Source: Theocolax elegans (taxonomy: Eukaryota > Arthropoda > Insecta > Hymenoptera > Cerocephalidae). Taken from it: a DNA stretch of 64,000 nucleotides. Below are positions 1 to 64,000 of this stretch, piece by piece. The number at the start of each line of letters is the position of its first letter. Position 1 is the stretch's first letter. The position numbers were made by a program, and so were the translations under genes. The stretch lies in the NCBI GenBank assembly GCA_026168455.1, contig CM047429.1, positions 32,013,850-32,077,849 on the forward strand. The letters are read 5' to 3'. The notes under the pieces were generated by a model. That model was not told the DNA's origin, ran no database searches, and worked only from the letters and a program-made list of their open reading frames with translations.

Positions 1-736
1 AGCTGGGTTCCACGACCCGAGTTCTAGCTGATGTCGAACTCCGGGTCGCACTGCTGGGTGGCTCCGGTAGATCCCAGCTCTCCGGCGTCTGCGGCCAGGA
101 CTCTATAGCAACGGAAGACATATGTCTGGTCAGTTCCCTTACTGGAGAGGGCGGTAGAATAACCTCAATATCCCTTGGACCAGTTTGATCGATCGTACTA
201 TTGTAGGATGGAGGTCCGGATAACTCCATCGTTTCTTCATATGAGGGAGGGGGGGTGCGACACGACATGCCTAATGGTCTTACGAACTCTTCTAACTCGT
301 TTACAGCAGCTGCACTAGCCCCCATCCCCCATTGACTCTCGAAGGTATTGTACGGTGTCGACGGTGATCTAGGGCGTCTATGCCCCTCCGCACGTGGACG
401 CCGCATAGAGCTAAGCGCCTCCATGCGGAGAAGCTCTACCTCCATATCCTCGTCGGTACCGTACGGACTCGATATTAAGACCTGATTATTCCTACCAGAG
501 GGTGTAACTCGATCTTCCTCAGCATTTCTGGATGGTCTGGAGCGTCGAGGAATTCGGGGAATGGCTCCCCTTCCCACTCCAGCGGCCCACCGTTCATCCG
601 CATTCAGGCTCTGCTCGGTGTTGGACCGAGCCATCTCCTCCGTCTGGAATGCCTCCAACTCGTCCGCGTATGAGGCACCAGGGACGGTTGGTTCAGCGGT
701 CGAGCTGGTGGGACGTATTCCATTAACTCTTGACAT
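1..736 (-). CDS. ORF3 of gypsy element A (partial, runs off the window)
   Basis: An open frame starts at an ATG at 736 and runs without a stop to base 1, about 245 codons, so it continues outside the window. It lies downstream of pol of element A on the same strand, in the position of env or an accessory gene. The bases just before the ATG on the minus strand read TTTGTTTAG, a plausible splice acceptor touching the start codon, so expression from a spliced RNA is likely (inference). The visible part is hydrophilic and rich in Arg, Pro, Ser and Glu, with no signal peptide or membrane segment. It holds two PPSY motifs about 12 residues apart; PPxY is the late-domain type that recruits NEDD4-family ubiquitin ligases for budding. 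I do not recognise the family; it could be an unusual Env N terminus or an accessory protein. Confidence 0.6.
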   Translation of the reverse strand, partial: MSRVNGIRPTSSTAEPTVPGASYADELEAFQTEEMARSNTEQSLNADERWAAGVGRGAIPRIPRRSRPSRNAEEDRVTPSGRNNQVLISSPYGTDEDMEVELLRMEALSSMRRPRAEGHRRPRSPSTPYNTFESQWGMGASAAAVNELEEFVRPLGMSCRTPPPSYEETMELSGPPSYNSTIDQTGPRDIEVILPPSPVRELTRHMSSVAIESWPQTPESWDLPEPPSSATRSSTSARTRVVEPS

Positions 737-840
737 CTAAACAAATTTAACTCTCTTTTATTCAAAACTCGACTCTGATATTCACTGACAACACAACTAA
801 ATACTTCCCTCTTTACCGTGACATCACAGGATTAGAACAT

Positions 841-3800
841 TTAGACTCCATCACTAACTGGAACACAATTACGGCGCGGTCGGTATCGTTTTAATTCGCG
901 GATATGTACTTTCGGATTCTGTCGCGCATCATTCGTCTCGACGATATACACCGACGGAGATCGTACTTCGACTATCGCGAATGGACCGTCGTATTTAGGA
1001 CGCAATTTAGCCGAAAAATTTTGAGCCGCGTTCGATAATGTATGAACTTTCCGTAAGACTAAGTCACCTACTTGATATTGGAAACTCGACCTACCCTTAT
1101 CGTAATTTCGCGCTTGTTTCGCCCTTGCCTCATCAACATGTTTCAAAACTAAATCTCTCAACGCATCTAATCGTTTCATCCGATCTTTCCACACTTCAGG
1201 GTCTAACTTCAACTTTGGGACTCGAGGTTCAACTTCCCGCCGTAAACTTTTTACCGGTAATGGTTGCCGACCGAAATTTAGAAACGCCGGAGAAACTCGA
1301 GTACTCGATTGGGTAGCCGTGTTCATCGCGTGACGCAGTTCATGCAGATGTTGATCCCAAGCACGATGATCAGACTCCACATACATCGCTATCATCGTCT
1401 TTAATGTACGATTCGCTCTTTCCACCGGATTGGCTTGAGGATGGTATGGAGGAGTAGTAACTCGCACAACTCCATATTCTTCCAATATCTCCGTCAAAAA
1501 CTTATCATCAAATTCTTTCCCATTATCTGTCAACAGATAATCCGGAGTTTCCCAGCGGAATAAAATTAATTCTTCAAAGGCTTTAGCCACATTTTTACCA
1601 TCCGCCGATCTCACAGGTTTTAATTCTACCCATTTGGTAAACAAATCCTGAAATACGATCAGGTATTTATACTGGCTTTTGCTATTAGGGAACTCCATCA
1701 AATCCACTGCTACTACCGACCATGGACGTTCCACAATTCGATGTCCCATTAATCCTTGGGGTCCAGTCTGGGCTGTCTTGTAATACTGGCATTCTGGACA
1801 CGACTGAACATACTCATGAACATCATGCCAGACTCCAGGCCAGTAATACTCTCGAACCACTCGATCATACGTTTTCTCGATTCCTAAATGCCCCGATGAT
1901 ACTTCTCGATGAGCATCGGACATCACTCGCTCACGATGTTCGACTGGAACTACCAGTTTCCATGAGAATTCCCTGTTTGTGATCGGGTCCAACAATGGGT
2001 CGTTTCTAAACCTGTACAATAGGTTATTCTCGACTCTCCATTGTCGGAATTTAACTGGGTTCTCGATTACGTCACGTCGGCGTTGAAGATACCATTCATC
2101 GGTTATCTCCTCGAAAGCAGCAATCTCATCCTCGATCTCGAATGCTCGTGATAGCGCGTCTGGCACATGATGAATTGCCCCTTTACGGTGCACAATGTCA
2201 AAACTCCATTGTTGCATTTCCAGAGCCCATCTCGCCAATCTGCCCGTTGGTTCTCTCAATTTTTGCAACCACTTCAACGCGATGTGGTCCGTTATAGCTC
2301 GAAAGTGATAACCTTCTAGATACGGACGCAATTTCTTGATAGACCACAGCAGCGCTAAGCATTCTTTTTCCGTCGTACTATAATTTTTCTCCGCAGCTTG
2401 TAGTGTTCTACTCACAAATACGATTGGATGTTCTCCGTCTTCGAAATCCTGAGTTAGAACGGCTCCAATCGCATAATTACTCGCATCGCATTGTACTGTA
2501 AAAGGTCTCGAAAAGTCTGGCCTAGCTAAGACCGGGGCTTGAGTCAGCGCCTTTTTCAGTGTCTCAAACGCCTCTTGCTGTTCTTCACTCCATTCCCATG
2601 GTTGGTCATTTCTGATAAGCTTCAATAAGGGCAGCTTCTTCTCTGAATCTTTATCGATAAACCTCGCGTACCACCCAACCATTCCCAAGAATCTTCTCAA
2701 TTCTTTCTTGTTCCTTGGTGCTGGGTACTCTAACACCGGTTGTATTCTTTCTGGATCAGGTCTCAACCCGTCTCGATCCAACAAATACCCCAGGTAACGT
2801 ACTCTCGAACATCCAAATTCACATTTATCTCGATTCACCGTGAGTCCTGCCTCTTTCAAGCGTTTCAGAACCAATTCTAGCCATTTTAAGTGATCTTCAA
2901 AATTATCTGTAGTGATAATTATATCATCCAAATATCCAAAGACATACGGTTCGTACTCAGGTCCGAACAACGCATCAATTAATCGTTGAAACGTCATTGG
3001 GGCATTCGTTAGCCCAAATGTCATTCTTCTGAACTGCCATAAACCCGAACCTGGTACCGCGAACGCCGTATACTTTTTACTCGATTCTTCCATGGGAATT
3101 TGGAAATATGCTTGTTTCAAATCTATTTTCGATATATATTTCGCATTACGCAATTTATCAAGTATCCCGTCGATACTCGGTATGGGATATGCATCTTTGG
3201 TCGTTCGTTTATTGAGATCTCGATAATCGATACAGAACCTATAGCTACCGTTCTGTTTCTTTACGATTACTGGTGCACTACACCAATCACTCGCAGATCT
3301 CTCGATAACCTGTTCTCGATACATTTTCTCCACCTCCTCTTGCGCCACTTTCCACATCATTGGCGACATTCTCCTTGGATTATGTTTTATAGGTGTTTTA
3401 TCGTCAACCTCGATATGATGTTCGGTTAAATTGGTCATACCAAAAATCTCTTGCTCCTCTGGAATCAACCTCGACACTAAATCCTCGATCTGTCTCAATT
3501 GTGGGGCTGCCAACTCGACTATACCCGCACACTCACCATAGATCTGGAAACTGTCATTTTGTTGAGTCTGTCCAAACTGATGCCAAACTCCATTATCTGT
3601 TGATCTCCAAAGTCTCGCTTTCAGCTGTACTTGAATGTCCCAATTCAACCCGAAATCCATTCCTAACACCATATCATGACTAATGCCCTCGACGGCACGA
3701 GCTGTTAACGATTTTACCTCACCATCCACATCCAGGTTAATCTTTAGCGTCCCGAGAACTCTCATAGCTTCCCCAGTGACACTGTTGATCATCGCCGATG

Positions 3801-4455
3801 TTTCTTTCAAACGATTCTTGAATTTCTTCGCAATGCGAGGTCCCACTAATGAGATAGTCGCCCCTGGGTCGAACAACGCCATGTATGATTCGCCCCCAAG
3901 CGATACTCGAAGAAAATTTCTATTTTCCATAGTGGATGCCTCGACATTCTCAAATTTTTGGCTTAAGTTCACCGTATCTCGAGGTTCAACCGTATTAGAT
4001 ACGGTTTCACCCCCCTCCTGGTTTGAACATACGGACTCACTCCGTAGATCACAACCACGACTCGATACAACTAAACTGCCAGTTTCATTCTCATTATTAT
4101 GTGTCTTATTCGTTTTACTCGTGAACTTGTTAAGTCCTTGTGCCCAGGAAATTAATTCAGAGGTAGACAACTCTGCCTCTTCAATGTCCTCAGCAATTCT
4201 TGGTAACGTATTATTTGTTCGCTTACTATTCTCATTAGTTACTCTCTTTTTAATCGCTCCACGCGACATATTCTCCTCCGGTATCTTACGACTCACAACA
4301 GTCTTCTCACTCTGTACCGGTCTAGGAAAATCATAATTCACACTCTGAACACTAATTACTCGAGGAATAGGCTTGACGACTTGACTCGACGACACGCCTG
4401 TACTCTTCTCTCCTGACAAATTATCTACGTTACCTGCTTTAAAACTCGTATTCAC
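841..4455 (-). CDS. pol: Pol polyprotein of gypsy element A (PR-RT-RNase H-IN)
   Basis: This 1204-codon frame encodes a Ty3/gypsy Pol that would copy the element RNA and integrate the DNA in the nucleus. Visible in order: a protease with DPGAT near residue 193 (a variant of DTGA), reverse transcriptase with YLDD near 507, RNase H with DASNYAIGAVL near 652, an integrase zinc finger ending CPEC near 885, and the integrase core with DNG near 976 and the catalytic Glu in NPVERA near 1011. The frame has no early ATG (its first codon is GTG; the first ATG is around codon 63), as expected if it is made by frameshifting from gag. The frame is open back to 4542, and a slippery site lies at 4530-4536. 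No internal stops are seen, so Pol may be functional. Confidence 0.93.
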   Translation of the reverse strand: MNTSFKAGNVDNLSGEKSTGVSSSQVVKPIPRVISVQSVNYDFPRPVQSEKTVVSRKIPEENMSRGAIKKRVTNENSKRTNNTLPRIAEDIEEAELSTSELISWAQGLNKFTSKTNKTHNNENETGSLVVSSRGCDLRSESVCSNQEGGETVSNTVEPRDTVNLSQKFENVEASTMENRNFLRVSLGGESYMALFDPGATISLVGPRIAKKFKNRLKETSAMINSVTGEAMRVLGTLKINLDVDGEVKSLTARAVEGISHDMVLGMDFGLNWDIQVQLKARLWRSTDNGVWHQFGQTQQNDSFQIYGECAGIVELAAPQLRQIEDLVSRLIPEEQEIFGMTNLTEHHIEVDDKTPIKHNPRRMSPMMWKVAQEEVEKMYREQVIERSASDWCSAPVIVKKQNGSYRFCIDYRDLNKRTTKDAYPIPSIDGILDKLRNAKYISKIDLKQAYFQIPMEESSKKYTAFAVPGSGLWQFRRMTFGLTNAPMTFQRLIDALFGPEYEPYVFGYLDDIIITTDNFEDHLKWLELVLKRLKEAGLTVNRDKCEFGCSRVRYLGYLLDRDGLRPDPERIQPVLEYPAPRNKKELRRFLGMVGWYARFIDKDSEKKLPLLKLIRNDQPWEWSEEQQEAFETLKKALTQAPVLARPDFSRPFTVQCDASNYAIGAVLTQDFEDGEHPIVFVSRTLQAAEKNYSTTEKECLALLWSIKKLRPYLEGYHFRAITDHIALKWLQKLREPTGRLARWALEMQQWSFDIVHRKGAIHHVPDALSRAFEIEDEIAAFEEITDEWYLQRRRDVIENPVKFRQWRVENNLLYRFRNDPLLDPITNREFSWKLVVPVEHRERVMSDAHREVSSGHLGIEKTYDRVVREYYWPGVWHDVHEYVQSCPECQYYKTAQTGPQGLMGHRIVERPWSVVAVDLMEFPNSKSQYKYLIVFQDLFTKWVELKPVRSADGKNVAKAFEELILFRWETPDYLLTDNGKEFDDKFLTEILEEYGVVRVTTPPYHPQANPVERANRTLKTMIAMYVESDHRAWDQHLHELRHAMNTATQSSTRVSPAFLNFGRQPLPVKSLRREVEPRVPKLKLDPEVWKDRMKRLDALRDLVLKHVDEARAKQARNYDKGRSSFQYQVGDLVLRKVHTLSNAAQNFSAKLRPKYDGPFAIVEVRSPSVYIVETNDARQNPKVHIRELKRYRPRRNCVPVSDGV

Positions 4456-4492
4456 ACCCTCTATATTTACTGCTTGAGTTCCTACTTGTCTG

Positions 4493-4536
4493 CAGGGTTC
4501 AGAGAACTCGCCTGAGCCCCTGCCAATTCGTTTCCC
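4493..4536 (-). promoter_or_regulatory. Probable -1 ribosomal frameshift signal, gag-pol of element A
   Basis: On the minus strand the heptamer GGGAAAC (4530-4536) is a canonical X XXY YYZ slippery site in phase with the frame that carries the third Gag zinc knuckle. A 7-nt spacer follows, then a hairpin at 4493-4522 (CAGGG pairing with CCCTG, then TCAG with CTGA, loop of about 9 nt). A -1 slip after AAC reads CGA ATT GGC, which is exactly the pol frame. Site, spacer and stem are all visible; the function is inferred. Confidence 0.8.
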
Positions 4537-4573
4537 AACATCTTAACAATGTTACGGCAATTCGGGCAATTTC

Positions 4574-7069
4574 TCAACATGTAGCCCAGCTGACCGCACC
4601 CTTGACACTGCACCGGTGCTGTATCAACTTTCGGCGTTTGCTAAATCCCGGGTTCGGGCACTGGTTTGCGCTGTGTCCCTGTTGCCTGCATCTGAAGCAT
4701 GTCCGCTTCGCACATTCGGATGCTCGATGCCCAACAGCTTGACAGACAAAGCACGTACCCACAAATCCTTGAGGCTTGTTAGCCTGTGGATAATTTCCGC
4801 CTTGATTGTTCCAATGTGCTGTTTTCTGCCCGTAATTATTGTTGGGAAATTGATTTGTCTTAGGCTCGATTTTCATTGTATTTTGTACAACTCCAGCTTG
4901 TCTTGGATTTTGTCTCGATGTATTGTTACTCGACACAACTCCTCGATTATACTGATTCTGGTTGTTACTCACATTCGTGTTTTGTGGCTGCATGGTAGTA
5001 CTAACAGGCATATCTACCTGTAATGCTGCAACCCTCTCTGTTTCGGTTCTCTTCTCTGATTTTACATTGTCTTGCAAATTGTTCTTCTGTCCGCCCTTCT
5101 TGGAATTTTTCGATTTCTTAGCTTCTTCTCTACTCTTATTTCGTTCATCCGCGCTCTCAATTTTCGCACACACAGCTGCAATTTTAGCCGATTTGCCTGT
5201 GGCTTTATATGCCAAATGCGGCAATCTCGACTTATCCTTCGGTGGTGGAGGTTGATAGCGTTTCTTCATCTCCATCTGTTTCTCGAACTCTCGACCATAG
5301 TGCTCTATCGACTCAAAACTTGTAATTTCTTTGCTCCACATATATTCTTGGTATGCTGGTAACAGTCTGCTAAACACTATGCTAATCTGTTCATATAACG
5401 ACGGAGGTTGTCTGAAGTAGCTTATTATTTGTTTAATTGTAGCTAAATACGGTATTATCTTTTCTCCAGAACCTTGAGATCTCGATCGCAACTCTTCCAT
5501 TAAATCTTCTCTGTTTATTTCTCCTACAAACTGTTTCCTAAACGCGATTTTAAATTCCTTCCACGACTCAATTTCATCTCTTCTAGCCTCGAACCATAAG
5601 CTAGCATTACCCGCTAATACAGCTGGTACCGACCAAATTAACTCGTTATCTGGAATACATGCAGCTAACCTGCATTGATTTAACCTTCTCAAAAATTCTT
5701 CCGGATTTTCTTTATCACCTCCACTAAACTTTAAGTGCCATTTACGTAAAGTACGAATAATTTGACGAATATTATTGGCTCGATTTATTCGACCACCCAT
5801 ATCTTCGTCATCTGTATCTACGTCGTCACGAACTAATTCGCGAAAATTCACCTCGAGACAATCAGGATTCCTATGCGTTGACAAACGCCGAATCCTCGAA
5901 TTCGCATAGTCTCTGCGATCTGGAATCGAATTTCCCGAACGATTTGACCTATTGTCAACTCGAGGCTCTTCCTCTTGTTGATTTCTAAGTCCATACTGTT
6001 CATTTCTCACATTATTAATTTGTGATACAACCGGATACGCATTATTCGCTGTTTGACCGGTCCACATTTGAGAAACGGGTGGATATCTTGTCTCATTCCG
6101 TGCCTCATTTGCTACTGGATTCGACCTCCAACCCGATACCTCAAGTGGTAAATATTGTACATCGTCTCGAACAATCGGTGGTGGCAACCCTAAGTGTGGC
6201 GGATACATCGTATTGTTTTCGAAATCCGGTAATGATTGCTCATTTGGTACAATGCGGCGTATACGCGGTGTACTCTCTATCGGATAACTCGATGTAAACG
6301 GAATATTATTACTCGAAACCTGCGGTACTGAAATACTCGGAAATACATATGTCGAACTCGTCGTAGTTACGCTATTCGTTACTGACGAAATAGCTGTACT
6401 CACCGGACATAACTGCGGATTGAACTGTGATAACGGTGGATTCGCTCGTGTTGACATAACCGTCGGTAAATTTAATAAATGTTTATTACCCGTCGGCGCA
6501 TTTAAAGTTTTATTCTGCGATTGAACCGTTGGAACGCGCGGAATTGCCCCATTATTACCTCGAGATACGCAAGTTACGCGAGATGGTGTAATAATTGTTT
6601 CACCCGCTGACGTCCATAAAACCGCCCAACTCGACATAAAATTCGCTTTCTGTGCACTCGTCATATTAACTCCCATATTTCCTTCTACCGTATCCGATTC
6701 CGTTACATTTGGTACCCTATCACCTCCTACGGCTCCCTCACTATTTTCTGTTTCAGAATTGGCTATCCTAACATGATCATCTTCCATTTCTACGTACGAT
6801 CTATTTCCTAAATTCTCTTCATCAAACGCCGCGAACCACGGTACGTCCGATACACGACCCATTGTTCGTAACGCGGCGCGAAAAATACGCTCTCCTCTAG
6901 CACGACGAGTACCGATGTGACTTAGTCTTTGCGCATTTAGTTGACGCGTAATTTCTTCGTCCGTCCAAGCTAGTATTCGATCTAATCGGTCACGTTCCAT
7001 TGGATCCGATAAAATACGATTCATACTCTCCGTGTACTCCGCATTACCAGTTTCCGATGTCACCGACAT
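4574..7069 (-). CDS. gag: Gag of gypsy element A (C terminus frame-shifted)
   Basis: The structural Gag polyprotein, about 831 codons from the ATG at 7069 (the open frame extends two codons further but from GTG). Residues 1 to about 420 are a long Ser/Thr/Asn-rich, low-complexity region. A retrotransposon capsid-type domain follows around 430-610 (IRTLRKWHLKFSGG onward), then a Lys-rich stretch and two CCHC knuckles, CFVCQAVGHRASEC and CFRCRQQGHSANQC. After the second knuckle the frame ends in an unrelated tail at 4574. A third knuckle-like motif (CQGCGQLGYMLRNC, Tyr in place of His) lies in the -1 frame, open from 4640 to 4482, and that frame meets the pol slippery site. The simplest reading is a one-base deletion or similar indel near 4640 in this copy. 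Confidence 0.85.
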   Translation of the reverse strand: MSVTSETGNAEYTESMNRILSDPMERDRLDRILAWTDEEITRQLNAQRLSHIGTRRARGERIFRAALRTMGRVSDVPWFAAFDEENLGNRSYVEMEDDHVRIANSETENSEGAVGGDRVPNVTESDTVEGNMGVNMTSAQKANFMSSWAVLWTSAGETIITPSRVTCVSRGNNGAIPRVPTVQSQNKTLNAPTGNKHLLNLPTVMSTRANPPLSQFNPQLCPVSTAISSVTNSVTTTSSTYVFPSISVPQVSSNNIPFTSSYPIESTPRIRRIVPNEQSLPDFENNTMYPPHLGLPPPIVRDDVQYLPLEVSGWRSNPVANEARNETRYPPVSQMWTGQTANNAYPVVSQINNVRNEQYGLRNQQEEEPRVDNRSNRSGNSIPDRRDYANSRIRRLSTHRNPDCLEVNFRELVRDDVDTDDEDMGGRINRANNIRQIIRTLRKWHLKFSGGDKENPEEFLRRLNQCRLAACIPDNELIWSVPAVLAGNASLWFEARRDEIESWKEFKIAFRKQFVGEINREDLMEELRSRSQGSGEKIIPYLATIKQIISYFRQPPSLYEQISIVFSRLLPAYQEYMWSKEITSFESIEHYGREFEKQMEMKKRYQPPPPKDKSRLPHLAYKATGKSAKIAAVCAKIESADERNKSREEAKKSKNSKKGGQKNNLQDNVKSEKRTETERVAALQVDMPVSTTMQPQNTNVSNNQNQYNRGVVSSNNTSRQNPRQAGVVQNTMKIEPKTNQFPNNNYGQKTAHWNNQGGNYPQANKPQGFVGTCFVCQAVGHRASECAKRTCFRCRQQGHSANQCPNPGFSKRRKLIQHRCSVKGAVSWATC

Positions 7070-7191
7070 TTTCACGAATTAAATTCGAACCACGAGGTAG
7101 AAGTAAGAAGAAGAAAAAAAAAATTTACACGAATCAACGCAAAAACTCGAAACAACTCGACACCACAAAGGTTATTTGTACTCGTTGATTG
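7070..7191 (-). other. Leader of element A, gag-proximal part
   Basis: These bases lie between Gag of element A and the ATTG target duplication where element B inserted. They share the ACTCGA-rich composition of element A and continue at 30439. Confidence 0.7.
7188..7191. repeat. Target site duplication of element B (left copy, ATTG)
   Basis: ATTG directly precedes the left LTR terminus and recurs at 30439-30442 directly after the right LTR terminus. A 4-bp duplication is usual for Ty3/gypsy elements. Confidence 0.9.
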
Positions 7192-8918
7192 TGTCACGTC
7201 CAGACTTGCACCAATTACCATAAAAAATATTACAAGAAGGCAAATGGTTAATAAACCATTCGCGTTCCTTTCGCTCTTGTTTGACTAGGACTAGCCTTAC
7301 GTCTCCGGGAGTAGCGAGCGAAGTTATTTTGAGAGTAGAGATGCAGGATATAATGTGGGATAAATAAAATAATATATGTTTTATTTCGTATTAATTATGC
7401 ATTATTTATTTAAATATAATATGCTGTTTTTCTTTAAATGAACACGTGAAACTAAATTATTACAGCTTTTTAATGGGCAAAAACACATAAATTTACACTA
7501 TTTTATTAACAATTGTATAAAATTATTTAAGTCGAATAACGATTAATTTTGATTGAATAAACAAGTGTACGGCGAACACATTAACACATTATAGAATAAA
7601 AGATACACAAGGTTTTTTATTATAAACATTAATAATCGAAATAAGAATTATTATAAATAAATGCAGATTTAATTGAAAATTGTTGTCGTTTTAAACATGA
7701 ATTATTGTTAATAAAGTGTATTTCAAACCGCGAATATTGCAAATTAAATGCAATACAACGTATAATTATTATAAATAAATTGTAATATATAATAATAATT
7801 GTTTTAAAAGAAAACGGTTGGTTCAGCAATCGAAATAACATAAAATATCAGGTTGCCTTTACGAATAATACAAGCGTATAGATAGCCGAAAAGAATATAC
7901 CTTAAGTACCCAAATATATAGATATATATATGTATATATATATATATATATGTGTGTATATTTGGTGAGGAACGAAGGTCCGCCTTGAACGTGGGTAGCG
8001 GTGTCAGATTGCCGTATAATGTCCTGCTAGACCTGCGGGCGTCGACGTTAGATGTATATGCTGTTGGAGCTCGACGATTTCCAGATGTCGAAGTCGTAGT
8101 TCCTCGACTATGGCTTGTAGATGTCAATGATACGTCTCGATTCCTCTTGTGATTTTCAATACGTATTACTTAAAAGTTCAAGTAGCAGAGCCACGCCCTT
8201 GGATAAAAATCAAAGAGTTGTCCAGCAGAGCTTCGCCTTGCGAAAGCTTTAGATGAAAATTTAGGAGTGCCTGTGTCTGTTCTGGGTCCTCTTTATATAC
8301 CCTAAAATCTATGCATCTCTCCTTGTCTTACACTTCTTCCTTGTCTTACACTTTGCCTTATATGGAGATGTGTAAGTAGTTCTCGATTTTTCTGTGCTTG
8401 CACCCGATTGGACCGTTAGATGTGCGTAATTAAAAATTATCGAATCCCGTGCATTTTCTGTATCGCTTCGTAGTTAATTCGGAGAATTTGCTGTCCCCTC
8501 TTTTATTACTGCGACATTATCCAGAGAACGGCTTAATTTATTACTTCCTTCTAATGCTCGAATTTTCTAGTCCATGTTTCCCATCGCCGGTTCTTCTCCG
8601 AGCATTGATTTTATAGTGCAGTACAAAAAAAAACTCTTGCGCAACCCTTCATTTCGATCTCACTATCGGTGATCCCGCTTATATGCGTACAGGCTTCGAA
8701 TAATATCTTCAACTCTACTTATCCGTCTCTTTTTCGTTTGAAACACTCGTGAATTAATCGGTCCCTTAGCTCTATAAATTATATTTTATATTACTGCATT
8801 TACTTAGAACTATTCTTTATCAACCTTATTTCGTTTTTCTCCCACGCCGTAATTTTATTCTAAACTACGCAGTACTTTTTACGAAAAATAATAATATAAT
8901 TTTCGTCGGGACGCGACA
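7192..8918 (-). repeat. 3' LTR of giant element B
   Basis: A 1727-bp LTR. In element orientation it begins TGTCGCGTCC and ends GGACGTGACA, a near-perfect terminal inverted repeat. It matches 27715-30438 apart from the MITE in that copy, a (TA)n length change and about three substitutions seen by eye (near 7963, 7973 and 8809), so insertion was recent. A TATA box (TATATAAAG on the minus strand) lies at 8291-8299. A 107-codon ORF (8127-7804, minus) falls within the LTR and looks incidental. The LTR is AT-rich, with a (TA)n tract at 7917-7960. Confidence 0.95.
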
Positions 8919-8937
8919 ACTCCCCCCCTTTTTAAAA
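8919..8937 (-). promoter_or_regulatory. Polypurine tract of element B
   Basis: On the minus strand AAAAAGGGGGGGAGT directly abuts the 3' LTR terminus. This is where plus-strand DNA synthesis would be primed. Confidence 0.88.
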
Positions 8938-9920
8938 ACGACGCCCTCGTCGTTAAACAATATAATTATTATATTATTATTTCTCTTGACATAAGATATC
9001 ATACTTAATTTTAAATTATAAACATTATTTCGATTAATTTTTCTTTATTTCTTATGGTGAACTTTATAAACCATATTACAATTATTTATTTCGTAGTTCA
9101 ACTTCGTTTGTTATTATGTTACATACTTCGAGTACATTATTTCAAACAGTTTAACAGTATTGATATAATTCACCTATACAAATAGATGCGTAATAAAAAG
9201 AGTTTTATTATTACAATTTATTATAGATATTCCGAAAAATTGTATAATTATTATTAAATGTGTTTTCTATAGTTAACAAAAAAAAATTTATTTATCTTTA
9301 GTTTGTACCCTTAATTTTTAGTATACATCAAGTCATGTTAAAAATATCTGTTACTAATATATTTTTTTTTCTCGTAGCCATATTTTTTTTACAAAATTTT
9401 CAATTTTCTTCTATAATATTTGTATGCTTACATATATATTTTCTAAAAAGTCAAAGAAAAGAGTTAGATATTAGTTTCCGTTTTTTTTTACATTTATTCA
9501 ATTAATAAATCTACTATTACGAATTGTTGAAGAGAGAAAAATAAATTTTCTTGTTCTTATACAATATAGGTTCTCCCTTCAATGTGAACAATGTTAGTAT
9601 GTCTTATCTTAATAATATATGTATATGTTTTATTTTATTTTATGAAAGGATTAGGAGTGAAGAAAAATTAATTTTCTTCGCTCCCCCTCCCTCCCTCTGA
9701 AATGTAACGAAAACGTTGAATATATCTATTCAAGGCTTTCGTTATGAGTTTTCCTCTCGGCTATTATAAACAAGGAATCACTTTGACTTATTTATTACTC
9801 TCGAGTACCCCTCCTAGTTCTGTCAATACTAAACGTTTTCGTTGGTCGCTTGAATTTTTTTTTTTTCAAGTAATCTTTTATACCCTAGTAAATTATTTTC
9901 CCTTAGTGCGATAAGGTTTC
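8938..9920. other. AT-rich non-coding stretch of element B next to the 3' LTR
   Basis: No credible ORF is seen. It holds long T and A runs and a short C-rich tract near 9681-9697. It lies just upstream of the antisense gene and may contain its control sequences (inference). Confidence 0.5.
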
Positions 9921-9921
9921 A

Positions 9922-9958
9922 TTTAAATACGGGTGGTTCCTTGCGTTTTTTCGTCAGT
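9922..9958 (+). promoter_or_regulatory. Putative core promoter of the antisense gene
   Basis: TTTAAATA at 9922-9929 is followed by TCAGT at 9954-9958, an arthropod-type initiator roughly 30 bp downstream. The position fits a transcript entering the spliced antisense gene. Not tested. Confidence 0.45.
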
Positions 9959-10017
9959 ATTCGTCAAGCAGTGACTATCTTCGTTTCTCCAAGGTCTCTC
10001 CTCTCTATTTTTACTAA

Positions 10018-10271
10018 GTAAGTGTTTTTATTATTATTATTTTTATTATCATCTCGTTTTGTTGCCTATTATTATTATCTCTTTTTTTTTTTTTTTTACT
10101 AGTTCTAACAAGGAAAAATAGCGTACCCCTTATATAAGAGAATATTTATTTTTTTCCACGCATATTATTTTTTCTTTCAAATAAAAATTTGCTTTTGTCG
10201 TTAAGGTTCTGTTATATATTTCTTTGTGTGTGTTTTATTTTTATTTCTCTAATATATTATTTTTTTTCCAG
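10018..10271 (+). other. Putative 5'-UTR intron of the antisense gene
   Basis: A GTAAGT donor at 10018 and a long T-rich tract ending in CAG at 10269-10271, two bases before the ATG, give a canonical GT-AG intron of about 254 bp. Reading through it yields only a hydrophobic T-rich peptide, which argues against the upstream ATG at 10189. Confidence 0.6.
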
Positions 10272-10272
10272 G

Positions 10273-10767
10273 ATGAATTTTGAAAAGGCACGTCTATTGA
10301 TGCAGTGGGCTATACGCCAACGAAACGATCGGGAATTTAGTCCCGATTTATTTGAAGCTCGGAGCTGGTTTTTAGCCGCTGCTCAGGAGCTAAATGTCTT
10401 ATGTATAAACGAAGGGGTCCCACTGGATGTGGACACCCTGTTGCTGTTACTCAATTTATCTCTACGAGAACTTGCGGCCATATCAGAATTACCTGCGAGC
10501 TCCGAGGCTTCAAATTCATCATTCTCGTCCGAGGAGGAAATGGATCAGGGGGAGTTGGAGGCGATGGAGGTGGAGGAGGAGGAGGAGGAGGAGGTGGAGG
10601 TGGTGGCACTGGAGGAAGATCCGTCGCCGAGGTCGCCCTCGCCAGAGCAGGTGTCTGACGTTCCGGCCTCATTTTACTGGCCATCCGACCGGGGAGGATC
10701 TCCCTGCTATTCTCCAGTGCCGCGAATGATAGAAATTATAGATATATCATCCGAGGATGAATTGTGA
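10273..10767 (+). CDS. Antisense acidic protein of element B
   Basis: A 164-codon gene on the strand opposite to gag-pol, just inside the 3' LTR. The start is taken at 10273, after the splice acceptor, rather than the upstream in-frame ATG at 10189. The N-terminal 80 residues look helical and Leu-rich (MNFEKARLLMQWAIR onward). A Ser-rich stretch, a run of Glu/Val and proline-directed serines (DPSPRSPSPE) follow. The C terminus is IEIIDI followed by SSEDEL, a textbook SUMO-interacting motif pattern of hydrophobic core plus acidic tail. The gene has its own TATA/initiator-like promoter, a 5'-UTR intron and AATAAA downstream. A nuclear regulator is the likely role, by position comparable to the HBZ gene of HTLV-1 (analogy only; no homology is claimed). 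No known family is recognised. Confidence 0.7.
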   Translation: MNFEKARLLMQWAIRQRNDREFSPDLFEARSWFLAAAQELNVLCINEGVPLDVDTLLLLLNLSLRELAAISELPASSEASNSSFSSEEEMDQGELEAMEVEEEEEEEVEVVALEEDPSPRSPSPEQVSDVPASFYWPSDRGGSPCYSPVPRMIEIIDISSEDEL

Positions 10768-10855
10768 CAAGATGACCAGATTTGTACTGTTTTTGTTTCT
10801 CTTGTATTGTTTTTCTTTTGTTATTTTTCTTTTATTGCTAAAAAAAAAGTAACAG

Positions 10856-10861
10856 AATAAA
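10856..10861 (+). terminator. Polyadenylation signal AATAAA of the antisense gene
   Basis: AATAAA lies about 90 bp after the stop codon, following a T-rich 3' UTR. It would end the antisense transcript before it meets the convergent BIR-RING gene. Confidence 0.6.
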
Positions 10862-10938
10862 CGTGATTATAAACTCATAATAGAGTATTTTATTTTTCCG
10901 TGTTTTCATTCCTTTCCTCATTCCGATTATACGTCGCT

Positions 10939-10940
10939 CC

Positions 10941-11010
<70 letters not shown>
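10939..11010 (+). repeat. (GA)n microsatellite in element B
   Basis: An almost pure GA run of about 70 bp with one interruption. Predicted peptides through it are low-complexity shadows. Confidence 0.95.
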
Positions 11011-11692
11011 GCTGGAAGGGCTACTATTCTATTCGATGTGTGCACACTAGGGTGCGCGTGCACCGAGCTGGCGGGGGAAGCAGGCCCAATATGGCCGCTT
11101 CTGAGCAACGAGCGACGTATCGCTTCCATAGAATCGAGCGCTGCGGTGCGAGAGAGCGCCGATGCCCGAAAGGGCTTGCACTCAGCGTATGGGTTTTCCC
11201 CAACGCAAAGAGTAGGCACGCGTCTGGAGAGAGAGGGGACGCCAGGAGGGGCGTCCGTTCCACTCTACGCATGATGCTCTCGAACTCGAGGAAAGCTACA
11301 ACTTAAAGCAACGGGAGAGAGAGAAACAGAATCAAGTGTCAAATGCGCATAGCTAAGGCGTGTTTGACACGTACAAGCAACGGCGAATCGAAGATGCAGA
11401 TCTACAGCGTTTTTTATTATTGATGGTGCTTAAACTAAAGGATAGGAATAATTCGCAGATGTACCGTGGATTATTTATATACAAAAATACTGAAATATTA
11501 TTTTTAACATTGTTATGTTTGTTGTTATTTACAGTTTATAATTGTTTTATACCTTATTATTTTTTCTTATTTATTTTTACAATTACAATTAAACAATATT
11601 ACTTAACACAATTTAATAAACAAAAATGTAAGAAATACTAAGATATGGAAGAAGTTTGTATCATTCACAACGTTTCTTGAGAAGTAGAGAGA

Positions 11693-11782
<90 letters not shown>

Positions 11783-12440
11783 CGAAATGTCGACACTGCA
11801 ACGCATGGTCGGCCCCGCCGAACTTGTCAGGCTTGAGTCGGAGAGTGGCCCGAACACTTACGAGGCCAGCCGATGCTCCTACAGCTTAGCGCAGCAACTA
11901 GGCTCGAATTGCGGTGTGCAATCGAATCTTTACGGGGGATCCAAATTTCGTTCTCCACCGCGCTGCTCCATCGTCCTTTCTTTTTGTTTACATTTTTTTT
12001 CTTTATTATATTTTTCTCTATTTCTTACCTATTTTATTTTACTTTTTTTTTATTTATTTTAGCTCTACCCCTTTTTTTATGGATACTTATTTGCTTTGTT
12101 AGTATTTCTATATATTACTCTGTATTATTTTTTTTACGTTATTTACATTTATTAATATTTTTACCACAATAATTGTTTGTTTTTTTTTTTTTTTTATATC
12201 TACATATGGTTAGGGGAAAGAAATAAATATTCCTTATTGTTCTATAACAATGTTAATCTTTATTATTTTTCATTTTGTATACATATATTTTTTTTTGTTT
12301 GTATTTACTATAACTAGTTAGTATATATACTTGTATATAATGGGTGCTTGTTAATATTTTATACTCTTGTTTATACTTATTATAATATTTACTGCAATTG
12401 TATATTTTGCCCTTTTCATAAATTTATTGTTGTATAGATT
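11011..12440. other. Intergenic region of element B with a GC-richer island
   Basis: Between the convergent antisense and BIR-RING genes. 11030-11310 is clearly GC-richer than the rest of the element and contains CpG-bearing sequence between two GA tracts (10939-11010 and 11691-11780). Short ORFs exist on both strands but none has recognisable features. From 11960 to 12440 it is T-rich and looks like the 3' UTR of the BIR-RING gene; TTTATT at 12422-12427 is AATAAA on the minus strand. Confidence 0.5.
11691..11780 (+). repeat. Second (GA)n microsatellite in element B
   Basis: About 85 bp of nearly uninterrupted GA, bounding the GC-richer island on its right. Confidence 0.95.
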
Positions 12441-12444
12441 TAAT

Positions 12445-13434
12445 TTAGGCGAATTCTATCTCGGTGAAGCGACCTCTTCTTTTTGTTACTAAATATATGT
12501 TTAACCATTCCGTTATTTCTCTTTTACAAATCATGCATTCCTTTGTTCCCATATAACAAGTTAAACAGCTTAAAGCATGTTTACATGGGAGATATATTCC
12601 CTCTATTGGATTACGTTTGCAAATCTTGCATTTAAGATCTTTTGATAAATTGGCATGTTCCGAACCTTTTATTATTTTGCTCAATTTTTCCATGTCGTAG
12701 ATTCCACAACAGTCTTCTGCTCGTTCTTTTTTTGTAATGTATTCACATTTTGGCGACCATTTACGATGTTCTTGCATAGGCTCGTCCGTTTTTTCCCATT
12801 TTCGTATTCCTACACCGCATATATAGCATTTTACTTTGTCGTTCTCTCCTGTATAATAAAATCCGGCTTCTGCTAGGTCCTCGGTTGAAATAAAAGCATG
12901 CGGCCAATATTTAAAGGTATCTAATCGATTTTTCTTTATTGACAGATTTACTCCGCAATCAGTTTCATCGAAGTCCTGTTGTAGGTCCATAATTATTTCT
13001 TTTACTTTCTCTTCTGTATCATTATAAACTACCTCGTCTAGTTGAGTTTCTAAGGACGCTAATATCTCTAATATTTCTGGTAACTCTTCTTGTGTTATCA
13101 TTGACACGGGGGTATTATTTTCTTCGTCCAGCATTGAGGGAAAAATATCACTGGTCGCGCTTTGTAATAATTCCATAACTTCTTGTTCATTCAGAAAGGA
13201 TTCCAATTCCGGCCAGCTTACTTCCTTAGCGTTTTGTGATTCTGCGATATCTTCTGATTTTTTGTCTTTATGTATTTCCATAGGTTCCGTTTGCGTCATT
13301 TTTGAACTTGAAGTTCCCATTTCCTCTGGTTTTTCAATATCATGTTTCGTTTTTAACAACAAAAATGGGCGCTTCGTGTTGTATTGGTTCCAACGGAATA
13401 ATTTGCTGGTTATCTCTCTGTAATTCGAATTCAT
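12445..13434 (-). CDS. BIR-RING inhibitor of apoptosis protein carried by element B
   Basis: A 329-codon protein with one BIR domain at about residues 168-235 and a C-terminal RING at about 267-310. The BIR has the full zinc pattern C-x2-C-x16-H-x6-C within the typical context (LAEAGFYYTG, then WE, then EHRKWSP). The RING reads CKIC, an 11-residue gap, C-K-H, then CLTC and CMIC, the C3HC4 form of IAP proteins. IAPs bind caspases or their activators and ubiquitylate partners, blocking cell death; insect and baculovirus IAPs share this layout. The first 160 residues are acidic and not recognised. All ligands are present and the frame is intact. It is the last sense-strand gene before the 3' LTR. 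The start at 13434 is the first ATG; a CAG a few codons inside (GAATTACAG) could be a splice acceptor, so a later start is possible. Confidence 0.92.
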   Translation of the reverse strand: MNSNYREITSKLFRWNQYNTKRPFLLLKTKHDIEKPEEMGTSSSKMTQTEPMEIHKDKKSEDIAESQNAKEVSWPELESFLNEQEVMELLQSATSDIFPSMLDEENNTPVSMITQEELPEILEILASLETQLDEVVYNDTEEKVKEIIMDLQQDFDETDCGVNLSIKKNRLDTFKYWPHAFISTEDLAEAGFYYTGENDKVKCYICGVGIRKWEKTDEPMQEHRKWSPKCEYITKKERAEDCCGIYDMEKLSKIIKGSEHANLSKDLKCKICKRNPIEGIYLPCKHALSCLTCYMGTKECMICKREITEWLNIYLVTKRRGRFTEIEFA

Positions 13435-13479
13435 TTTTTATAGTAACAATCTCGATTTCTCTTTCTTTGTTTCGTTCTA

Positions 13480-13794
13480 TTATTGCCCTAATTCGAGTGG
13501 ATATTTTATTATCATTTTTTTTATTTTTTGCTCCTCGATATTTTTTTTACAGTTATAACATTTTTGCCTCTCGGAATTTATATTTATGTCTCTAAATTTA
13601 ATGTGTTGTATAATCGGCTTTCCTGCCTTTGTTTCTATGCAATTTCCACATAAAGGAGTGTTCAAGTCTATGCTGTAAAACATCCTTTTAAGGTAATACA
13701 TTTCGTGTATTTTTCTATTGGTTTGTTTTTTTCTAATCGTACCGTCGTAAGAGGGTAAATTTTTCCTTTCTTTAACTTCTTGTATAATCCTCAT
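13480..13794 (-). CDS. Small CxxC protein of element B (104 aa)
   Basis: A short ATG-started frame between the glycoprotein and the BIR-RING gene. It is basic, with two cysteine pairs, CGNC in the middle and CYNC near residue 80, that could bind one zinc ion. No family is recognised. A T-rich tract ending ACACTCAAAATAG lies about 12 nt before the ATG and might be a weak splice acceptor. Its place between two clear genes on the same strand supports it, but it could be a remnant. Confidence 0.45.
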   Translation of the reverse strand: MRIIQEVKERKNLPSYDGTIRKKQTNRKIHEMYYLKRMFYSIDLNTPLCGNCIETKAGKPIIQHIKFRDININSERQKCYNCKKNIEEQKIKKMIIKYPLELGQ

Positions 13795-13849
13795 TTACTG
13801 GCTCTCCTATTTTGAGTGTAAGCAAAAAAAAAGAAAATAAGAGTTATTA

Positions 13850-15835
13850 TTACATTGAATTTGCTCTGTTCTCATTGTTTATTTTTAAAATTGGATATAA
13901 ACACGATTCTCTCTCTAAAATTTTTGTATCTATAGTTTTAAACTCGGAAGTGATAAATTGGCTCTTTTCATTTTTCTCTATCTCAACCTCCATTTTTTTG
14001 TTCTCCTTATTGTCTTTATTTAACTTTTGCGTTCCCAAATAAAGTAATAGTTGTGTGATTGAATTCCATATTGCCCCAATTAAATGTAAAGAGAACCCGT
14101 AAATTCCGTGCAGCATGAAACCATGCATAATCGTATCGATAATTAGCTTGATGAGACGACATATCATAAAAAATCCTATGACACCGGCAGAGATGTTACT
14201 GAACGTTAAAAATTCCGACCATAGTTTGTTGAATGTCGATTCAGCCAGGTTATTTAAGGCTTCTTGGTCGAACAAATTTCCTATAGTAATTCCTTTGGGG
14301 TTTATCTTCCTTCCCGAAGCTCCTAATGCCATCTTATTTAATACCGTAGATTTTTCTAATGGGAATAATATCATATCGCGAAGTTTACTGGTATCCTTTT
14401 GTCCGTATATTCCACTAGTAGCGAGTGTCTCGGGTGAAACATATCTCCATGTTAGTTTTGTTTGAGGCGTCAATATCTCGGGATCTTTTACTTCGACTGG
14501 ATTCGGTAGCATTTTAAACCAAATTTGATGCATTTTGAACATAACTGGTAGACGATTATCACACATTAGGGGTTTCCCAGTTCTTACTAATATACGCGTT
14601 CTAGGTGTGAGAAAATATGGTTCGTTGTCCCGAAACACGGGTAGCTGTTCGTAACACCCCGTCGTTTCCCTCCCGACTACTTCTACTTTTAAGCATTTTA
14701 GTAGATGAATAACTTCTCCCGCTGTTACGGCTAGATACCCTGGTTGATTCATGATACGATAGCCCACTTCCGCCGGGGAAACTGAGGCGAGCGCGAGGGC
14801 TTGAGTGAGAATATGTCTTTCGATTTCGCACCTTTGTTTTAATATATCGTAATACATTCTATTTAGCTGTCGGCGTACATATTTTTCAACGTATAAGAAT
14901 TTTGAGTTTATGTATGCAAATATATCAAGATTGTTTCCCTCAATTGCTTTTTTGCTTATAAAACTGTTAACCTTGGCGTCCTCAATTATGAAAAGCTTGG
15001 GATGTTCGGTGCGCGCAAACCTAAAGCCGCATACATTCTGTTCTCCTTTTTTCCATAGTGCGAATGTAATATCATTAGTTTCAAGCGAGTACATTATACG
15101 GTTTTCTTGCTCTTCATATATTTTATCCAAATTTCCTTCATACAACACCGACTATTTGTTAACTCCGCATGAATCCTCCGGAAGCGCTTCCCAAAAAACT
15201 TGTGAGGCATCAATATCTGTACATTCTAAATCCGCGAGTGTGCATGTAACTCCAGAGTCTAGTCTTACTTTATTATATTCCAGATGTACAGCCGCATAGT
15301 AATCGTATATTGTTATTTCAACATGACCTGCGACATAGGCGTCTTTATAGGTACCGTATGAATCCGAAAATGAACCTCCAATACAATTTCCGTTATTATC
15401 GTTCCCTCCCGCGAACACGATTGGCTTATTAGTGGTACTGTTTCTGGGTAGATTTATAATTTGAGTGCCGCTTATAGAAATGTAACCCGAACGATGGATT
15501 CCATAACATTCCTCTCTACTTATTTCTTTGTAATAACTAATTTCTCCGTTTAGGACGCGAGATGCATGTCCGTGCATACCGCAATGTGTAACTGTACGTG
15601 TGATTTTTATTATGCATTTATATACATGCGTGGTACTGTAATCGTTCAATTGTAGTAACTGCGCGTAAACTTTTGTTACATTAATATATGGTTCATGTAT
15701 ATCACATTCTTTAACATCCACTAATGATATTGTTGTTAGATTTGAAAGTTGTTCCCCGCAGTCATATCCGTAAAGTCCCGATGAATAATTAATTACACTC
15801 ACGAGTGAAAGCAGAAGGAATGATCTCTTTGCCAT
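13850..15835 (-). pseudogene. Chuvirus-like glycoprotein of element B, interrupted by one TAG
   Basis: The ATG at 15835 opens a 227-codon frame that ends at TAG (15152-15154); the same frame then continues for 433 codons to 13850. Total span is about 660 codons, near the usual size of chuvirus glycoproteins. The N terminus has a signal peptide (FLLLSLVSV), followed by many paired cysteines and NxS/T sites. The second part has a pattern I associate with chuvirus-type, gB-like class III glycoproteins (AGEVIHLLKC, ETTGCYEQLPV, FLTPRTRIL), then hydrophobic segments near the C terminus (IGFFMICRLIKLIID) and a charged tail. It would be a membrane fusion protein. A splice acceptor (CTTATTTACAG) directly abuts the ATG. 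The single stop is unlikely to be a standard readthrough context, so this copy is probably broken there. The family call is from pattern recall. Confidence 0.8.
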
Positions 15836-15905
15836 CTGTAAATAAGATAATTTTCTATGGTTTTCATTGTCCTTGTATGAAGTTATGAAGTTAATTCCTA
15901 TTTGT

Positions 15906-17586
15906 TTATTCGAAACGGATTTCTATTTCTTCCGGAATGGTATCTAATATTTCTTTAAAGTAACACAAAAGTATGAAGATCCCCGCGATGAATAAAAATA
16001 TAACTACTCCTGTGATTGAACAGATGAGAAACAATGTAGTGAATACAGCGGTTTTTTCCGTATTGATCAATTTATCCCTACAGTAATTCTCCATATCCCA
16101 AAAATTCCCCGAATGTTTTTGCTTAACTAGTTTATGGAATAAATTTTTAGTATTTGTATTGTTAAAGATATTTGATAGTTCGCTAATGTTTAACGACGTC
16201 TGAGGGAATAACAAGTGATTTGAGTATTCCGTTGGTACCTCATGTATTTTTATAACTTCTCCATTTATTTTAAACGTACAATTTATTTTTGTGTGTATTA
16301 TTCCGACTCCACGTAACGGTATGATCGTTCCTGTTAAACCGTCAGAGCCAATCGACACTCTCGTAGTCATGGGCGCTGAGTATAATATTTTATTTAATTT
16401 TTCAAGTTTTATTATCGTTGGTTTGGCATTGGTTTTATATTTGATATTGCAGTTACGGTAATTACATTTAGCCGGTTGAGACATCAATTCCGTTTCGCAA
16501 CTATCTATTGCTTTTAAATGCAGTCTTTCTTTTTTGCAAATTAATTTTCCTTGAAACTTTTTACAATTCTTAAGGTCGGTGCTGGAGAAACCATAATAAT
16601 TTGCCTCTTGTTGCAGAATATAGTCATTCTCGGGTTCAACATAGGCGATGTTTGATTCATTGGTATATACGTTTTGCGGAATTGGAAGTGGAGATACCCT
16701 ATACAATGAGCAAGTAGATTTTTCAACCAAGGGAACCTCTATTTGAATTATTGATGTATCCAGTATGTAGGCTTGTTATGTTAGCCAATCTATTTAAATT
16801 TCCCTCTCCTCTTTTCAACGGGAATTCATTGGTTTTCTCATATTTTTCGATGTAATTAACAACTTGTTTGAGTCTATTGGGTGATAATAAAGTAGTATAC
16901 ATTTGATGCTCTTTTATTCCTTCTAAATTAACAAGTGTACCTACACTGTAGCTTATCTGGTTATCCAACATTCTTCCTAATGTAGTCTTTATATTGTTCA
17001 TTATTTGCGAGTATCGTTCAAGATAAATTTCCTGTTTCATTTGCTTCATTTTTTGCATAATGTTGAATTCATCATACAATCTTGCTTTGTCTATGTATAT
17101 ATTGGTTCCCATCGTATTACTTTCTATAAATATTATTTTAGTCCTAACCCCTACTAGTATCCTATCTATGTAATTGTTAATTAATTTACTTTCTAAATCA
17201 TAACGTATTAACTCGTTTTCATGCAAATCTGATTTGACGTTCATGCAAGTACTTTCTGTAGTATTTAAGATGTGTAACGTTCTAGTATTTTTTTCTTGTA
17301 AATTCTTAAAATTTTTAAACAGTTCTTCACATTTTTCGTGACCTAACGGGCAATCGTTTTTCAGTTCGCTAAACGTCGTCCAAATATCCGTTAGATTCAT
17401 ATCTTCATGTATGCAAGTCATGCTAATAATAATTTTCCACGCGACTGGAGTTAGTTTTACTTCTTCCTGTCGTTCGAAGAATATACCCGATGGAGGTATT
17501 TGTTGAAGTTCGATTCCTTTTGGTTCAACTTCGTTTCCCGTACAAAATGTTAAGAGGGATAAAAACATTATGTTGAAGTTCCTCAT
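15906..17586 (-). pseudogene. env: Errantivirus/baculovirus F-like Env of element B, frame-broken
   Basis: Two overlapping frames together look like an insect retroviral Env. The first (17586-16723, 287 codons) begins with a signal peptide (MFLSLLTFC) and soon has PSGIFFE, a usual opening of gypsy Env and F-like proteins. The second (16730-15906) has YRVSPLPIP, a set of cysteines (CKKFQGKLIC, SCETEL) and a strong transmembrane segment near its C terminus (FLICSITGVVIFLFIAGIF) with a short acidic tail. The frames overlap by 8 bp and the second lacks its own ATG, so an indel near 16725 has broken the gene. No clear furin site or fusion peptide is seen. TTTTACTTTTTCAG lies 9 nt before the ATG, a strong splice acceptor. 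This is probably the element's original envelope, separate from the chuvirus-like protein. Confidence 0.8.
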
Positions 17587-18111
17587 TTTTTTGTTCTGAA
17601 AAAGTAAAAGAGATATCGATAAATCTTTCCGCTCCTTGCCCTGTCTCTCTTTTTTTTTTTATATATATATGGATCCTTCTGGTTTATTGAGCGCTCTGCT
17701 TTTAATATCTTGTTTGCGTACGTATTATTTTTTTTTATATGTGCCGGTTCTAGATGTGTCTATTTTGTAATTTAAACCGAAATCAATGATTCATGATTAT
17801 ATAGGGTACACTATAAATTAAACTAAAAATATGAGTAAACTATGTATGTATTTTCTTTTTTTTTTTTATTGTTGTACAATTGCCTAGGGCAGTGTGGTTA
17901 GGACAAAGGTTAGTCAGAAGGTGTCGTTCTTCTCTTAAGGTATAGGCTTACGAACTCAGAATCCTCTTCTTATTTTGATTTTATTTTATTTTATTTCTTT
18001 TTGATTTGATACATAGGCAGGAGAAGAAAAAAAAAAATTTTATTTAACATTCTTGTATTTATCTTATCGTTATAGTTTTTCCGATCTTCCTTCGTCCCTG
18101 TCCCTTTTTCA
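17587..18111. other. Spacer of element B between env and the 236-aa gene
   Basis: AT-rich with several T/A runs. I see no gene. Its env-proximal end holds the polypyrimidine tract and CAG acceptor at 17596-17610 (minus strand). Confidence 0.5.
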
Positions 18112-18822
18112 TTACCAATCTCCCGTTGACCATCTTTCATCCCGTAATACGGTTAAGGAACCTCCCGCAAAACAACCAGTCGGGCAAAGGGATGTTACTT
18201 CTAGCTGTCGTTGGTGTTCCTCGTCCGTACACTCCATGGATTCTATATATATCCCTTCCCCTTGACGTTGTAGATAGTAATTGGCGCATTTTGCGCACTC
18301 TCGCCACACCGGAATCTTCTGTTTGCAATATTTACACCTTCCATGGTACGTTTGGTCCCCAAATCCTTGACCACCATATTCTTTTATTTCTAAGTACTTT
18401 GCATACGTTTTCCCTAGTTCCATGAATGCGGAGCTTTCTCTATACCTTCTCTCTACCTCATTTACGAGTTCATCGTCACTTTTTTCTGGGTAGTCCGGAT
18501 GTTGCATTTCCAGTTGTGCTCTAAAGTTTATAAATCGTCTTAACCTTTGAGGCATGCAATCGTTGAAACCTATAGCACTAAGGTAGGCTTCTTTAATAGC
18601 CAACCTAAAGCTTAAACTGTGATTGTAAATAACAGATGTTAGAAACTCTGTTTCATTTGCTAGCTTTCGGGAATAAGCGGGAGTTGTTCCCTTGGCCTCG
18701 TCTTGGAAACATTTGACTCCGTATTTAATAATTTTTTCTAATGGGTCCTTTTCCCCTTCTTTCTTCTTTCTCTCCTCCTGTCTTTTCTTGCGTTGCTGTC
18801 GTTTGGTAAGTGCAACTTCCAT
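18112..18822 (-). CDS. Basic cysteine-containing accessory protein of element B (236 aa)
   Basis: An intact ATG-started frame. The first 25 residues are strongly basic (KRQQRKKRQEERKKK), a likely nuclear or RNA-binding signal. The middle is mixed helical sequence. Residues about 160-182 hold two cysteine pairs (CKYC and CAKC about 11 residues apart) in the form of a small zinc ribbon, and more cysteines follow. No known family is recognised. TTTCTGTAG lies 11 nt before the ATG and could be a splice acceptor. Its place after pol and before env, as in complex retroviruses that put regulators there, suggests a role in transcription or RNA export (inference only). Confidence 0.6.
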   Translation of the reverse strand: MEVALTKRQQRKKRQEERKKKEGEKDPLEKIIKYGVKCFQDEAKGTTPAYSRKLANETEFLTSVIYNHSLSFRLAIKEAYLSAIGFNDCMPQRLRRFINFRAQLEMQHPDYPEKSDDELVNEVERRYRESSAFMELGKTYAKYLEIKEYGGQGFGDQTYHGRCKYCKQKIPVWRECAKCANYYLQRQGEGIYIESMECTDEEHQRQLEVTSLCPTGCFAGGSLTVLRDERWSTGDW

Positions 18823-19241
18823 CTTTAGGCAGCCTACAGAAATTTCTTTGTTTATTCGTGGTTGATTTTAATTAAAGGATTGAGTCTATGTATTGAAGGA
18901 AGATCAGTTTTCATAGTTTATTTTCTTTTACTACAACTTTTTGCGATATGTGTATACGCACAATACTCATACATATATCATGTACAAATTAAATTTTATA
19001 CCATACTCAAACCAATGGGCACACATTCATTTTTCTCTCTATTTTTTTTTATTTTATTTTAATTTGTTTTAACTAGTGATTAAACCATTGTACAAGACTT
19101 ACAATATCGATTATAGATTTACATTATTTATACATCTTTTTTGTTTGCCGTATTTTCTATCAAACTATACAAACTTGCGAATATTATGTATTTAAAATCT
19201 CCGTTATTGTCTCAAAAAAAAAGTTTTAATCGTTGTTTTTA
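18823..19241. other. AT-rich spacer of element B
   Basis: Nothing recognisable apart from the likely acceptor at 18834-18836 serving the 236-aa gene. Confidence 0.4.
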
Positions 19242-19517
19242 TTAATTGTTGGATTTTTGAACTTTTTCCGCGAAATTAATTAATTTATCAAATTTCTGCT
19301 GCATTTGTTCATTAAAATCAGTATCGGAAATTTCTTTATACTGTAAATTCGAGTCCACGTCTCTATCCAACACGAGTAAGGAAGCTATCTGCGAGTTTAC
19401 TTTACTTAATTTTTTTAATAAAGTTCTCTTTTCACTAATTATTTTTGATATAATCTTTTTCTTTCCGCCTCTTCTCGTTTCTTTGCAATCGTAACTATGT
19501 TGTACGGAATCTTCCAT
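19242..19517 (-). CDS. Small coiled-coil ORF of element B (91 aa)
   Basis: An ATG-started frame, basic in the first third (RRGGKKKIISKIISEKR) and then heptad-like (LLKKLSKVNSQIASLLVL), ending in a second amphipathic stretch. It could form a short coiled coil. No family is recognised. It lies between the 73-bp repeat array and the 236-aa gene, on the coding strand of the element. A weak acceptor-like ATCTATACTAG is about 14 nt upstream. It may be a real small gene or chance. Confidence 0.4.
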   Translation of the reverse strand: MEDSVQHSYDCKETRRGGKKKIISKIISEKRTLLKKLSKVNSQIASLLVLDRDVDSNLQYKEISDTDFNEQMQQKFDKLINFAEKVQKSNN

Positions 19518-19686
19518 GTCCGTTGAATCTAGTATAGATTTTTTTGTGTTTCTAGTATGCCAAACTCTCCTAATTTATTTATACCTGGGGGTCCTGTAAG
19601 AAGGTATGACTAATTAACAGAATTACTAGAGTCAAGGTAAGTTCAGTTGTAATTATTTATATAGGTTTACATTTTGAACGGTATGT

Positions 19687-20140
19687 AGGAAGGATAAGTG
19701 ACCGTGTTGCTGGAGCATTTACCGCAACGAGGAGGACAGGGTGCAATCAAGCACTCCTTAGGAAGGATAAGTGACGGTGTTGCTGGACTATTTACCGCAA
19801 CGAGGAGGAAAGGGTGCAATCAAGCACTCCTTAGGAAGGATAAGTGACAGTGTTGCTGGACCATTTACCGCAACGAGGAGGAAAGGGTGCAATCAAGCAC
19901 TCCTTAGGAAGGATAAGTGACAGTGTTGCTGGACCATTTACCGCAACGAGGAGGAAAGGGTGCAATCAAGCACTCCTTAGGAAGGATAAGTGACAGTGTT
20001 GCTGGACCATTTACCGCAACGAGGAGGAAAGGGTGCAACCAAGCACTCCTTAGGAAGGATAAGTGACAGTGTTGCTGGACCATTTACCGCAACGAGGAGG
20101 AAAGTGTGCAACCAAACACTCCTTAGGAAGGATAGGATAT
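19687..20140 (-). repeat. Tandem array of six 73-bp units in element B
   Basis: Units start at 19687, 19760, 19833, 19906, 19979 and 20052, with a partial seventh at 20125. Copies differ at only a few bases. Each unit carries two short inverted repeats: GTTGC...GCAAC around TGGACCATTTACC, and GGGTGC...GCACTCC around AATCAA. On RNA this would give a row of about 12 hairpins after pol. There is no coding frame through it. It could be an RNA export, packaging or stability element, or a DNA insulator like the repeated sites in gypsy; the sequence does not decide. Confidence 0.93.
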
Positions 20141-20697
20141 AGGTTTTAGGTTTAGTGATGTGTTAGACTCCAATGATTCTATTTTATTGTAAATCATTTT
20201 TTTTTATATATATAACAATTAAATTTAAATTTGACTAAGTTCAACTGACATTGAAAATTTAAACCTTTTTCTTACTTTCCTTTGTACATTAACATCATTG
20301 TTATCTTAGGCGAGAAGAGTAAAGAGAAAAAGACCTTTTTTCTTTGTTATTTGCTTTATTCGTTTCTAGTTTAATAATCGCGTATTTATTTAATTTAAGT
20401 GAGTGTATGCTTTTCTTGTAATGATCTTTCCGTATAATAAAAAAATATTATTTCCTTGTAGTTTATTTTCGTCGTTATTTAGATATATACATATTATTTT
20501 TATATCGTTTTTTTTTGTATAAAGTCAGATAAATTGAAATAATTTTATTTTAAGTTGAATGTATGCCAATTGTGATTACAAGATAATAAATATTATTCTA
20601 TTGACAAATTTTAGAACTGTAAAATATACATATAAGTGCGTATACATATTTTCAAGCACATTGGGGCTATTATATATTATATACCTATGTTTAGGCA
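20141..20697. other. Non-coding stretch of element B after pol
   Basis: AT-rich and without recognisable genes; it separates the Pol stop from the tandem array. Confidence 0.5.
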
Positions 20698-23600
20698 CTA
20701 CAAAGGTTCCATATATGAATATCTTAACCTATTAACATGCACTATTTTCGTTTTATTATGAGCTAGCTCTATTTTTACATTTCCCTTGTTATTAACTATT
20801 TCTAAAATCCGATGTGGTCCAGTATATTGATCGCCTAGTTTGTATTTCTTCCCTCCTTTTAATAACCAGACATTATCCCCTGTCTGAAATTCTTGATGAT
20901 TGGCTTTCCTGTCGTAATAGAATTTTGACCTATCTTTAGAAGCTATTAATTTTTCTCGCGCGATTCCCTGTATTTCGTTTAAACGTTGTCGTAAATTTAT
21001 AATGTAATCATCATACGTTGGAACTCGTTCTCGTGGGTCTAAAGGTTCGTTTGATGGTAGTCGCGCTTTTCTTGCAAAAACAATTTCAAAAGGCGTGTAG
21101 AGATGACCCTCATGTACCGACGTATTATATGAAAACGCGGCTAATTCGCATAACTCATCCCATGAGTCATTTCTTTCTATCATTGTTTTTAAATAATCTG
21201 CTAAACTGCTATGAAAACGCTCAACGGAGTTGGACTGAGGATGATAAGCCGCGGTTTTAACTTGTTTAATCTTAAAAATTTTCGCTACTTCTCTCATCAG
21301 ACTACTTAAAAATGAGGTACCTTGGTCGGAGATAATTAACAACGGGGCGCTAAAAATTGAAAAGTGTCGACGGACTAACGCTTCGGCGATCGTGGCCGCG
21401 GTCGCGTCTGGTATGGGTATCGCCATACAGTATTTTGAAAGGTTACATTGAATGGTTAATATATTATTGTTATTATTTCGAGATCTGGGAAATGGTCCCA
21501 CAAGATCGACCGATATGGATTCCATAGCCGAGTACGGAGTATTTGTTATTATCATACGTTGTTTAGTTTTAACACGAACCAATTTTTTTAGTTGGCAAGT
21601 TAAACAATGTCTAATGTAGTTTTGTACGTCTTTCTTAATATCTGGCCAATAAAAACGTTGTTTTATACGTTTATAGGTTTTTGTTACCCCTTTATGTCCT
21701 GCACAAGCAGACTCGTGCATTTCGCGAATAATATTTTCCCTATTACTCTCTTCCACACATTTTATGAATCCTAAACAAATAATTATTTTTACATTAATTT
21801 TTCGTAGAGTTATACTTATTTGTTTCAATATTTCGTTCCATGAAACGTTTTCAATAAATTCGCTCTTTGCGATACTTATTGAACGTAATTTTTCTTTTAA
21901 TATAATATTTTTTAAATTTAATAGATTCGTTTTTAGATTATTAATAATTTCTGAAGTACTCAGTCGCTCTTCGTCACGTAACACCATAGCAAAATGCATT
22001 TTTCCGTTTTTGTTATTGATTCTTATTTCTCCTGGATTTAAATTGGAAAAATGAGGTAGTAATAATTTGGAAGCCAAATTTCTGGATCCTTCATCTAAAG
22101 GCATTCCAGTCGTAGTTATGAAATAAACGTAATTATCTTTTCTCATAAAGAGTTGTTCTTTAACTTCAATGAATTTCTTTTCATCATTTGGTACTTCGTA
22201 AACATCCTTTTCTTCCCAGGACTCGTCAAATTTGTTGTTAAAATTATCTATCTCCATGGGTTGTAATCTTTTGTCTGAGTTGACTATCGTTTCAATTTCC
22301 TCGGGGGCTTCTTGTATTATAGGAAGGTTTTTGACTGGTTCTTTTGATATATTTGACTTGTTGGGTCGTTTAGCTCTCTTTTCGTTGTAGTTTGGCCGTG
22401 TTATTTTTCCTGCACGACTGCGTGTTTCCATAGAATGATTTTTAATAACATAAACGGGTTCTTCTATTGGATTTCTTGATAATGCGTCAGCATTAACGTT
22501 ACTTTTACCGGCTTTGTATACGATGTCAAAGTCGTATGCATTCAGTTTTATTCTCCATCTACTAACTCTAGATGTCGGATCTACTGAGTTTTTAAACCAA
22601 ACAAGTGGTTTATGATCTGTTATAATGAGGAAACGACGGCCTCTTAGATAGCAATCGAACTGAGTAACGGCATACAGTATGGCTAATGCTTCCCTTGAAT
22701 AAGTATCATATTTTTGCTCGGCTTTGTTTAATACTCGTGAAACATAAGCAACTGGTAGGTCGGTTCCCACCTCTCCTTGTGATAATATTGCTCCTATTGC
22801 TGTACCGCTAGCGTCACAAGTCACTATAAATGGTTTGTTAAAATCTGCGATTTGTAGTAATGGTTGCTTACACAATTTTTCTCTTAAATCATCGAATGCC
22901 TTTTGAACCTCGCTGGACCATAGGAAAGGTGCGTCTTTCTTTAATAAATTACTTAATGGTCTAGCTATATCCGAAAAATTCGCAATGAATCGTCTATAAT
23001 AACCTGCTAATCCTAAAAATTGACGTATGTTTTTCACTGTTTTTGGAATTGGAAATTTTTTTACTGCTTCTAATTTTTTTGGTTCCGGCAAAACACCTTC
23101 TGGTGATAGTACGTGTCCCAGATACACTACTTCTCTCTTCAAAAATTCACATTTGTCTGGCTGTAATTTCAGATTTGCGGCGCGTACTCTTTGCAAAAAT
23201 TTTTCAAACTTTTGGTTATGCTCCTGAATATTTTTAGCGTATATAACTGCGTCGTCAAGGAATAAAAATATTTCTTTGCCTTGCATGCCTTCGAAAACAC
23301 GATCAATCATTCTTTGAAAAGTGGCTGGAGAATTGCATAATCCCATAGGCATTGTTTTAAATTGAAATAAACCGAATGAAGATGCGAAAGCTGTTTTGTG
23401 TCGATCTTCTTGTGCTAACGGAACTTGTAAAAATCCTTGACATAAATCCAAGACGGTGAATACACGATTTTCTGGTCCGATTTGATCGATAATATCTAGT
23501 ATATTAGGTAATGGGTATCGATCCTTTACGGTTTTATCGTTTAATTGTCGAAAATCGACAACTAGTCGGTATCGTTTATTACCTTGACTATCAGGCTTTT

Positions 23601-25368
23601 TTGTTACTAGAAAAACAGGTGATGTATAATTGGAACTTGATGGTTCAATTATGTCTCCTTCAATCATTTCTTTTAATTGTTTATCAAGTTCGCTTTTGAG
23701 AGCATGAGGAAATCTATATGGCTTAGCTGTGATTGGTATGTCGTCGACAGTCGGTATCTTATGTTCTATAGCATTTGTCACGCCTAATTTTTCTCCTTTT
23801 AGACAGAAACAATCCGAATATTTATCAATTAAATTTTCTATAGATTGTCTTTGTTCCTTGTCCATTTTATCAAAATGCAAGGCTTCTTTTAACCGTTCAT
23901 TACGATTAAGTGTACTCGTATCCTCCGTTATGTTAAGTATCCTTGCTTCAGATCGATTGTCAGAAATGTCGTGTATGTCGACCTCTTCACTTTCATAACT
24001 ATAAAAATTATTAATATAAGGTTTATTTGAATAAACCAAATAACTGTTATTCATTTCGTTTTCGTGTATGGCTTCGACAAATTCGCTTCGTAAATTTTCG
24101 TTTATAACTCGTTCATTCAATAAAAAATCGCTAGGGTCCTCATATTGTTCATTTTCGTCTTGTATGTTTATTAAATTCTCATTATTTATCTCATTTTCAG
24201 TTTCTTCAGTTCCTTGTTTGTTTATCCATAATATTTCGGTTCTCGGGATAGTATCTAACTCTTCCCCCGACATAACCAATTCTTTGTTATCCAATTTACA
24301 AACATAACTAACATTTTTATCACGAGGTCCGCATTTATCGCCCTCCTCGATTTCGTAATCTATTCGTACTGGACAATTCATCTTTTTATCAACAAAATCT
24401 TCCTTATTTTCACGAGGTCCGCATTTATCGCCCTCCTCGATTTCATAATCCATTTGTACTCGACAATTCATCTTTTTATCAACAAAATTTTCCTTATTTT
24501 CACGAGGTCCGCATTTATTGCCCTCCTCGATTTCATAAACCATTTGTACTCGACAATTATTAACTGTCTTATTCAATAAATTTTCTTCATTTTTTATTTC
24601 ATTTTCAATATCATACTTCAGGTCAACTTCGTTTTCATAATTAGTACAGGATGGACTCTCAGCCATCCTATCGAACAATGGTGCTTCAATAATACCATAA
24701 TTTTCAGTAATTTCATCAAATTTTTCTTTAATACGTAGCTCAGTCACATCACATACCCGTGGCTGCGCTTTTCCATTATTTATTTGTAATCGTTCTTCCT
24801 TCATTAATCCATAACAATTTTCACTTGCTTTACATGTATTATTCCTTAGATCCGACTCCTCGTCGATAAACGTTTCATCATTTTTGTGATATTGAAAATC
24901 ACTTGACGTTTCTGAGTCACTATCGGTATAATTATAAAATCTTGAATTTTTCATGTTCGTATAACCATTGTTTTCCCTTGGTTTTGGCATATATCGTATT
25001 GATTTTCGGTCATAATTTTCGATATTCTCAATTATATATATCGATTCATCCGTTTGCATATTATTTGCATTTTCAAAGGGGAGAATTAATCCGTTAAATT
25101 CTAAATATTGTTCCAAATAATTGATTTTTGCATCGTTTCTACGGAAAAAATCGGTGCCTAAGATTCCGTCTTGTTGTATAGGGAACGAATCATGTACTAA
25201 ATTAAGTTCCACGGGAGATCCTTCGAAATCTACTCTGATTTTACCACGAGTAGTTAATGAGTGGTCAGTTATGCCTTTTAACAATATAATATCATTTTCG
25301 TCAATTTTTACGCGAGAGTCTACCTCTGACTCTTTAATTAGACTTACCGATGCTCCTGTATCTAGCAA
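20698..25368 (-). CDS. pol: Pol polyprotein of element B
   Basis: A 1556-codon frame with protease (LDTGAS at its start), reverse transcriptase from about residue 536 with FLDD near 702 (YLDD variant), RNase H from about 849 (TCDASGTAIGAIL), integrase zinc finger near 1218-1255 (HESACAGHKG to CLTC) and integrase core with Asp near 1287, DQG near 1344 and Glu near 1380. It ends in HVNRLRYSY, as many gypsy integrases do. There is no ATG at the start; the frame is -1 to gag and is open back past the gag stop, where GCGAAAATAA offers an A-run for slippage. Residues about 100-500 are an unusually long acidic spacer between protease and RT, with a 30-residue repeat in about 2.7 copies. No internal stop is seen. 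Confidence 0.95.
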   Translation of the reverse strand: MLDTGASVSLIKESEVDSRVKIDENDIILLKGITDHSLTTRGKIRVDFEGSPVELNLVHDSFPIQQDGILGTDFFRRNDAKINYLEQYLEFNGLILPFENANNMQTDESIYIIENIENYDRKSIRYMPKPRENNGYTNMKNSRFYNYTDSDSETSSDFQYHKNDETFIDEESDLRNNTCKASENCYGLMKEERLQINNGKAQPRVCDVTELRIKEKFDEITENYGIIEAPLFDRMAESPSCTNYENEVDLKYDIENEIKNEENLLNKTVNNCRVQMVYEIEEGNKCGPRENKENFVDKKMNCRVQMDYEIEEGDKCGPRENKEDFVDKKMNCPVRIDYEIEEGDKCGPRDKNVSYVCKLDNKELVMSGEELDTIPRTEILWINKQGTEETENEINNENLINIQDENEQYEDPSDFLLNERVINENLRSEFVEAIHENEMNNSYLVYSNKPYINNFYSYESEEVDIHDISDNRSEARILNITEDTSTLNRNERLKEALHFDKMDKEQRQSIENLIDKYSDCFCLKGEKLGVTNAIEHKIPTVDDIPITAKPYRFPHALKSELDKQLKEMIEGDIIEPSSSNYTSPVFLVTKKPDSQGNKRYRLVVDFRQLNDKTVKDRYPLPNILDIIDQIGPENRVFTVLDLCQGFLQVPLAQEDRHKTAFASSFGLFQFKTMPMGLCNSPATFQRMIDRVFEGMQGKEIFLFLDDAVIYAKNIQEHNQKFEKFLQRVRAANLKLQPDKCEFLKREVVYLGHVLSPEGVLPEPKKLEAVKKFPIPKTVKNIRQFLGLAGYYRRFIANFSDIARPLSNLLKKDAPFLWSSEVQKAFDDLREKLCKQPLLQIADFNKPFIVTCDASGTAIGAILSQGEVGTDLPVAYVSRVLNKAEQKYDTYSREALAILYAVTQFDCYLRGRRFLIITDHKPLVWFKNSVDPTSRVSRWRIKLNAYDFDIVYKAGKSNVNADALSRNPIEEPVYVIKNHSMETRSRAGKITRPNYNEKRAKRPNKSNISKEPVKNLPIIQEAPEEIETIVNSDKRLQPMEIDNFNNKFDESWEEKDVYEVPNDEKKFIEVKEQLFMRKDNYVYFITTTGMPLDEGSRNLASKLLLPHFSNLNPGEIRINNKNGKMHFAMVLRDEERLSTSEIINNLKTNLLNLKNIILKEKLRSISIAKSEFIENVSWNEILKQISITLRKINVKIIICLGFIKCVEESNRENIIREMHESACAGHKGVTKTYKRIKQRFYWPDIKKDVQNYIRHCLTCQLKKLVRVKTKQRMIITNTPYSAMESISVDLVGPFPRSRNNNNNILTIQCNLSKYCMAIPIPDATAATIAEALVRRHFSIFSAPLLIISDQGTSFLSSLMREVAKIFKIKQVKTAAYHPQSNSVERFHSSLADYLKTMIERNDSWDELCELAAFSYNTSVHEGHLYTPFEIVFARKARLPSNEPLDPRERVPTYDDYIINLRQRLNEIQGIAREKLIASKDRSKFYYDRKANHQEFQTGDNVWLLKGGKKYKLGDQYTGPHRILEIVNNKGNVKIELAHNKTKIVHVNRLRYSYMEPL
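24321..24565 (-). repeat. 90-bp coding repeat in the pol spacer
   Basis: Copies start at 24321, 24411 and 24501 (the last partial). Each encodes about 30 residues including DYEIEEGDKCGPR and DKKMNC. The period is a multiple of three, so the frame is kept. Confidence 0.9.
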
Positions 25369-25439
25369 GAATTTTAACGGACGTCTTAACTGACCGATAT
25401 CGAAGATTACGACCGGGGCTGAACTCTGTTGGCTTAAAT

Positions 25440-27614
25440 TTATTTTCGCGGTGCGGAGGGGACGTTTGAGCGGGTTTCCGCGCTCGAAGTATAGGGAATT
25501 TGATTCGTAGCCTCTCTCTCGACCCTCCTCGGAGAGAGAGTGTCGGTGTTTCCCTGATTTTGATTTCCTTCTCTTATCTCTCTTTGTAACTTATAACAAT
25601 CGCGCTTTATGTGACCGGGTTTTCCGCAATGAAAACAAGTAACTGGTGATCTTATATTATTATTCGATTCGTTATTAATATATCGTGATTCTTGGGAAGT
25701 TGGATTAACCGGCTCGCGCACACCGCGAGTCCCGGAATTATTTCCCCGATCTTCTTTGTTAAATTGCTGCGACGAGTATTTATTATTATTATAACGAACA
25801 AAGGAATCATTTTTATCTCTGTCTCTATTTGGTAAAAATTCCGTCTGATTTTGATACTCATTCCAACCACCAAATTGTAAATTTGGTCTATTATAATTAC
25901 GACTGTTATCCGAGCGATTTTGTGGACTATATGAACTGTTTATGGGATTGCGTCGGTTGTTATTATCGGAAAATCTTTCCGCAAAACTTCGTGCTAATTT
26001 GAAACAATTTATGGCTCCATGACCAGTCTTAGAACAATATTGACATACGATCGGAGAGTTATTAGAAATATAGTTTACTTTACGCGTTTCTCGAGTTGAA
26101 CGAAAACGAGTCTCTTCTCGGCTCGGCGTCTCCTCGTCCAAGACGCTACAAGCGAACTCGCGCTCCACCTCGAGCGCCTGTTCGCGAGCTTGTTTTATAG
26201 AACTTGGAGTCCCTAAACGCGCACGAATTTCCCAACGAAGCCCTTTTAAAAAGAATTTTAAACAATCTCGCCTTAGTTCAAGCATGAAATGATCTGCTAT
26301 CGCGACTCGTCCCTCTCTGTCGGCCGCTTTGACTATTTCATTTTTTATTTCTTGTAACCGATTAAAATAAGCAACGACTGTCTCATTGTTTTTCTGTTTT
26401 AATTTAGCAAGTTCTCCCGTCCACTCGTAATATGTTTTTATCGATCCGAAGGTATTTTCGAAAAAATCGGATATCTCTTTGATAGAATTAAAATTTTCTC
26501 CGCGCGCACAAGTTAAAGCTTCCCCATATAAACGCATTCGAATAAGTTTTGTTAATTCTTTTTCGTACTCCGACGGTAAAATTTCTTTTGCTTCGTTGCA
26601 TCCGTCCAAAAATTGCGATAAATTTATATTATGACCGTTAAATCGCGGTATTAAATCTAGAGCGTCCTTTAGCGATAAACCTCGAATTTGAGACGTCATT
26701 GTTTTATTGTTAATTTGTTTTTTAACTTCACTCCTATCTAGTTTTTTTTGTTTTGTTCCGGTGCTTGTTCTTAATTCGTCTAAATTAATTTTATTAAATA
26801 ATTCGTCTTTAATCTTAGAAGAGTTTGCTTGTTCGGGCGATTTTTTAATTAATTGATTATCGAAGGGAATTGTAAAATCTGTCGCGCCTTGAATTAGTTT
26901 TTCGTCGAGTACTTTCGCCGTGTCTGTCACTAGTGCCTTTGCTTCCTCAGTCTCTTTTTCGATCGGTGCGGAAAAAATATTTAACGCGCCTTTAATCTTA
27001 TTTATGATACCTTGAAAAGTTGTCCCTTTTTTTACACTTTCTTGTAAACTTTCTATGATTTTAGGTTCCTCGAGATAAGAATCTAACAACTCTTTTTTTA
27101 CTTCAGTCGCGAGCCGTTTTCTTACCGAGCTTATAACGTTATCCGGTGTTAAAATCAATGGTTCATATGGACGATAAATTGGGGCTGGCGTACTAAAATT
27201 TACAGGATTATTCGCGATAAGTTCTTTTTGTTCCTCGTAATTCAAAACTGCGGGTTTTAAACTAAAATGTTTTACACGCGTGGGAGTAATTATTGTGTCT
27301 TCCTGTTCGTCTTCACTAACTTCGGAAATAGAAAGATCAGTTGGAAAAAAAGGGTCTCTATATTCAAAATCGCGAGGTATTTTTATAGATAATGAAATAT
27401 TTGCTGCACTTTTTTCTATTCTATCCTTTAAATAATTTATTTCTTTTGTCAAATTTTGCACTGTTTCCCTAGGAGTTTTAGTTAAATCGAGAGTATCGAG
27501 AGTCTGAACTTTTTCTTTGTATAAATTTAATAACGTATCATTCATAGAAAATTCTAAACTCGTGTTTCTTTGTTTATTTACATAACAATCAGTATTTTTA
27601 GGCGAACCTGACAT
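25440..27614 (-). CDS. gag: Gag of element B
   Basis: About 724 codons from the ATG at 27614; the open frame extends five codons upstream but begins with GTG. A long charged N-terminal region is followed by a capsid-type domain at roughly residues 310-490 (LIPRFNGHNINLSQFLDGC onward, then YFNRLQEIKNEI). Two CCHC zinc knuckles follow, CQYCSKTGHGAINC and CFHCGKPGHIKRDC, separated by an Asn/Arg-rich linker of about 120 residues. It would form the particle and bind the RNA. The stop overlaps the upstream reach of pol by a few tens of bases, in a -1 relation. Confidence 0.92.
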   Translation of the reverse strand: MSGSPKNTDCYVNKQRNTSLEFSMNDTLLNLYKEKVQTLDTLDLTKTPRETVQNLTKEINYLKDRIEKSAANISLSIKIPRDFEYRDPFFPTDLSISEVSEDEQEDTIITPTRVKHFSLKPAVLNYEEQKELIANNPVNFSTPAPIYRPYEPLILTPDNVISSVRKRLATEVKKELLDSYLEEPKIIESLQESVKKGTTFQGIINKIKGALNIFSAPIEKETEEAKALVTDTAKVLDEKLIQGATDFTIPFDNQLIKKSPEQANSSKIKDELFNKINLDELRTSTGTKQKKLDRSEVKKQINNKTMTSQIRGLSLKDALDLIPRFNGHNINLSQFLDGCNEAKEILPSEYEKELTKLIRMRLYGEALTCARGENFNSIKEISDFFENTFGSIKTYYEWTGELAKLKQKNNETVVAYFNRLQEIKNEIVKAADREGRVAIADHFMLELRRDCLKFFLKGLRWEIRARLGTPSSIKQAREQALEVEREFACSVLDEETPSREETRFRSTRETRKVNYISNNSPIVCQYCSKTGHGAINCFKLARSFAERFSDNNNRRNPINSSYSPQNRSDNSRNYNRPNLQFGGWNEYQNQTEFLPNRDRDKNDSFVRYNNNKYSSQQFNKEDRGNNSGTRGVREPVNPTSQESRYINNESNNNIRSPVTCFHCGKPGHIKRDCYKLQREIREGNQNQGNTDTLSPRRVEREATNQIPYTSSAETRSNVPSAPRK

Positions 27615-27670
27615 TTTATATCTAAACACATTATTCCTTTAATCTCTTTTTTTCTCTCAAAAATGTGAGT

Positions 27671-27688
27671 TTCCCGGTCGATGCACCA
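27671..27688 (-). promoter_or_regulatory. Primer binding site of element B (tRNA-Gly type)
   Basis: The minus strand reads TGGTGCATCGACCGGGAA, complementary to the 3' end of insect tRNA-Gly(GCC) with one G:U-type mismatch. It starts 26 nt inside the LTR end, farther than usual. Confidence 0.75.
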
Positions 27689-28464
27689 AATTTATTATAA
27701 TAATTAATACAATCTGTCACGTCCAGACTTGCACCAATTACCATAAAAAATATTACAAGAAGGCAAATGGTTAATAAACCATTCGCGTTCCTTTCGCTCT
27801 TGTTTGACTAGGACTAGCCTTACGTCTCCGGGAGTAGCGAGCGAAGTTATTTTGAGAGTAGAGATGCAGGATATAATGTGGGATAAATAAAATAATATAT
27901 GTTTTATTTCGTATTAATTATGCATTATTTATTTAAATATAATATGCTGTTTTTCTTTAAATGAACACGTGAAACTAAATTATTACAGCTTTTTAATGGG
28001 CAAAAACACATAAATTTACACTATTTTATTAACAATTGTATAAAATTATTTAAGTCGAATAACGATTAATTTTGATTGAATAAACAAGTGTACGGCGAAC
28101 ACATTAACACATTATAGAATAAAAGATACACAAGGTTTTTTATTATAAACATTAATAATCGAAATAAGAATTATTATAAATAAATGCAGATTTAATTGAA
28201 AATTGTTGTCGTTTTAAACATGAATTATTGTTAATAAAGTGTATTTCAAACCGCGAATATTGCAAATTAAATGCAATACAACGTATAATTATTATAAATA
28301 AATTGTAATATATAATAATAATTGTTTTAAAAGAAAACGGTTGGTTCAGCAATCGAAATAACATAAAATATCAGGTTGCCTTTACGAATAATACAAGCGT
28401 ATAGATAGCCGAAAAGAATATACCTTAAGTACCCAAATATATAGATATATATATGTATATATAT

Positions 28465-29459
28465 GGGGTATTCCACGTGAAGTGGTCCGATCAAAATTTT
28501 AAAATGCACCAAATTTTGGGTACACTTTGCAAATGTTTTTCAGAATACAGAAAAAAATTTTTAGGTACTGGAATCTATTTGCTCAAAAGTTATTCTAACC
28601 TCAAAAACTGAATTTTTCCATATTTTTTTCAACACCAGCTGGGTTTACCGCTATATAACTCAAAATCTATCAACTTTTACTATAGAACATTATATGTAAC
28701 ATTCGTTGCTAATTATATCTAGAATTTATTCTTCTGGGTTAGAATTTCTAATCTCAAGGTCAATGTTACATAAACTACATGTCAATATTCAACTTAAAAA
28801 AAGTGCAAGTGCGCCACAATTGATTTTTTTATCCAAAAGTCTAAAAGAAAGCTTGGAGCAATACCTATCAAATGGTCTGTAGCATTTTCATGGCCTTCAA
28901 TTCTGTAAAAAGTTATGATAATTTAAAGAAAGACAAAAAATTCACAAAAATTAACATGGTAATTCCCATTTAAATTTTTAAAAAAATTTCGTGTTTCTTT
29001 AAATTGTCATAACTTTTTACAGAATTGGAGGCCATAAAAATGCTACAGACCATTTGAAAGGTATTGCTCCAAGCTTTCTTTTGGATTTTTGGATGAAAAA
29101 ATCAAAGGTGGCGCACTTGTACTTTTTTCAAGTTGAATATTGACATGTAGTTTATGTAACATTGCCTTGAGATTAGAAATTCTAACCCAGAAGAATAAAT
29201 TCTAGATATAATTAGCAACGAATGTTACATATAATGTTCTATAGTAAAAGTTGATAGATTTTGAGTTATATAGCGGTAAACCCAGCTGGTGTTGAAAAAA
29301 ATATGGAAAAATTCAGTTTTTGAGGTTAGAATAACTTTTGAGCAAATAGATTCCAGTACCTAAAAATTTTTTTCTGTATTCTGAAAAACATTTGCAAAGT
29401 GTACCCTAAATTTGGTGCATTTTAAAATTTTGATCGGACCACTTCACGTGGAATACCCC
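28465..29459. mobile_element. Foldback MITE in the 5' LTR of element B
   Basis: A 995-bp element made of two nearly identical inverted arms of about 480 bp with ends GGGGTATTCCACGTGAAGTG, flanked by TA-rich sequence consistent with a TA target. It is absent from the other LTR, so it arrived after element B integrated. No transposase is encoded. Confidence 0.93.
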
Positions 29460-29810
29460 ATATATATATATGTGTGTATATTCGGTGAGGAAGGAAGGTC
29501 CGCCTTGAACGTGGGTAGCGGTGTCAGATTGCCGTATAATGTCCTGCTAGACCTGCGGGCGTCGACGTTAGATGTATATGCTGTTGGAGCTCGACGATTT
29601 CCAGATGTCGAAGTCGTAGTTCCTCGACTATGGCTTGTAGATGTCAATGATACGTCTCGATTCCTCTTGTGATTTTCAATACGTATTACTTAAAAGTTCA
29701 AGTAGCAGAGCCACGCCCTTGGATAAAAATCAAAGAGTTGTCCAGCAGAGCTTCGCCTTGCGAAAGCTTTAGATGAAAATTTAGGAGTGCCTGTGTCTGT
29801 TCTGGGTCCT

Positions 29811-29819
29811 CTTTATATA
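29811..29819 (-). promoter_or_regulatory. TATA box of the element B 5' LTR promoter
   Basis: TATATAAAG on the minus strand in a GC-richer context (GGG before, AGGACCC after). It predicts a start around 29785 and a U3 of about 650 bp. Confidence 0.65.
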
Positions 29820-30829
29820 CCCTAAAATCTATGCATCTCTCCTTGTCTTACACTTCTTCCTTGTCTTACACTTTGCCTTATATGGAGATGTGTAAGTAGT
29901 TCTCGATTTTTCTGTGCTTGCACCCGATTGGACCGTTAGATGTGCGTAATTAAAAATTATCGAATCCCGTGCATTTTCTGTATCGCTTCGTAGTTAATTC
30001 GGAGAATTTGCTGTCCCCTCTTTTATTACTGCGACATTATCCAGAGAACGGCTTAATTTATTACTTCCTTCTAATGCTCGAATTTTCTAGTCCATGTTTC
30101 CCATCGCCGGTTCTTCTCCGAGCATTGATTTTATAGTGCAGTACAAAAAAAAACTCTTGCGCAACCCTTCATTTCGATCTCACTATCGGTGATCCCGCTT
30201 ATATGCGTACAGGCTTCGAATAATATCTTCAACTCTACTTATCCGTCTCTTTTTCGTTTGAAACACTCGTGAATTAATCGGTCCCTTAGCTCTATAAATT
30301 ATATTTTATATTACTGCATTTACTTAGAATTATTCTTTATCAACCTTATTTCGTTTTTCTCCCACGCCGTAATTTTATTCTAAACTACGCAGTACTTTTT
30401 ACGAAAAATAATAATATAATTTTCGTCGGGACGCGACAATTGTTAGTGTTTATTAGTTAGAACACTTAGTCTAAACACCTGTTATATTGTAATTTAAGAG
30501 ACTTGGTATTCTCGCTGGTAATAATTAATGGGGAATAAAAAACAAAAAAAAATTACAATGTGACTGAACAATAAATAATTTCCTAACTAAATATTAGAAA
30601 AAAAAATTGCATAGTAAAATATACTAAAATATACCCACTGTATATTGTAGTTCCTTTGCCCTAAATTCGATTATTTTATCGGAAAATTATCTATGAGTTT
30701 ATTGAACAATTTCCTTGCGAAATTCTTGAATCCAACTGAAAACAAAAATTTAACTCGAGTCCTATGCTGGTTAAATTGAATGTAGCCTAAATAAAACTCG
30801 ATATCTTCCTTCAAACCTATAAATTTTTC

Positions 30830-31030
30830 AAGAAAGACTCGATTTCTTCTATCAAGACTCAATTTCTTCAATAAACTCGATTTCTTCTATACAGACTCAA
30901 TTTCTTCTATACAGACTCAATTTCTTCAATAAGACTCAATTTCTTCGATACAGGCTCAATTTCTTCACTAAACTTAATATCTTCAATAAGACTCAATTTC
31001 TTCAATACAGACTCAATATCTCTTCAAGTA
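30830..31030. repeat. About 20-bp tandem repeat in the leader of element A
   Basis: Around ten imperfect copies of a unit like GACTCAATTTCTTCAATAA. Copies vary between CTCAAT and CTCGAT. Confidence 0.8.
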
Positions 31031-31928
31031 GAAAGAGTTCATCACTCGAAATGTTTTCAAGTAAATCGCGAGTTTCTTCCAATGTTACTCGAATTTTTCT
31101 AATCTCCAAATTTTCCTACAAAGCTAAAATAAATTAAACTCGATATATTCCAGCTGTAATAAACAATGTACAAATATATATATATAATGTGGAAATATAT
31201 ATACCTAATTTCCTAATTGCTCAGTACACATATATTATGTGCTATTCTCCCTAAATTAACGGGTATATCACCAATATCTCTTAAATTCACAAGATGATTG
31301 AATTTTTCGCAACAAAACTCGAAAAATTCTTTCGTGTAAGTGTAGGTTTAGGAAGGAAAACCGTAGGAAAAAAAAACAATATTCATATACACACTCTATC
31401 ACAAGATTTTCATCAACTTACGCGAAACCCCGGGTAAGAAAAAAAAATAATTTGGGCCCACCCTTAAGGAACGACGGTGTTGATGAAATTGCACTAAGGT
31501 ACAACACAATATATACTATAAATCTCGCTAAAATCTCTTTTACAAAAAACATACAACAAATTTCAACATCATAATAAATAATAATTATTATTAGATAATA
31601 CGTCGCCTACTTCGACGCAGATGAAATGTTGGTTTATCCAGGTGCAGTCCTGAATTGAGTAAGGTTTTAAATGTTAACTAAGGAACACTTTGTTAACTAA
31701 TCATCTTTCACACTCATACACATACTCTAAAATCAATAACTATTAGGTCAATTAAATAATTTTAAAAATTGCTCCTGGTGTGTCTTTACACAATAATTCT
31801 AACTCGGCTGACACGACAAATCCATCACTGCTATTCAACTCTCGAAAATAACTCACTACGCCATTTTGTCGACTTAGCGTCGGTGTCTCTACACGAAATC
31901 TATTAACATAACTTTTTGTTTAATTTAA

Positions 31929-31941
31929 ACGTTGGGCGACA
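31929..31941 (-). promoter_or_regulatory. Primer binding site of element A (tRNA-Lys-like)
   Basis: The minus strand reads TGTCGCCCAACGT, 2 nt after the LTR end. The tRNA-Lys complement is TGGCGCCCAACGT, so one base differs. Confidence 0.65.
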
Positions 31942-31943
31942 TT

Positions 31944-33869
31944 TGTGACGGGTAGATTTCACCTAAACTATCAAATAATAAAATCTAACCGCACGCTAAT
32001 ACTTTTAATCAGTTTTGTTATTTCAATCGACCATAATTAAAAGCCTCACCTCGGCTTGAGAATTCCGCACTCTGTAAAGGGGGGTCAGAAAAAAATGGCG
32101 AAACCCACGTCGAATCAGCGATGATAGTTTAATAGTTTTTTTTTTTTATCTCGACAACACAAACAACACAGACTACACGAGGAGCAATTACCAATAATTA
32201 AACACTTTATAATTACAATGTAAAATTCAATTTATTAACCAATTAATTATAACAATGATCTCCTAATAGTCATTGAGCGCAATCTCGATCTAAAACATAC
32301 AACGCAATACAAATTTCTTAATTTAATTTCATTTAATAAGAATTATTCAACAGATAAAAGAAAAGAAACGCGACGCGGTCATACACACGATCTCTCTCAC
32401 ACACACACCTAAAAAGGGAAATTTTCGCGCCAAAAATCGACATTAACTCGATTCTCAATAAATGAGGAATTTACACTCGAGCTGAAAGAAAGAAAGTTCG
32501 TTGCCGATACTCTAAACTATCGGATCTGCTACCTTACTCAATTTATTGAACTACACCTGTAAATAAAAAATATGACTCGAGAAAAACACGCAATTACAAT
32601 TATATCAGCTATCCATGATTCTCCAAGCTGTAAAATAAATTAAATATTTAACGATCTCACCAACATTCCATCTAGAATCCACTTCCAATATTAATTATTA
32701 TTCTCTGTTTAATTGTCCACAATAAATTTCTTTAAGTCCTTATTTTCCTGGACTCACAATGATTAATTGATTGTATCGGATATCTCCTCAAAATGGCTAC
32801 TACTCTTTCTGAACACTCAGTGCTTTCTCTCAATATCTATATTTTTCCTTAACACCTCTATACTCAACCAAGGTTGGGACAACAAGAAGGAAAGGACGCG
32901 ATCGAGGGATGATCCACCCCCCGTAACGAACTTTTCTGAGATCACCTGATTCTAGATCATTGGATATGTTGGCTGAAACTCGATATTATTCGTGGAAAAT
33001 TCTCTCGCCAATTTGATTGGTTTTATTTCAGGATGCGCGAACCTGCGCGAGGATAATTGTCCTCATGAAAAATCACTCATATGGCGCGACACTCGAAATC
33101 AAATTGCCGGACTCGAAATATCTTAATCTCATTATACTCGAAAAACACCAAATTATAACACCAAAATGTCACCAAATAACACCAAAAATACATAATAAAA
33201 TAATAGATTTCATCAGTAATATATATATAAATCAACATATAATTCATGCAACATAAAAACATTAATTTAAATACTCGAGAAAATCCAACTATAAATCGCA
33301 ATATCAATTACTCATATACTCCAATGAGTGCGAGAGAGAGAACGCCGTATATATATAGACATGCTTATATATTTAATATACCTCGATACTCTCTCTCTCT
33401 CGACTATATCACGCTCCCCACTCTGATAGCGGCGCGAGCATGTTGCGCGTACTCATTATTCGGGAGAGAGCGATCGCGTGCGTTACTCCGCTCCCCCCCT
33501 ATCCTCGTGTCGACAATACCCGGTGTACGTCTTCACCGCGATCACCTATCTTCTCGCGTTCGGATTTATTTCAGTATAGGTGTATGTGTGTGTGTATGTC
33601 CCGGTTGCTGACGATGCGCGTACGTACAAAGTAACTCGTACGCGCACACATGCGTTATAAGCTGTTATGCCGTCGGTATGTATTCCCGTTGTATGTGTGT
33701 GAACGCGATCATATTCTATCTTTTAATACTCTTTTATTAGCTTACCAACTAGTAATCATCACTTATTTATTTCTATCTTAACAATAGTCATATATGCATG
33801 TGTATATGCTATAGCGTATACACATACATATATGACACATTCATTTTATTTTAATTGTGACAACGTCAC
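31944..33869 (-). repeat. 5' LTR of gypsy element A
   Basis: Bounded by TGTGACG and CGTCACA on the element strand, with a tRNA-Lys-like site just inside. Length is 1926 bp. The partner LTR is outside the window, so boundaries rest on termini and primer site only. Contains a short GC-richer block with GA/TC tracts near 33390-33560 and a TATATATA near 33344. Confidence 0.7.
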
Positions 33870-33879
33870 AATATATATA

Positions 33880-34827
33880 TGGGCTGTTTCACGTCAAGTG
33901 GTACGATGAAAATTTTAAATCGCTCCAAAATTTGAGAACAGGCTGGAAATATCTTCCAGAAAGTAGAAAAAAAATTTTAGATGTTAAAAATAATTTGCCT
34001 AAGAGTTATTCCACCATGAAAAATGGAAATTTTTCAATTTTTTAGAAAAATTACTATTTATAAAGCCATTTATCTCAAAATCTATTGATTTTTTTGAAAA
34101 AACATTATTGACAACTTTTGTTCAAAACAATCTTTAGAACTCATCTACCTGGGTTACAATTCTTAATTTTAAATGTTCGAAGAGATAGAACACTCGAAAA
34201 TATTGAATATCAATAAAAGTCGACCACGCCACAATCGATTTTAATCTAACACCGCTCAAAAGATCATATTTTTTGAGAGCTTTCGAATGGCTGTAGTTAG
34301 ATTATTGGCCAAGACCGCTGGTGTAAGTTATGCCCTAAAATACATGAAAATTAGTGATTTTATGAGGTTTATGTGGTGTAACTTACACCAGCGGTCTTGG
34401 CCAATAATCTGACCCAAACCATTCGAAAGCTCTCGAAAAATGTGATCTTTTGAGCGGTGATAGATGAAAATCGATTGTAGCGTGGTCGCCTTTTTTGATA
34501 TTCAATATTTCCGGGTGTTCTATCTCTTCGAGATTTTAAAATTATGAATTGTAATCCAGGTAGATAAGTTCTAAAGATTATTTTGAACAAAAGCTGTTTG
34601 TAAGGTTTTTTCAAAAAAATCAATAGGTTTTGAGATAACTGGCTTTGAAAATAACAATTTTTCTAAAAAATTGAAAAATTTTCATTTTTCATGATGGAAT
34701 AACTCTTAGGCAAATTATTTTTAACATCTAAAATTTTTTTTCTATCTTTTGGAAGATATTTCCAGTCTGTTCTCAAATTTTGGAGCGATTTAAAATTTTC
34801 ATCGTATCACGTGACGTGAAATAGCCC
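33880..34827. mobile_element. Foldback MITE, second family
   Basis: Inverted arms with ends GGGCTGTTTCACGTCAAGTG, related in style to the MITE at 28465. Arms meet near 34350 (ACACCAGCGGTCTTGGCC is present in both orientations). Flanked by TA repeats. No coding capacity. Confidence 0.88.
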
Positions 34828-36850
34828 ATATATACTTATTTTTTACTCTTTGTCATATTTGTTTTCTTTCTGTATTTAATTCTATCATTATTAGCGTCAA
34901 AATTTAACAGTATACTTTTCTTTCCTTAACTTACACTGTTACAGAGCCCTTAATATATTAATATTAAATGGATCATGCATTGAAAAAATATATGACTCTT
35001 GAAATATATACCTTACCAGCACGTCCTCGCCGTAAGAGTCGAGTAACAACATTCATATGTTGGCTAACGCTGGAAGGATAAATATATTTTACGGAGCGTG
35101 TGTTACAACTATACACGAAAAATCTAAATGACTTCAGTACAACATATCTTGGTCTGCAGGAAACGACATCAGGTTTTCATCAAATATACTATCCAAGAGC
35201 CTAACTCTCATCCATTAATGTATAAGTAGTTATTTAAAATTATCAAATAAAACGAAAACATTGGAAAGTCGACACAAAACATATGGAGTTCTCACATCTT
35301 TTCAACTCGTCTACACGAGATCAAGATTCTAGATGCCTTTTTGAAACGATCACCCGCTCATATACTATAAAGGACCCCTGCAATAATGATGAAAATGGAG
35401 TCGAAATCTCACGAATGATTGACATTTGACGGATTCTTTGAATGTGCCGAAATAATTGATAGTCATTGGATGATCAAGTTTTCAGTTGAACTTTATTTTC
35501 AGTTCTGCCTTTGATGTTTTTTTTAATCTATAATCTCGTTTAAAAAATCAAAATATTGGAAAGTGGACACAAAACATATCGAGTTCTCACACTCTTTTCA
35601 ATCGTCTGTACAATAGTAGTTACATGTAATTTTAAAGAAATTTTGATTAATTTTAAAACTTTGGTGGTTAACTATCATATTTTGTTTATTTCTGAATGTT
35701 TTTTACAAAAACGACATCTCAGTCACCACATTAATTATACCATAATCCTCTTTGCAATGCGCAAATTATCATTGTTGATGTTAAGGATAGAGTACGGTTA
35801 TAAAAATATTTTTGTAATTTTTATAAAATATTATGTGAAATGTCATGTTTATAAAATATATTATAAAAATATTCTTTTTTGATGATTTTTAACACATTAA
35901 TTAAGTGAAATATTAGAATATTATCAAAAATAGGCTTAAAACAGGCGCAAATACAAAAAACTCCTTGCAGGACAAGAGTTGTCGAAGGGCTTTAATCGAA
36001 GAAAATTTAAATTTATGTGCATATAAACTTCAACTTTACACAGCGAATTTGGTGTATCTATAAAAATGCAATTTCTGCCTTGATAAACCCAATTGGTTTA
36101 CTAATTGTTTAAAAAATGTAATGTTTTTCATTTAAAAAATGAACATAAAAATGTCAGATTTAACTTTGAAGGAAAAAGGCCGTGTAACTATTTTACATAT
36201 ACTCATCTAAAACAAGCACGATCAAAATACAACCGAGTGAGCGTTAGCGAGCGAGGTATCTGTTGCTAGTACAAATATTATTATACAATTATAAAAACTT
36301 AATTTTTAAATATTTATAATGCTGAATTTTTAGTTTGTTGATACATTTACAGTAATTCTTCTGATTAGTGTCATAATTCTTTTAGTGGTTATAAAATTAA
36401 AAATACAGCATTATAAATGTTTAAAAATTAAGTTGTTATAATTGTATAATAATATTAGTAATATTCATATTTTATCTTCATTTTCACAGAGAACAACCCA
36501 TATATATATATTGGGAATAGGCGTTCATGCCGCCCAAGAAAGAGAGGGAAGATATGTAATCTATAATGTGCAAGGGAGAGGTTCGTATTACGGAGCCCTG
36601 GTACCATAAACTGCCCACCCCCTGCCAGTGATGGGAAGCAGTTAGAAGATCCAAATATATTATGTCGGGCGTCATAAACCTCCATGCACAAATATGTATG
36701 GGTCTTTCCAATACTTATTTGTAAATCGGACCGGGGGGGGGGTCAACCAATCAGGCTAAAAATTTAGTATGTTACTATACTATAAAAAAAAATAAGTGAG
36801 CCAAAATTGTAGCCTTCTAAATCAATTAAAGTCGTAGGTATGCTATTTTA
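34828..36850. other. Unassigned AT-rich DNA with small repeats
   Basis: No gene is seen. Two direct copies of a segment lie near 35245-35325 and 35545-35615 (GACACAAAACATAT). A small hairpin repeat spans 36270-36470. 36517-36700 is GC-richer and unique-looking. 36710-36880 is an inverted copy of 54415-54590. Confidence 0.5.
36270..36470. repeat. Small inverted repeat
   Basis: Arms of about 65 bp (ATTATACAATTATAAAAACT and its near complement) around a loop of about 65 bp; probably a small MITE. Confidence 0.7.
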
Positions 36851-36880
36851 AACATTTAAAAATAGGCTATTTTTCCGTTG
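36710..36880. repeat. Repeat end with G-tract, copy 1
   Basis: About 165 bp shared with 54415-54590 in the opposite orientation, including GGACCGGGGGGGGG and a poly-A tract. It abuts the broken end of the CsRn1 element, so it may mark the event that truncated it. Confidence 0.8.
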
Positions 36881-38513
36881 CTGTCGCGTAACGGTCCTAC
36901 TAAATCTATGAGAACGTGTGCAAAACGCTCGTCGGGTGCTACGATTTTTTCCGGCAAGAATTTGTTATGCCGCGATATCTTCGACTGTTGGCACGGGATA
37001 CAGTTCTTGCACCATTTTTTAACGTCTTTACTTATTTCCGGCCAAACGTAATGTTGCCGCACCATCCTGTCTGTGGCTACCGCACTAGGATGTGCGTTAC
37101 CGTGGAACAAATTGATTACCTCGTCACGTAATGTTTTCGGTACATATGGTCTGATGTTTACGCCTGATATGTCGCAATAAAAATCTAGATGGTTTTCTCC
37201 CCATGTCAATTTTTTTAGTCTAATTGAAAATTTAGTCTAATTTAAAAGGAGAGGTATGCAATATTAATCAAACTGTCTTTTATCTTATCAAATGCCTCAA
37301 TCTCTTTCTTTTCCCATGAAATGGGTCGTTGGTCTTTCTTCCGCGAACCGTTTAGATGTTTTAAAAACGGTAATTGATCCGCCGCCGCGTGTGGTATGCT
37401 TTTTCGGTAAAAATTGACCATCCCTAAGAACCTCTGGAGTTCATTAACCGTGCGCGGTCGTGGGAAATCGCGGATTGCTTTTATTTTTGCGTTCGATGGT
37501 TTGAAACCTTCCTTGTCGATAACGTAACCTAAAAATTCTATTCTCTTTACTCCGAATATGCATTTGCCTATGTTTAGTTTTAGGTTCGCGTTACTGAGTC
37601 TTTCCAACACTTCTTCTAGATGTTCTCAATGTTCGGCTTCATTTCATGACGCGATTAAAATGTCGTCTAGGTATACGAAAAGAAAATCTAAATCGCCGAG
37701 TGCTCGATTGATGTAACACTGGAATGTTTGTCCGGCGTTCCTAAATCCGAATCCCATCGCTTTATACTCGAATAAACCAAAAGGGGTAATAATTTCCGTC
37801 TTTTTTATGTCCTCCGGCTCGATTGGAATTTGGTGACACGATTTTTATAAATCGAGCGCGGTGAAAATCGTTTTTTCACTTAAAAAATTGGGGAAATCGT
37901 GTAAGTGCGGTACGGGGTATCGATCCGGAATTGTTGCTGCGTTCAGTTTTCTATAATCTCCGCAGATTCGCCATTCTCCGTTTTTCTTTCTAACCATATG
38001 AATGGGTGAAGCCCACGGGCTGTCCGACGGTCTACAGATGTCTTGCACGCACAGATTGGCTATCTCAGCTTTTGCAGCCTTCAATTTCTCGCCGTTCAAA
38101 CGCCTAACCTTATGGGAAATGGGTGGGCCACGGGTCGTGATATGCTGAACTATCCCGCATTTCGAAAGTAACAAATTCGCGATCGCGTCCCCTCCTAAGA
38201 TGGGGTAAGGTACGTCGGCTATGATAAATCGCCATCCGATTGGCTTCTTAAAACCGAAGTCTATAACGCGATTCGCGTATCCGTAGGTTTTAATACGCGT
38301 GTTATTTGCTGCGTGAAGTTTCAACGACAGCGGTTTGCCTTTAAATCCCGTCGGTTTAGGTATTACCGATATTTCGGCTCCTATATCGATCAAAAACATA
38401 TCGCCCGTTTTTTTATCTTTTAATTGGAGACGTATTGACGAAAAGCCCGGTGCGTTTGTCTCCGCAACGTCGGGTTTAACTAGTTTTCCGAATTCGTTCC
38501 CGTCGCGACACAC
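36856..38513 (-). pseudogene. pol: Pol remnant of a CsRn1-clade gypsy element
   Basis: Begins with a protease ([17 protein letters not shown] for DTGA) overlapping gag in the -1 frame, then reverse transcriptase. The RT frame carries three in-frame stops between 37625 and 37845, yet VYLDDILIA is still readable. A second open piece (37610-37242) holds the end of RT, then most of RNase H is missing, and a third piece (37209-36856) holds the integrase zinc finger (CIPCQQSK) and the start of the core (DLVGPL). The gene stops there against another repeat. It is dead. Confidence 0.9.
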
Positions 38514-39661
38514 TCTATGCTTTTACTTCTGTTTAACTCTTTTTTATCCTTCCACTTGCACTCCGGTGAGCAAGATCGCGCCTTATCGCCGTACTGAAAG
38601 TGATGTACGCAAATCCAGACACGGTTCGGCGATTTACTTTTATCGTTTCTTCGAATGCCACGCGGTTTCGGGTTTCGCTCGTAGCTACGGCTACGACTAC
38701 GCGTGTTCCCTACCTCGCGCCTATCACGCGTCTGATTCGACTTACGTGTGGGCGATTTACTCGTACGCGCGGCCATTATTTGAGGATCCGATAAAGGAGT
38801 ATCCGGTGTGGATATTGCGTCCAACGAATTAACACGACGTATATCGCGCTGCATCCTTTCGTGCGCGAGGAGCAACTCTTCTTTCTCGAAGAGCAACATA
38901 TCCTCACTTTTATCTAATACTGCTGATGGCAGTCTATTAGACCATATTTTTAACATGGATTGTCTTGGCATGAGAGTTCCTGCCGCGTTAACTAATTCGT
39001 TGAAAAATGTTGACGGTTTACGGACGTTAAGTCGTGTGTCAGTCAGCAGTCTATTTAGTTTCTGTTCTTCCGTCTCCGTATATTTCTTTAACACTGCTTT
39101 CTTAATTGCATTGTATTTGTTATCCGGGGGAAGAGCTTTAAGAATGTCGAGATTTTCCCTGATCAAATCATCTCCGATATTCTTTAATAAATTACAATAT
39201 TTCATTTGGTCCGCGATAATATTATTCTCCATAAATAACGATTCTAACATTGCGAACCATGCTTCCGGGTCGTGTCTCCAAAAGTTTTGAAATTTAATAT
39301 TTATTGTCCTTGACTGACGACTATAATCCGACTCGATATTAAAACCGCGTACGTGTTCCGTGTTATTATATCCGAATGTAAACATGTTATTGTCACCTAA
39401 TACTCTTTCAAATCGCGTTGTGTTTACATCGTTCGGCCCTAGTTGGTTACCGTTATTAATTCTGTTTACGTTAGGTTCGCGACTTTGCGTGTTATTTGCC
39501 CTTGTTGTTGCGATTAGATCGTTAATTAGACGTTTCAAGTTTTCAGTTTCTGCTTTGAGTTCTAAGAACTCATCCTTGGAAATTTCTATGGTTTGGTTAC
39601 GCGGGCTCGTCTCCATCGCGGTGTCCATTTCGTTAATTTCCGGGTTTCCTATTGTCGGCAT
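38480..39661 (-). CDS. gag: Gag of the CsRn1-clade element
   Basis: About 393 codons from the ATG at 39661; the frame extends upstream to 39859 without an ATG. It has a capsid-like middle ([20 protein letters not shown]), an Arg/Ser-rich stretch and a single C-terminal CHCC-type motif ([18 protein letters not shown]) in place of the usual CCHC knuckle, diagnostic for the CsRn1 clade. It overlaps pol by about 34 bp, with pol in the -1 frame. The frame is intact although pol is not. Confidence 0.85.
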
Positions 39662-40653
39662 GTTTTTTCTGAATATTTTGCCGTTACGCAGATAAGAATT
39701 TCTACCTAATTCTGCTATTGATCTTGGCCACTCGTTTAGACCTACGAAACCTACTTCTTTTCTACGCTTTTTCAATGTGTGCATGAGTTTACAGGATTGC
39801 CCTACGGGTATACGCAGATACCATAATCTTCGCAATTTCACTAATTTTACTCCTGCCACTCGCTCGTTACGTCTAATCTTTCTAACCTAACTGGCTGTTT
39901 GGCCTCCCTCTAGGATACGAGTAGTTGCCAGTTACCATGCTATAACAAGGTCACGACCTTAGCTGCGTGGCACAGGCTACGACCTGAGTCGACTACCCGC
40001 GCCCACGAGTTCGGCTTCCCTAATCTTACACGGATGAAGCATATTATTAAATTTGGGCTGTAAACGCCTCTTTTCGTCAAACTACTCAGCGTGTGCTTCG
40101 GTCTGCAACTGAGCACACTATAACAGGATCTCGATCCTAGCTGAGTGCTCGGAGCTACGGCCTACACTGGACTATCTGCACACACGTTATTTTCATCATA
40201 TTAGAAAAAAATTTTATGATTGGCATCTTCATCCGTCGACGCCGTCCCGAGAATTTTTACATGCATTAATACGCGAATTTAGATATCAAAATATTCCGTT
40301 CGCGAGTCCGTTTACAACGTTTTAACTTAATTCGCGTTACCGGTTTTGTGTCTGCGGTAATGATTTTCGCTATGACGTTACAACATTGAGCGTTATACGT
40401 CACGACTACTTGCTTCAATGAGTCGATCGTCTTTTATTGTTTGATCGCCCTTTTTACGCTGTATACCTCCATCGTAATGCTGTACTCGATGTACTTCCCG
40501 GTGGTGTTCGTTTTCTCAGCTTCTACGGCGTAGGCAGTATCTCGCCGCTGTTGGATTCACGAAATGGCGGTCGGCACGCTGCGTACCGGTCGTTCTCGTA
40601 TCGGCCGCTGGCTCGTCCGCTCGGTGTGTGTCCACGCCGCTTGTGCTGGTTCT
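39662..40653 (-). other. Leader region of the CsRn1-clade element
   Basis: About 1 kb between primer site and gag, GC-richer than its surroundings. It contains two similar segments near 39930-40020 and 40090-40190 with TATAACAAGGTC/TATAACAGGATC and CTACGACCT/CTACGGCCT wording. No clear gene. Confidence 0.5.
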
Positions 40654-40654
40654 T

Positions 40655-40668
40655 AGTCGGGGTCACCA
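40655..40668 (-). promoter_or_regulatory. Primer binding site, tRNA-Trp type
   Basis: The minus strand reads TGGTGACCCCGACT, matching the tRNA-Trp complement used by CsRn1-clade elements except the last base. It lies 2 nt from the LTR end. Confidence 0.8.
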
Positions 40669-40670
40669 GT

Positions 40671-40940
40671 TGTGGGGATCAGGGTCTGTTGCCTTGATCG
40701 TATCGCTGCCACACTCAGCGTACCGGGATATCGAGGACGGGTGCAAGAAGCTAGACAGAGATAAACAGTTATTAGTCTTTATTGATTCAGACTTTCGTCC
40801 GCTCTTGCGGACTCATGCGTCGGAAGCTACGACGCGATTGACTTCTCGGCGGTTATTCCGCTCTCTCTCTCTATATCGTTCGCTGTGAAGCGCCAACTGG
40901 TGGCTACTGGGGTAAATATCCTCTGTGCGTCTCGCCCACA
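40671..40940 (-). repeat. 5' LTR of the CsRn1-clade element
   Basis: A 270-bp LTR bounded on the element strand by TGTGGGCG and CCCCACA. The 3' LTR is lost with the truncated pol end. Confidence 0.75.
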
Positions 40941-43900
40941 GCAGTATGGTTTCCAATCGCACTTTCAAAAATGTTATCTGACAACAAAAATCTTTAATTC
41001 TTACTCTCATCTTTTATTACTTATTTTTATTTTAATTAGGAATTTTATATATTTTGCTTAAACTCCATAAATACTTTCTGCAATAGAAAGTACTGAAATC
41101 AAAGAGACACATTCGACAAGTATTTTGTACCATACTATAAATTTGTTTCATTTTAAACATATATATATATTAATAAATAAATTGTTTATTTGTTATTAAA
41201 TTTTTAAAATTGAATTAGTGTCTCTGGAAAGTACTTTATAAAACACCTTCCATAAAGGTGTCAACGTTCGCAAGCATAGTTTCAAATTGCACTTTCAAAA
41301 ATGTTATCTGATAACAAAAGTCTTTAATTCTTACTCTCGTCCTTTATTACTCATTTTTTATTTTAATTAGGCATTATATATATTTTGCTTAACCATTTCA
41401 TTCAGACTGACTCTCGCCCAAACGTCTGTGTCTCATCTCGTTTGCAGCGGCGGCCTCTTACCAACCTTCCATCCCGGACTGAGGCGCTGAATCGGTCCTT
41501 CACGATCACTGCTTCCAGACTCCTTAGCAACTTTCCCGACCTAGTCTTCGACCTCGATCGCCTTCATTCATTTCAACATCAACTTCGTGATTACCTTACT
41601 GGGCTTGACCGACAGACCTGAAGTAGGCGCGTGGAGGAGGAGGGTATTACCCTGTCTGAGGTCCCGTGACCTCCGTCGTGGTGAACCCCGCATGTGTGGC
41701 CCTGGTGGCCGCGGCTCTGATCTATTGTATCTCATTTTACTTTATTTTATCTCTTGTTACATGTATCGCCGTGGCTGGTGCAATGCGCTATCTGTGATTC
41801 TCTCTCTCTCTCCCTCTCTCTATCTGTCATTCTCTCTCTCTCCCTCTCTCTATCTGTCATTATCTCTCTCTCTCCCTCTCTCTATCTCAGATTCTCTCTC
41901 TCATATTCTCTCTCTCTCCCTCATTCTCTCTCTCTCTCTCTATCGCCAAGATGATGTTTGTCGGACAGACGGGCGGACGGACGGATATTTTAATTTATCG
42001 TTTTTTTAATATCACTTAGTAATTATAATAATAAGTTTTTTGTCAGTAATATGAAGCATTAACTTATGTATCACATATTTATCATAAAATATATATGTTT
42101 TAAGTATTTTTCGCAATAATTGGAGAGTTTTTACAAAATCGCACAAAAAGATAACTTTAATATAATGTAGATTTAAAGTATATTGTTTGTACGAATCCTT
42201 TAGCACGTGCCTTCTGTATTATATTTATAACCACATCATAAATTTGTTTTTTATTAAACATTTATATATTTTGCTTAAAATCCATAAATAGTTTCTGCAA
42301 TAGAAACTACTGAAATCAAAGGAACACAATCGATATGTATTTATAACCTTATCATAAATTTATTTTTATTTAAACATTTACATATTTCAATAAATTGTTT
42401 ATTTGTTATTAAATTTTTAACATTGAATTAGTGTCTCTGGAAAGCACTTTATAAAACACCTTCCATGAAGGTGTCGACGTTCGCAAGTATAGTTTCAAAT
42501 TGCACTTTCAAAAATGTTATCTGATAACAAAAGTCTTTAATTCTTACTCCCGTCTTTCATTACTCATTTTTATTTTAATTAGGCATTATATATATTTTGC
42601 TTAAACTCCATAAATAGTTTCTGCAATAGAAACTACTGAATTCAAAACAACACAATCGATAAGTATTTATAACCATATCATAAATTTGTTTTTAATTAAA
42701 GATTTATATATTTTGCTTAAACTCAATAAAAAGTTTATGCAATAGAAAGTACTGAAATTAAAGCGGAATAATCAACAAGTATTTTTTACCATACCGTAAA
42801 TTTGTTTTTAATTAATCATTTATATATTTTTTGCGTTAGAAACTTTTTATGGAGTTTAAGGAAAGTATATAAACGTTTAATTAAAAACAAATTTATGGTA
42901 TGGAAAAAAATACTTGACGATATCAATTTGATTTCAGGACTTTCAATTGCAGAAACTTTCTACGAAGTTAACACAAAAAATATATAAATGATTAATTAAA
43001 AACAATTTTATGGTATAGTTAAAATACTTATCGATTATTCTACTCTGAATGCAGTACTTTGTATTGTATAAACTTTTTATAGAGCTTCAGTACAAAGTAT
43101 ATAAAATGTTAAATTGAAATAATAGTAAGTAGAAAAAAGGTGGAGTAGGAATTCAAGATTTCTTTTATCAGATAAGGTTTTTTAAACTGTGATTAGAAAC
43201 CATACTTGCGAATGTTGACACCTTCGTGGAAGGTGTTCTATAAATTACTATCTAGAGACGCAAATTGAACATTAAACATGTAATAATAACGAATAAATAA
43301 ATTATTGAAAGTGAAACCCTAATAAATAAATTAAAAGTTTCTGTTTATGTGGACAAAATTGTAGAATACTATTCCGAACAAATGTTTGTATTCAATTAAA
43401 TTAATAAATATTTGTATTTTTAAAGATAAATACTTGTTGATTCAATTTGATTTCAGTACTTTCAATTACAGAAGCTTTTTATGAAGTTAACGCAAAATAT
43501 ATATAAATGATTAATTAAAAACAAATTTACGGTATGGTTAAAAATACTTGTTGATTATTCCGCTTTAATTTCAGTACTTTCTATTTCATAAACTTTTTAT
43601 TGAGTTTAAGCAGAATATATAAATGTTGAATTAAAAACAAATTTACGATATGGTTATGAATACTTATCGATTGTGTTGTTTTGAATTCAGTAGTTTCTAT
43701 TGCAGAAACTATTTATGGAGTTTAAGCAAAATATATATAATGCCTAATTAAAATAAAAATGAGTAATGAAAGACGGGAGTAAGAATTAAAGATTTTTGTT
43801 ATCAGATAACATTTTTGAAAGTGCAATTTGAAACTATACTTGCGAACGTTGACACCGTCGTGGAAGGTGTTTTATAAAGTGCTTTCCAGAGACACTAATT

Positions 43901-44340
43901 CAATGTTAAAAATTTAATAACAAATAAACAATTTATTGAAATATGTAAATGTTTAAATAAAAATAAATTTATGATATGGTTATAAATACATATCGATTGT
44001 GTTCCTTTGATTTCAGTAGTTTCTATTGCAGAAACTATTTATGGATTTTAAGCAAAATATATAAATGTTTAATAAAAAACAAATTTATGATGTGGTTATA
44101 AATATAATACAGAAGGCACGTGCTAAAGGATTCGTACAAACAATATACTTTAAATCTACATTATATTAAAGTTATCTTTTTGTGCGATTTTGTAAAAACT
44201 CTCCAATTATTGCGAAAAATACTTAAAACATATATATTTTATGATAAATATGTGATACATAAGTTAATGCTTCATATTACTGACAAAAAACTTATTATTA
44301 TAATTACTAAGTGATATTAAAAAAAACGATAAATTAAAAT
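40941..44340. repeat. Repeat array with a large inverted duplication
   Basis: Built from diverged copies of a unit of a few hundred bases containing CACTTTCAAAAATGTTATCT, TTTTGCTTAAACTCCATAAA and ACCTTCCA...AAGGTGT. Sequence from about 41390 recurs in inverse orientation up to about 44938, centred near 43164. The inner arms are more diverged than the outer ones. No gene other than the LINE 3' end carried in the arms. Confidence 0.88.
41390..42005 (+). mobile_element. Inverted copy of the LINE 3' end
   Basis: Nearly identical to the reverse complement of about 44330-44938, including the last 75 codons of ORF2, the 3' UTR and the TC microsatellite (41802-41942). It ends abruptly at 41390 against the repeat unit. 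Confidence 0.9.
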
Positions 44341-44385
44341 ATCCGTCCGTCCGCCCGTCTGTCCGACAAACATCATCTTGGCGAT

Positions 44386-44532
44386 AGAGAGAGAGAGAGA
44401 GAATGAGGGAGAGAGAGAGAATATGAGAGAGAGAATGAGAGATAGAGAGAGGGAGAGAGAGAGATAATGACAGATAGAGAGAGGGAGAGAGAGAGAATGA
44501 CAGATAGAGAGAGGGAGAGAGAGAGAGAATCA
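44386..44532 (+). repeat. GA microsatellite in the LINE 3' UTR
   Basis: Imperfect GA tract with GATA and GGGA interruptions; mirrored at 41802-41942. Confidence 0.95.
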
Positions 44533-44705
44533 CAGATAGCGCATTGCACCAGCCACGGCGATACATGTAACAAGAGATAAAATAAAGTAAAATGAGATAC
44601 AATAGATCAGAGCCGCGGCCACCAGGGCCACACATGCGGGGTTCACCACGACGGAGGTCACGGGACCTCAGACAGGGTAATACCCTCCTCCTCCACGCGC
44701 CTACT

Positions 44706-47556
44706 TCAGGTCTGTCGGTCAAGCCCAGTAAGGTAATCACGAAGTTGATGTTGAAATGAATGAAGGCGATCGAGGTCGAAGACTAGGTCGGGAAAGTTGT
44801 TAAGGAGTCTGGAAGCAGTGATCGTGAAGGACCGATTCAGCGCCTCAGTCCGGGATGGAAGGTTGGTAAGAGGCCGCCGCTGCAAACGAGATGAGACACA
44901 GACGTTTGGGCGAGAGTCAGTCTGAATGAAATGGTTACATAGATATGACGGAGATGAAGTTGAGATGATTTTAAATGCCAGGGAACCAATGAGGTAAAGC
45001 CTCCTGTGCCCAACCGACAGCCAACCCATTTCCAACCGATAGGGCGTGACATGCGCCCGTCTGGGAATATTACCCCAGACAAAGCGCACACACGCATTGA
45101 CCAATCTTTGAAGCTTTAATTCTCGCGTCTGGTCAACGTCATTGTAAACTGCACATGCATAGTCCAGGCAAGGCCAGATCAAGCTCTCGACCAGCGACTT
45201 GCGACAAGGCTCGCTTATAGAATCTGAGGGAGTGCAGCACACCATGTACACTCTGTGAGATCGATTGCACGTGTTTGATCCATTCCAAGGACGGCGTAAT
45301 CCACACCCCCAAAGATTTAACGGCACTCTCATACTGCAATGGCTCATCATTCACAAACACCCTCTGAATGTCCCCAAGATCGAATCTAGAGATATATTGT
45401 TGACTACCCAGCAGAATGACCTTCGTCTTGGAGACATTCAGTTTCAGACAATTCAAAGTCGCCCAGTCCGCGACCGCCCCCGCATCCCGTGTCATCCTTT
45501 CCTCCGCCAAACCGAACTCCGCAGGAGGAAAAGAATAATATAGCTGTGTATCATCTGCAAAAATCATGTATTTCGAGTACTCCAAGACCGCAGGCAGGTC
45601 ATTTATAAAAATTAAATCAAGAGGGGTTCTAAGAAACTACCCTGTGGGACGCCTGCATGAACAGCGGACCATCCAGACCGGTCGCCCCCATCACCCTCAA
45701 CAGCCTGCATGCGGCCCTGTAAGTACGCGTAGAACCAACTAATAACCCGATCAGAGCAACCGACCGCTCGAAGCTTATGGAGGAGAGTGCCATGAGGGAC
45801 CGTATTAAAAGCTTTTGAGAAGTCGAATAGGACTAGCAGCTTCACCATACGCTGATCGATGCCCCTATGGACATCCTCCAATACTCCGAGTAATGCCGAT
45901 TGCGTACTATGTCCCCTGCGGAAACCAGCCTGTCTGTAAGAAAGGAGATCATTCGTTTCCAAGTATCGCAACAGCTGCCCATGGACTATCCGTTCTAGCA
46001 ACTTCGACACCTCACACAGCCGAGCTATAGGTCTAGTATCAGTAATACTGTTGCACACACTGGACTTAGCCAGTGGGTACAGCAGCGCCCTCTTCCATAA
46101 CGAGGGAAAACAGCCCGTCTGAAGCGAGGCATCGAAGATGTCCGCCAAGTGACCCAATAAAGACGAGCTCGCGATCTTAAGCATCGGAACGGAGATTCCA
46201 TCAGCACCCGTCGCCCGCGAGGCTGCCCCACCCAACGCCTCACTAACACTGGTGACAGTGACACGCTCGAAGGCAAAACAACTTTAAGTGGTTACTGAGG
46301 CAAAAACCAAAACATCCGTCAGCACATGTCGCGAAACCGGGTCAGATTGACACGAGACAGCAGCATAATGCGCGTTTAATACGTCCAGAGGGAATATCGC
46401 AGAAGGTGAAGGCCTCGATCGCCCCGAAACGCCATAGCTCTTCAAGATACGCCACTTTGATTTGGCATCAACGGCCGCGTTTAACTCGCGATTTATATAT
46501 TCAAATTTAGCCGACTCTAGGGCACACGAAGCCTCACTGCGCAGGCGGCGATATCTGGCAAAATCATTTGGATCGTTGCTGTGCTTGGCGGTTTGGTACG
46601 CTCGCTTCCTCTCCTTATTTAAACGATTAACAATGGGTGTAATCCAGGGTTTACGCTTGTTGACCGTGGTAAGTAACCTGACCGGCGCCAGCTGGTCATA
46701 CGCGCGAACGATGACGTTGCTCAAATCCCGCACCGCAGAGTCGACAGCTATCTCGTCGTCATGAATTTAGGCACGATCATTGAACATAGCAGGAAAGCCC
46801 AAATTCGATTCGGCATGCAGAGTCGCGGGACGATCCGTAAGAGCTAGTTCAGGGTTATAGCTGAAGGTCCGAGCGAAACAATCGTCGTCAAACCCGCCCA
46901 ACCTACGCGACTTATACCAGCTCGGCTGACGCTTCGGCCTCTCTAAATTTAAGCTAATCATAATGACATCGTGCCCTGAATCGGCCAAAAACGGTACATC
47001 GAACTTGGAAAAAATTAAAGTTGATCATGTTACCGCGTAAAATGAAGATGTCGAGTCATGTATGCGAAATATAGTCAACGCATTGTGCATGATCCGTAGG
47101 TTCTGATGGGATTAGCATTAGATTAAATTCATTTAAGCGCGAAAACATAAAGTCAACAGCGGCGCACGGCCGATTAAAATTGATATTAAAGTCACCCGTG
47201 ATAACTATATGCTCGTACGCAGAACCTAAATCCGACAATAAATCAAAAAATAACGAAGGCATGGTAGCGCCCGGGCGCCTATATACTACACAAACTATAA
47301 CTTTAAACAGACTGCACGAGACATCCAACATGAGGAACTCTGGTGAGTTATTGAAAATCGGGTCTGATTGACCCACGACCTTGACTTTGTATAAATTTTT
47401 GACATAGGCACCCCCCCCCCCCTCTTTACCGATACGATCATTCCTAAACAGGTTATAATGTTGCAGTTGAATAATTTTAGTTGCATTAAGTGGAGTGAGG
47501 AAGGTTTCAGAAATGGTTATGACATCAAAAGCGCGCGGGTGTACCAGAGTTTCCAA
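44706..47556 (-). pseudogene. ORF2 (endonuclease and reverse transcriptase) of a CR1/Jockey-superfamily LINE
   Basis: Broken into six frames. 47556-47056 holds an AP endonuclease (ITISETFLTP, ITGDFNINF). 46988-46767 and 46733-46284 cover the linker. 46235-45612 holds RT motifs (FDFSKAFNTVPH, then GVPQGS). 45585-45139 holds the catalytic FADD box, and 45350-44706 the C-terminal domain ending just before the 3' UTR. Several frameshifts and stops separate the pieces, so no full protein can be made. The RT wording and the PHD-like ORF1 suggest the CR1/Jockey superfamily; the exact clade is uncertain. Confidence 0.9.
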
Positions 47557-47628
47557 CGCCGCAAAATGTGATTAAATTCTATTTATATTTACGTGGAAAA
47601 TACTAAATCTATTTATGTTAGGAACTAG

Positions 47629-49002
47629 TCACGCAGACGCGCCCGAGGGGCCATCGCGATTATTACTTATGTTGATAGTTGGCTCAAATTTACTAAAATC
47701 AATATTAGCATCCACTGGGATAAGCTGGCTATCTCTACTCGCTCTTATAAAAACCTGCAAATTGCGCACTACAGGCCTAGCGTAATGCAAGCGATTTGAT
47801 TCGCGGAGGGCTCTGGACCAAATTGCGTGGACCGGTTTGGGCCAAATAGGTCTGATATACAGACTCGCGGTACCGCCCGCGCCAAAAATGCTCTGGGCAT
47901 TTTGGCCGCTCAAGCTCCCGCTACGCGCCATAATGGTATCACGAATGTCCGCGGATATTACCCTAAAAACTAAATCACGAGTTTTGTTGGACGAAGAGCT
48001 TCGCGTTTCAGCCGTATTGTCAAGAGAGTCCGATCCTGCAACATTTGACGCTCCGTCACTCATAGAATGACCCGATACGGACAGAGCGCGGCGCCGCGGC
48101 TCCCATTTACGCGTATCTGTGACCTGGTTAAATATCAAGCGCAGCCCTAACGCTCCAAGCAAAAGTTTAACGATGTCGTCGTCACCATGCGAGACCGCGT
48201 CCGGAACACCAAGCAGTAAGATTTCACAGGGATCCGACTGAAAGCGCGAACCCACTGTGAAATCCGAGACCGACTGAAGATTACCCGTTGATATCATATT
48301 CGCACGCACCTCTTCAGACGCCCGCACGCGGGTACTTAATTCCTCAATGCGCCTGTCAGTAGAGCGAGAAAGCGCGTTGACTTCGTCACGAATGGACATA
48401 ATATCCGATCGAACCTCGGCAGTAGCATGCGCGAGCGAGTCGACTTCGCCCCGTGTCACTTGTAGTTCAGTGCGAATAGCATCAAAACGCCCACCAATTT
48501 CCGCAAGCTGATCATTAATTGATTTTTGCACGAGGTCTACAACGTTATTCTCGACGCGCGTAGCAAAGTTGCTCATATAATCAAGAAACCACCTAGGCGG
48601 CTCATTCTCCATCGCGGTAACCAGTTCGCTGTGAGGAAGGGGCGAAAGATCCAACCCACCCGAGCGCGGTTGCTTGACTACCTGCTCGTTCGATGGCGAT
48701 GCGTGTGTGGCTGGTCGTTTTAACGGGCGAGCCGCGACGGAGGGCGTGCCCTGCGCAGCCGTGCCTGCGCCTGACTCAGACACCGGTGTGGTGGGAGCGC
48801 CAGCGCTAGGCGACCCAGGAGGTGCTGCCCCCTTGATTTTCTCCACGATGGCGCAACACGCAGGCGAGTCTGAAATTGCGTGTGAACCGATACATTTATT
48901 GTGGACTCTCGAATTACAACTCGCGCACACTGTCGCTTGTGAGAATCGCGTAAATTTACACTTACAAATAGGGCAAAGCGACCTCGACACCGCAGCTAAC
49001 AT
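47629..49002 (-). CDS. ORF1 of the CR1/Jockey-type LINE
   Basis: About 457 codons if the ATG at 49002 is used (the frame starts at 49044). Near the N terminus is a PHD/zinc-finger-like cluster (LCPICKCKFTRF, CASCNSRVHNKC, later PACC). A Pro/Ala/Ser-rich linker follows, then a long coiled coil around residues 150-240 (TRGEVDSLAHATAEVRS), and a C-terminal RNA-binding-like region (EILLLGVP, LVFRVIS, LQVFIRASRD). ORF1 proteins of this type bind the LINE RNA. The frame is intact even though ORF2 is broken. Confidence 0.8.
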   Translation of the reverse strand: MLAAVSRSLCPICKCKFTRFSQATVCASCNSRVHNKCIGSHAISDSPACCAIVEKIKGAAPPGSPSAGAPTTPVSESGAGTAAQGTPSVAARPLKRPATHASPSNEQVVKQPRSGGLDLSPLPHSELVTAMENEPPRWFLDYMSNFATRVENNVVDLVQKSINDQLAEIGGRFDAIRTELQVTRGEVDSLAHATAEVRSDIMSIRDEVNALSRSTDRRIEELSTRVRASEEVRANMISTGNLQSVSDFTVGSRFQSDPCEILLLGVPDAVSHGDDDIVKLLLGALGLRLIFNQVTDTRKWEPRRRALSVSGHSMSDGASNVAGSDSLDNTAETRSSSSNKTRDLVFRVISADIRDTIMARSGSLSGQNAQSIFGAGGTASLYIRPIWPKPVHAIWSRALRESNRLHYARPVVRNLQVFIRASRDSQLIPVDANIDFSKFEPTINISNNRDGPSGASA

Positions 49003-49310
49003 ATAACGCGACACAATGTAGACCAGGTTCGAAGCTATGCACACATGCGCAAGTTAAAATTAAAAATAATCACTACGCTGATCCGTAGACGCAGTACAGC
49101 CGAGCAGACGACGACTCACCAAGTCTCGAAGCGAGAGTCAGCAGATGTCGTTCAGCAATCAGTTGATCGAGCTCGGCTTCAAAGCCACCAGTTTGGAGCA
49201 GTGTTGCCAACCCACAATAACCTGGCTTCAACCAAACGGCGCAAAAAACGAAAAGATACCACACAACAATCTAACCTCACTTTTGGAACGTTGTAGGTTT
49301 AGTTAAATAA
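49003..49310 (-). other. Probable 5' UTR of the LINE
   Basis: GC-richer than the flanking DNA and continuous with ORF1. The 5' boundary is not sharp; AT-rich DNA resumes near 49290-49330. Confidence 0.5.
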
Positions 49311-49457
49311 GATGCAGGCCAATTCTTGGAACAAAGAATTTATTACCCCAAGATGACTTGCAAAAGTTAGCGTGCAAGAATCTGGAACAAAAACGCCCGA
49401 GGGCAGAAGGCGGCAGCAAGATATTCACAACAATAGAAGAGAGCGCGCGAAAGCGAC

Positions 49458-49850
49458 TGAATAAACTCACAGAGAGAGAGAGAGAAAGAGAGAGAGAGGA
49501 AGAGAGAGAGAGAAAGAGAGAGAGAATGAGAGATAGAGAGATAGAGAGATAGAGAGATAGAGAGATAGAGATAGAGACAGAGAGAATGATAGATGGAGAG
49601 AGATAGAGAGATAGAGATAGAGACAGAGAGAATGATAGATGGAGAGAGATAGAGAGGTAGAGAGATAGAGAGATAGAGATAGAAACAGAGAGAATGATAG
49701 ATGGAGAGAGATAGAGAGGTAGAGAGATAGAGAGATAGAGATAGAAACGGAGAGAATGATAGATGGAGAGAGATAGAGAGGTAGAGAGATAGAGAGATAG
49801 AGATAGAAACAGAGAGAATGATAGATGGAGAGAGAGCGAGAATGAGATAG
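49458..49850 (+). repeat. GAGATA-type satellite
   Basis: A GA-rich tract in which a unit of about 50-65 bp containing GAATGATAGATGGAGAG recurs five times. Long Ser/Leu/Ile ORFs across it are artefacts. Confidence 0.93.
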
Positions 49851-50119
49851 ATAAAAACTTTATTTGGTGTTCGGGGAAAAGTCCCCGTATACATATTATG
49901 AATAAAATCTGCGCAGTAACAAATAAACTAAAATGAAATAAAACATAGTGGAAATCAAAATTAATCTAAACGAAACACTCGTCACGCTAGAGAACAGATA
50001 ACAAAGTAACATGAGATAATTAATACACATATAAACATATAAATAGATAACTGAATAAATAAGTATCAATAACAACAATAAAAAAAGTAAAGTAAACATA
50101 ACAATAACAATATAAAATA

Positions 50120-50175
50120 TAAAGAGAGAGAGAGAGAGAGAGTGAGAATGAGTTACAGAGAGAGTGAGAGAGAAT

Positions 50176-50243
<68 letters not shown>

Positions 50244-50246
50244 GTC
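50120..50246 (+). repeat. (GA)n microsatellite
   Basis: A long GA run with a few T or A interruptions. Confidence 0.95.
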
Positions 50247-50409
50247 AGTGAAATTGAGTTAGCCATCTAATTAAAAGTGTGGTTTATTCACCAAGGTAGA
50301 GTAACTTTCTTTTGAAATAAATTCTGCGTGATGATAAAATAAACATCTATATTTCATAACTATAATTTGAATTAATTATTTATTGCTCTCTGCGTTTGAC
50401 ATATAACAA

Positions 50410-50632
50410 TATTAAATCTACATCTATCTACATTATATTAAAGTTATCTTTTTGAGCGATTTTGTAAAAACTTCCCAAGTCATGCGAAAAATACTTAAAA
50501 CATATCTTTTTTATGATAAATATGTGTTACAGAAGTTTATTCATCAAATTACTGACAAAAAAATTATTATTATAATTACTAAGTGATATTAAAAAAAACC
50601 ATAAATTACAATGTCCGTCCGTCCGACTTGTG
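50410..50632 (+). repeat. Third copy of the sequence next to the LINE 3' end
   Basis: Matches about 44140-44365 (ATTATATTAAAGTTATCTTT through CCGTCCGTCCG) with moderate divergence, and like that copy it is followed by a GA tract. Confidence 0.88.
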
Positions 50633-50637
50633 AAGGA

Positions 50638-51140
50638 GTGTGAGGGAGAGAGTGAGAGAATGAGAGATAGAGAGAGAGAATGAGAGAGAGTATGAGAGAT
50701 AGAGACAGAGTATGAGAGAGAGAGAGAGAAAGAGAAATAGAGAGAGAGAGTGAGAGAGAATAAGAGGTAGAGAGAGAGAGAGAGAGACAGAGAGCGAGAG
50801 GTACAGAGCGAGGGAAAGTGAGAGATATAGAGAGAAATATAGAGAGAGATATAGAGAGAGATAGAGAGAATGAGAGATAGAGAGAGAGAGAGAGAGACAG
50901 AGAGCGAGAGGTACAGAGCGAGGGAAAGTGAGAGATATAGAGAGAAATATAGAGAGAGATATAGAGAGAGATAGAGAGAATGAGAGATAGAGAGAATGAG
51001 GGATAGAGAGAATGGGAGATAGAGAGAATGAGAGATAGAGAGAATGAGGGATAGAGAGAATGAGAGATAGAGAGAATGAGGGATAGAGAGAATGAGACAG
51101 AGAGAGAAAACGAAAGTTAGAGTAATAGAGTGCGAGAGTG
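50638..51140 (+). repeat. GA-rich complex satellite
   Basis: Includes a segment of about 110 bp with GAGCGAGAGGTACAGAGCGA duplicated at about 50791 and 50901, and several GAGAGAATGAGGGATA units. Confidence 0.93.
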
Positions 51141-51594
51141 AGAGCTAGGTCCCGGATCGAATCCGGGCTGAAGCTGTTTTCATTGAAATTTCGAGAATGT
51201 CTGAAAGGTTGAACTTTATTTTTCATACAAGAAATTATAAGAAAATTGCATTTATCAAGGTTTTCTCGGCGACATATTGTTATAATAACTTGAAACTTTG
51301 TAAAATGATAGATAATTACATAACGGAGGGCAACTAACTCCTGTTTTTGCGTAAATTTGATTTTATTAATTGTTATAAGTAAATCAGTTGTTTTTTCGTT
51401 TGCTATTTTCTGGTGCGAAATTTGTATTTGCAATTGAGTATGATACCCACTTAAATAAGTTATCAATCGACATACGAAGGTTTAAAACGTGTAATGAACG
51501 AAAAATTGCTGAAAAGAGTAATCGGTATGACATCTTACCTGGGATATGATCTGAGATCTCCAGTGAGATTTTTTAATGGGGATATATATATAAT
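51141..51594. other. Unassigned DNA
   Basis: No gene or repeat is recognised. Confidence 0.4.
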
Positions 51595-52981
51595 GGGGTG
51601 ATTCTCATGTAAAGTTCAAATTTCGACAGTCGATTAAGATTTTAAAAAATAGTTTAATTTTTCATTTCCATCACATGTAATATGTTTGTACTAACAAGGA
51701 GAGGTCACACCCTCTGGAAAACGGATCCTTACCAAAATTAGCCAAAATTTTATCGAAAATTTAATGTTACAATTTAATGATTTTTTTAGCCCAAAATTTC
51801 GTCTAATTCTTAAATCTCCCATAACTTTTGACCATATTAAAATATTTGAGCTTCCTTTTTTAAAACGTATCTACTCGATCTCAGCTTTTTTTTAAAATTT
51901 AGTTTATACGTACATCTTTAATTGTTTCTGAGTTATAAGCATTCAAACTCAACGGTTTTTTCGGCGAGATTTTTCATTATTTGCTTATATCTATCGTAAA
52001 AATGGCCATTGGACACTAAAACTCCGGCTTTCTGCTTGATTTTATAGTAGAAATTATATCCTAGAGTTTGGTAAGGATCCGTTTACCAGAGGGTGTGACC
52101 TCTCCTTGTAAGTTATAGAAGGTATATATAGCGTGGGCATGCAGGATTCAAAGAAAAGTTATATATAAAAAATTATATCTAAGTAGTTACAAAGTAATTT
52201 ATTTTATGTTATTTTTTAGGGAAAGAATAATAATGATTATTTATAATGAAAGTGACAGGGGAATTACATGACAATATTTTTATTTTTCCAGACTTTTACT
52301 ACAAAATAGACAATTCGGAATAATCACCTAATAAACTACTACATGAGTATAAAATTATCGTATATAATTTAATAAGAAGCTACTATTACATTAAAAGAAA
52401 AAGCATGCCATGGGAATTACAATAAAAAGTACACGCGGCCATACTTTATATTTCGTTTGATATAACTATTATATTTAATAATGTTATCGTTAATATTTTG
52501 ATTCTACTTTATAATAACAACCAAAATAAACAACTTCTAAGAAAACGCAATTAATTTGAAGCATAATAAGATTAACTTTTATCTAATTTTAAAAAATTCC
52601 TTAGTTTTACGAAAAAATGACGAAGTACATAAATCCGTGTAATAAGCTCAAAATAAAAATGAACCGTCTACAAAATTTTTTATGAAATTCGCATATGGCA
52701 ACTACAAACTTATGCCATTTGTACAATGATTAAAAGTTGATACAATCGTATATATAGCACCTTTAAAATCATGGAAAAAATGTACAGCCAGGGGACGTTA
52801 CATTTTGACAATTATTTATTTAAAAAATAAATAAATAATGCGATATTGTAAAATGTTATGCAGGTAGGTTATTTGTCTGTAAAAAAACAAATAAATTACC
52901 ATTTTTAGATTACCTTAACTGTTATTATTAAAAGAGATATACGTTGCTTACCTAAGTTAGAACTTTAGATGAGAATCACCC
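51595..52981. mobile_element. MITE or non-autonomous TIR element, third family
   Basis: Terminal inverted repeats of about 23 bp (GGGTGATTCTCAT...AAAGTTC), flanked by TA-rich sequence. A second internal inverted repeat of about 40 bp (GGAGAGGTCACACCCTCTGG) lies near 51699 and 52070. 1387 bp long, no transposase. Confidence 0.88.
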
Positions 52982-54414
52982 ATATAAGTAAACAATATAT
53001 CGAAAATTGTAAAAACAAATCGTTATTTCTATTTGAACTTCTAATATTTGTCATCCTAGTACATGTGGTATTTTAAATTCTAATTGGAATGTTATAATTA
53101 ATAATTTATTAATATGAATTATATAAAGTTTATATAATAATTAATAATAGTAAATTATATATTTATATTTCTATTATTACGGATTTATCCCAACAAATTA
53201 AATAATTGTAATATTTATTTAATTACTAGTACTATAAATTATTTTACTAAATAGTTTTTAAAAAATAATTTTTTGAATATTACATTACATTGTAATTTGA
53301 TGGTAAAGAATTATTATGTTAACAATACTATTTGGCTAGTATTATTTAATTTAAAAGTTATAAATAATTATGAAAACATCAGTAAATAATGCTTGATACA
53401 AAATTATGATTAATTAATTGTTAGAAAGAATACAAATTTCTTTTAACTATAATACCGTGTTAATTTTGAAAGTCACCTGTAATATTGATATGATATTATA
53501 AAATACGAGGCTTATTTTAGACCTGCAGTAATATGTTTAAGCTTTGACACTTTTTACAATTCCATAAAATCAGTTTTTGTACAAAAATCCCAAAATCTGT
53601 TGTGACAATTTAAAAAACGTAAATACACAAAATGTTTGTCACGCAATCACAAACCTTTTTCCTATTGTACAAATCACAAGTTTTTCGACGCATTGTAATG
53701 ATAAATGTACAAAAACGAGTAAAATAGCGAAAACAGGCCTAAAATTGTTATGAAAAAATAAAAATAAAAATTTCTTTAAACTATATTCCTATTAGTTTTA
53801 AAAGTTACCTATAGTATGTATGTTATCTGTGATAACACTCAAAATACAAGATATTTTAGACCTTGCAGTAATCCGATAAGTCTTGCGCAAGAATGCAAAA
53901 AAAAAATATATTCAAACGTTAATAAACGTGTACCAAGGTCAAATATCCATTGCAGTAACTACGGGATCATTTTCTACCTACAAAAACCGAGTTTCACCCA
54001 AATTTTGGTAAAAAATAATTTAGGTAGACCGACGTTGTAAGCATTAGAAAATACCAAAAAACGTGTTTTTTTGCATTTTAGGACAAATTTAAATGAGCAT
54101 AACTTTAAGCCAAATTAACTTTTTATAGTAAACCTGGAACAGAAAGAAAGCTTATACCAATACAAATCTAACCGTGTTGGGTTTATTTAAAAATTTCAAA
54201 AACTGTTAATTTGGTACCATTTAGAATATGTGCAAAATTTGAAAAAACAAGTGTTTATATTTAGCTGTGTCAAAATTTTTGTTCACAAAATAATTGTATT
54301 CTATACAGCTAGATTAAAAGTCTATAGTAATACAAAGACTTTGCCCTGGGCTGGATAAAAAAATACTAATTTCTCGAATTTTGGTGCGACATTGAAAAAT
54401 GTTAAAAAATGATG
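52982..54414. other. Unassigned AT-rich DNA with a direct repeat
   Basis: A segment of about 100 bp near 53455-53560 recurs diverged near 53780-53885 (AAAGTTACCT, TTTTAGACCT, GCAGTAAT). No gene. Confidence 0.5.
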
Positions 54415-54590
54415 AAAAATAGCCTATTTTTAAATGTTTAAAATCGCATACCTACGATCTTAATTGATTTAGATGGCTACAATTTTGGCTCACTTATTTT
54501 TTTTTATAGTATAGTAACATACTAAATTTTTAGCCCGATTGGTTGACCCCCCCCCCGGACCGATTTACAAATAAGTATTGGAATGACGCA
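54415..54590. repeat. Repeat end with C-tract, copy 2
   Basis: Inverse-orientation copy of 36710-36880. It ends near AAATAAGTATTGGAATGACG. Confidence 0.8.
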
Positions 54591-54599
54591 TATATATAA

Positions 54600-55130
54600 A
54601 TACACTCCGCATCAAAATTATCGCAACAAGATTTTTTACAGAAAAATTGCCATTTTTTAAATGCTTGTAGCTCGGTCAATTTTCATCGTATTGAGATAAT
54701 TTTTTGAGGAAAAGATAATGCCTAATAGCTGCGAGATAATGCTACATTGCTATGTCTTAATCAGGCATACCAACTTCTTTTTCTTAAACAACGCAATAGA
54801 TTGCACGTTTACCTGGATTACTAAAAATTTTTTTTCGAAAAACAACAAATACCACCTTAAAGTAGACTTTTTAACGAGTATTTTAAAAAAAAATTGACCC
54901 TCTACGACTTTTTTTGACCGAGTTATGCCATTTTAAAGATCTTCCTATGTTTTAGTCAAATTGTGGCCCTGAAAAGGGCCGATTGTGTGAACCGTTTCTT
55001 ACATTAGAAACCCCGCGGTCTGAATCCCCTACAAAACAAAAAAAAATTATCTCAATGCGATGAAAATTGATCGAATTACAAGCATTCAAAAATGGCCATG
55101 TTTCAAATCACCACGGCCTTCGTGACCCCT
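54600..55130. mobile_element. Foldback repeat, probably a MITE
   Basis: GGTCAATTTTCATCGTATTG near 54676 pairs with CAATGCGATGAAAATTGATC near 55053, each next to similar sequence (TTTTTAAATGCTTGTA and the CAAGCATTCAAAAA type). Sharp ends are not clear. Confidence 0.65.
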
Positions 55131-56173
55131 ACGTAAACCATATTTGACTGTCCATTCATTGTTGAAGCAAAAGGACAACGAAACAAACAAAAAAAAATAT
55201 TACACAATTAGCAATAATTCCTCGGTTGCTAACGCTCCACCGGCCGAAATTATACTAATTTTATATTTATTTTTTATATTTTTTTTATCATTATAATTTT
55301 AAAATTTAATTGATTAACAATGTATAATATAATATGTAATTAATTAACCTAGTATTCAGTTGTAAATAATTTTTTTTAATCAATAATATAAAAACAACAG
55401 TATATTATATTTGCAACATTGTATATACTTATTCAATCTTAGTCAATTACTCAAGAGTTTAAAGGTACTGAACATTTTTCTACATGTTACTGAACCAATT
55501 AAAAAATTATTGAAAATAACCGACATAACAAAAGTTTCACTGGAGTAATGGAATATAATTTTTAGTTTTAATACGTAATAACGCATATACCATTACTTAC
55601 AATATTTCCACACTTTTCCTGTAGCAAGCTACATCAATCTAGTAACAAATGTGTGTTTTTTCTACTAGAAACAAAATTATCCGATGTATATTATTATGGA
55701 GCGTGCGCAGTTGTTACTTACCAATTATAGATATGCGCAATTGTCATTTTTGCACATATAAATAATTTATATTTATATATATTAATTTATATTTATAAAT
55801 AAATATAAATATAGCGTTTGCATATTTATATACCTAAAGGTTGTAGTTCGTTGACAGGGTAGTATTCGTGTTTGCGTAGTAAAAAAAGTATCACATCCCT
55901 ATTTGCCAAATTTTTTTACATTATTAGAAACACTACCAAAACAGAATTGCTTGATCGATTATTCTGATGCTGCTTTATATTTAGTTTGCAAGTACTGCAT
56001 TTGCTTTTGCGCTATGTGTAACAATTATTTTTAAAGTTTTCTTAAAACTTAAAATTCATATTGTCTCTTACATGTATATTTAATTTATAGAATGTTGACA
56101 AAGAATTACTGTAATAAACAAATGCTATGTTTTTATTCCGTTTTGAAGAACTAAAATAATGTTTATTTATCAG
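55131..56173. other. Unassigned AT-rich DNA upstream of the FAR exon
   Basis: No preceding reductase exon is seen here. AT-rich, with poly-T and TATA-like tracts. Confidence 0.4.
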
Positions 56174-56371
56174 ATGTTTAATCGAATTCGAAAAACAGTT
56201 CCCGATGTATTTGGAAAACTTATTCCTTTAAATGGAGATATTACTTTGAAGGATTTGGGTTTAAATCATGAGCAGAAGATTACTGTGCTAGCAGAAGTAA
56301 ATATAGTATTTCATTGCGCTGCTACACTAAGGCTTGAGTCCAACCTTAAAGATGCTATATTCATGAATACG
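56174..56371 (+). CDS. Exon of a fatty acyl-CoA reductase (host gene or fragment)
   Basis: A 66-codon open block preceded by TTATTTATCAG (acceptor) and followed by GTAAGT (donor), both in phase 0. It reads like the conserved N-terminal Rossmann region of insect fatty acyl-CoA reductases: KLIPLNGDITLKDLGL, then VNIVFHCAATLRL and LKDAIFMNT. These membrane-bound enzymes reduce acyl-CoA to fatty alcohols for waxes, pheromones and cuticular lipids. No neighbouring exons are found within the window on this strand, so it may be part of a gene with long, transposon-filled introns or an isolated fragment. The frame and both splice sites look intact. Confidence 0.8.
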
Positions 56372-56377
56372 GTAAGT

Positions 56378-56960
56378 TTACATAAACTACTATATACATA
56401 CTTGACATAATTGACCTTGAAAAAGTTGTCACTTCGCCACAATTGATATTTTCATTCAAAGTCTAAAATGAAGCTTGAAACAATACCTTTCTTGATTGTA
56501 AATATCTCAAAAAATTCAATAATTAACTTGGTAATATCCATTTCATCTTCTAAAAGAAATTTTTCTATTCTTTAAATTATCATAACTTTTTACAGACTTG
56601 CAGGGCAGTTACGAGCTACAGTCTATTAGAAAGGTATTGTTTCAAGCATTTTTTAAGCTTTTGAATGAAAAATCAATTTCGGGCAAAGTTACAATTTTTC
56701 AAGGTCAATATTGACATATAGTTTATGCAACATTGACCTCTAGACACATAGAATTTTAACTCTGAAGTATACATTCTAGACTTAACTAGCAAGCAATGTT
56801 ACATGTAACTTTATGTAGTAAAAATTAATATATTTTGATTTAAATACTGTAGTGGCAGATATTGTAGAATAGAAACTTGACAACTTTTGAACAAATAAGT
56901 TTTAGTAACTCAATATTTTTTTGTGTTTTCTGAAAAATATTTCCGGTTTTTACCTAAAAT
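56378..56960. mobile_element. Old partial copy of the 28.5-kb foldback MITE family
   Basis: Diverged match to the inner parts of 28465-29459 (TTTACATAAACTAC, CGCCACAATTGAT, ATAACTTTTTACAGA). It begins within a few bases of the FAR exon donor site. The outer ends are missing or decayed. Confidence 0.75.
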
Positions 56961-57309
56961 TTGGTATTTGATCTATGGTTTCCGGTTGGCGCTTGTATGT
57001 GATTCCATCGGTGTGGTTTGACTGGCTCTATTTTTCGTCATTGGACTAAAGTGATTCGATCACTTAAGGAAGACGCGAGGTCATATTGTTTTTAGTGCTG
57101 TGAGTTTTGTATAATAAAATTAATCACCATGCTCACAATTGAGCGATAAATAGGTTAAAGAAAATCGAGAAGCAAAATTTAAGGTTAACCAGCGATTGAT
57201 GAAAAATGTTTACATCATTACGCTGAAACCCCATCGCAGCGACACCTGCAGCTGTTCCAGTAGACTATTAATAATTACACAACACAACCAGGCGGGCAAC
57301 CCTACTGAA
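56961..57309. other. Unassigned DNA
   Basis: No gene recognised. Confidence 0.3.
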
Positions 57310-58300
57310 AATGCACATGTGATTATAATCACATGGGGAAATATATGTTGAAGAACATGCTAAATCACATGATTAATCATGTAGTATAATATGTGTGCTA
57401 TTGAGAAATAAATTGCTATTAAGAAATATCGTATTATATAAATAATGAAGAAACTTTTGTGAAATTGTAAAAAAAATTCCCACAAAAATCCCGTTATTAG
57501 TGTAGAAATCTCGGAATACCTTAAAAATTCTAGACATTCTGAAAAAATCCCGTTATTATTGCAAATATCTCGGAAAACCTGAAAAATTCCCGAAATGTCT
57601 GAAATTCCCAAGAAATACCATATATAGTTATGTACGTATCATGGCATATAAAAAGAGGTCATACGTTCGTACGGTCCTACGTACGCAGACTGCAGACAGA
57701 AACTTTACAGTCGAAAAGCTAATAAAACGATTATCTAAAAAATTTGTAATAGTCTTAAACATTCCTTGTATCAATGCGATATCAGATTGGATTTATGAAA
57801 AATCTTATTTACTAAATATTTTTGCCAGGATAAGAGGTTCTTTACAGAAAAAGTCACATTTCACTTATAAAATTATAATATTATGAAGTTTTACATTTAT
57901 ACTCTCTCTACATAATTTCTATTAAAGTTTTAAATACAAATATCTTTTTTGTAATATACACAATTAATTATAACAAAAATTATGTACTTAAATTAATTAC
58001 GTAGAACAGAAAAATGCCTTTTATTTTTTTTCCATAATTTCATGACGTTTTTGCATTATTTACATAAGATCTTTCTCAATGTGGTGTACCAAATACCTAA
58101 TATGAAAATTCGTTATAAAAAATTTAATATAAATTAATATACAGTTATATCAAACTGTTTTTGCTATAAGCGCGTGTTTAAACATGTGTAAAAACAATCA
58201 TGTTATTTGGCATGTGAAAAATCACGTGCTAAATTACATATTATACTATATGATTAATCATGTGATTTAGCATGTTTTTACAGTTTGAATGCCGCACGGA
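57310..58300. mobile_element. Probable TIR element (about 1 kb)
   Basis: GCTAAATCACATGATTAATC near 57360 is mirrored by GATTAATCATGTGATTTAGC near 58250. Inside are a 60-bp direct repeat (57482-57602, AAAATCCCGTTATTA) and an 81-codon ORF at 57641-57886 with no recognised domain. No transposase. Confidence 0.7.
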
Positions 58301-59240
58301 TGTTTATTTTATTATCGCAGCTGCTCAGCAGTACGGTTGAACTTACCGTATTTTTCCCGCGTTGCGGCGGCGGTTACCTATCCGCTCTACCAAATCTGTT
58401 AAGTATTAGTCTGAAACCGAGGTCCAATTTTAGATAACAACCAGGTAAAAATCAAATCTGAAAAATATACGGGTTCTTAGGGTCACGGAAGGAATCGTAC
58501 GTGGGATAAAATTCAATTACTCGTATACCGGATTAAGATACAAGTCGGTAAACGGCCGGCTTGTAGAGAGAGGGGGGAAATATTGCGAACTAAAATAATA
58601 TACACAATCAACGGGACTGATATAACGCAATAAATTAGCTAATTATTAGCGATTAACACACGATCACGTGATGTAGTACCACTTACTTTATTTACTGCTG
58701 TAATCGTTAGTTAATTAACGATCAGCCGATCAGTCGCGCTCTCTCTGTCTATCTTATTGCGGTGGAGGCCGAGTTGTCCGGTAGTCTGTACTCCGAGATT
58801 GCATGACTGCAGGTCAGTTTCCTATAGTGAAACTCACACCGCAAAAGCACACACGTACACCGACGATTTATCAGGTACAGGTGGAGCTAATCATGGAACG
58901 CGGGAAACAGCAACTGTCGTGTGTCAAGGCGGTTATATCATTTTCGTCGATTTCGCCCGCGTAGCTACGCGAACCGAACCGAGCCGAATTTCTCCGGCCC
59001 GAGCCGATGCGAACATGACGATACTAATCGCTCGCGTTGCTCGAATTCGTCAACTGGTAAAGTAAACAATACTTTACCGTTACAATGTTATTACACATAT
59101 ATTCGATTAATTACATGAACATTTTTAGTAGGAAACGATAAATAGATCGAAACCGTGATTTGAAACGTCAATGCTCAACTCAAAAACAGACTACGTAACA
59201 ATTTGTAAGCAACAATCTAATTCATAGTATTAAAACGATC
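58301..59240. other. Unassigned DNA, partly GC-richer
   Basis: Short ORFs at 58757-59118 have no recognisable protein character. Possibly the upstream part of the element with the ORF at 59241. Confidence 0.3.
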
Positions 59241-59970
59241 ATGGTACATTTCAAAAATACTTCAACGCAACGCGCAACAAATAATAGTAACAACATTCTT
59301 CAAGAAATATTGGAGAAAATTAGCGTGCTATCAGCCAATCTCTTGGAAGTTAAAAACCAACTTGGAAACATTAATACTACCGTGAAATCGATTGTGAACT
59401 TTGAATTTGAAGATCGAGATAAAATTTGGAACATTGAAAAACAAGCCTTGACTAAAAGACTAGATATTATAGAACTAAGAGAAGAATCGCGCTTAAAAAA
59501 ATATAAAAGAATAACATTATTATACTTGATTATTATTGCTGACTTGACGCAACTCCAAACAACTGTGAAGAGGAGGTATATTAACTGTTTACGGTAAAAA
59601 TAGAAATAAATACTAACATTTTAGATACATCAATTATAAAATCAACTTCAGGCTCTCAATCATTAAACGTTAAGCTAGACAGTAATATAAGTAAGGAGCT
59701 AATTATGGTAAACAGAAACAAACTACACGCTAGTAAACTTTTTATAACTAAAGATCGGACAACGAAAGAACGTGAAATTCAATAAGAACTTTATAAGATC
59801 GCCGATGATGAAAAACGCAACGACAAAATAGTCAATGTCAGTTATCTAAAAATTATTATTGACGGCATTGAAAAATCTTGGAAGGAGATATCTAAATGCG
59901 AGGACGATGGAAACATGACCTCTTCTTCCCTACAACAGGATTGGTGGCCCTGTTTTTACATAACGGCACA
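59241..59970 (+). pseudogene. Decayed coiled-coil ORF, possibly a LINE ORF1 remnant
   Basis: An ATG-started 118-codon frame (59241-59597) has heptad-like coiled-coil sequence (ILEKISVLSANLLEVKNQL). Downstream, in another frame and with one stop, 59745-59965 reads TTKEREIQ, then ELYKIADDEKR and KIVNVSYLKIIIDG, a pattern that reminds me of a basic C-terminal domain common in hymenopteran retroelement ORF1 proteins. That resemblance is from memory and weak. No reverse transcriptase follows. Confidence 0.4.
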
Positions 59971-61100
59971 AGTAACGAAAACAACTTGATACTGCATATT
60001 ACCCACCATACCGTTATTTCTGATCACATATGTAACACTATAAACTCTAATCTATTTAACAATTGTAATAGTAGCTCCATTAATAATAGTAACAATAACT
60101 TCATAAATATAAATTTTTGGAATTTCCACTATTTTAACAAATTACATAGCTTATCAGGCAGGTCATTATAAATTAGGCAGACATTATTGAAATGAGGAAG
60201 AATAAGTGATATAACAAATTTCCCTCTAATTGCGAAAGAGAGAACGTTATCTTGGTTACGAAGTTTATGTAAGACACCGTATCGACTCCAGGGTAGAAGA
60301 TCACGCGATCACGGCGATGGCTTCCAAAATCCACTCTCTCACAGGTGGTTTCAAAAACGCACTAACTCTGTGAAAATTTCAAAATTGCGTTAAACTTTTT
60401 TAATTTTTTCTTATAACATTTGTTAAATAACATTAACATTTATTAAATTATTAAATAATGTTGAAAATTCAATCGACTTGGAAAGTGTCAATCTTTTATT
60501 TAAAATATCATAATATTTAAAAAAAGCTTATATTTAATTGTATTTCTTTTATTAATTAGGTAAATCAATAATTCAATCATACAAATATTTATGTATATAT
60601 TAAAATTGTTTTTTAAACACAGATCAACAATTTTAAGGTGAGGAAAATCATAAAGAAAAATAAAAAATAATTTCACGTTTAAAAATATATAAATATTTTA
60701 AATTTGATATTGAAAATATAACACTTAAATAATTCAAAATTAAAATGATTATCTACTATAATATTCACTGATAATATTTATAATAGACAGCAGGAATTAC
60801 TCCTGTTGAACACATATGTTCCAAGTCTTTTTTCATGTTTGTCCAATTCTGTTTTACCATTGAACAATCTTAACAAAGGATATTCTTTGCCAATACATTC
60901 TTTGTTCGGATTAAAACAGACTTGGCCTCTTCATGGTAATCGTATTTAACAAAAACGTTTATTTTTACCGCCTTCCTAATTTGATTGTTGGCTAGTGGGC
61001 AGAAATTCAAAATTTCATTTACGATGTAAAATGGCTCATTTTTTAGCATCTTTTATAATTACAAGCCCACAAAAAAAAGTTTCGTGCGCGGTAGACCACT
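59971..61100. other. Unassigned AT-rich DNA
   Basis: No gene recognised. The Asn-rich ORF at 59896-60171 is low complexity. Confidence 0.4.
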
Positions 61101-61400
61101 TTATGTTTTTGTGGTCGCTGAACCCGAATCCCTCATCCATTTGACCCGGGCATGTTAGGATCAAGGTTAGGCCTAGGTCAAATTCACAAAATTCATCGCA
61201 AAGTAAACCAGTATATCAATATGTTTTTGAAGTCGCGGAATCCAAATCCGTGGACCATTTGACCCGCGCACGTCAGGATCAAGGTCAGGCCAAGGTCAAA
61301 TTCAGAAAATACATCGCAAACAATGTGAACCAGTATGTCTACATGTTTTTAGGGTCACTGAATACGAATCCGTGGACCATTTAACTCGGTCACGTCAAAA
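61101..61400. repeat. Tandem repeat of about 120 bp, 2.5 copies
   Basis: GTCGCTGAACCCGAATCC near 61114 recurs diverged near 61233 and 61354, each followed by CCATTTGACCC-type and AGGATCAAGGT-type sequence. Confidence 0.88.
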
Positions 61401-62070
61401 TGTACCATATAATTGAAAATTCACCAAAGCCATCGAATGCATTACTTTATCTGTAAAACTATATTATAAATTCCAAAATCACTCGATCCCTATCACCCAA
61501 TAATCCGATTATCTATTAAACCGATAAATCCATAACCTAAGACAATCTGCCCTTCCGTACTCTTTTATCCTCAAATGACCTGTGAAGTGGATTACGTTTG
61601 CGCTATTTACTATTGCCAGGGTGCTAACATTACCGTCCACCTGCAGGGCAGCGCGTCGTCGCTGATTTCGTTACCTCAAAGAATTGAAGAGTAGATCATT
61701 CCACACATATTCTTATGAAACAGTGTCACCATCTCCAGTGTTTTATGAAGTAGCAGGACTTTTCATTACCACAATTGTTCATGAGTTATGGAATCCCTAC
61801 TTGCATGATTTTACTCAGTATGTATACCTGACATGTATCACGCGAAAAATCTTAAATTGAGATACAATATCCAGAAACACAACGAGGTTATATGAACTCA
61901 ACCAAAGTCAAGTGATTGCAGATAACATATGCAGAAGTGTTAAACATAAAAAGACATCCATAAAGTCTACAGATAGTGGAAAAGAAGATTAATCGTGAAT
62001 AAATGACGAAGTAGGCAAAGAAGACATTGAAGAAGTATGTAGTGAAAGTAATAATGATGATTATTATTAG
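61401..62070. other. Unassigned DNA before the R1-type LINE
   Basis: No gene recognised. It ends in ATT-rich sequence at about 62046-62069, where the LINE begins. Confidence 0.4.
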
Positions 62071-62194
62071 CGGGGAGTCCTGTTCCCGTATGCGCCGCGT
62101 CCCCCGGGTGGCGGATGGGGGAAAGCTCGTCACGCTTGCGTAAAGGGTAGAGGTAAAACAAAATAGCCTCCGTGGACCAAATAGTTGAAGAACA
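62071..62194 (+). other. 5' UTR of an R1-clade LINE
   Basis: A sudden GC-rich start (GCGGGGAGTCCTGTTCCCGT, later GTGGCGGATGGGGGAAAGC) after AT-rich DNA looks like the true 5' end of an R1/Waldo-type LINE. Confidence 0.55.
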
Positions 62195-63756
62195 ATGATG
62201 AGCAAGCGAATGGAATACCTACTACCCCAAGCGGGCAGCTCCAAACTAGGAGTCAATCCCGACGTCGGTTCCGATCGGGTGAAAGCCCCGGTGACCGGCG
62301 CTGGCCTCATCGATTTTGGGGGAGGCCACCAAGCGCTTCGGTCTACGGACACGTCACAGGTGGAGCCCTCGAAAGAAAACCCCCAACAGCAGCCGTCGTT
62401 ACAGATGTTGAGTATTGCATCCGCAAGCAGGTTACGAAGCGACAGCGTTACCAGCCTTGGTAGTGCCATCAGTGGCATCTCTGCCTATAGTAAGGAATCG
62501 CAAGAGAAGATACAAATATTCCGCAAGGAATACGAGAAGGTAGAGAAGGCGCAGGAGGACATCGACTCCACTTACGACCATCTAAAGAGCAAACTCCAGC
62601 CTATATTGGCTGCTTGTGCAAAGCAGCCTAACATCTCCATGGTCGTTAAGACAGGGCTGAAGACCGTAGACACTCTTGTACAAGAGTTCTACGGAAAAAC
62701 CAAAAAGATGTTTTCGGCAGTCGACGATTACAAGTGCGAAGTCGAGGATTATCGAGTTGGTCACGAGAATCGTCGGCGGCCTAAGAGAAGAAGCATAATA
62801 ACTAAAGCCGCCTTTACGGCTACAGCTAGAATGCAGGCTCAAAAGAGAAGAAGAGAGGGCCCCCAAAGCCCCCCCGAGGTCTCTCAGAGCCGAAAGAGAA
62901 AGAAGCCTCGAAGGGAGGTCCAGCACGTGGCATGGACAAGCAGCAATTCAAGTCCGCGTCAGTGGCGGGAAAAAAGCCATTGGTCAAGTCGGGACAGGCG
63001 CCTCTTGATAGGAGAAAGTGCCAGATGGCGCTGGTATCCAGCCTGGTGGTCACTGTCGCGAGGGACCGTACGTTTGCTGAAGTCTTGGGGAAGCTCCGAA
63101 GGGAAGTCAATACAGATGACAGCGGCGCTTAGGTTCGGAGCGTACGGCCGACATAGCGGAGATGATGAGATGTCCTGCTCCGGCTGGGTAAAAAGACGGA
63201 CGCAGCAGCATTCGCGGAAAATGTCCGCATGGCTACTCAAGGTATGGGAGAAGTTAGGATCCGAGATCGAAGGGTAACCCTGGAGATCAGAGACCTGGAC
63301 GCTCTCACAACGAGAGACGAAGTGTTGGCGGTCCTAAATAAAGTTCTCGCGTCTCCGCCTGAGAGCCGAGAGGTGAAGCTTTTGGGTCCCAACCGCAATT
63401 AACAAAAGACAGCCATCGTAAAGCTAGATCACGAGACCGCTGACAAGCTATAGTCGATGCGACATCTTTGCGTCGGCTTTGTAAGCTGTCGCGTTCGGGA
63501 TCGAGTTTTGGTCGAGAGGGTGCTATCGGTGCCTAGAATTTGGCCACACGAAACGGAAGTGTAAGGGAGTGGACAGGTCCTCGTCATGCTACAAGTTTGG
63601 CGAGCCTGGACACAACCTTAAGAATTGCAAGAGTGCTCCCAAATGTTTCCTTTGTCCATCAAAGGGTGCTCAGGGAGTATCTCACATGGCGGGGTCCAGA
63701 GCCTGTGCCATCTTTCGGCGCGCGCTCGAAACCGCAAGGAAGGCCGTTTCACGATA
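62195..63756 (+). pseudogene. ORF1 of an R1-clade LINE, frame-shifted
   Basis: Starts at the ATG at 62195. The first 190 codons have a long helical region (YSKESQEKIQIFRKEYEKVE). After about 62770 the true frame moves: 62932-63132 carries RTFAEVLGKLRREV, then a piece with VTLEIRDLDALTTRDEVLAV near 63270-63340, and 63540-63756 carries three zinc knuckles (CYRCLEFGH, CYKFGEPGHNLKNC, CFLCPSKG). This order is typical of R1-clade ORF1. At least three frame breaks and several stops make it non-functional. No clear ORF2 start is seen by 64000. Confidence 0.82.
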
Positions 63757-64000
63757 AGTGGCAGTCTCAACGAGGGAGGAAAGAATAAGTAATGAATGAC
63801 GTATGTCACAGACGCGCCTTCGATCTTGAAGTAATGTGAAAAACAGTTCCGGGCTGGGCAGGTCAAAGCGTTGGGTTTGGAGTTTTAGTCGGTAAGAATC
63901 CGGCACTGTCGGCGAGTGCGGACCCTCGTCGTCGTCTTATGAAAGATTTCTCTAGTTTCCCACGAAAAATCGCAAGCGATTCCTCCTAATATACCTTTTA
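63757..64000. other. Window end after R1-type ORF1
   Basis: ORF2 would be expected here, but no endonuclease sequence is recognised before the edge. Confidence 0.4.

What the first reader, a model, noticed from the sequence alone, without database searches (positions are those of the whole stretch)
7192..30438. A 23-kb gypsy-type retroelement with a complex-retrovirus gene set
Seen: matched LTRs, ATTG duplication, primer site, polypurine tract, gag and pol, then about 11.8 kb holding at least six further ORFs, two of them envelope-like, plus an antisense gene. Known: insect gypsy/errantivirus elements normally stop at env and total 5-9 kb. Inference: this is an undescribed lineage of large, cargo-carrying insect retroelements or endogenous retroviruses.
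Basis: partly seen in the sequence, partly recalled or inferred. Interest (0 to 1): 0.95.

Follow-up and report, generated by a model that had tools for sequence, protein, structure and literature searches.

The report
Giant double-envelope retroelement family
This is one damaged copy of a multi-copy retrovirus-like element that carries two unrelated virus-entry proteins, an anti-cell-death gene and a gene on the opposite strand, a larger gene set than gypsy-type retroelements are usually thought to have.

Summary
Window 7192-30438 (minus strand) is a Ty3/gypsy element with TG..CA LTRs, ATTG duplication, polypurine tract, gag and pol. Its 11.8-kb cargo holds ORF110, zinc-motif ORF236, an F-type (Baculo_F) envelope, a chuvirus-type fusion glycoprotein (GP), a BIR+RING inhibitor of apoptosis (IAP) and a 164-aa antisense gene. 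Envelope, GP and IAP frames are broken in this copy; unbroken frames exist elsewhere in its genome.

The set is no one-off. In the window's own unnamed 658-Mb genome this GP family occupies at least 76 loci; 39 of 76 show the order ORF236-Env-GP-IAP plus the antisense ORF opposite; four wrong-orientation controls give 0 of 76 each. Antisense, Env and GP pieces differ from other copies mainly at silent sites. Eight of nine other paired-LTR copies are short forms, 98-99% identical in gag and RT but without cargo. A second family, read in one copy, also carries both envelopes. PMC10084718 found no clear capture of such glycoproteins by Gypsy elements.

Expression and function are inferred.

The parts
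7188..7191 (.). target-site duplication ATTG (partner 30439-30442)
   Evidence: 8 of 9 other paired copies have perfect 4-bp TSDs of different sequence, the ninth 5' end was not in the fetched stretch
7192..8918 (-). 3' LTR (TG..CA)
8919..8938 (-). polypurine tract before the 3' LTR
   Evidence: sequence
9922..10861 (+). antisense transcription unit: TATA 9922, Inr-like TCAGT 9954, donor 10018, acceptor AG 10270-10271, poly(A) signal 10856
   Evidence: the same motifs found in copy c9
10273..10767 (+). antisense ORF, 164 aa, acidic (23% D/E), SIM-like IEIIDI near the C-terminus
   Evidence: SIM reading recalled
12445..13434 (-). IAP: BIR (PF00653) and RING (zf-C3HC4_3)
   Evidence: longer 449-aa frame in other copies
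13480..13794 (-). detached N-terminal part of the IAP frame (frame broken in this copy)
13850..15148 (-). chuvirus-type fusion glycoprotein, C-terminal piece (PF24664, E 4.9e-144)
15152..15835 (-). chuvirus-type fusion glycoprotein, N-terminal piece (PF24664, E 2.7e-66); an in-frame stop separates the pieces here
15906..16775 (-). F-type envelope, C-terminal piece, stop-to-stop (Baculo_F PF12259, E 5.7e-15)
16723..17586 (-). F-type envelope, N-terminal piece by position (no Pfam match of its own; frame broken here; one frame of 578-633 aa in 18 other rows)
17596..17597 (-). AG of the best-scoring splice-acceptor-like site of the interior, 9 nt before the Env ATG
18112..18822 (-). ORF236, two CxxC motifs, no family
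19242..19574 (-). ORF110 (only sub-cut-off matches, to coiled-coil-type families); decayed homologue in short copies
19613..20196 (-). 73-bp tandem array after pol, present in short and long copies
20698..25590 (-). pol frame (protease, RT, RNase H, integrase)
25548..25554 (-). GGGAAAC, the only slippery heptamer of type XXXYYYZ in the gag/pol overlap, in the right phase for -1 frameshifting
25440..27629 (-). gag (zinc knuckle above, Retrotrans_gag below cut-off; two CCHC motifs)
27670..27688 (-). candidate primer-binding site (TGGTGCATCGACCGGGAAA)
   Evidence: likeness to tRNA-Gly recalled, not tested
27715..30438 (-). 5' LTR with insert
28465..29459 (.). 995-bp MITE-like insert inside the 5' LTR, in a TA repeat

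Best explanation
A damaged genomic copy of a Ty3/gypsy (Metaviridae) endogenous retrovirus-like family that exists in a long, cargo-bearing form and a short, envelope-less form. Shown by sequence: LTRs, gag-pol, a -1 slippery site, the cargo order, multi-copy spread, coding constraint. Inferred: the LTR drives genomic RNA; Gag-Pol is made by -1 frameshifting; ORF110, ORF236, Env, GP and IAP come from spliced sense RNAs; an internal opposite-strand promoter makes a spliced mRNA for an acidic regulator with a SUMO-interaction-like tail. Particles could carry two unrelated fusogens, an F-type Env (class I, recalled) and a chuvirus-type GP (class III, recalled), usable for different target cells or conditions. 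The IAP would keep infected cells alive. Short forms would spread in trans and exchange gag-pol and LTRs with long forms by template switching.
For: Families: RT, RNase H, integrase, BIR+RING, Monjiviricetes_fusion, Baculo_F; RT closest to Ty3 in the PDB. Genome: of 76 GP loci, 39 with the full order, ENV upstream 65, ORF236 upstream 51, IAP downstream 66, antisense ORF opposite 55 (all within 15 kb), four wrong-orientation controls 0 of 76 each. Long frames without stop: GP 690 aa in 8 full-length rows of 102, Env 578-633 aa in 18 of 142, IAP 449 aa in 19 of 136, ORF236 251 aa in 28 of 153 matches, antisense 1-164 in 43 of 125. Window against other copies dN/dS: antisense 0.13-0.18 (8 copies), Env C-part 0.17-0.31 (5), GP C-part 0.23-0.31 (2). 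Mosaicism: gag and RT 98-99% but ORF110 70-75% against short copies; at the C5:26.2 Mb locus Env dS is 0.07 but antisense dS 0.54. Acceptor-like site 9 nt before the Env ATG. Second family with both fusogens, one copy read.
Against: No RNA, protein or particle data. Both LTRs were read for only two long copies (window and c9); c9 lacks the end of pol; three more have 5' LTR plus gag only. Env, GP and IAP frames of the window copy are broken, so it is not itself functional. Among the other copies dN/dS is higher (antisense 0.18-0.88, Env 0.34-0.89, GP 0.60), and the low ratios all share the branch to the window. No furin motif R-x-[KR]-R in either Env piece. No strong acceptor within 250 nt before the ORF236 or IAP starts. 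The search for pol beside every GP locus did not complete. 10 of 76 GP loci have no IAP and 11 no Env in the listed matches.
Confidence: 0.8

Rival explanations
1. One-off chimera: unrelated genes fell into one gypsy copy.
For: 8 of 9 other paired-LTR copies lack the cargo, and similarity drops sharply at ORF110.
Against: Same cargo in order at 39 of 76 loci; c9 is a second LTR-bounded copy with its own TSD.
Confidence: 0.03
2. The cargo is a separate mobile or viral island (for example an endogenised virus cluster) that spreads on its own and only sometimes sits inside gypsy LTRs.
For: Only five long loci were shown to have LTR and gag (window, c9 and three more); 34 of 100 IAP loci lack a GP of this family within 5 kb.
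Against: In the five loci read the cargo follows gag-pol; short copies keep a decayed ORF110 and the post-IAP region, as if a long ancestor lost the middle; the second family places GP directly after pol.
Confidence: 0.1
3. The long form is real, but only one fusogen works; the other, and perhaps the IAP, is a passenger.
For: Known insect retroelements use one envelope (recalled; PMC12992720 passages describe an F-type Env as the third ORF). The one copy read of the second family also has its Env in two frames.
Against: Both fusogens show dN/dS below 0.35 against the window copy, both have several whole frames, and both occur in a second family.
Confidence: 0.3
4. Host-domesticated or host-captured genes: the genome multiplies these genes for its own use, for example GP as an antiviral decoy, and the LTRs are just vehicles.
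For: PMC7642597 (passages) proposes such a role for solo chuvirus glycoproteins in mosquitoes; IAP is a family also found in host genomes.
Against: Insertions with TSDs and near-identical LTRs and many copies with stops fit a selfish element better.
Confidence: 0.05

Closest known systems
Insect errantiviruses / iERVs (Ty3/gypsy with F-type Env; PMC12992720 passages; gypsy, ZAM recalled)
   Same: Ty3-type pol, -1 gag/pol overlap, 4-bp TSD, F-type (Baculo_F) Env after pol with a splice-acceptor-like site before its ATG.
   Different: Element is 23.2 kb (about 22.2 kb without the insert), with a second unrelated fusogen, IAP, ORF236, ORF110 and an antisense gene; no furin motif seen in this copy's Env pieces; clade not tested by tree, so it is not filed as an errantivirus.
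Anakin (BEL/Pao plus chuvirus glycoprotein in mosquitoes, PMC7642597 passages)
   Same: LTR retroelement carrying a chuvirus-type glycoprotein.
   Different: Ty3/gypsy, not BEL/Pao; also carries an F-type Env, IAP and antisense gene.
Jingchuvirales glycoprotein EVEs of ants and other arthropods (PMC6540820 passages and one section; PMC10084718 abstract, Results, Discussion)
   Same: Same kind of glycoprotein in many copies; Gypsy fragments reported beside such EVEs in Hymenoptera.
   Different: Those papers read them as virus-derived EVEs with no clear capture by Gypsy; here the gene lies inside LTRs with gag-pol.
Group I alphabaculoviruses (recalled)
   Same: Also combine an F-type protein, a class III fusogen (GP64) and IAPs.
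   Different: Large DNA viruses; no common descent of the set is implied, and GP64 is a different family.
Complex retroviruses with antisense genes such as HTLV-1 HBZ (recalled)
   Same: Antisense regulator-like gene near the 3' LTR and several accessory genes.
   Different: No homology found; the promoter here is internal with its own TATA and Inr-like motif.
Troyka (PMC12440569, abstract)
   Same: LTR retroelement.
   Different: Troyka has CG..CG ends and 3-bp TSDs; here TG..CA and 4 bp.

Membership tests
Ty3/gypsy (Metaviridae) | pol order protease-RT-RNase H-integrase, RT closest to Ty3 | tested here: met
   (Ty3 1.7e-77 against 4.9e-50 for the next group; protease and rve matches are below Pfam cut-off)
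Ty3/gypsy (Metaviridae) | TG..CA LTRs and 4-6 bp TSD | tested here: met
Errantivirus / iERV | F-type Env with Baculo_F similarity | tested here: met
   55.4 bits against cut-off 24.1, E 5.7e-15
Errantivirus / iERV | furin cleavage motif in Env | tested here: not met
   no R-x-[KR]-R in either piece of this copy; the N-part of other copies was not checked
Errantivirus / iERV | RT places within the errantivirus clade | not tested
   no reference RT set was at hand
Anakin-type (BEL/Pao with chuvirus GP) | chuvirus-type glycoprotein | tested here: met
   PF24664
Anakin-type (BEL/Pao with chuvirus GP) | BEL/Pao pol | tested here: not met
   Ty3-type pol
Troyka | CG..CG ends, 3-bp TSD | tested here: not met
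   TG..CA, 4 bp
Complex retrovirus (Retroviridae) | homologous accessory genes | tested here: not met
   no Pfam match of that kind at E<=1 for ORF236 nor at E<=10 for ORF110 or the antisense protein
IAP family | BIR zinc motif and RING | tested here: met

The most novel reading that the evidence does not exclude
A lineage of arthropod (probably insect; host not tested) Ty3/gypsy retroviruses that is ancestrally double-enveloped (F-type plus chuvirus-type), armed with an anti-apoptotic gene and an antisense regulator under strong selection, still moving in this genome alongside envelope-less satellites; and the 'Mono-Chu glycoprotein' EVEs reported in all 19 ant genomes of PMC6540820 are largely envelope genes of such retroelements, not fossils of RNA-virus infection.
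Probability: 0.45. Interest if true: 0.93.

Novelty: new variant of a known kind. Interest (0 to 1): 0.86.

Why it matters
LTR retroelements gained envelopes one at a time in the cases I know of. Here two unrelated fusogens are carried together in two diverged families of one genome (the second read in one copy), with an IAP and a constrained antisense gene in the studied one. That makes questions testable: why keep two entry proteins, how such elements handle cell death and silencing, and how far the many chuvirus-type glycoprotein copies in arthropod genomes are retroelement genes. PMC10084718 reports Gypsy fragments beside such copies in Hymenoptera but no clear capture by Gypsy; this element is such a case.

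Tried and rejected
One-off chimera: rejected by the genome-wide order. Troyka: rejected by ends and TSD. A conserved split of Env into two genes (a programmed shift): rejected, because 18 rows have one open Env frame. ORF236 and Env C-part relatives in the 5.8-billion protein set: none at E<=0.01 (0 of 193 and 0 of 725 candidates); the IAP gave one XIAP-like fish protein of 914 candidates. Viral contigs: no relative for GP (two pieces), IAP or pol. PDB: no match worth naming for ORF236 or the GP C-piece. The Myc_N hit on the antisense protein (below cut-off) falls on the acidic stretch and was ignored. Ten literature searches for a described equivalent (open-access PMC library only) listed none; preprints as such and subscription papers are mostly not covered. 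Structure prediction was not run: the relatives at hand were too few or too alike.

Never answered: the tRNA pattern search for the primer site and the pol search near all GP loci. Other own-genome searches were 'busy' and were answered on later repeats.
Full report
OBSERVATION. The element lies on the minus strand. Its LTRs are 27715-30438 (5') and 7192-8918 (3'); the 5' LTR contains a 995-bp inverted-repeat insert, 28465-29459, in a TA repeat. Outside the insert the LTRs differ at 3 of about 1,730 aligned bases, so the insertion is probably young. ATTG flanks both ends. A polypurine tract abuts the 3' LTR and a TGG-starting primer-site candidate lies 26 nt after the 5' LTR. Its likeness to tRNA-Gly is recalled; the search to verify it did not complete.

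GAG-POL. gag (25440-27629) and pol (20698-25590, stop-to-stop) are open; pol is in the -1 frame, the overlap is 151 nt, and GGGAAAC at 25554-25548 is the only XXXYYYZ heptamer there and is in phase. Pfam finds a zinc knuckle, RT, RNase H and the integrase zinc domain above cut-off, Retrotrans_gag, protease and the integrase core below it. The RT region matches Ty3 RT best in the PDB (1.7e-77), ahead of another enzymatic polyprotein (4.9e-50) and retroviral enzymes. This is a Ty3/gypsy element; its clade within that group was not tested by a tree.

CARGO. Going 3' from pol: a 73-bp tandem array; ORF110; ORF236, with two CxxC motifs and no family; an F-type envelope in two pieces, the second matching Baculo_F at 5.7e-15, the first with no Pfam match; a Monjiviricetes fusion glycoprotein in two pieces, 2.7e-66 and 4.9e-144, with an in-frame stop between them; an IAP with BIR (1.5e-24) and RING (6.9e-10), whose N-terminal part is detached here. 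On the plus strand 9922-10861 looks like a complete transcription unit: TATA, arthropod-type initiator (recalled consensus), a spliced 5' leader, a 164-aa ORF and a poly(A) signal. The protein is 23% acidic and has a SUMO-interaction-like IEIIDI near its end (the reading is recalled). The strongest splice-acceptor-like site of the interior lies 9 nt before the Env ATG, one of 11 strong sites in 18.8 kb; another lies 19 nt before the ORF110 frame and one 174 nt before the GP ATG; none lay within 250 nt of ORF236 or the IAP N-part.

THE GENOME. The window is part of a 657,985,991-bp assembly. An LTR probe gave 40 near-identical matches (40 of 1,482 candidates were scored), the window's own two included. 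They comprise nine other same-strand pairs and 20 further matches. The nine pairs were fetched in separate stretches. Eight of nine have perfect 4-bp TSDs, all different; the ninth 5' end was not in its stretch. LTR pairs differ by 2-7 bases in seven of the eight measured and by 27 of 1,726 in c9; three of the eight also have large gaps. Only c9 carries the cargo, in the same order and 98.4-99.9% identical by piece; a short stretch at its Env break is missing and its pol lacks the end (that listing was cut in the middle, so the status of c6 and c8 also rests). Against the window the eight short copies are 97.9-99.1% identical in gag and 97.9-99.0% in the RT piece, but 70-75% in ORF110, which is decayed in those examined, and 82-95% in the region before the 3' LTR. 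Of the 20 further LTR matches 7 were followed by gag and 13 were not. Six of those seven were probed 12.4 kb downstream: three showed cargo, two showed LTR and one a stretch of the post-IAP region.

COUNTS. GP C-piece: 102 matches, 84 of this family (76 loci) and 18 of a second family at 45% identity. Of the 76 loci, within 15 kb, Env lies upstream on the same strand in 65, ORF236 in 51, IAP downstream in 66, the antisense ORF downstream on the opposite strand in 55; all four in 39. Wrong-orientation controls: 0 of 76 in each of four (46 of the 153 ORF236 matches were not entered, so 51 and 39 are lower bounds). Candidates were capped in most searches, so counts are lower bounds. Frames without stop: GP 690 aa in 8 full-length rows of 102; Env 578-633 aa in 18 of 142; IAP 449 aa in 19 of 136; ORF236 251 aa in 28 of 153; antisense over all 164 codons in 43 of 125 (the window's row is included for ORF236 and antisense). 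So GP, IAP and Env are whole in other copies; Env is broken in c9 too. Many other rows have stops or cover only part of the query.

SELECTION AND MOSAICISM. Against eight diverged copies the antisense ORF shows dS 0.47-0.65 and dN 0.06-0.11, ratio 0.13-0.18. Env C-part against five copies: 0.17-0.31. GP C-part against two: 0.23-0.31. These comparisons share the branch to the window and are not independent. Among those other copies ratios are higher: 0.18-0.88, 0.34-0.89 and 0.60, as expected when inserts decay after insertion (inference). At C5:26.2 Mb the Env piece differs from the window by dS 0.07 but the antisense ORF by 0.54. Together with the short copies this suggests that parts of these elements have different histories; template switching between co-packaged RNAs is the likely cause (inference).

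A SECOND FAMILY. At C1:50.85 Mb (L055, one copy read) pol is followed by a 708-aa GP frame, two small ORFs and an F-type Env in two overlapping frames; Baculo_F 2.5e-10 (second frame), PF24664 9.4e-217. Its pol is 45.5% identical to the window's over 848 aa, its GP 42%, its Env C-part 30%. The neighbouring gypsy pol in the window is 37.5% over the RT region. Similar divergence of pol and GP fits one double-envelope ancestor, but two captures are not excluded. None of 18 GP loci of this family has the IAP within 5 kb. A third locus (L071) has an ORF236-like stretch (44%) followed by Env-like pieces, all interrupted, so ORF236 and Env may travel together more widely.

LITERATURE. PMC10084718 (abstract, Results, Discussion read): Jingchuvirales glycoproteins with Gypsy fragments beside them in Hymenoptera, but no clear capture by Gypsy. 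PMC6540820 (passages and one section): such glycoproteins in all 19 ant genomes studied, read as EVEs of an unknown virus clade. PMC7642597 (passages): Anakin, BEL/Pao plus chuvirus GP. PMC12992720 (passages): insect ERVs with F-type Env. PMC12440569 (abstract): Troyka. PMC3124438 (passages): IAP in shrimp repeats with WSSV-like genes. Ten library searches listed no Ty3/gypsy element described with both fusogens, an IAP and an antisense gene; preprints and closed journals are mostly outside that library.

VERDICT. A real, multi-copy family of very large Ty3/gypsy retrovirus-like elements with two unrelated envelopes, an IAP and a constrained antisense gene, next to envelope-less short forms. 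Architecture and spread are shown, with LTRs and gag read at five cargo loci; expression, particles and the roles of the genes are inferred.

Noticed in passing
window 841-7075: A separate gypsy element's gag (4574-7075) and pol (841-4455), both open, directly beside the left TSD; RT region 37.5% identical to the studied element.
   Followed up: partly
L055 (G000 C1:50850060-50858217): Second element family with chuvirus-type GP right after pol, a possibly gag-like small ORF and an F-type Env; 18 GP loci, many with the same score, so probably recently active.
   Followed up: partly
window 28465-29459: 995-bp MITE-like insert with inverted-repeat ends in the 5' LTR; related sequence appears beside other LTRs (L038, L040, a short piece in L047).
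   Followed up: no
window 19613-20196 and L018, L023, L025: The 73-bp tandem array after pol varies in copy number between copies; in L025 array plus ORF110 remnant is present twice.
   Followed up: no
window 10939-11010 and 11690-11780: Two long GA microsatellites, each followed by a GC-rich stretch, inside the 3' non-coding part; origin unknown.
   Followed up: no
window 37000-51500: Further retroelement pieces (DUF7041 match 38480-39859, RT 45612-46235).
   Followed up: no
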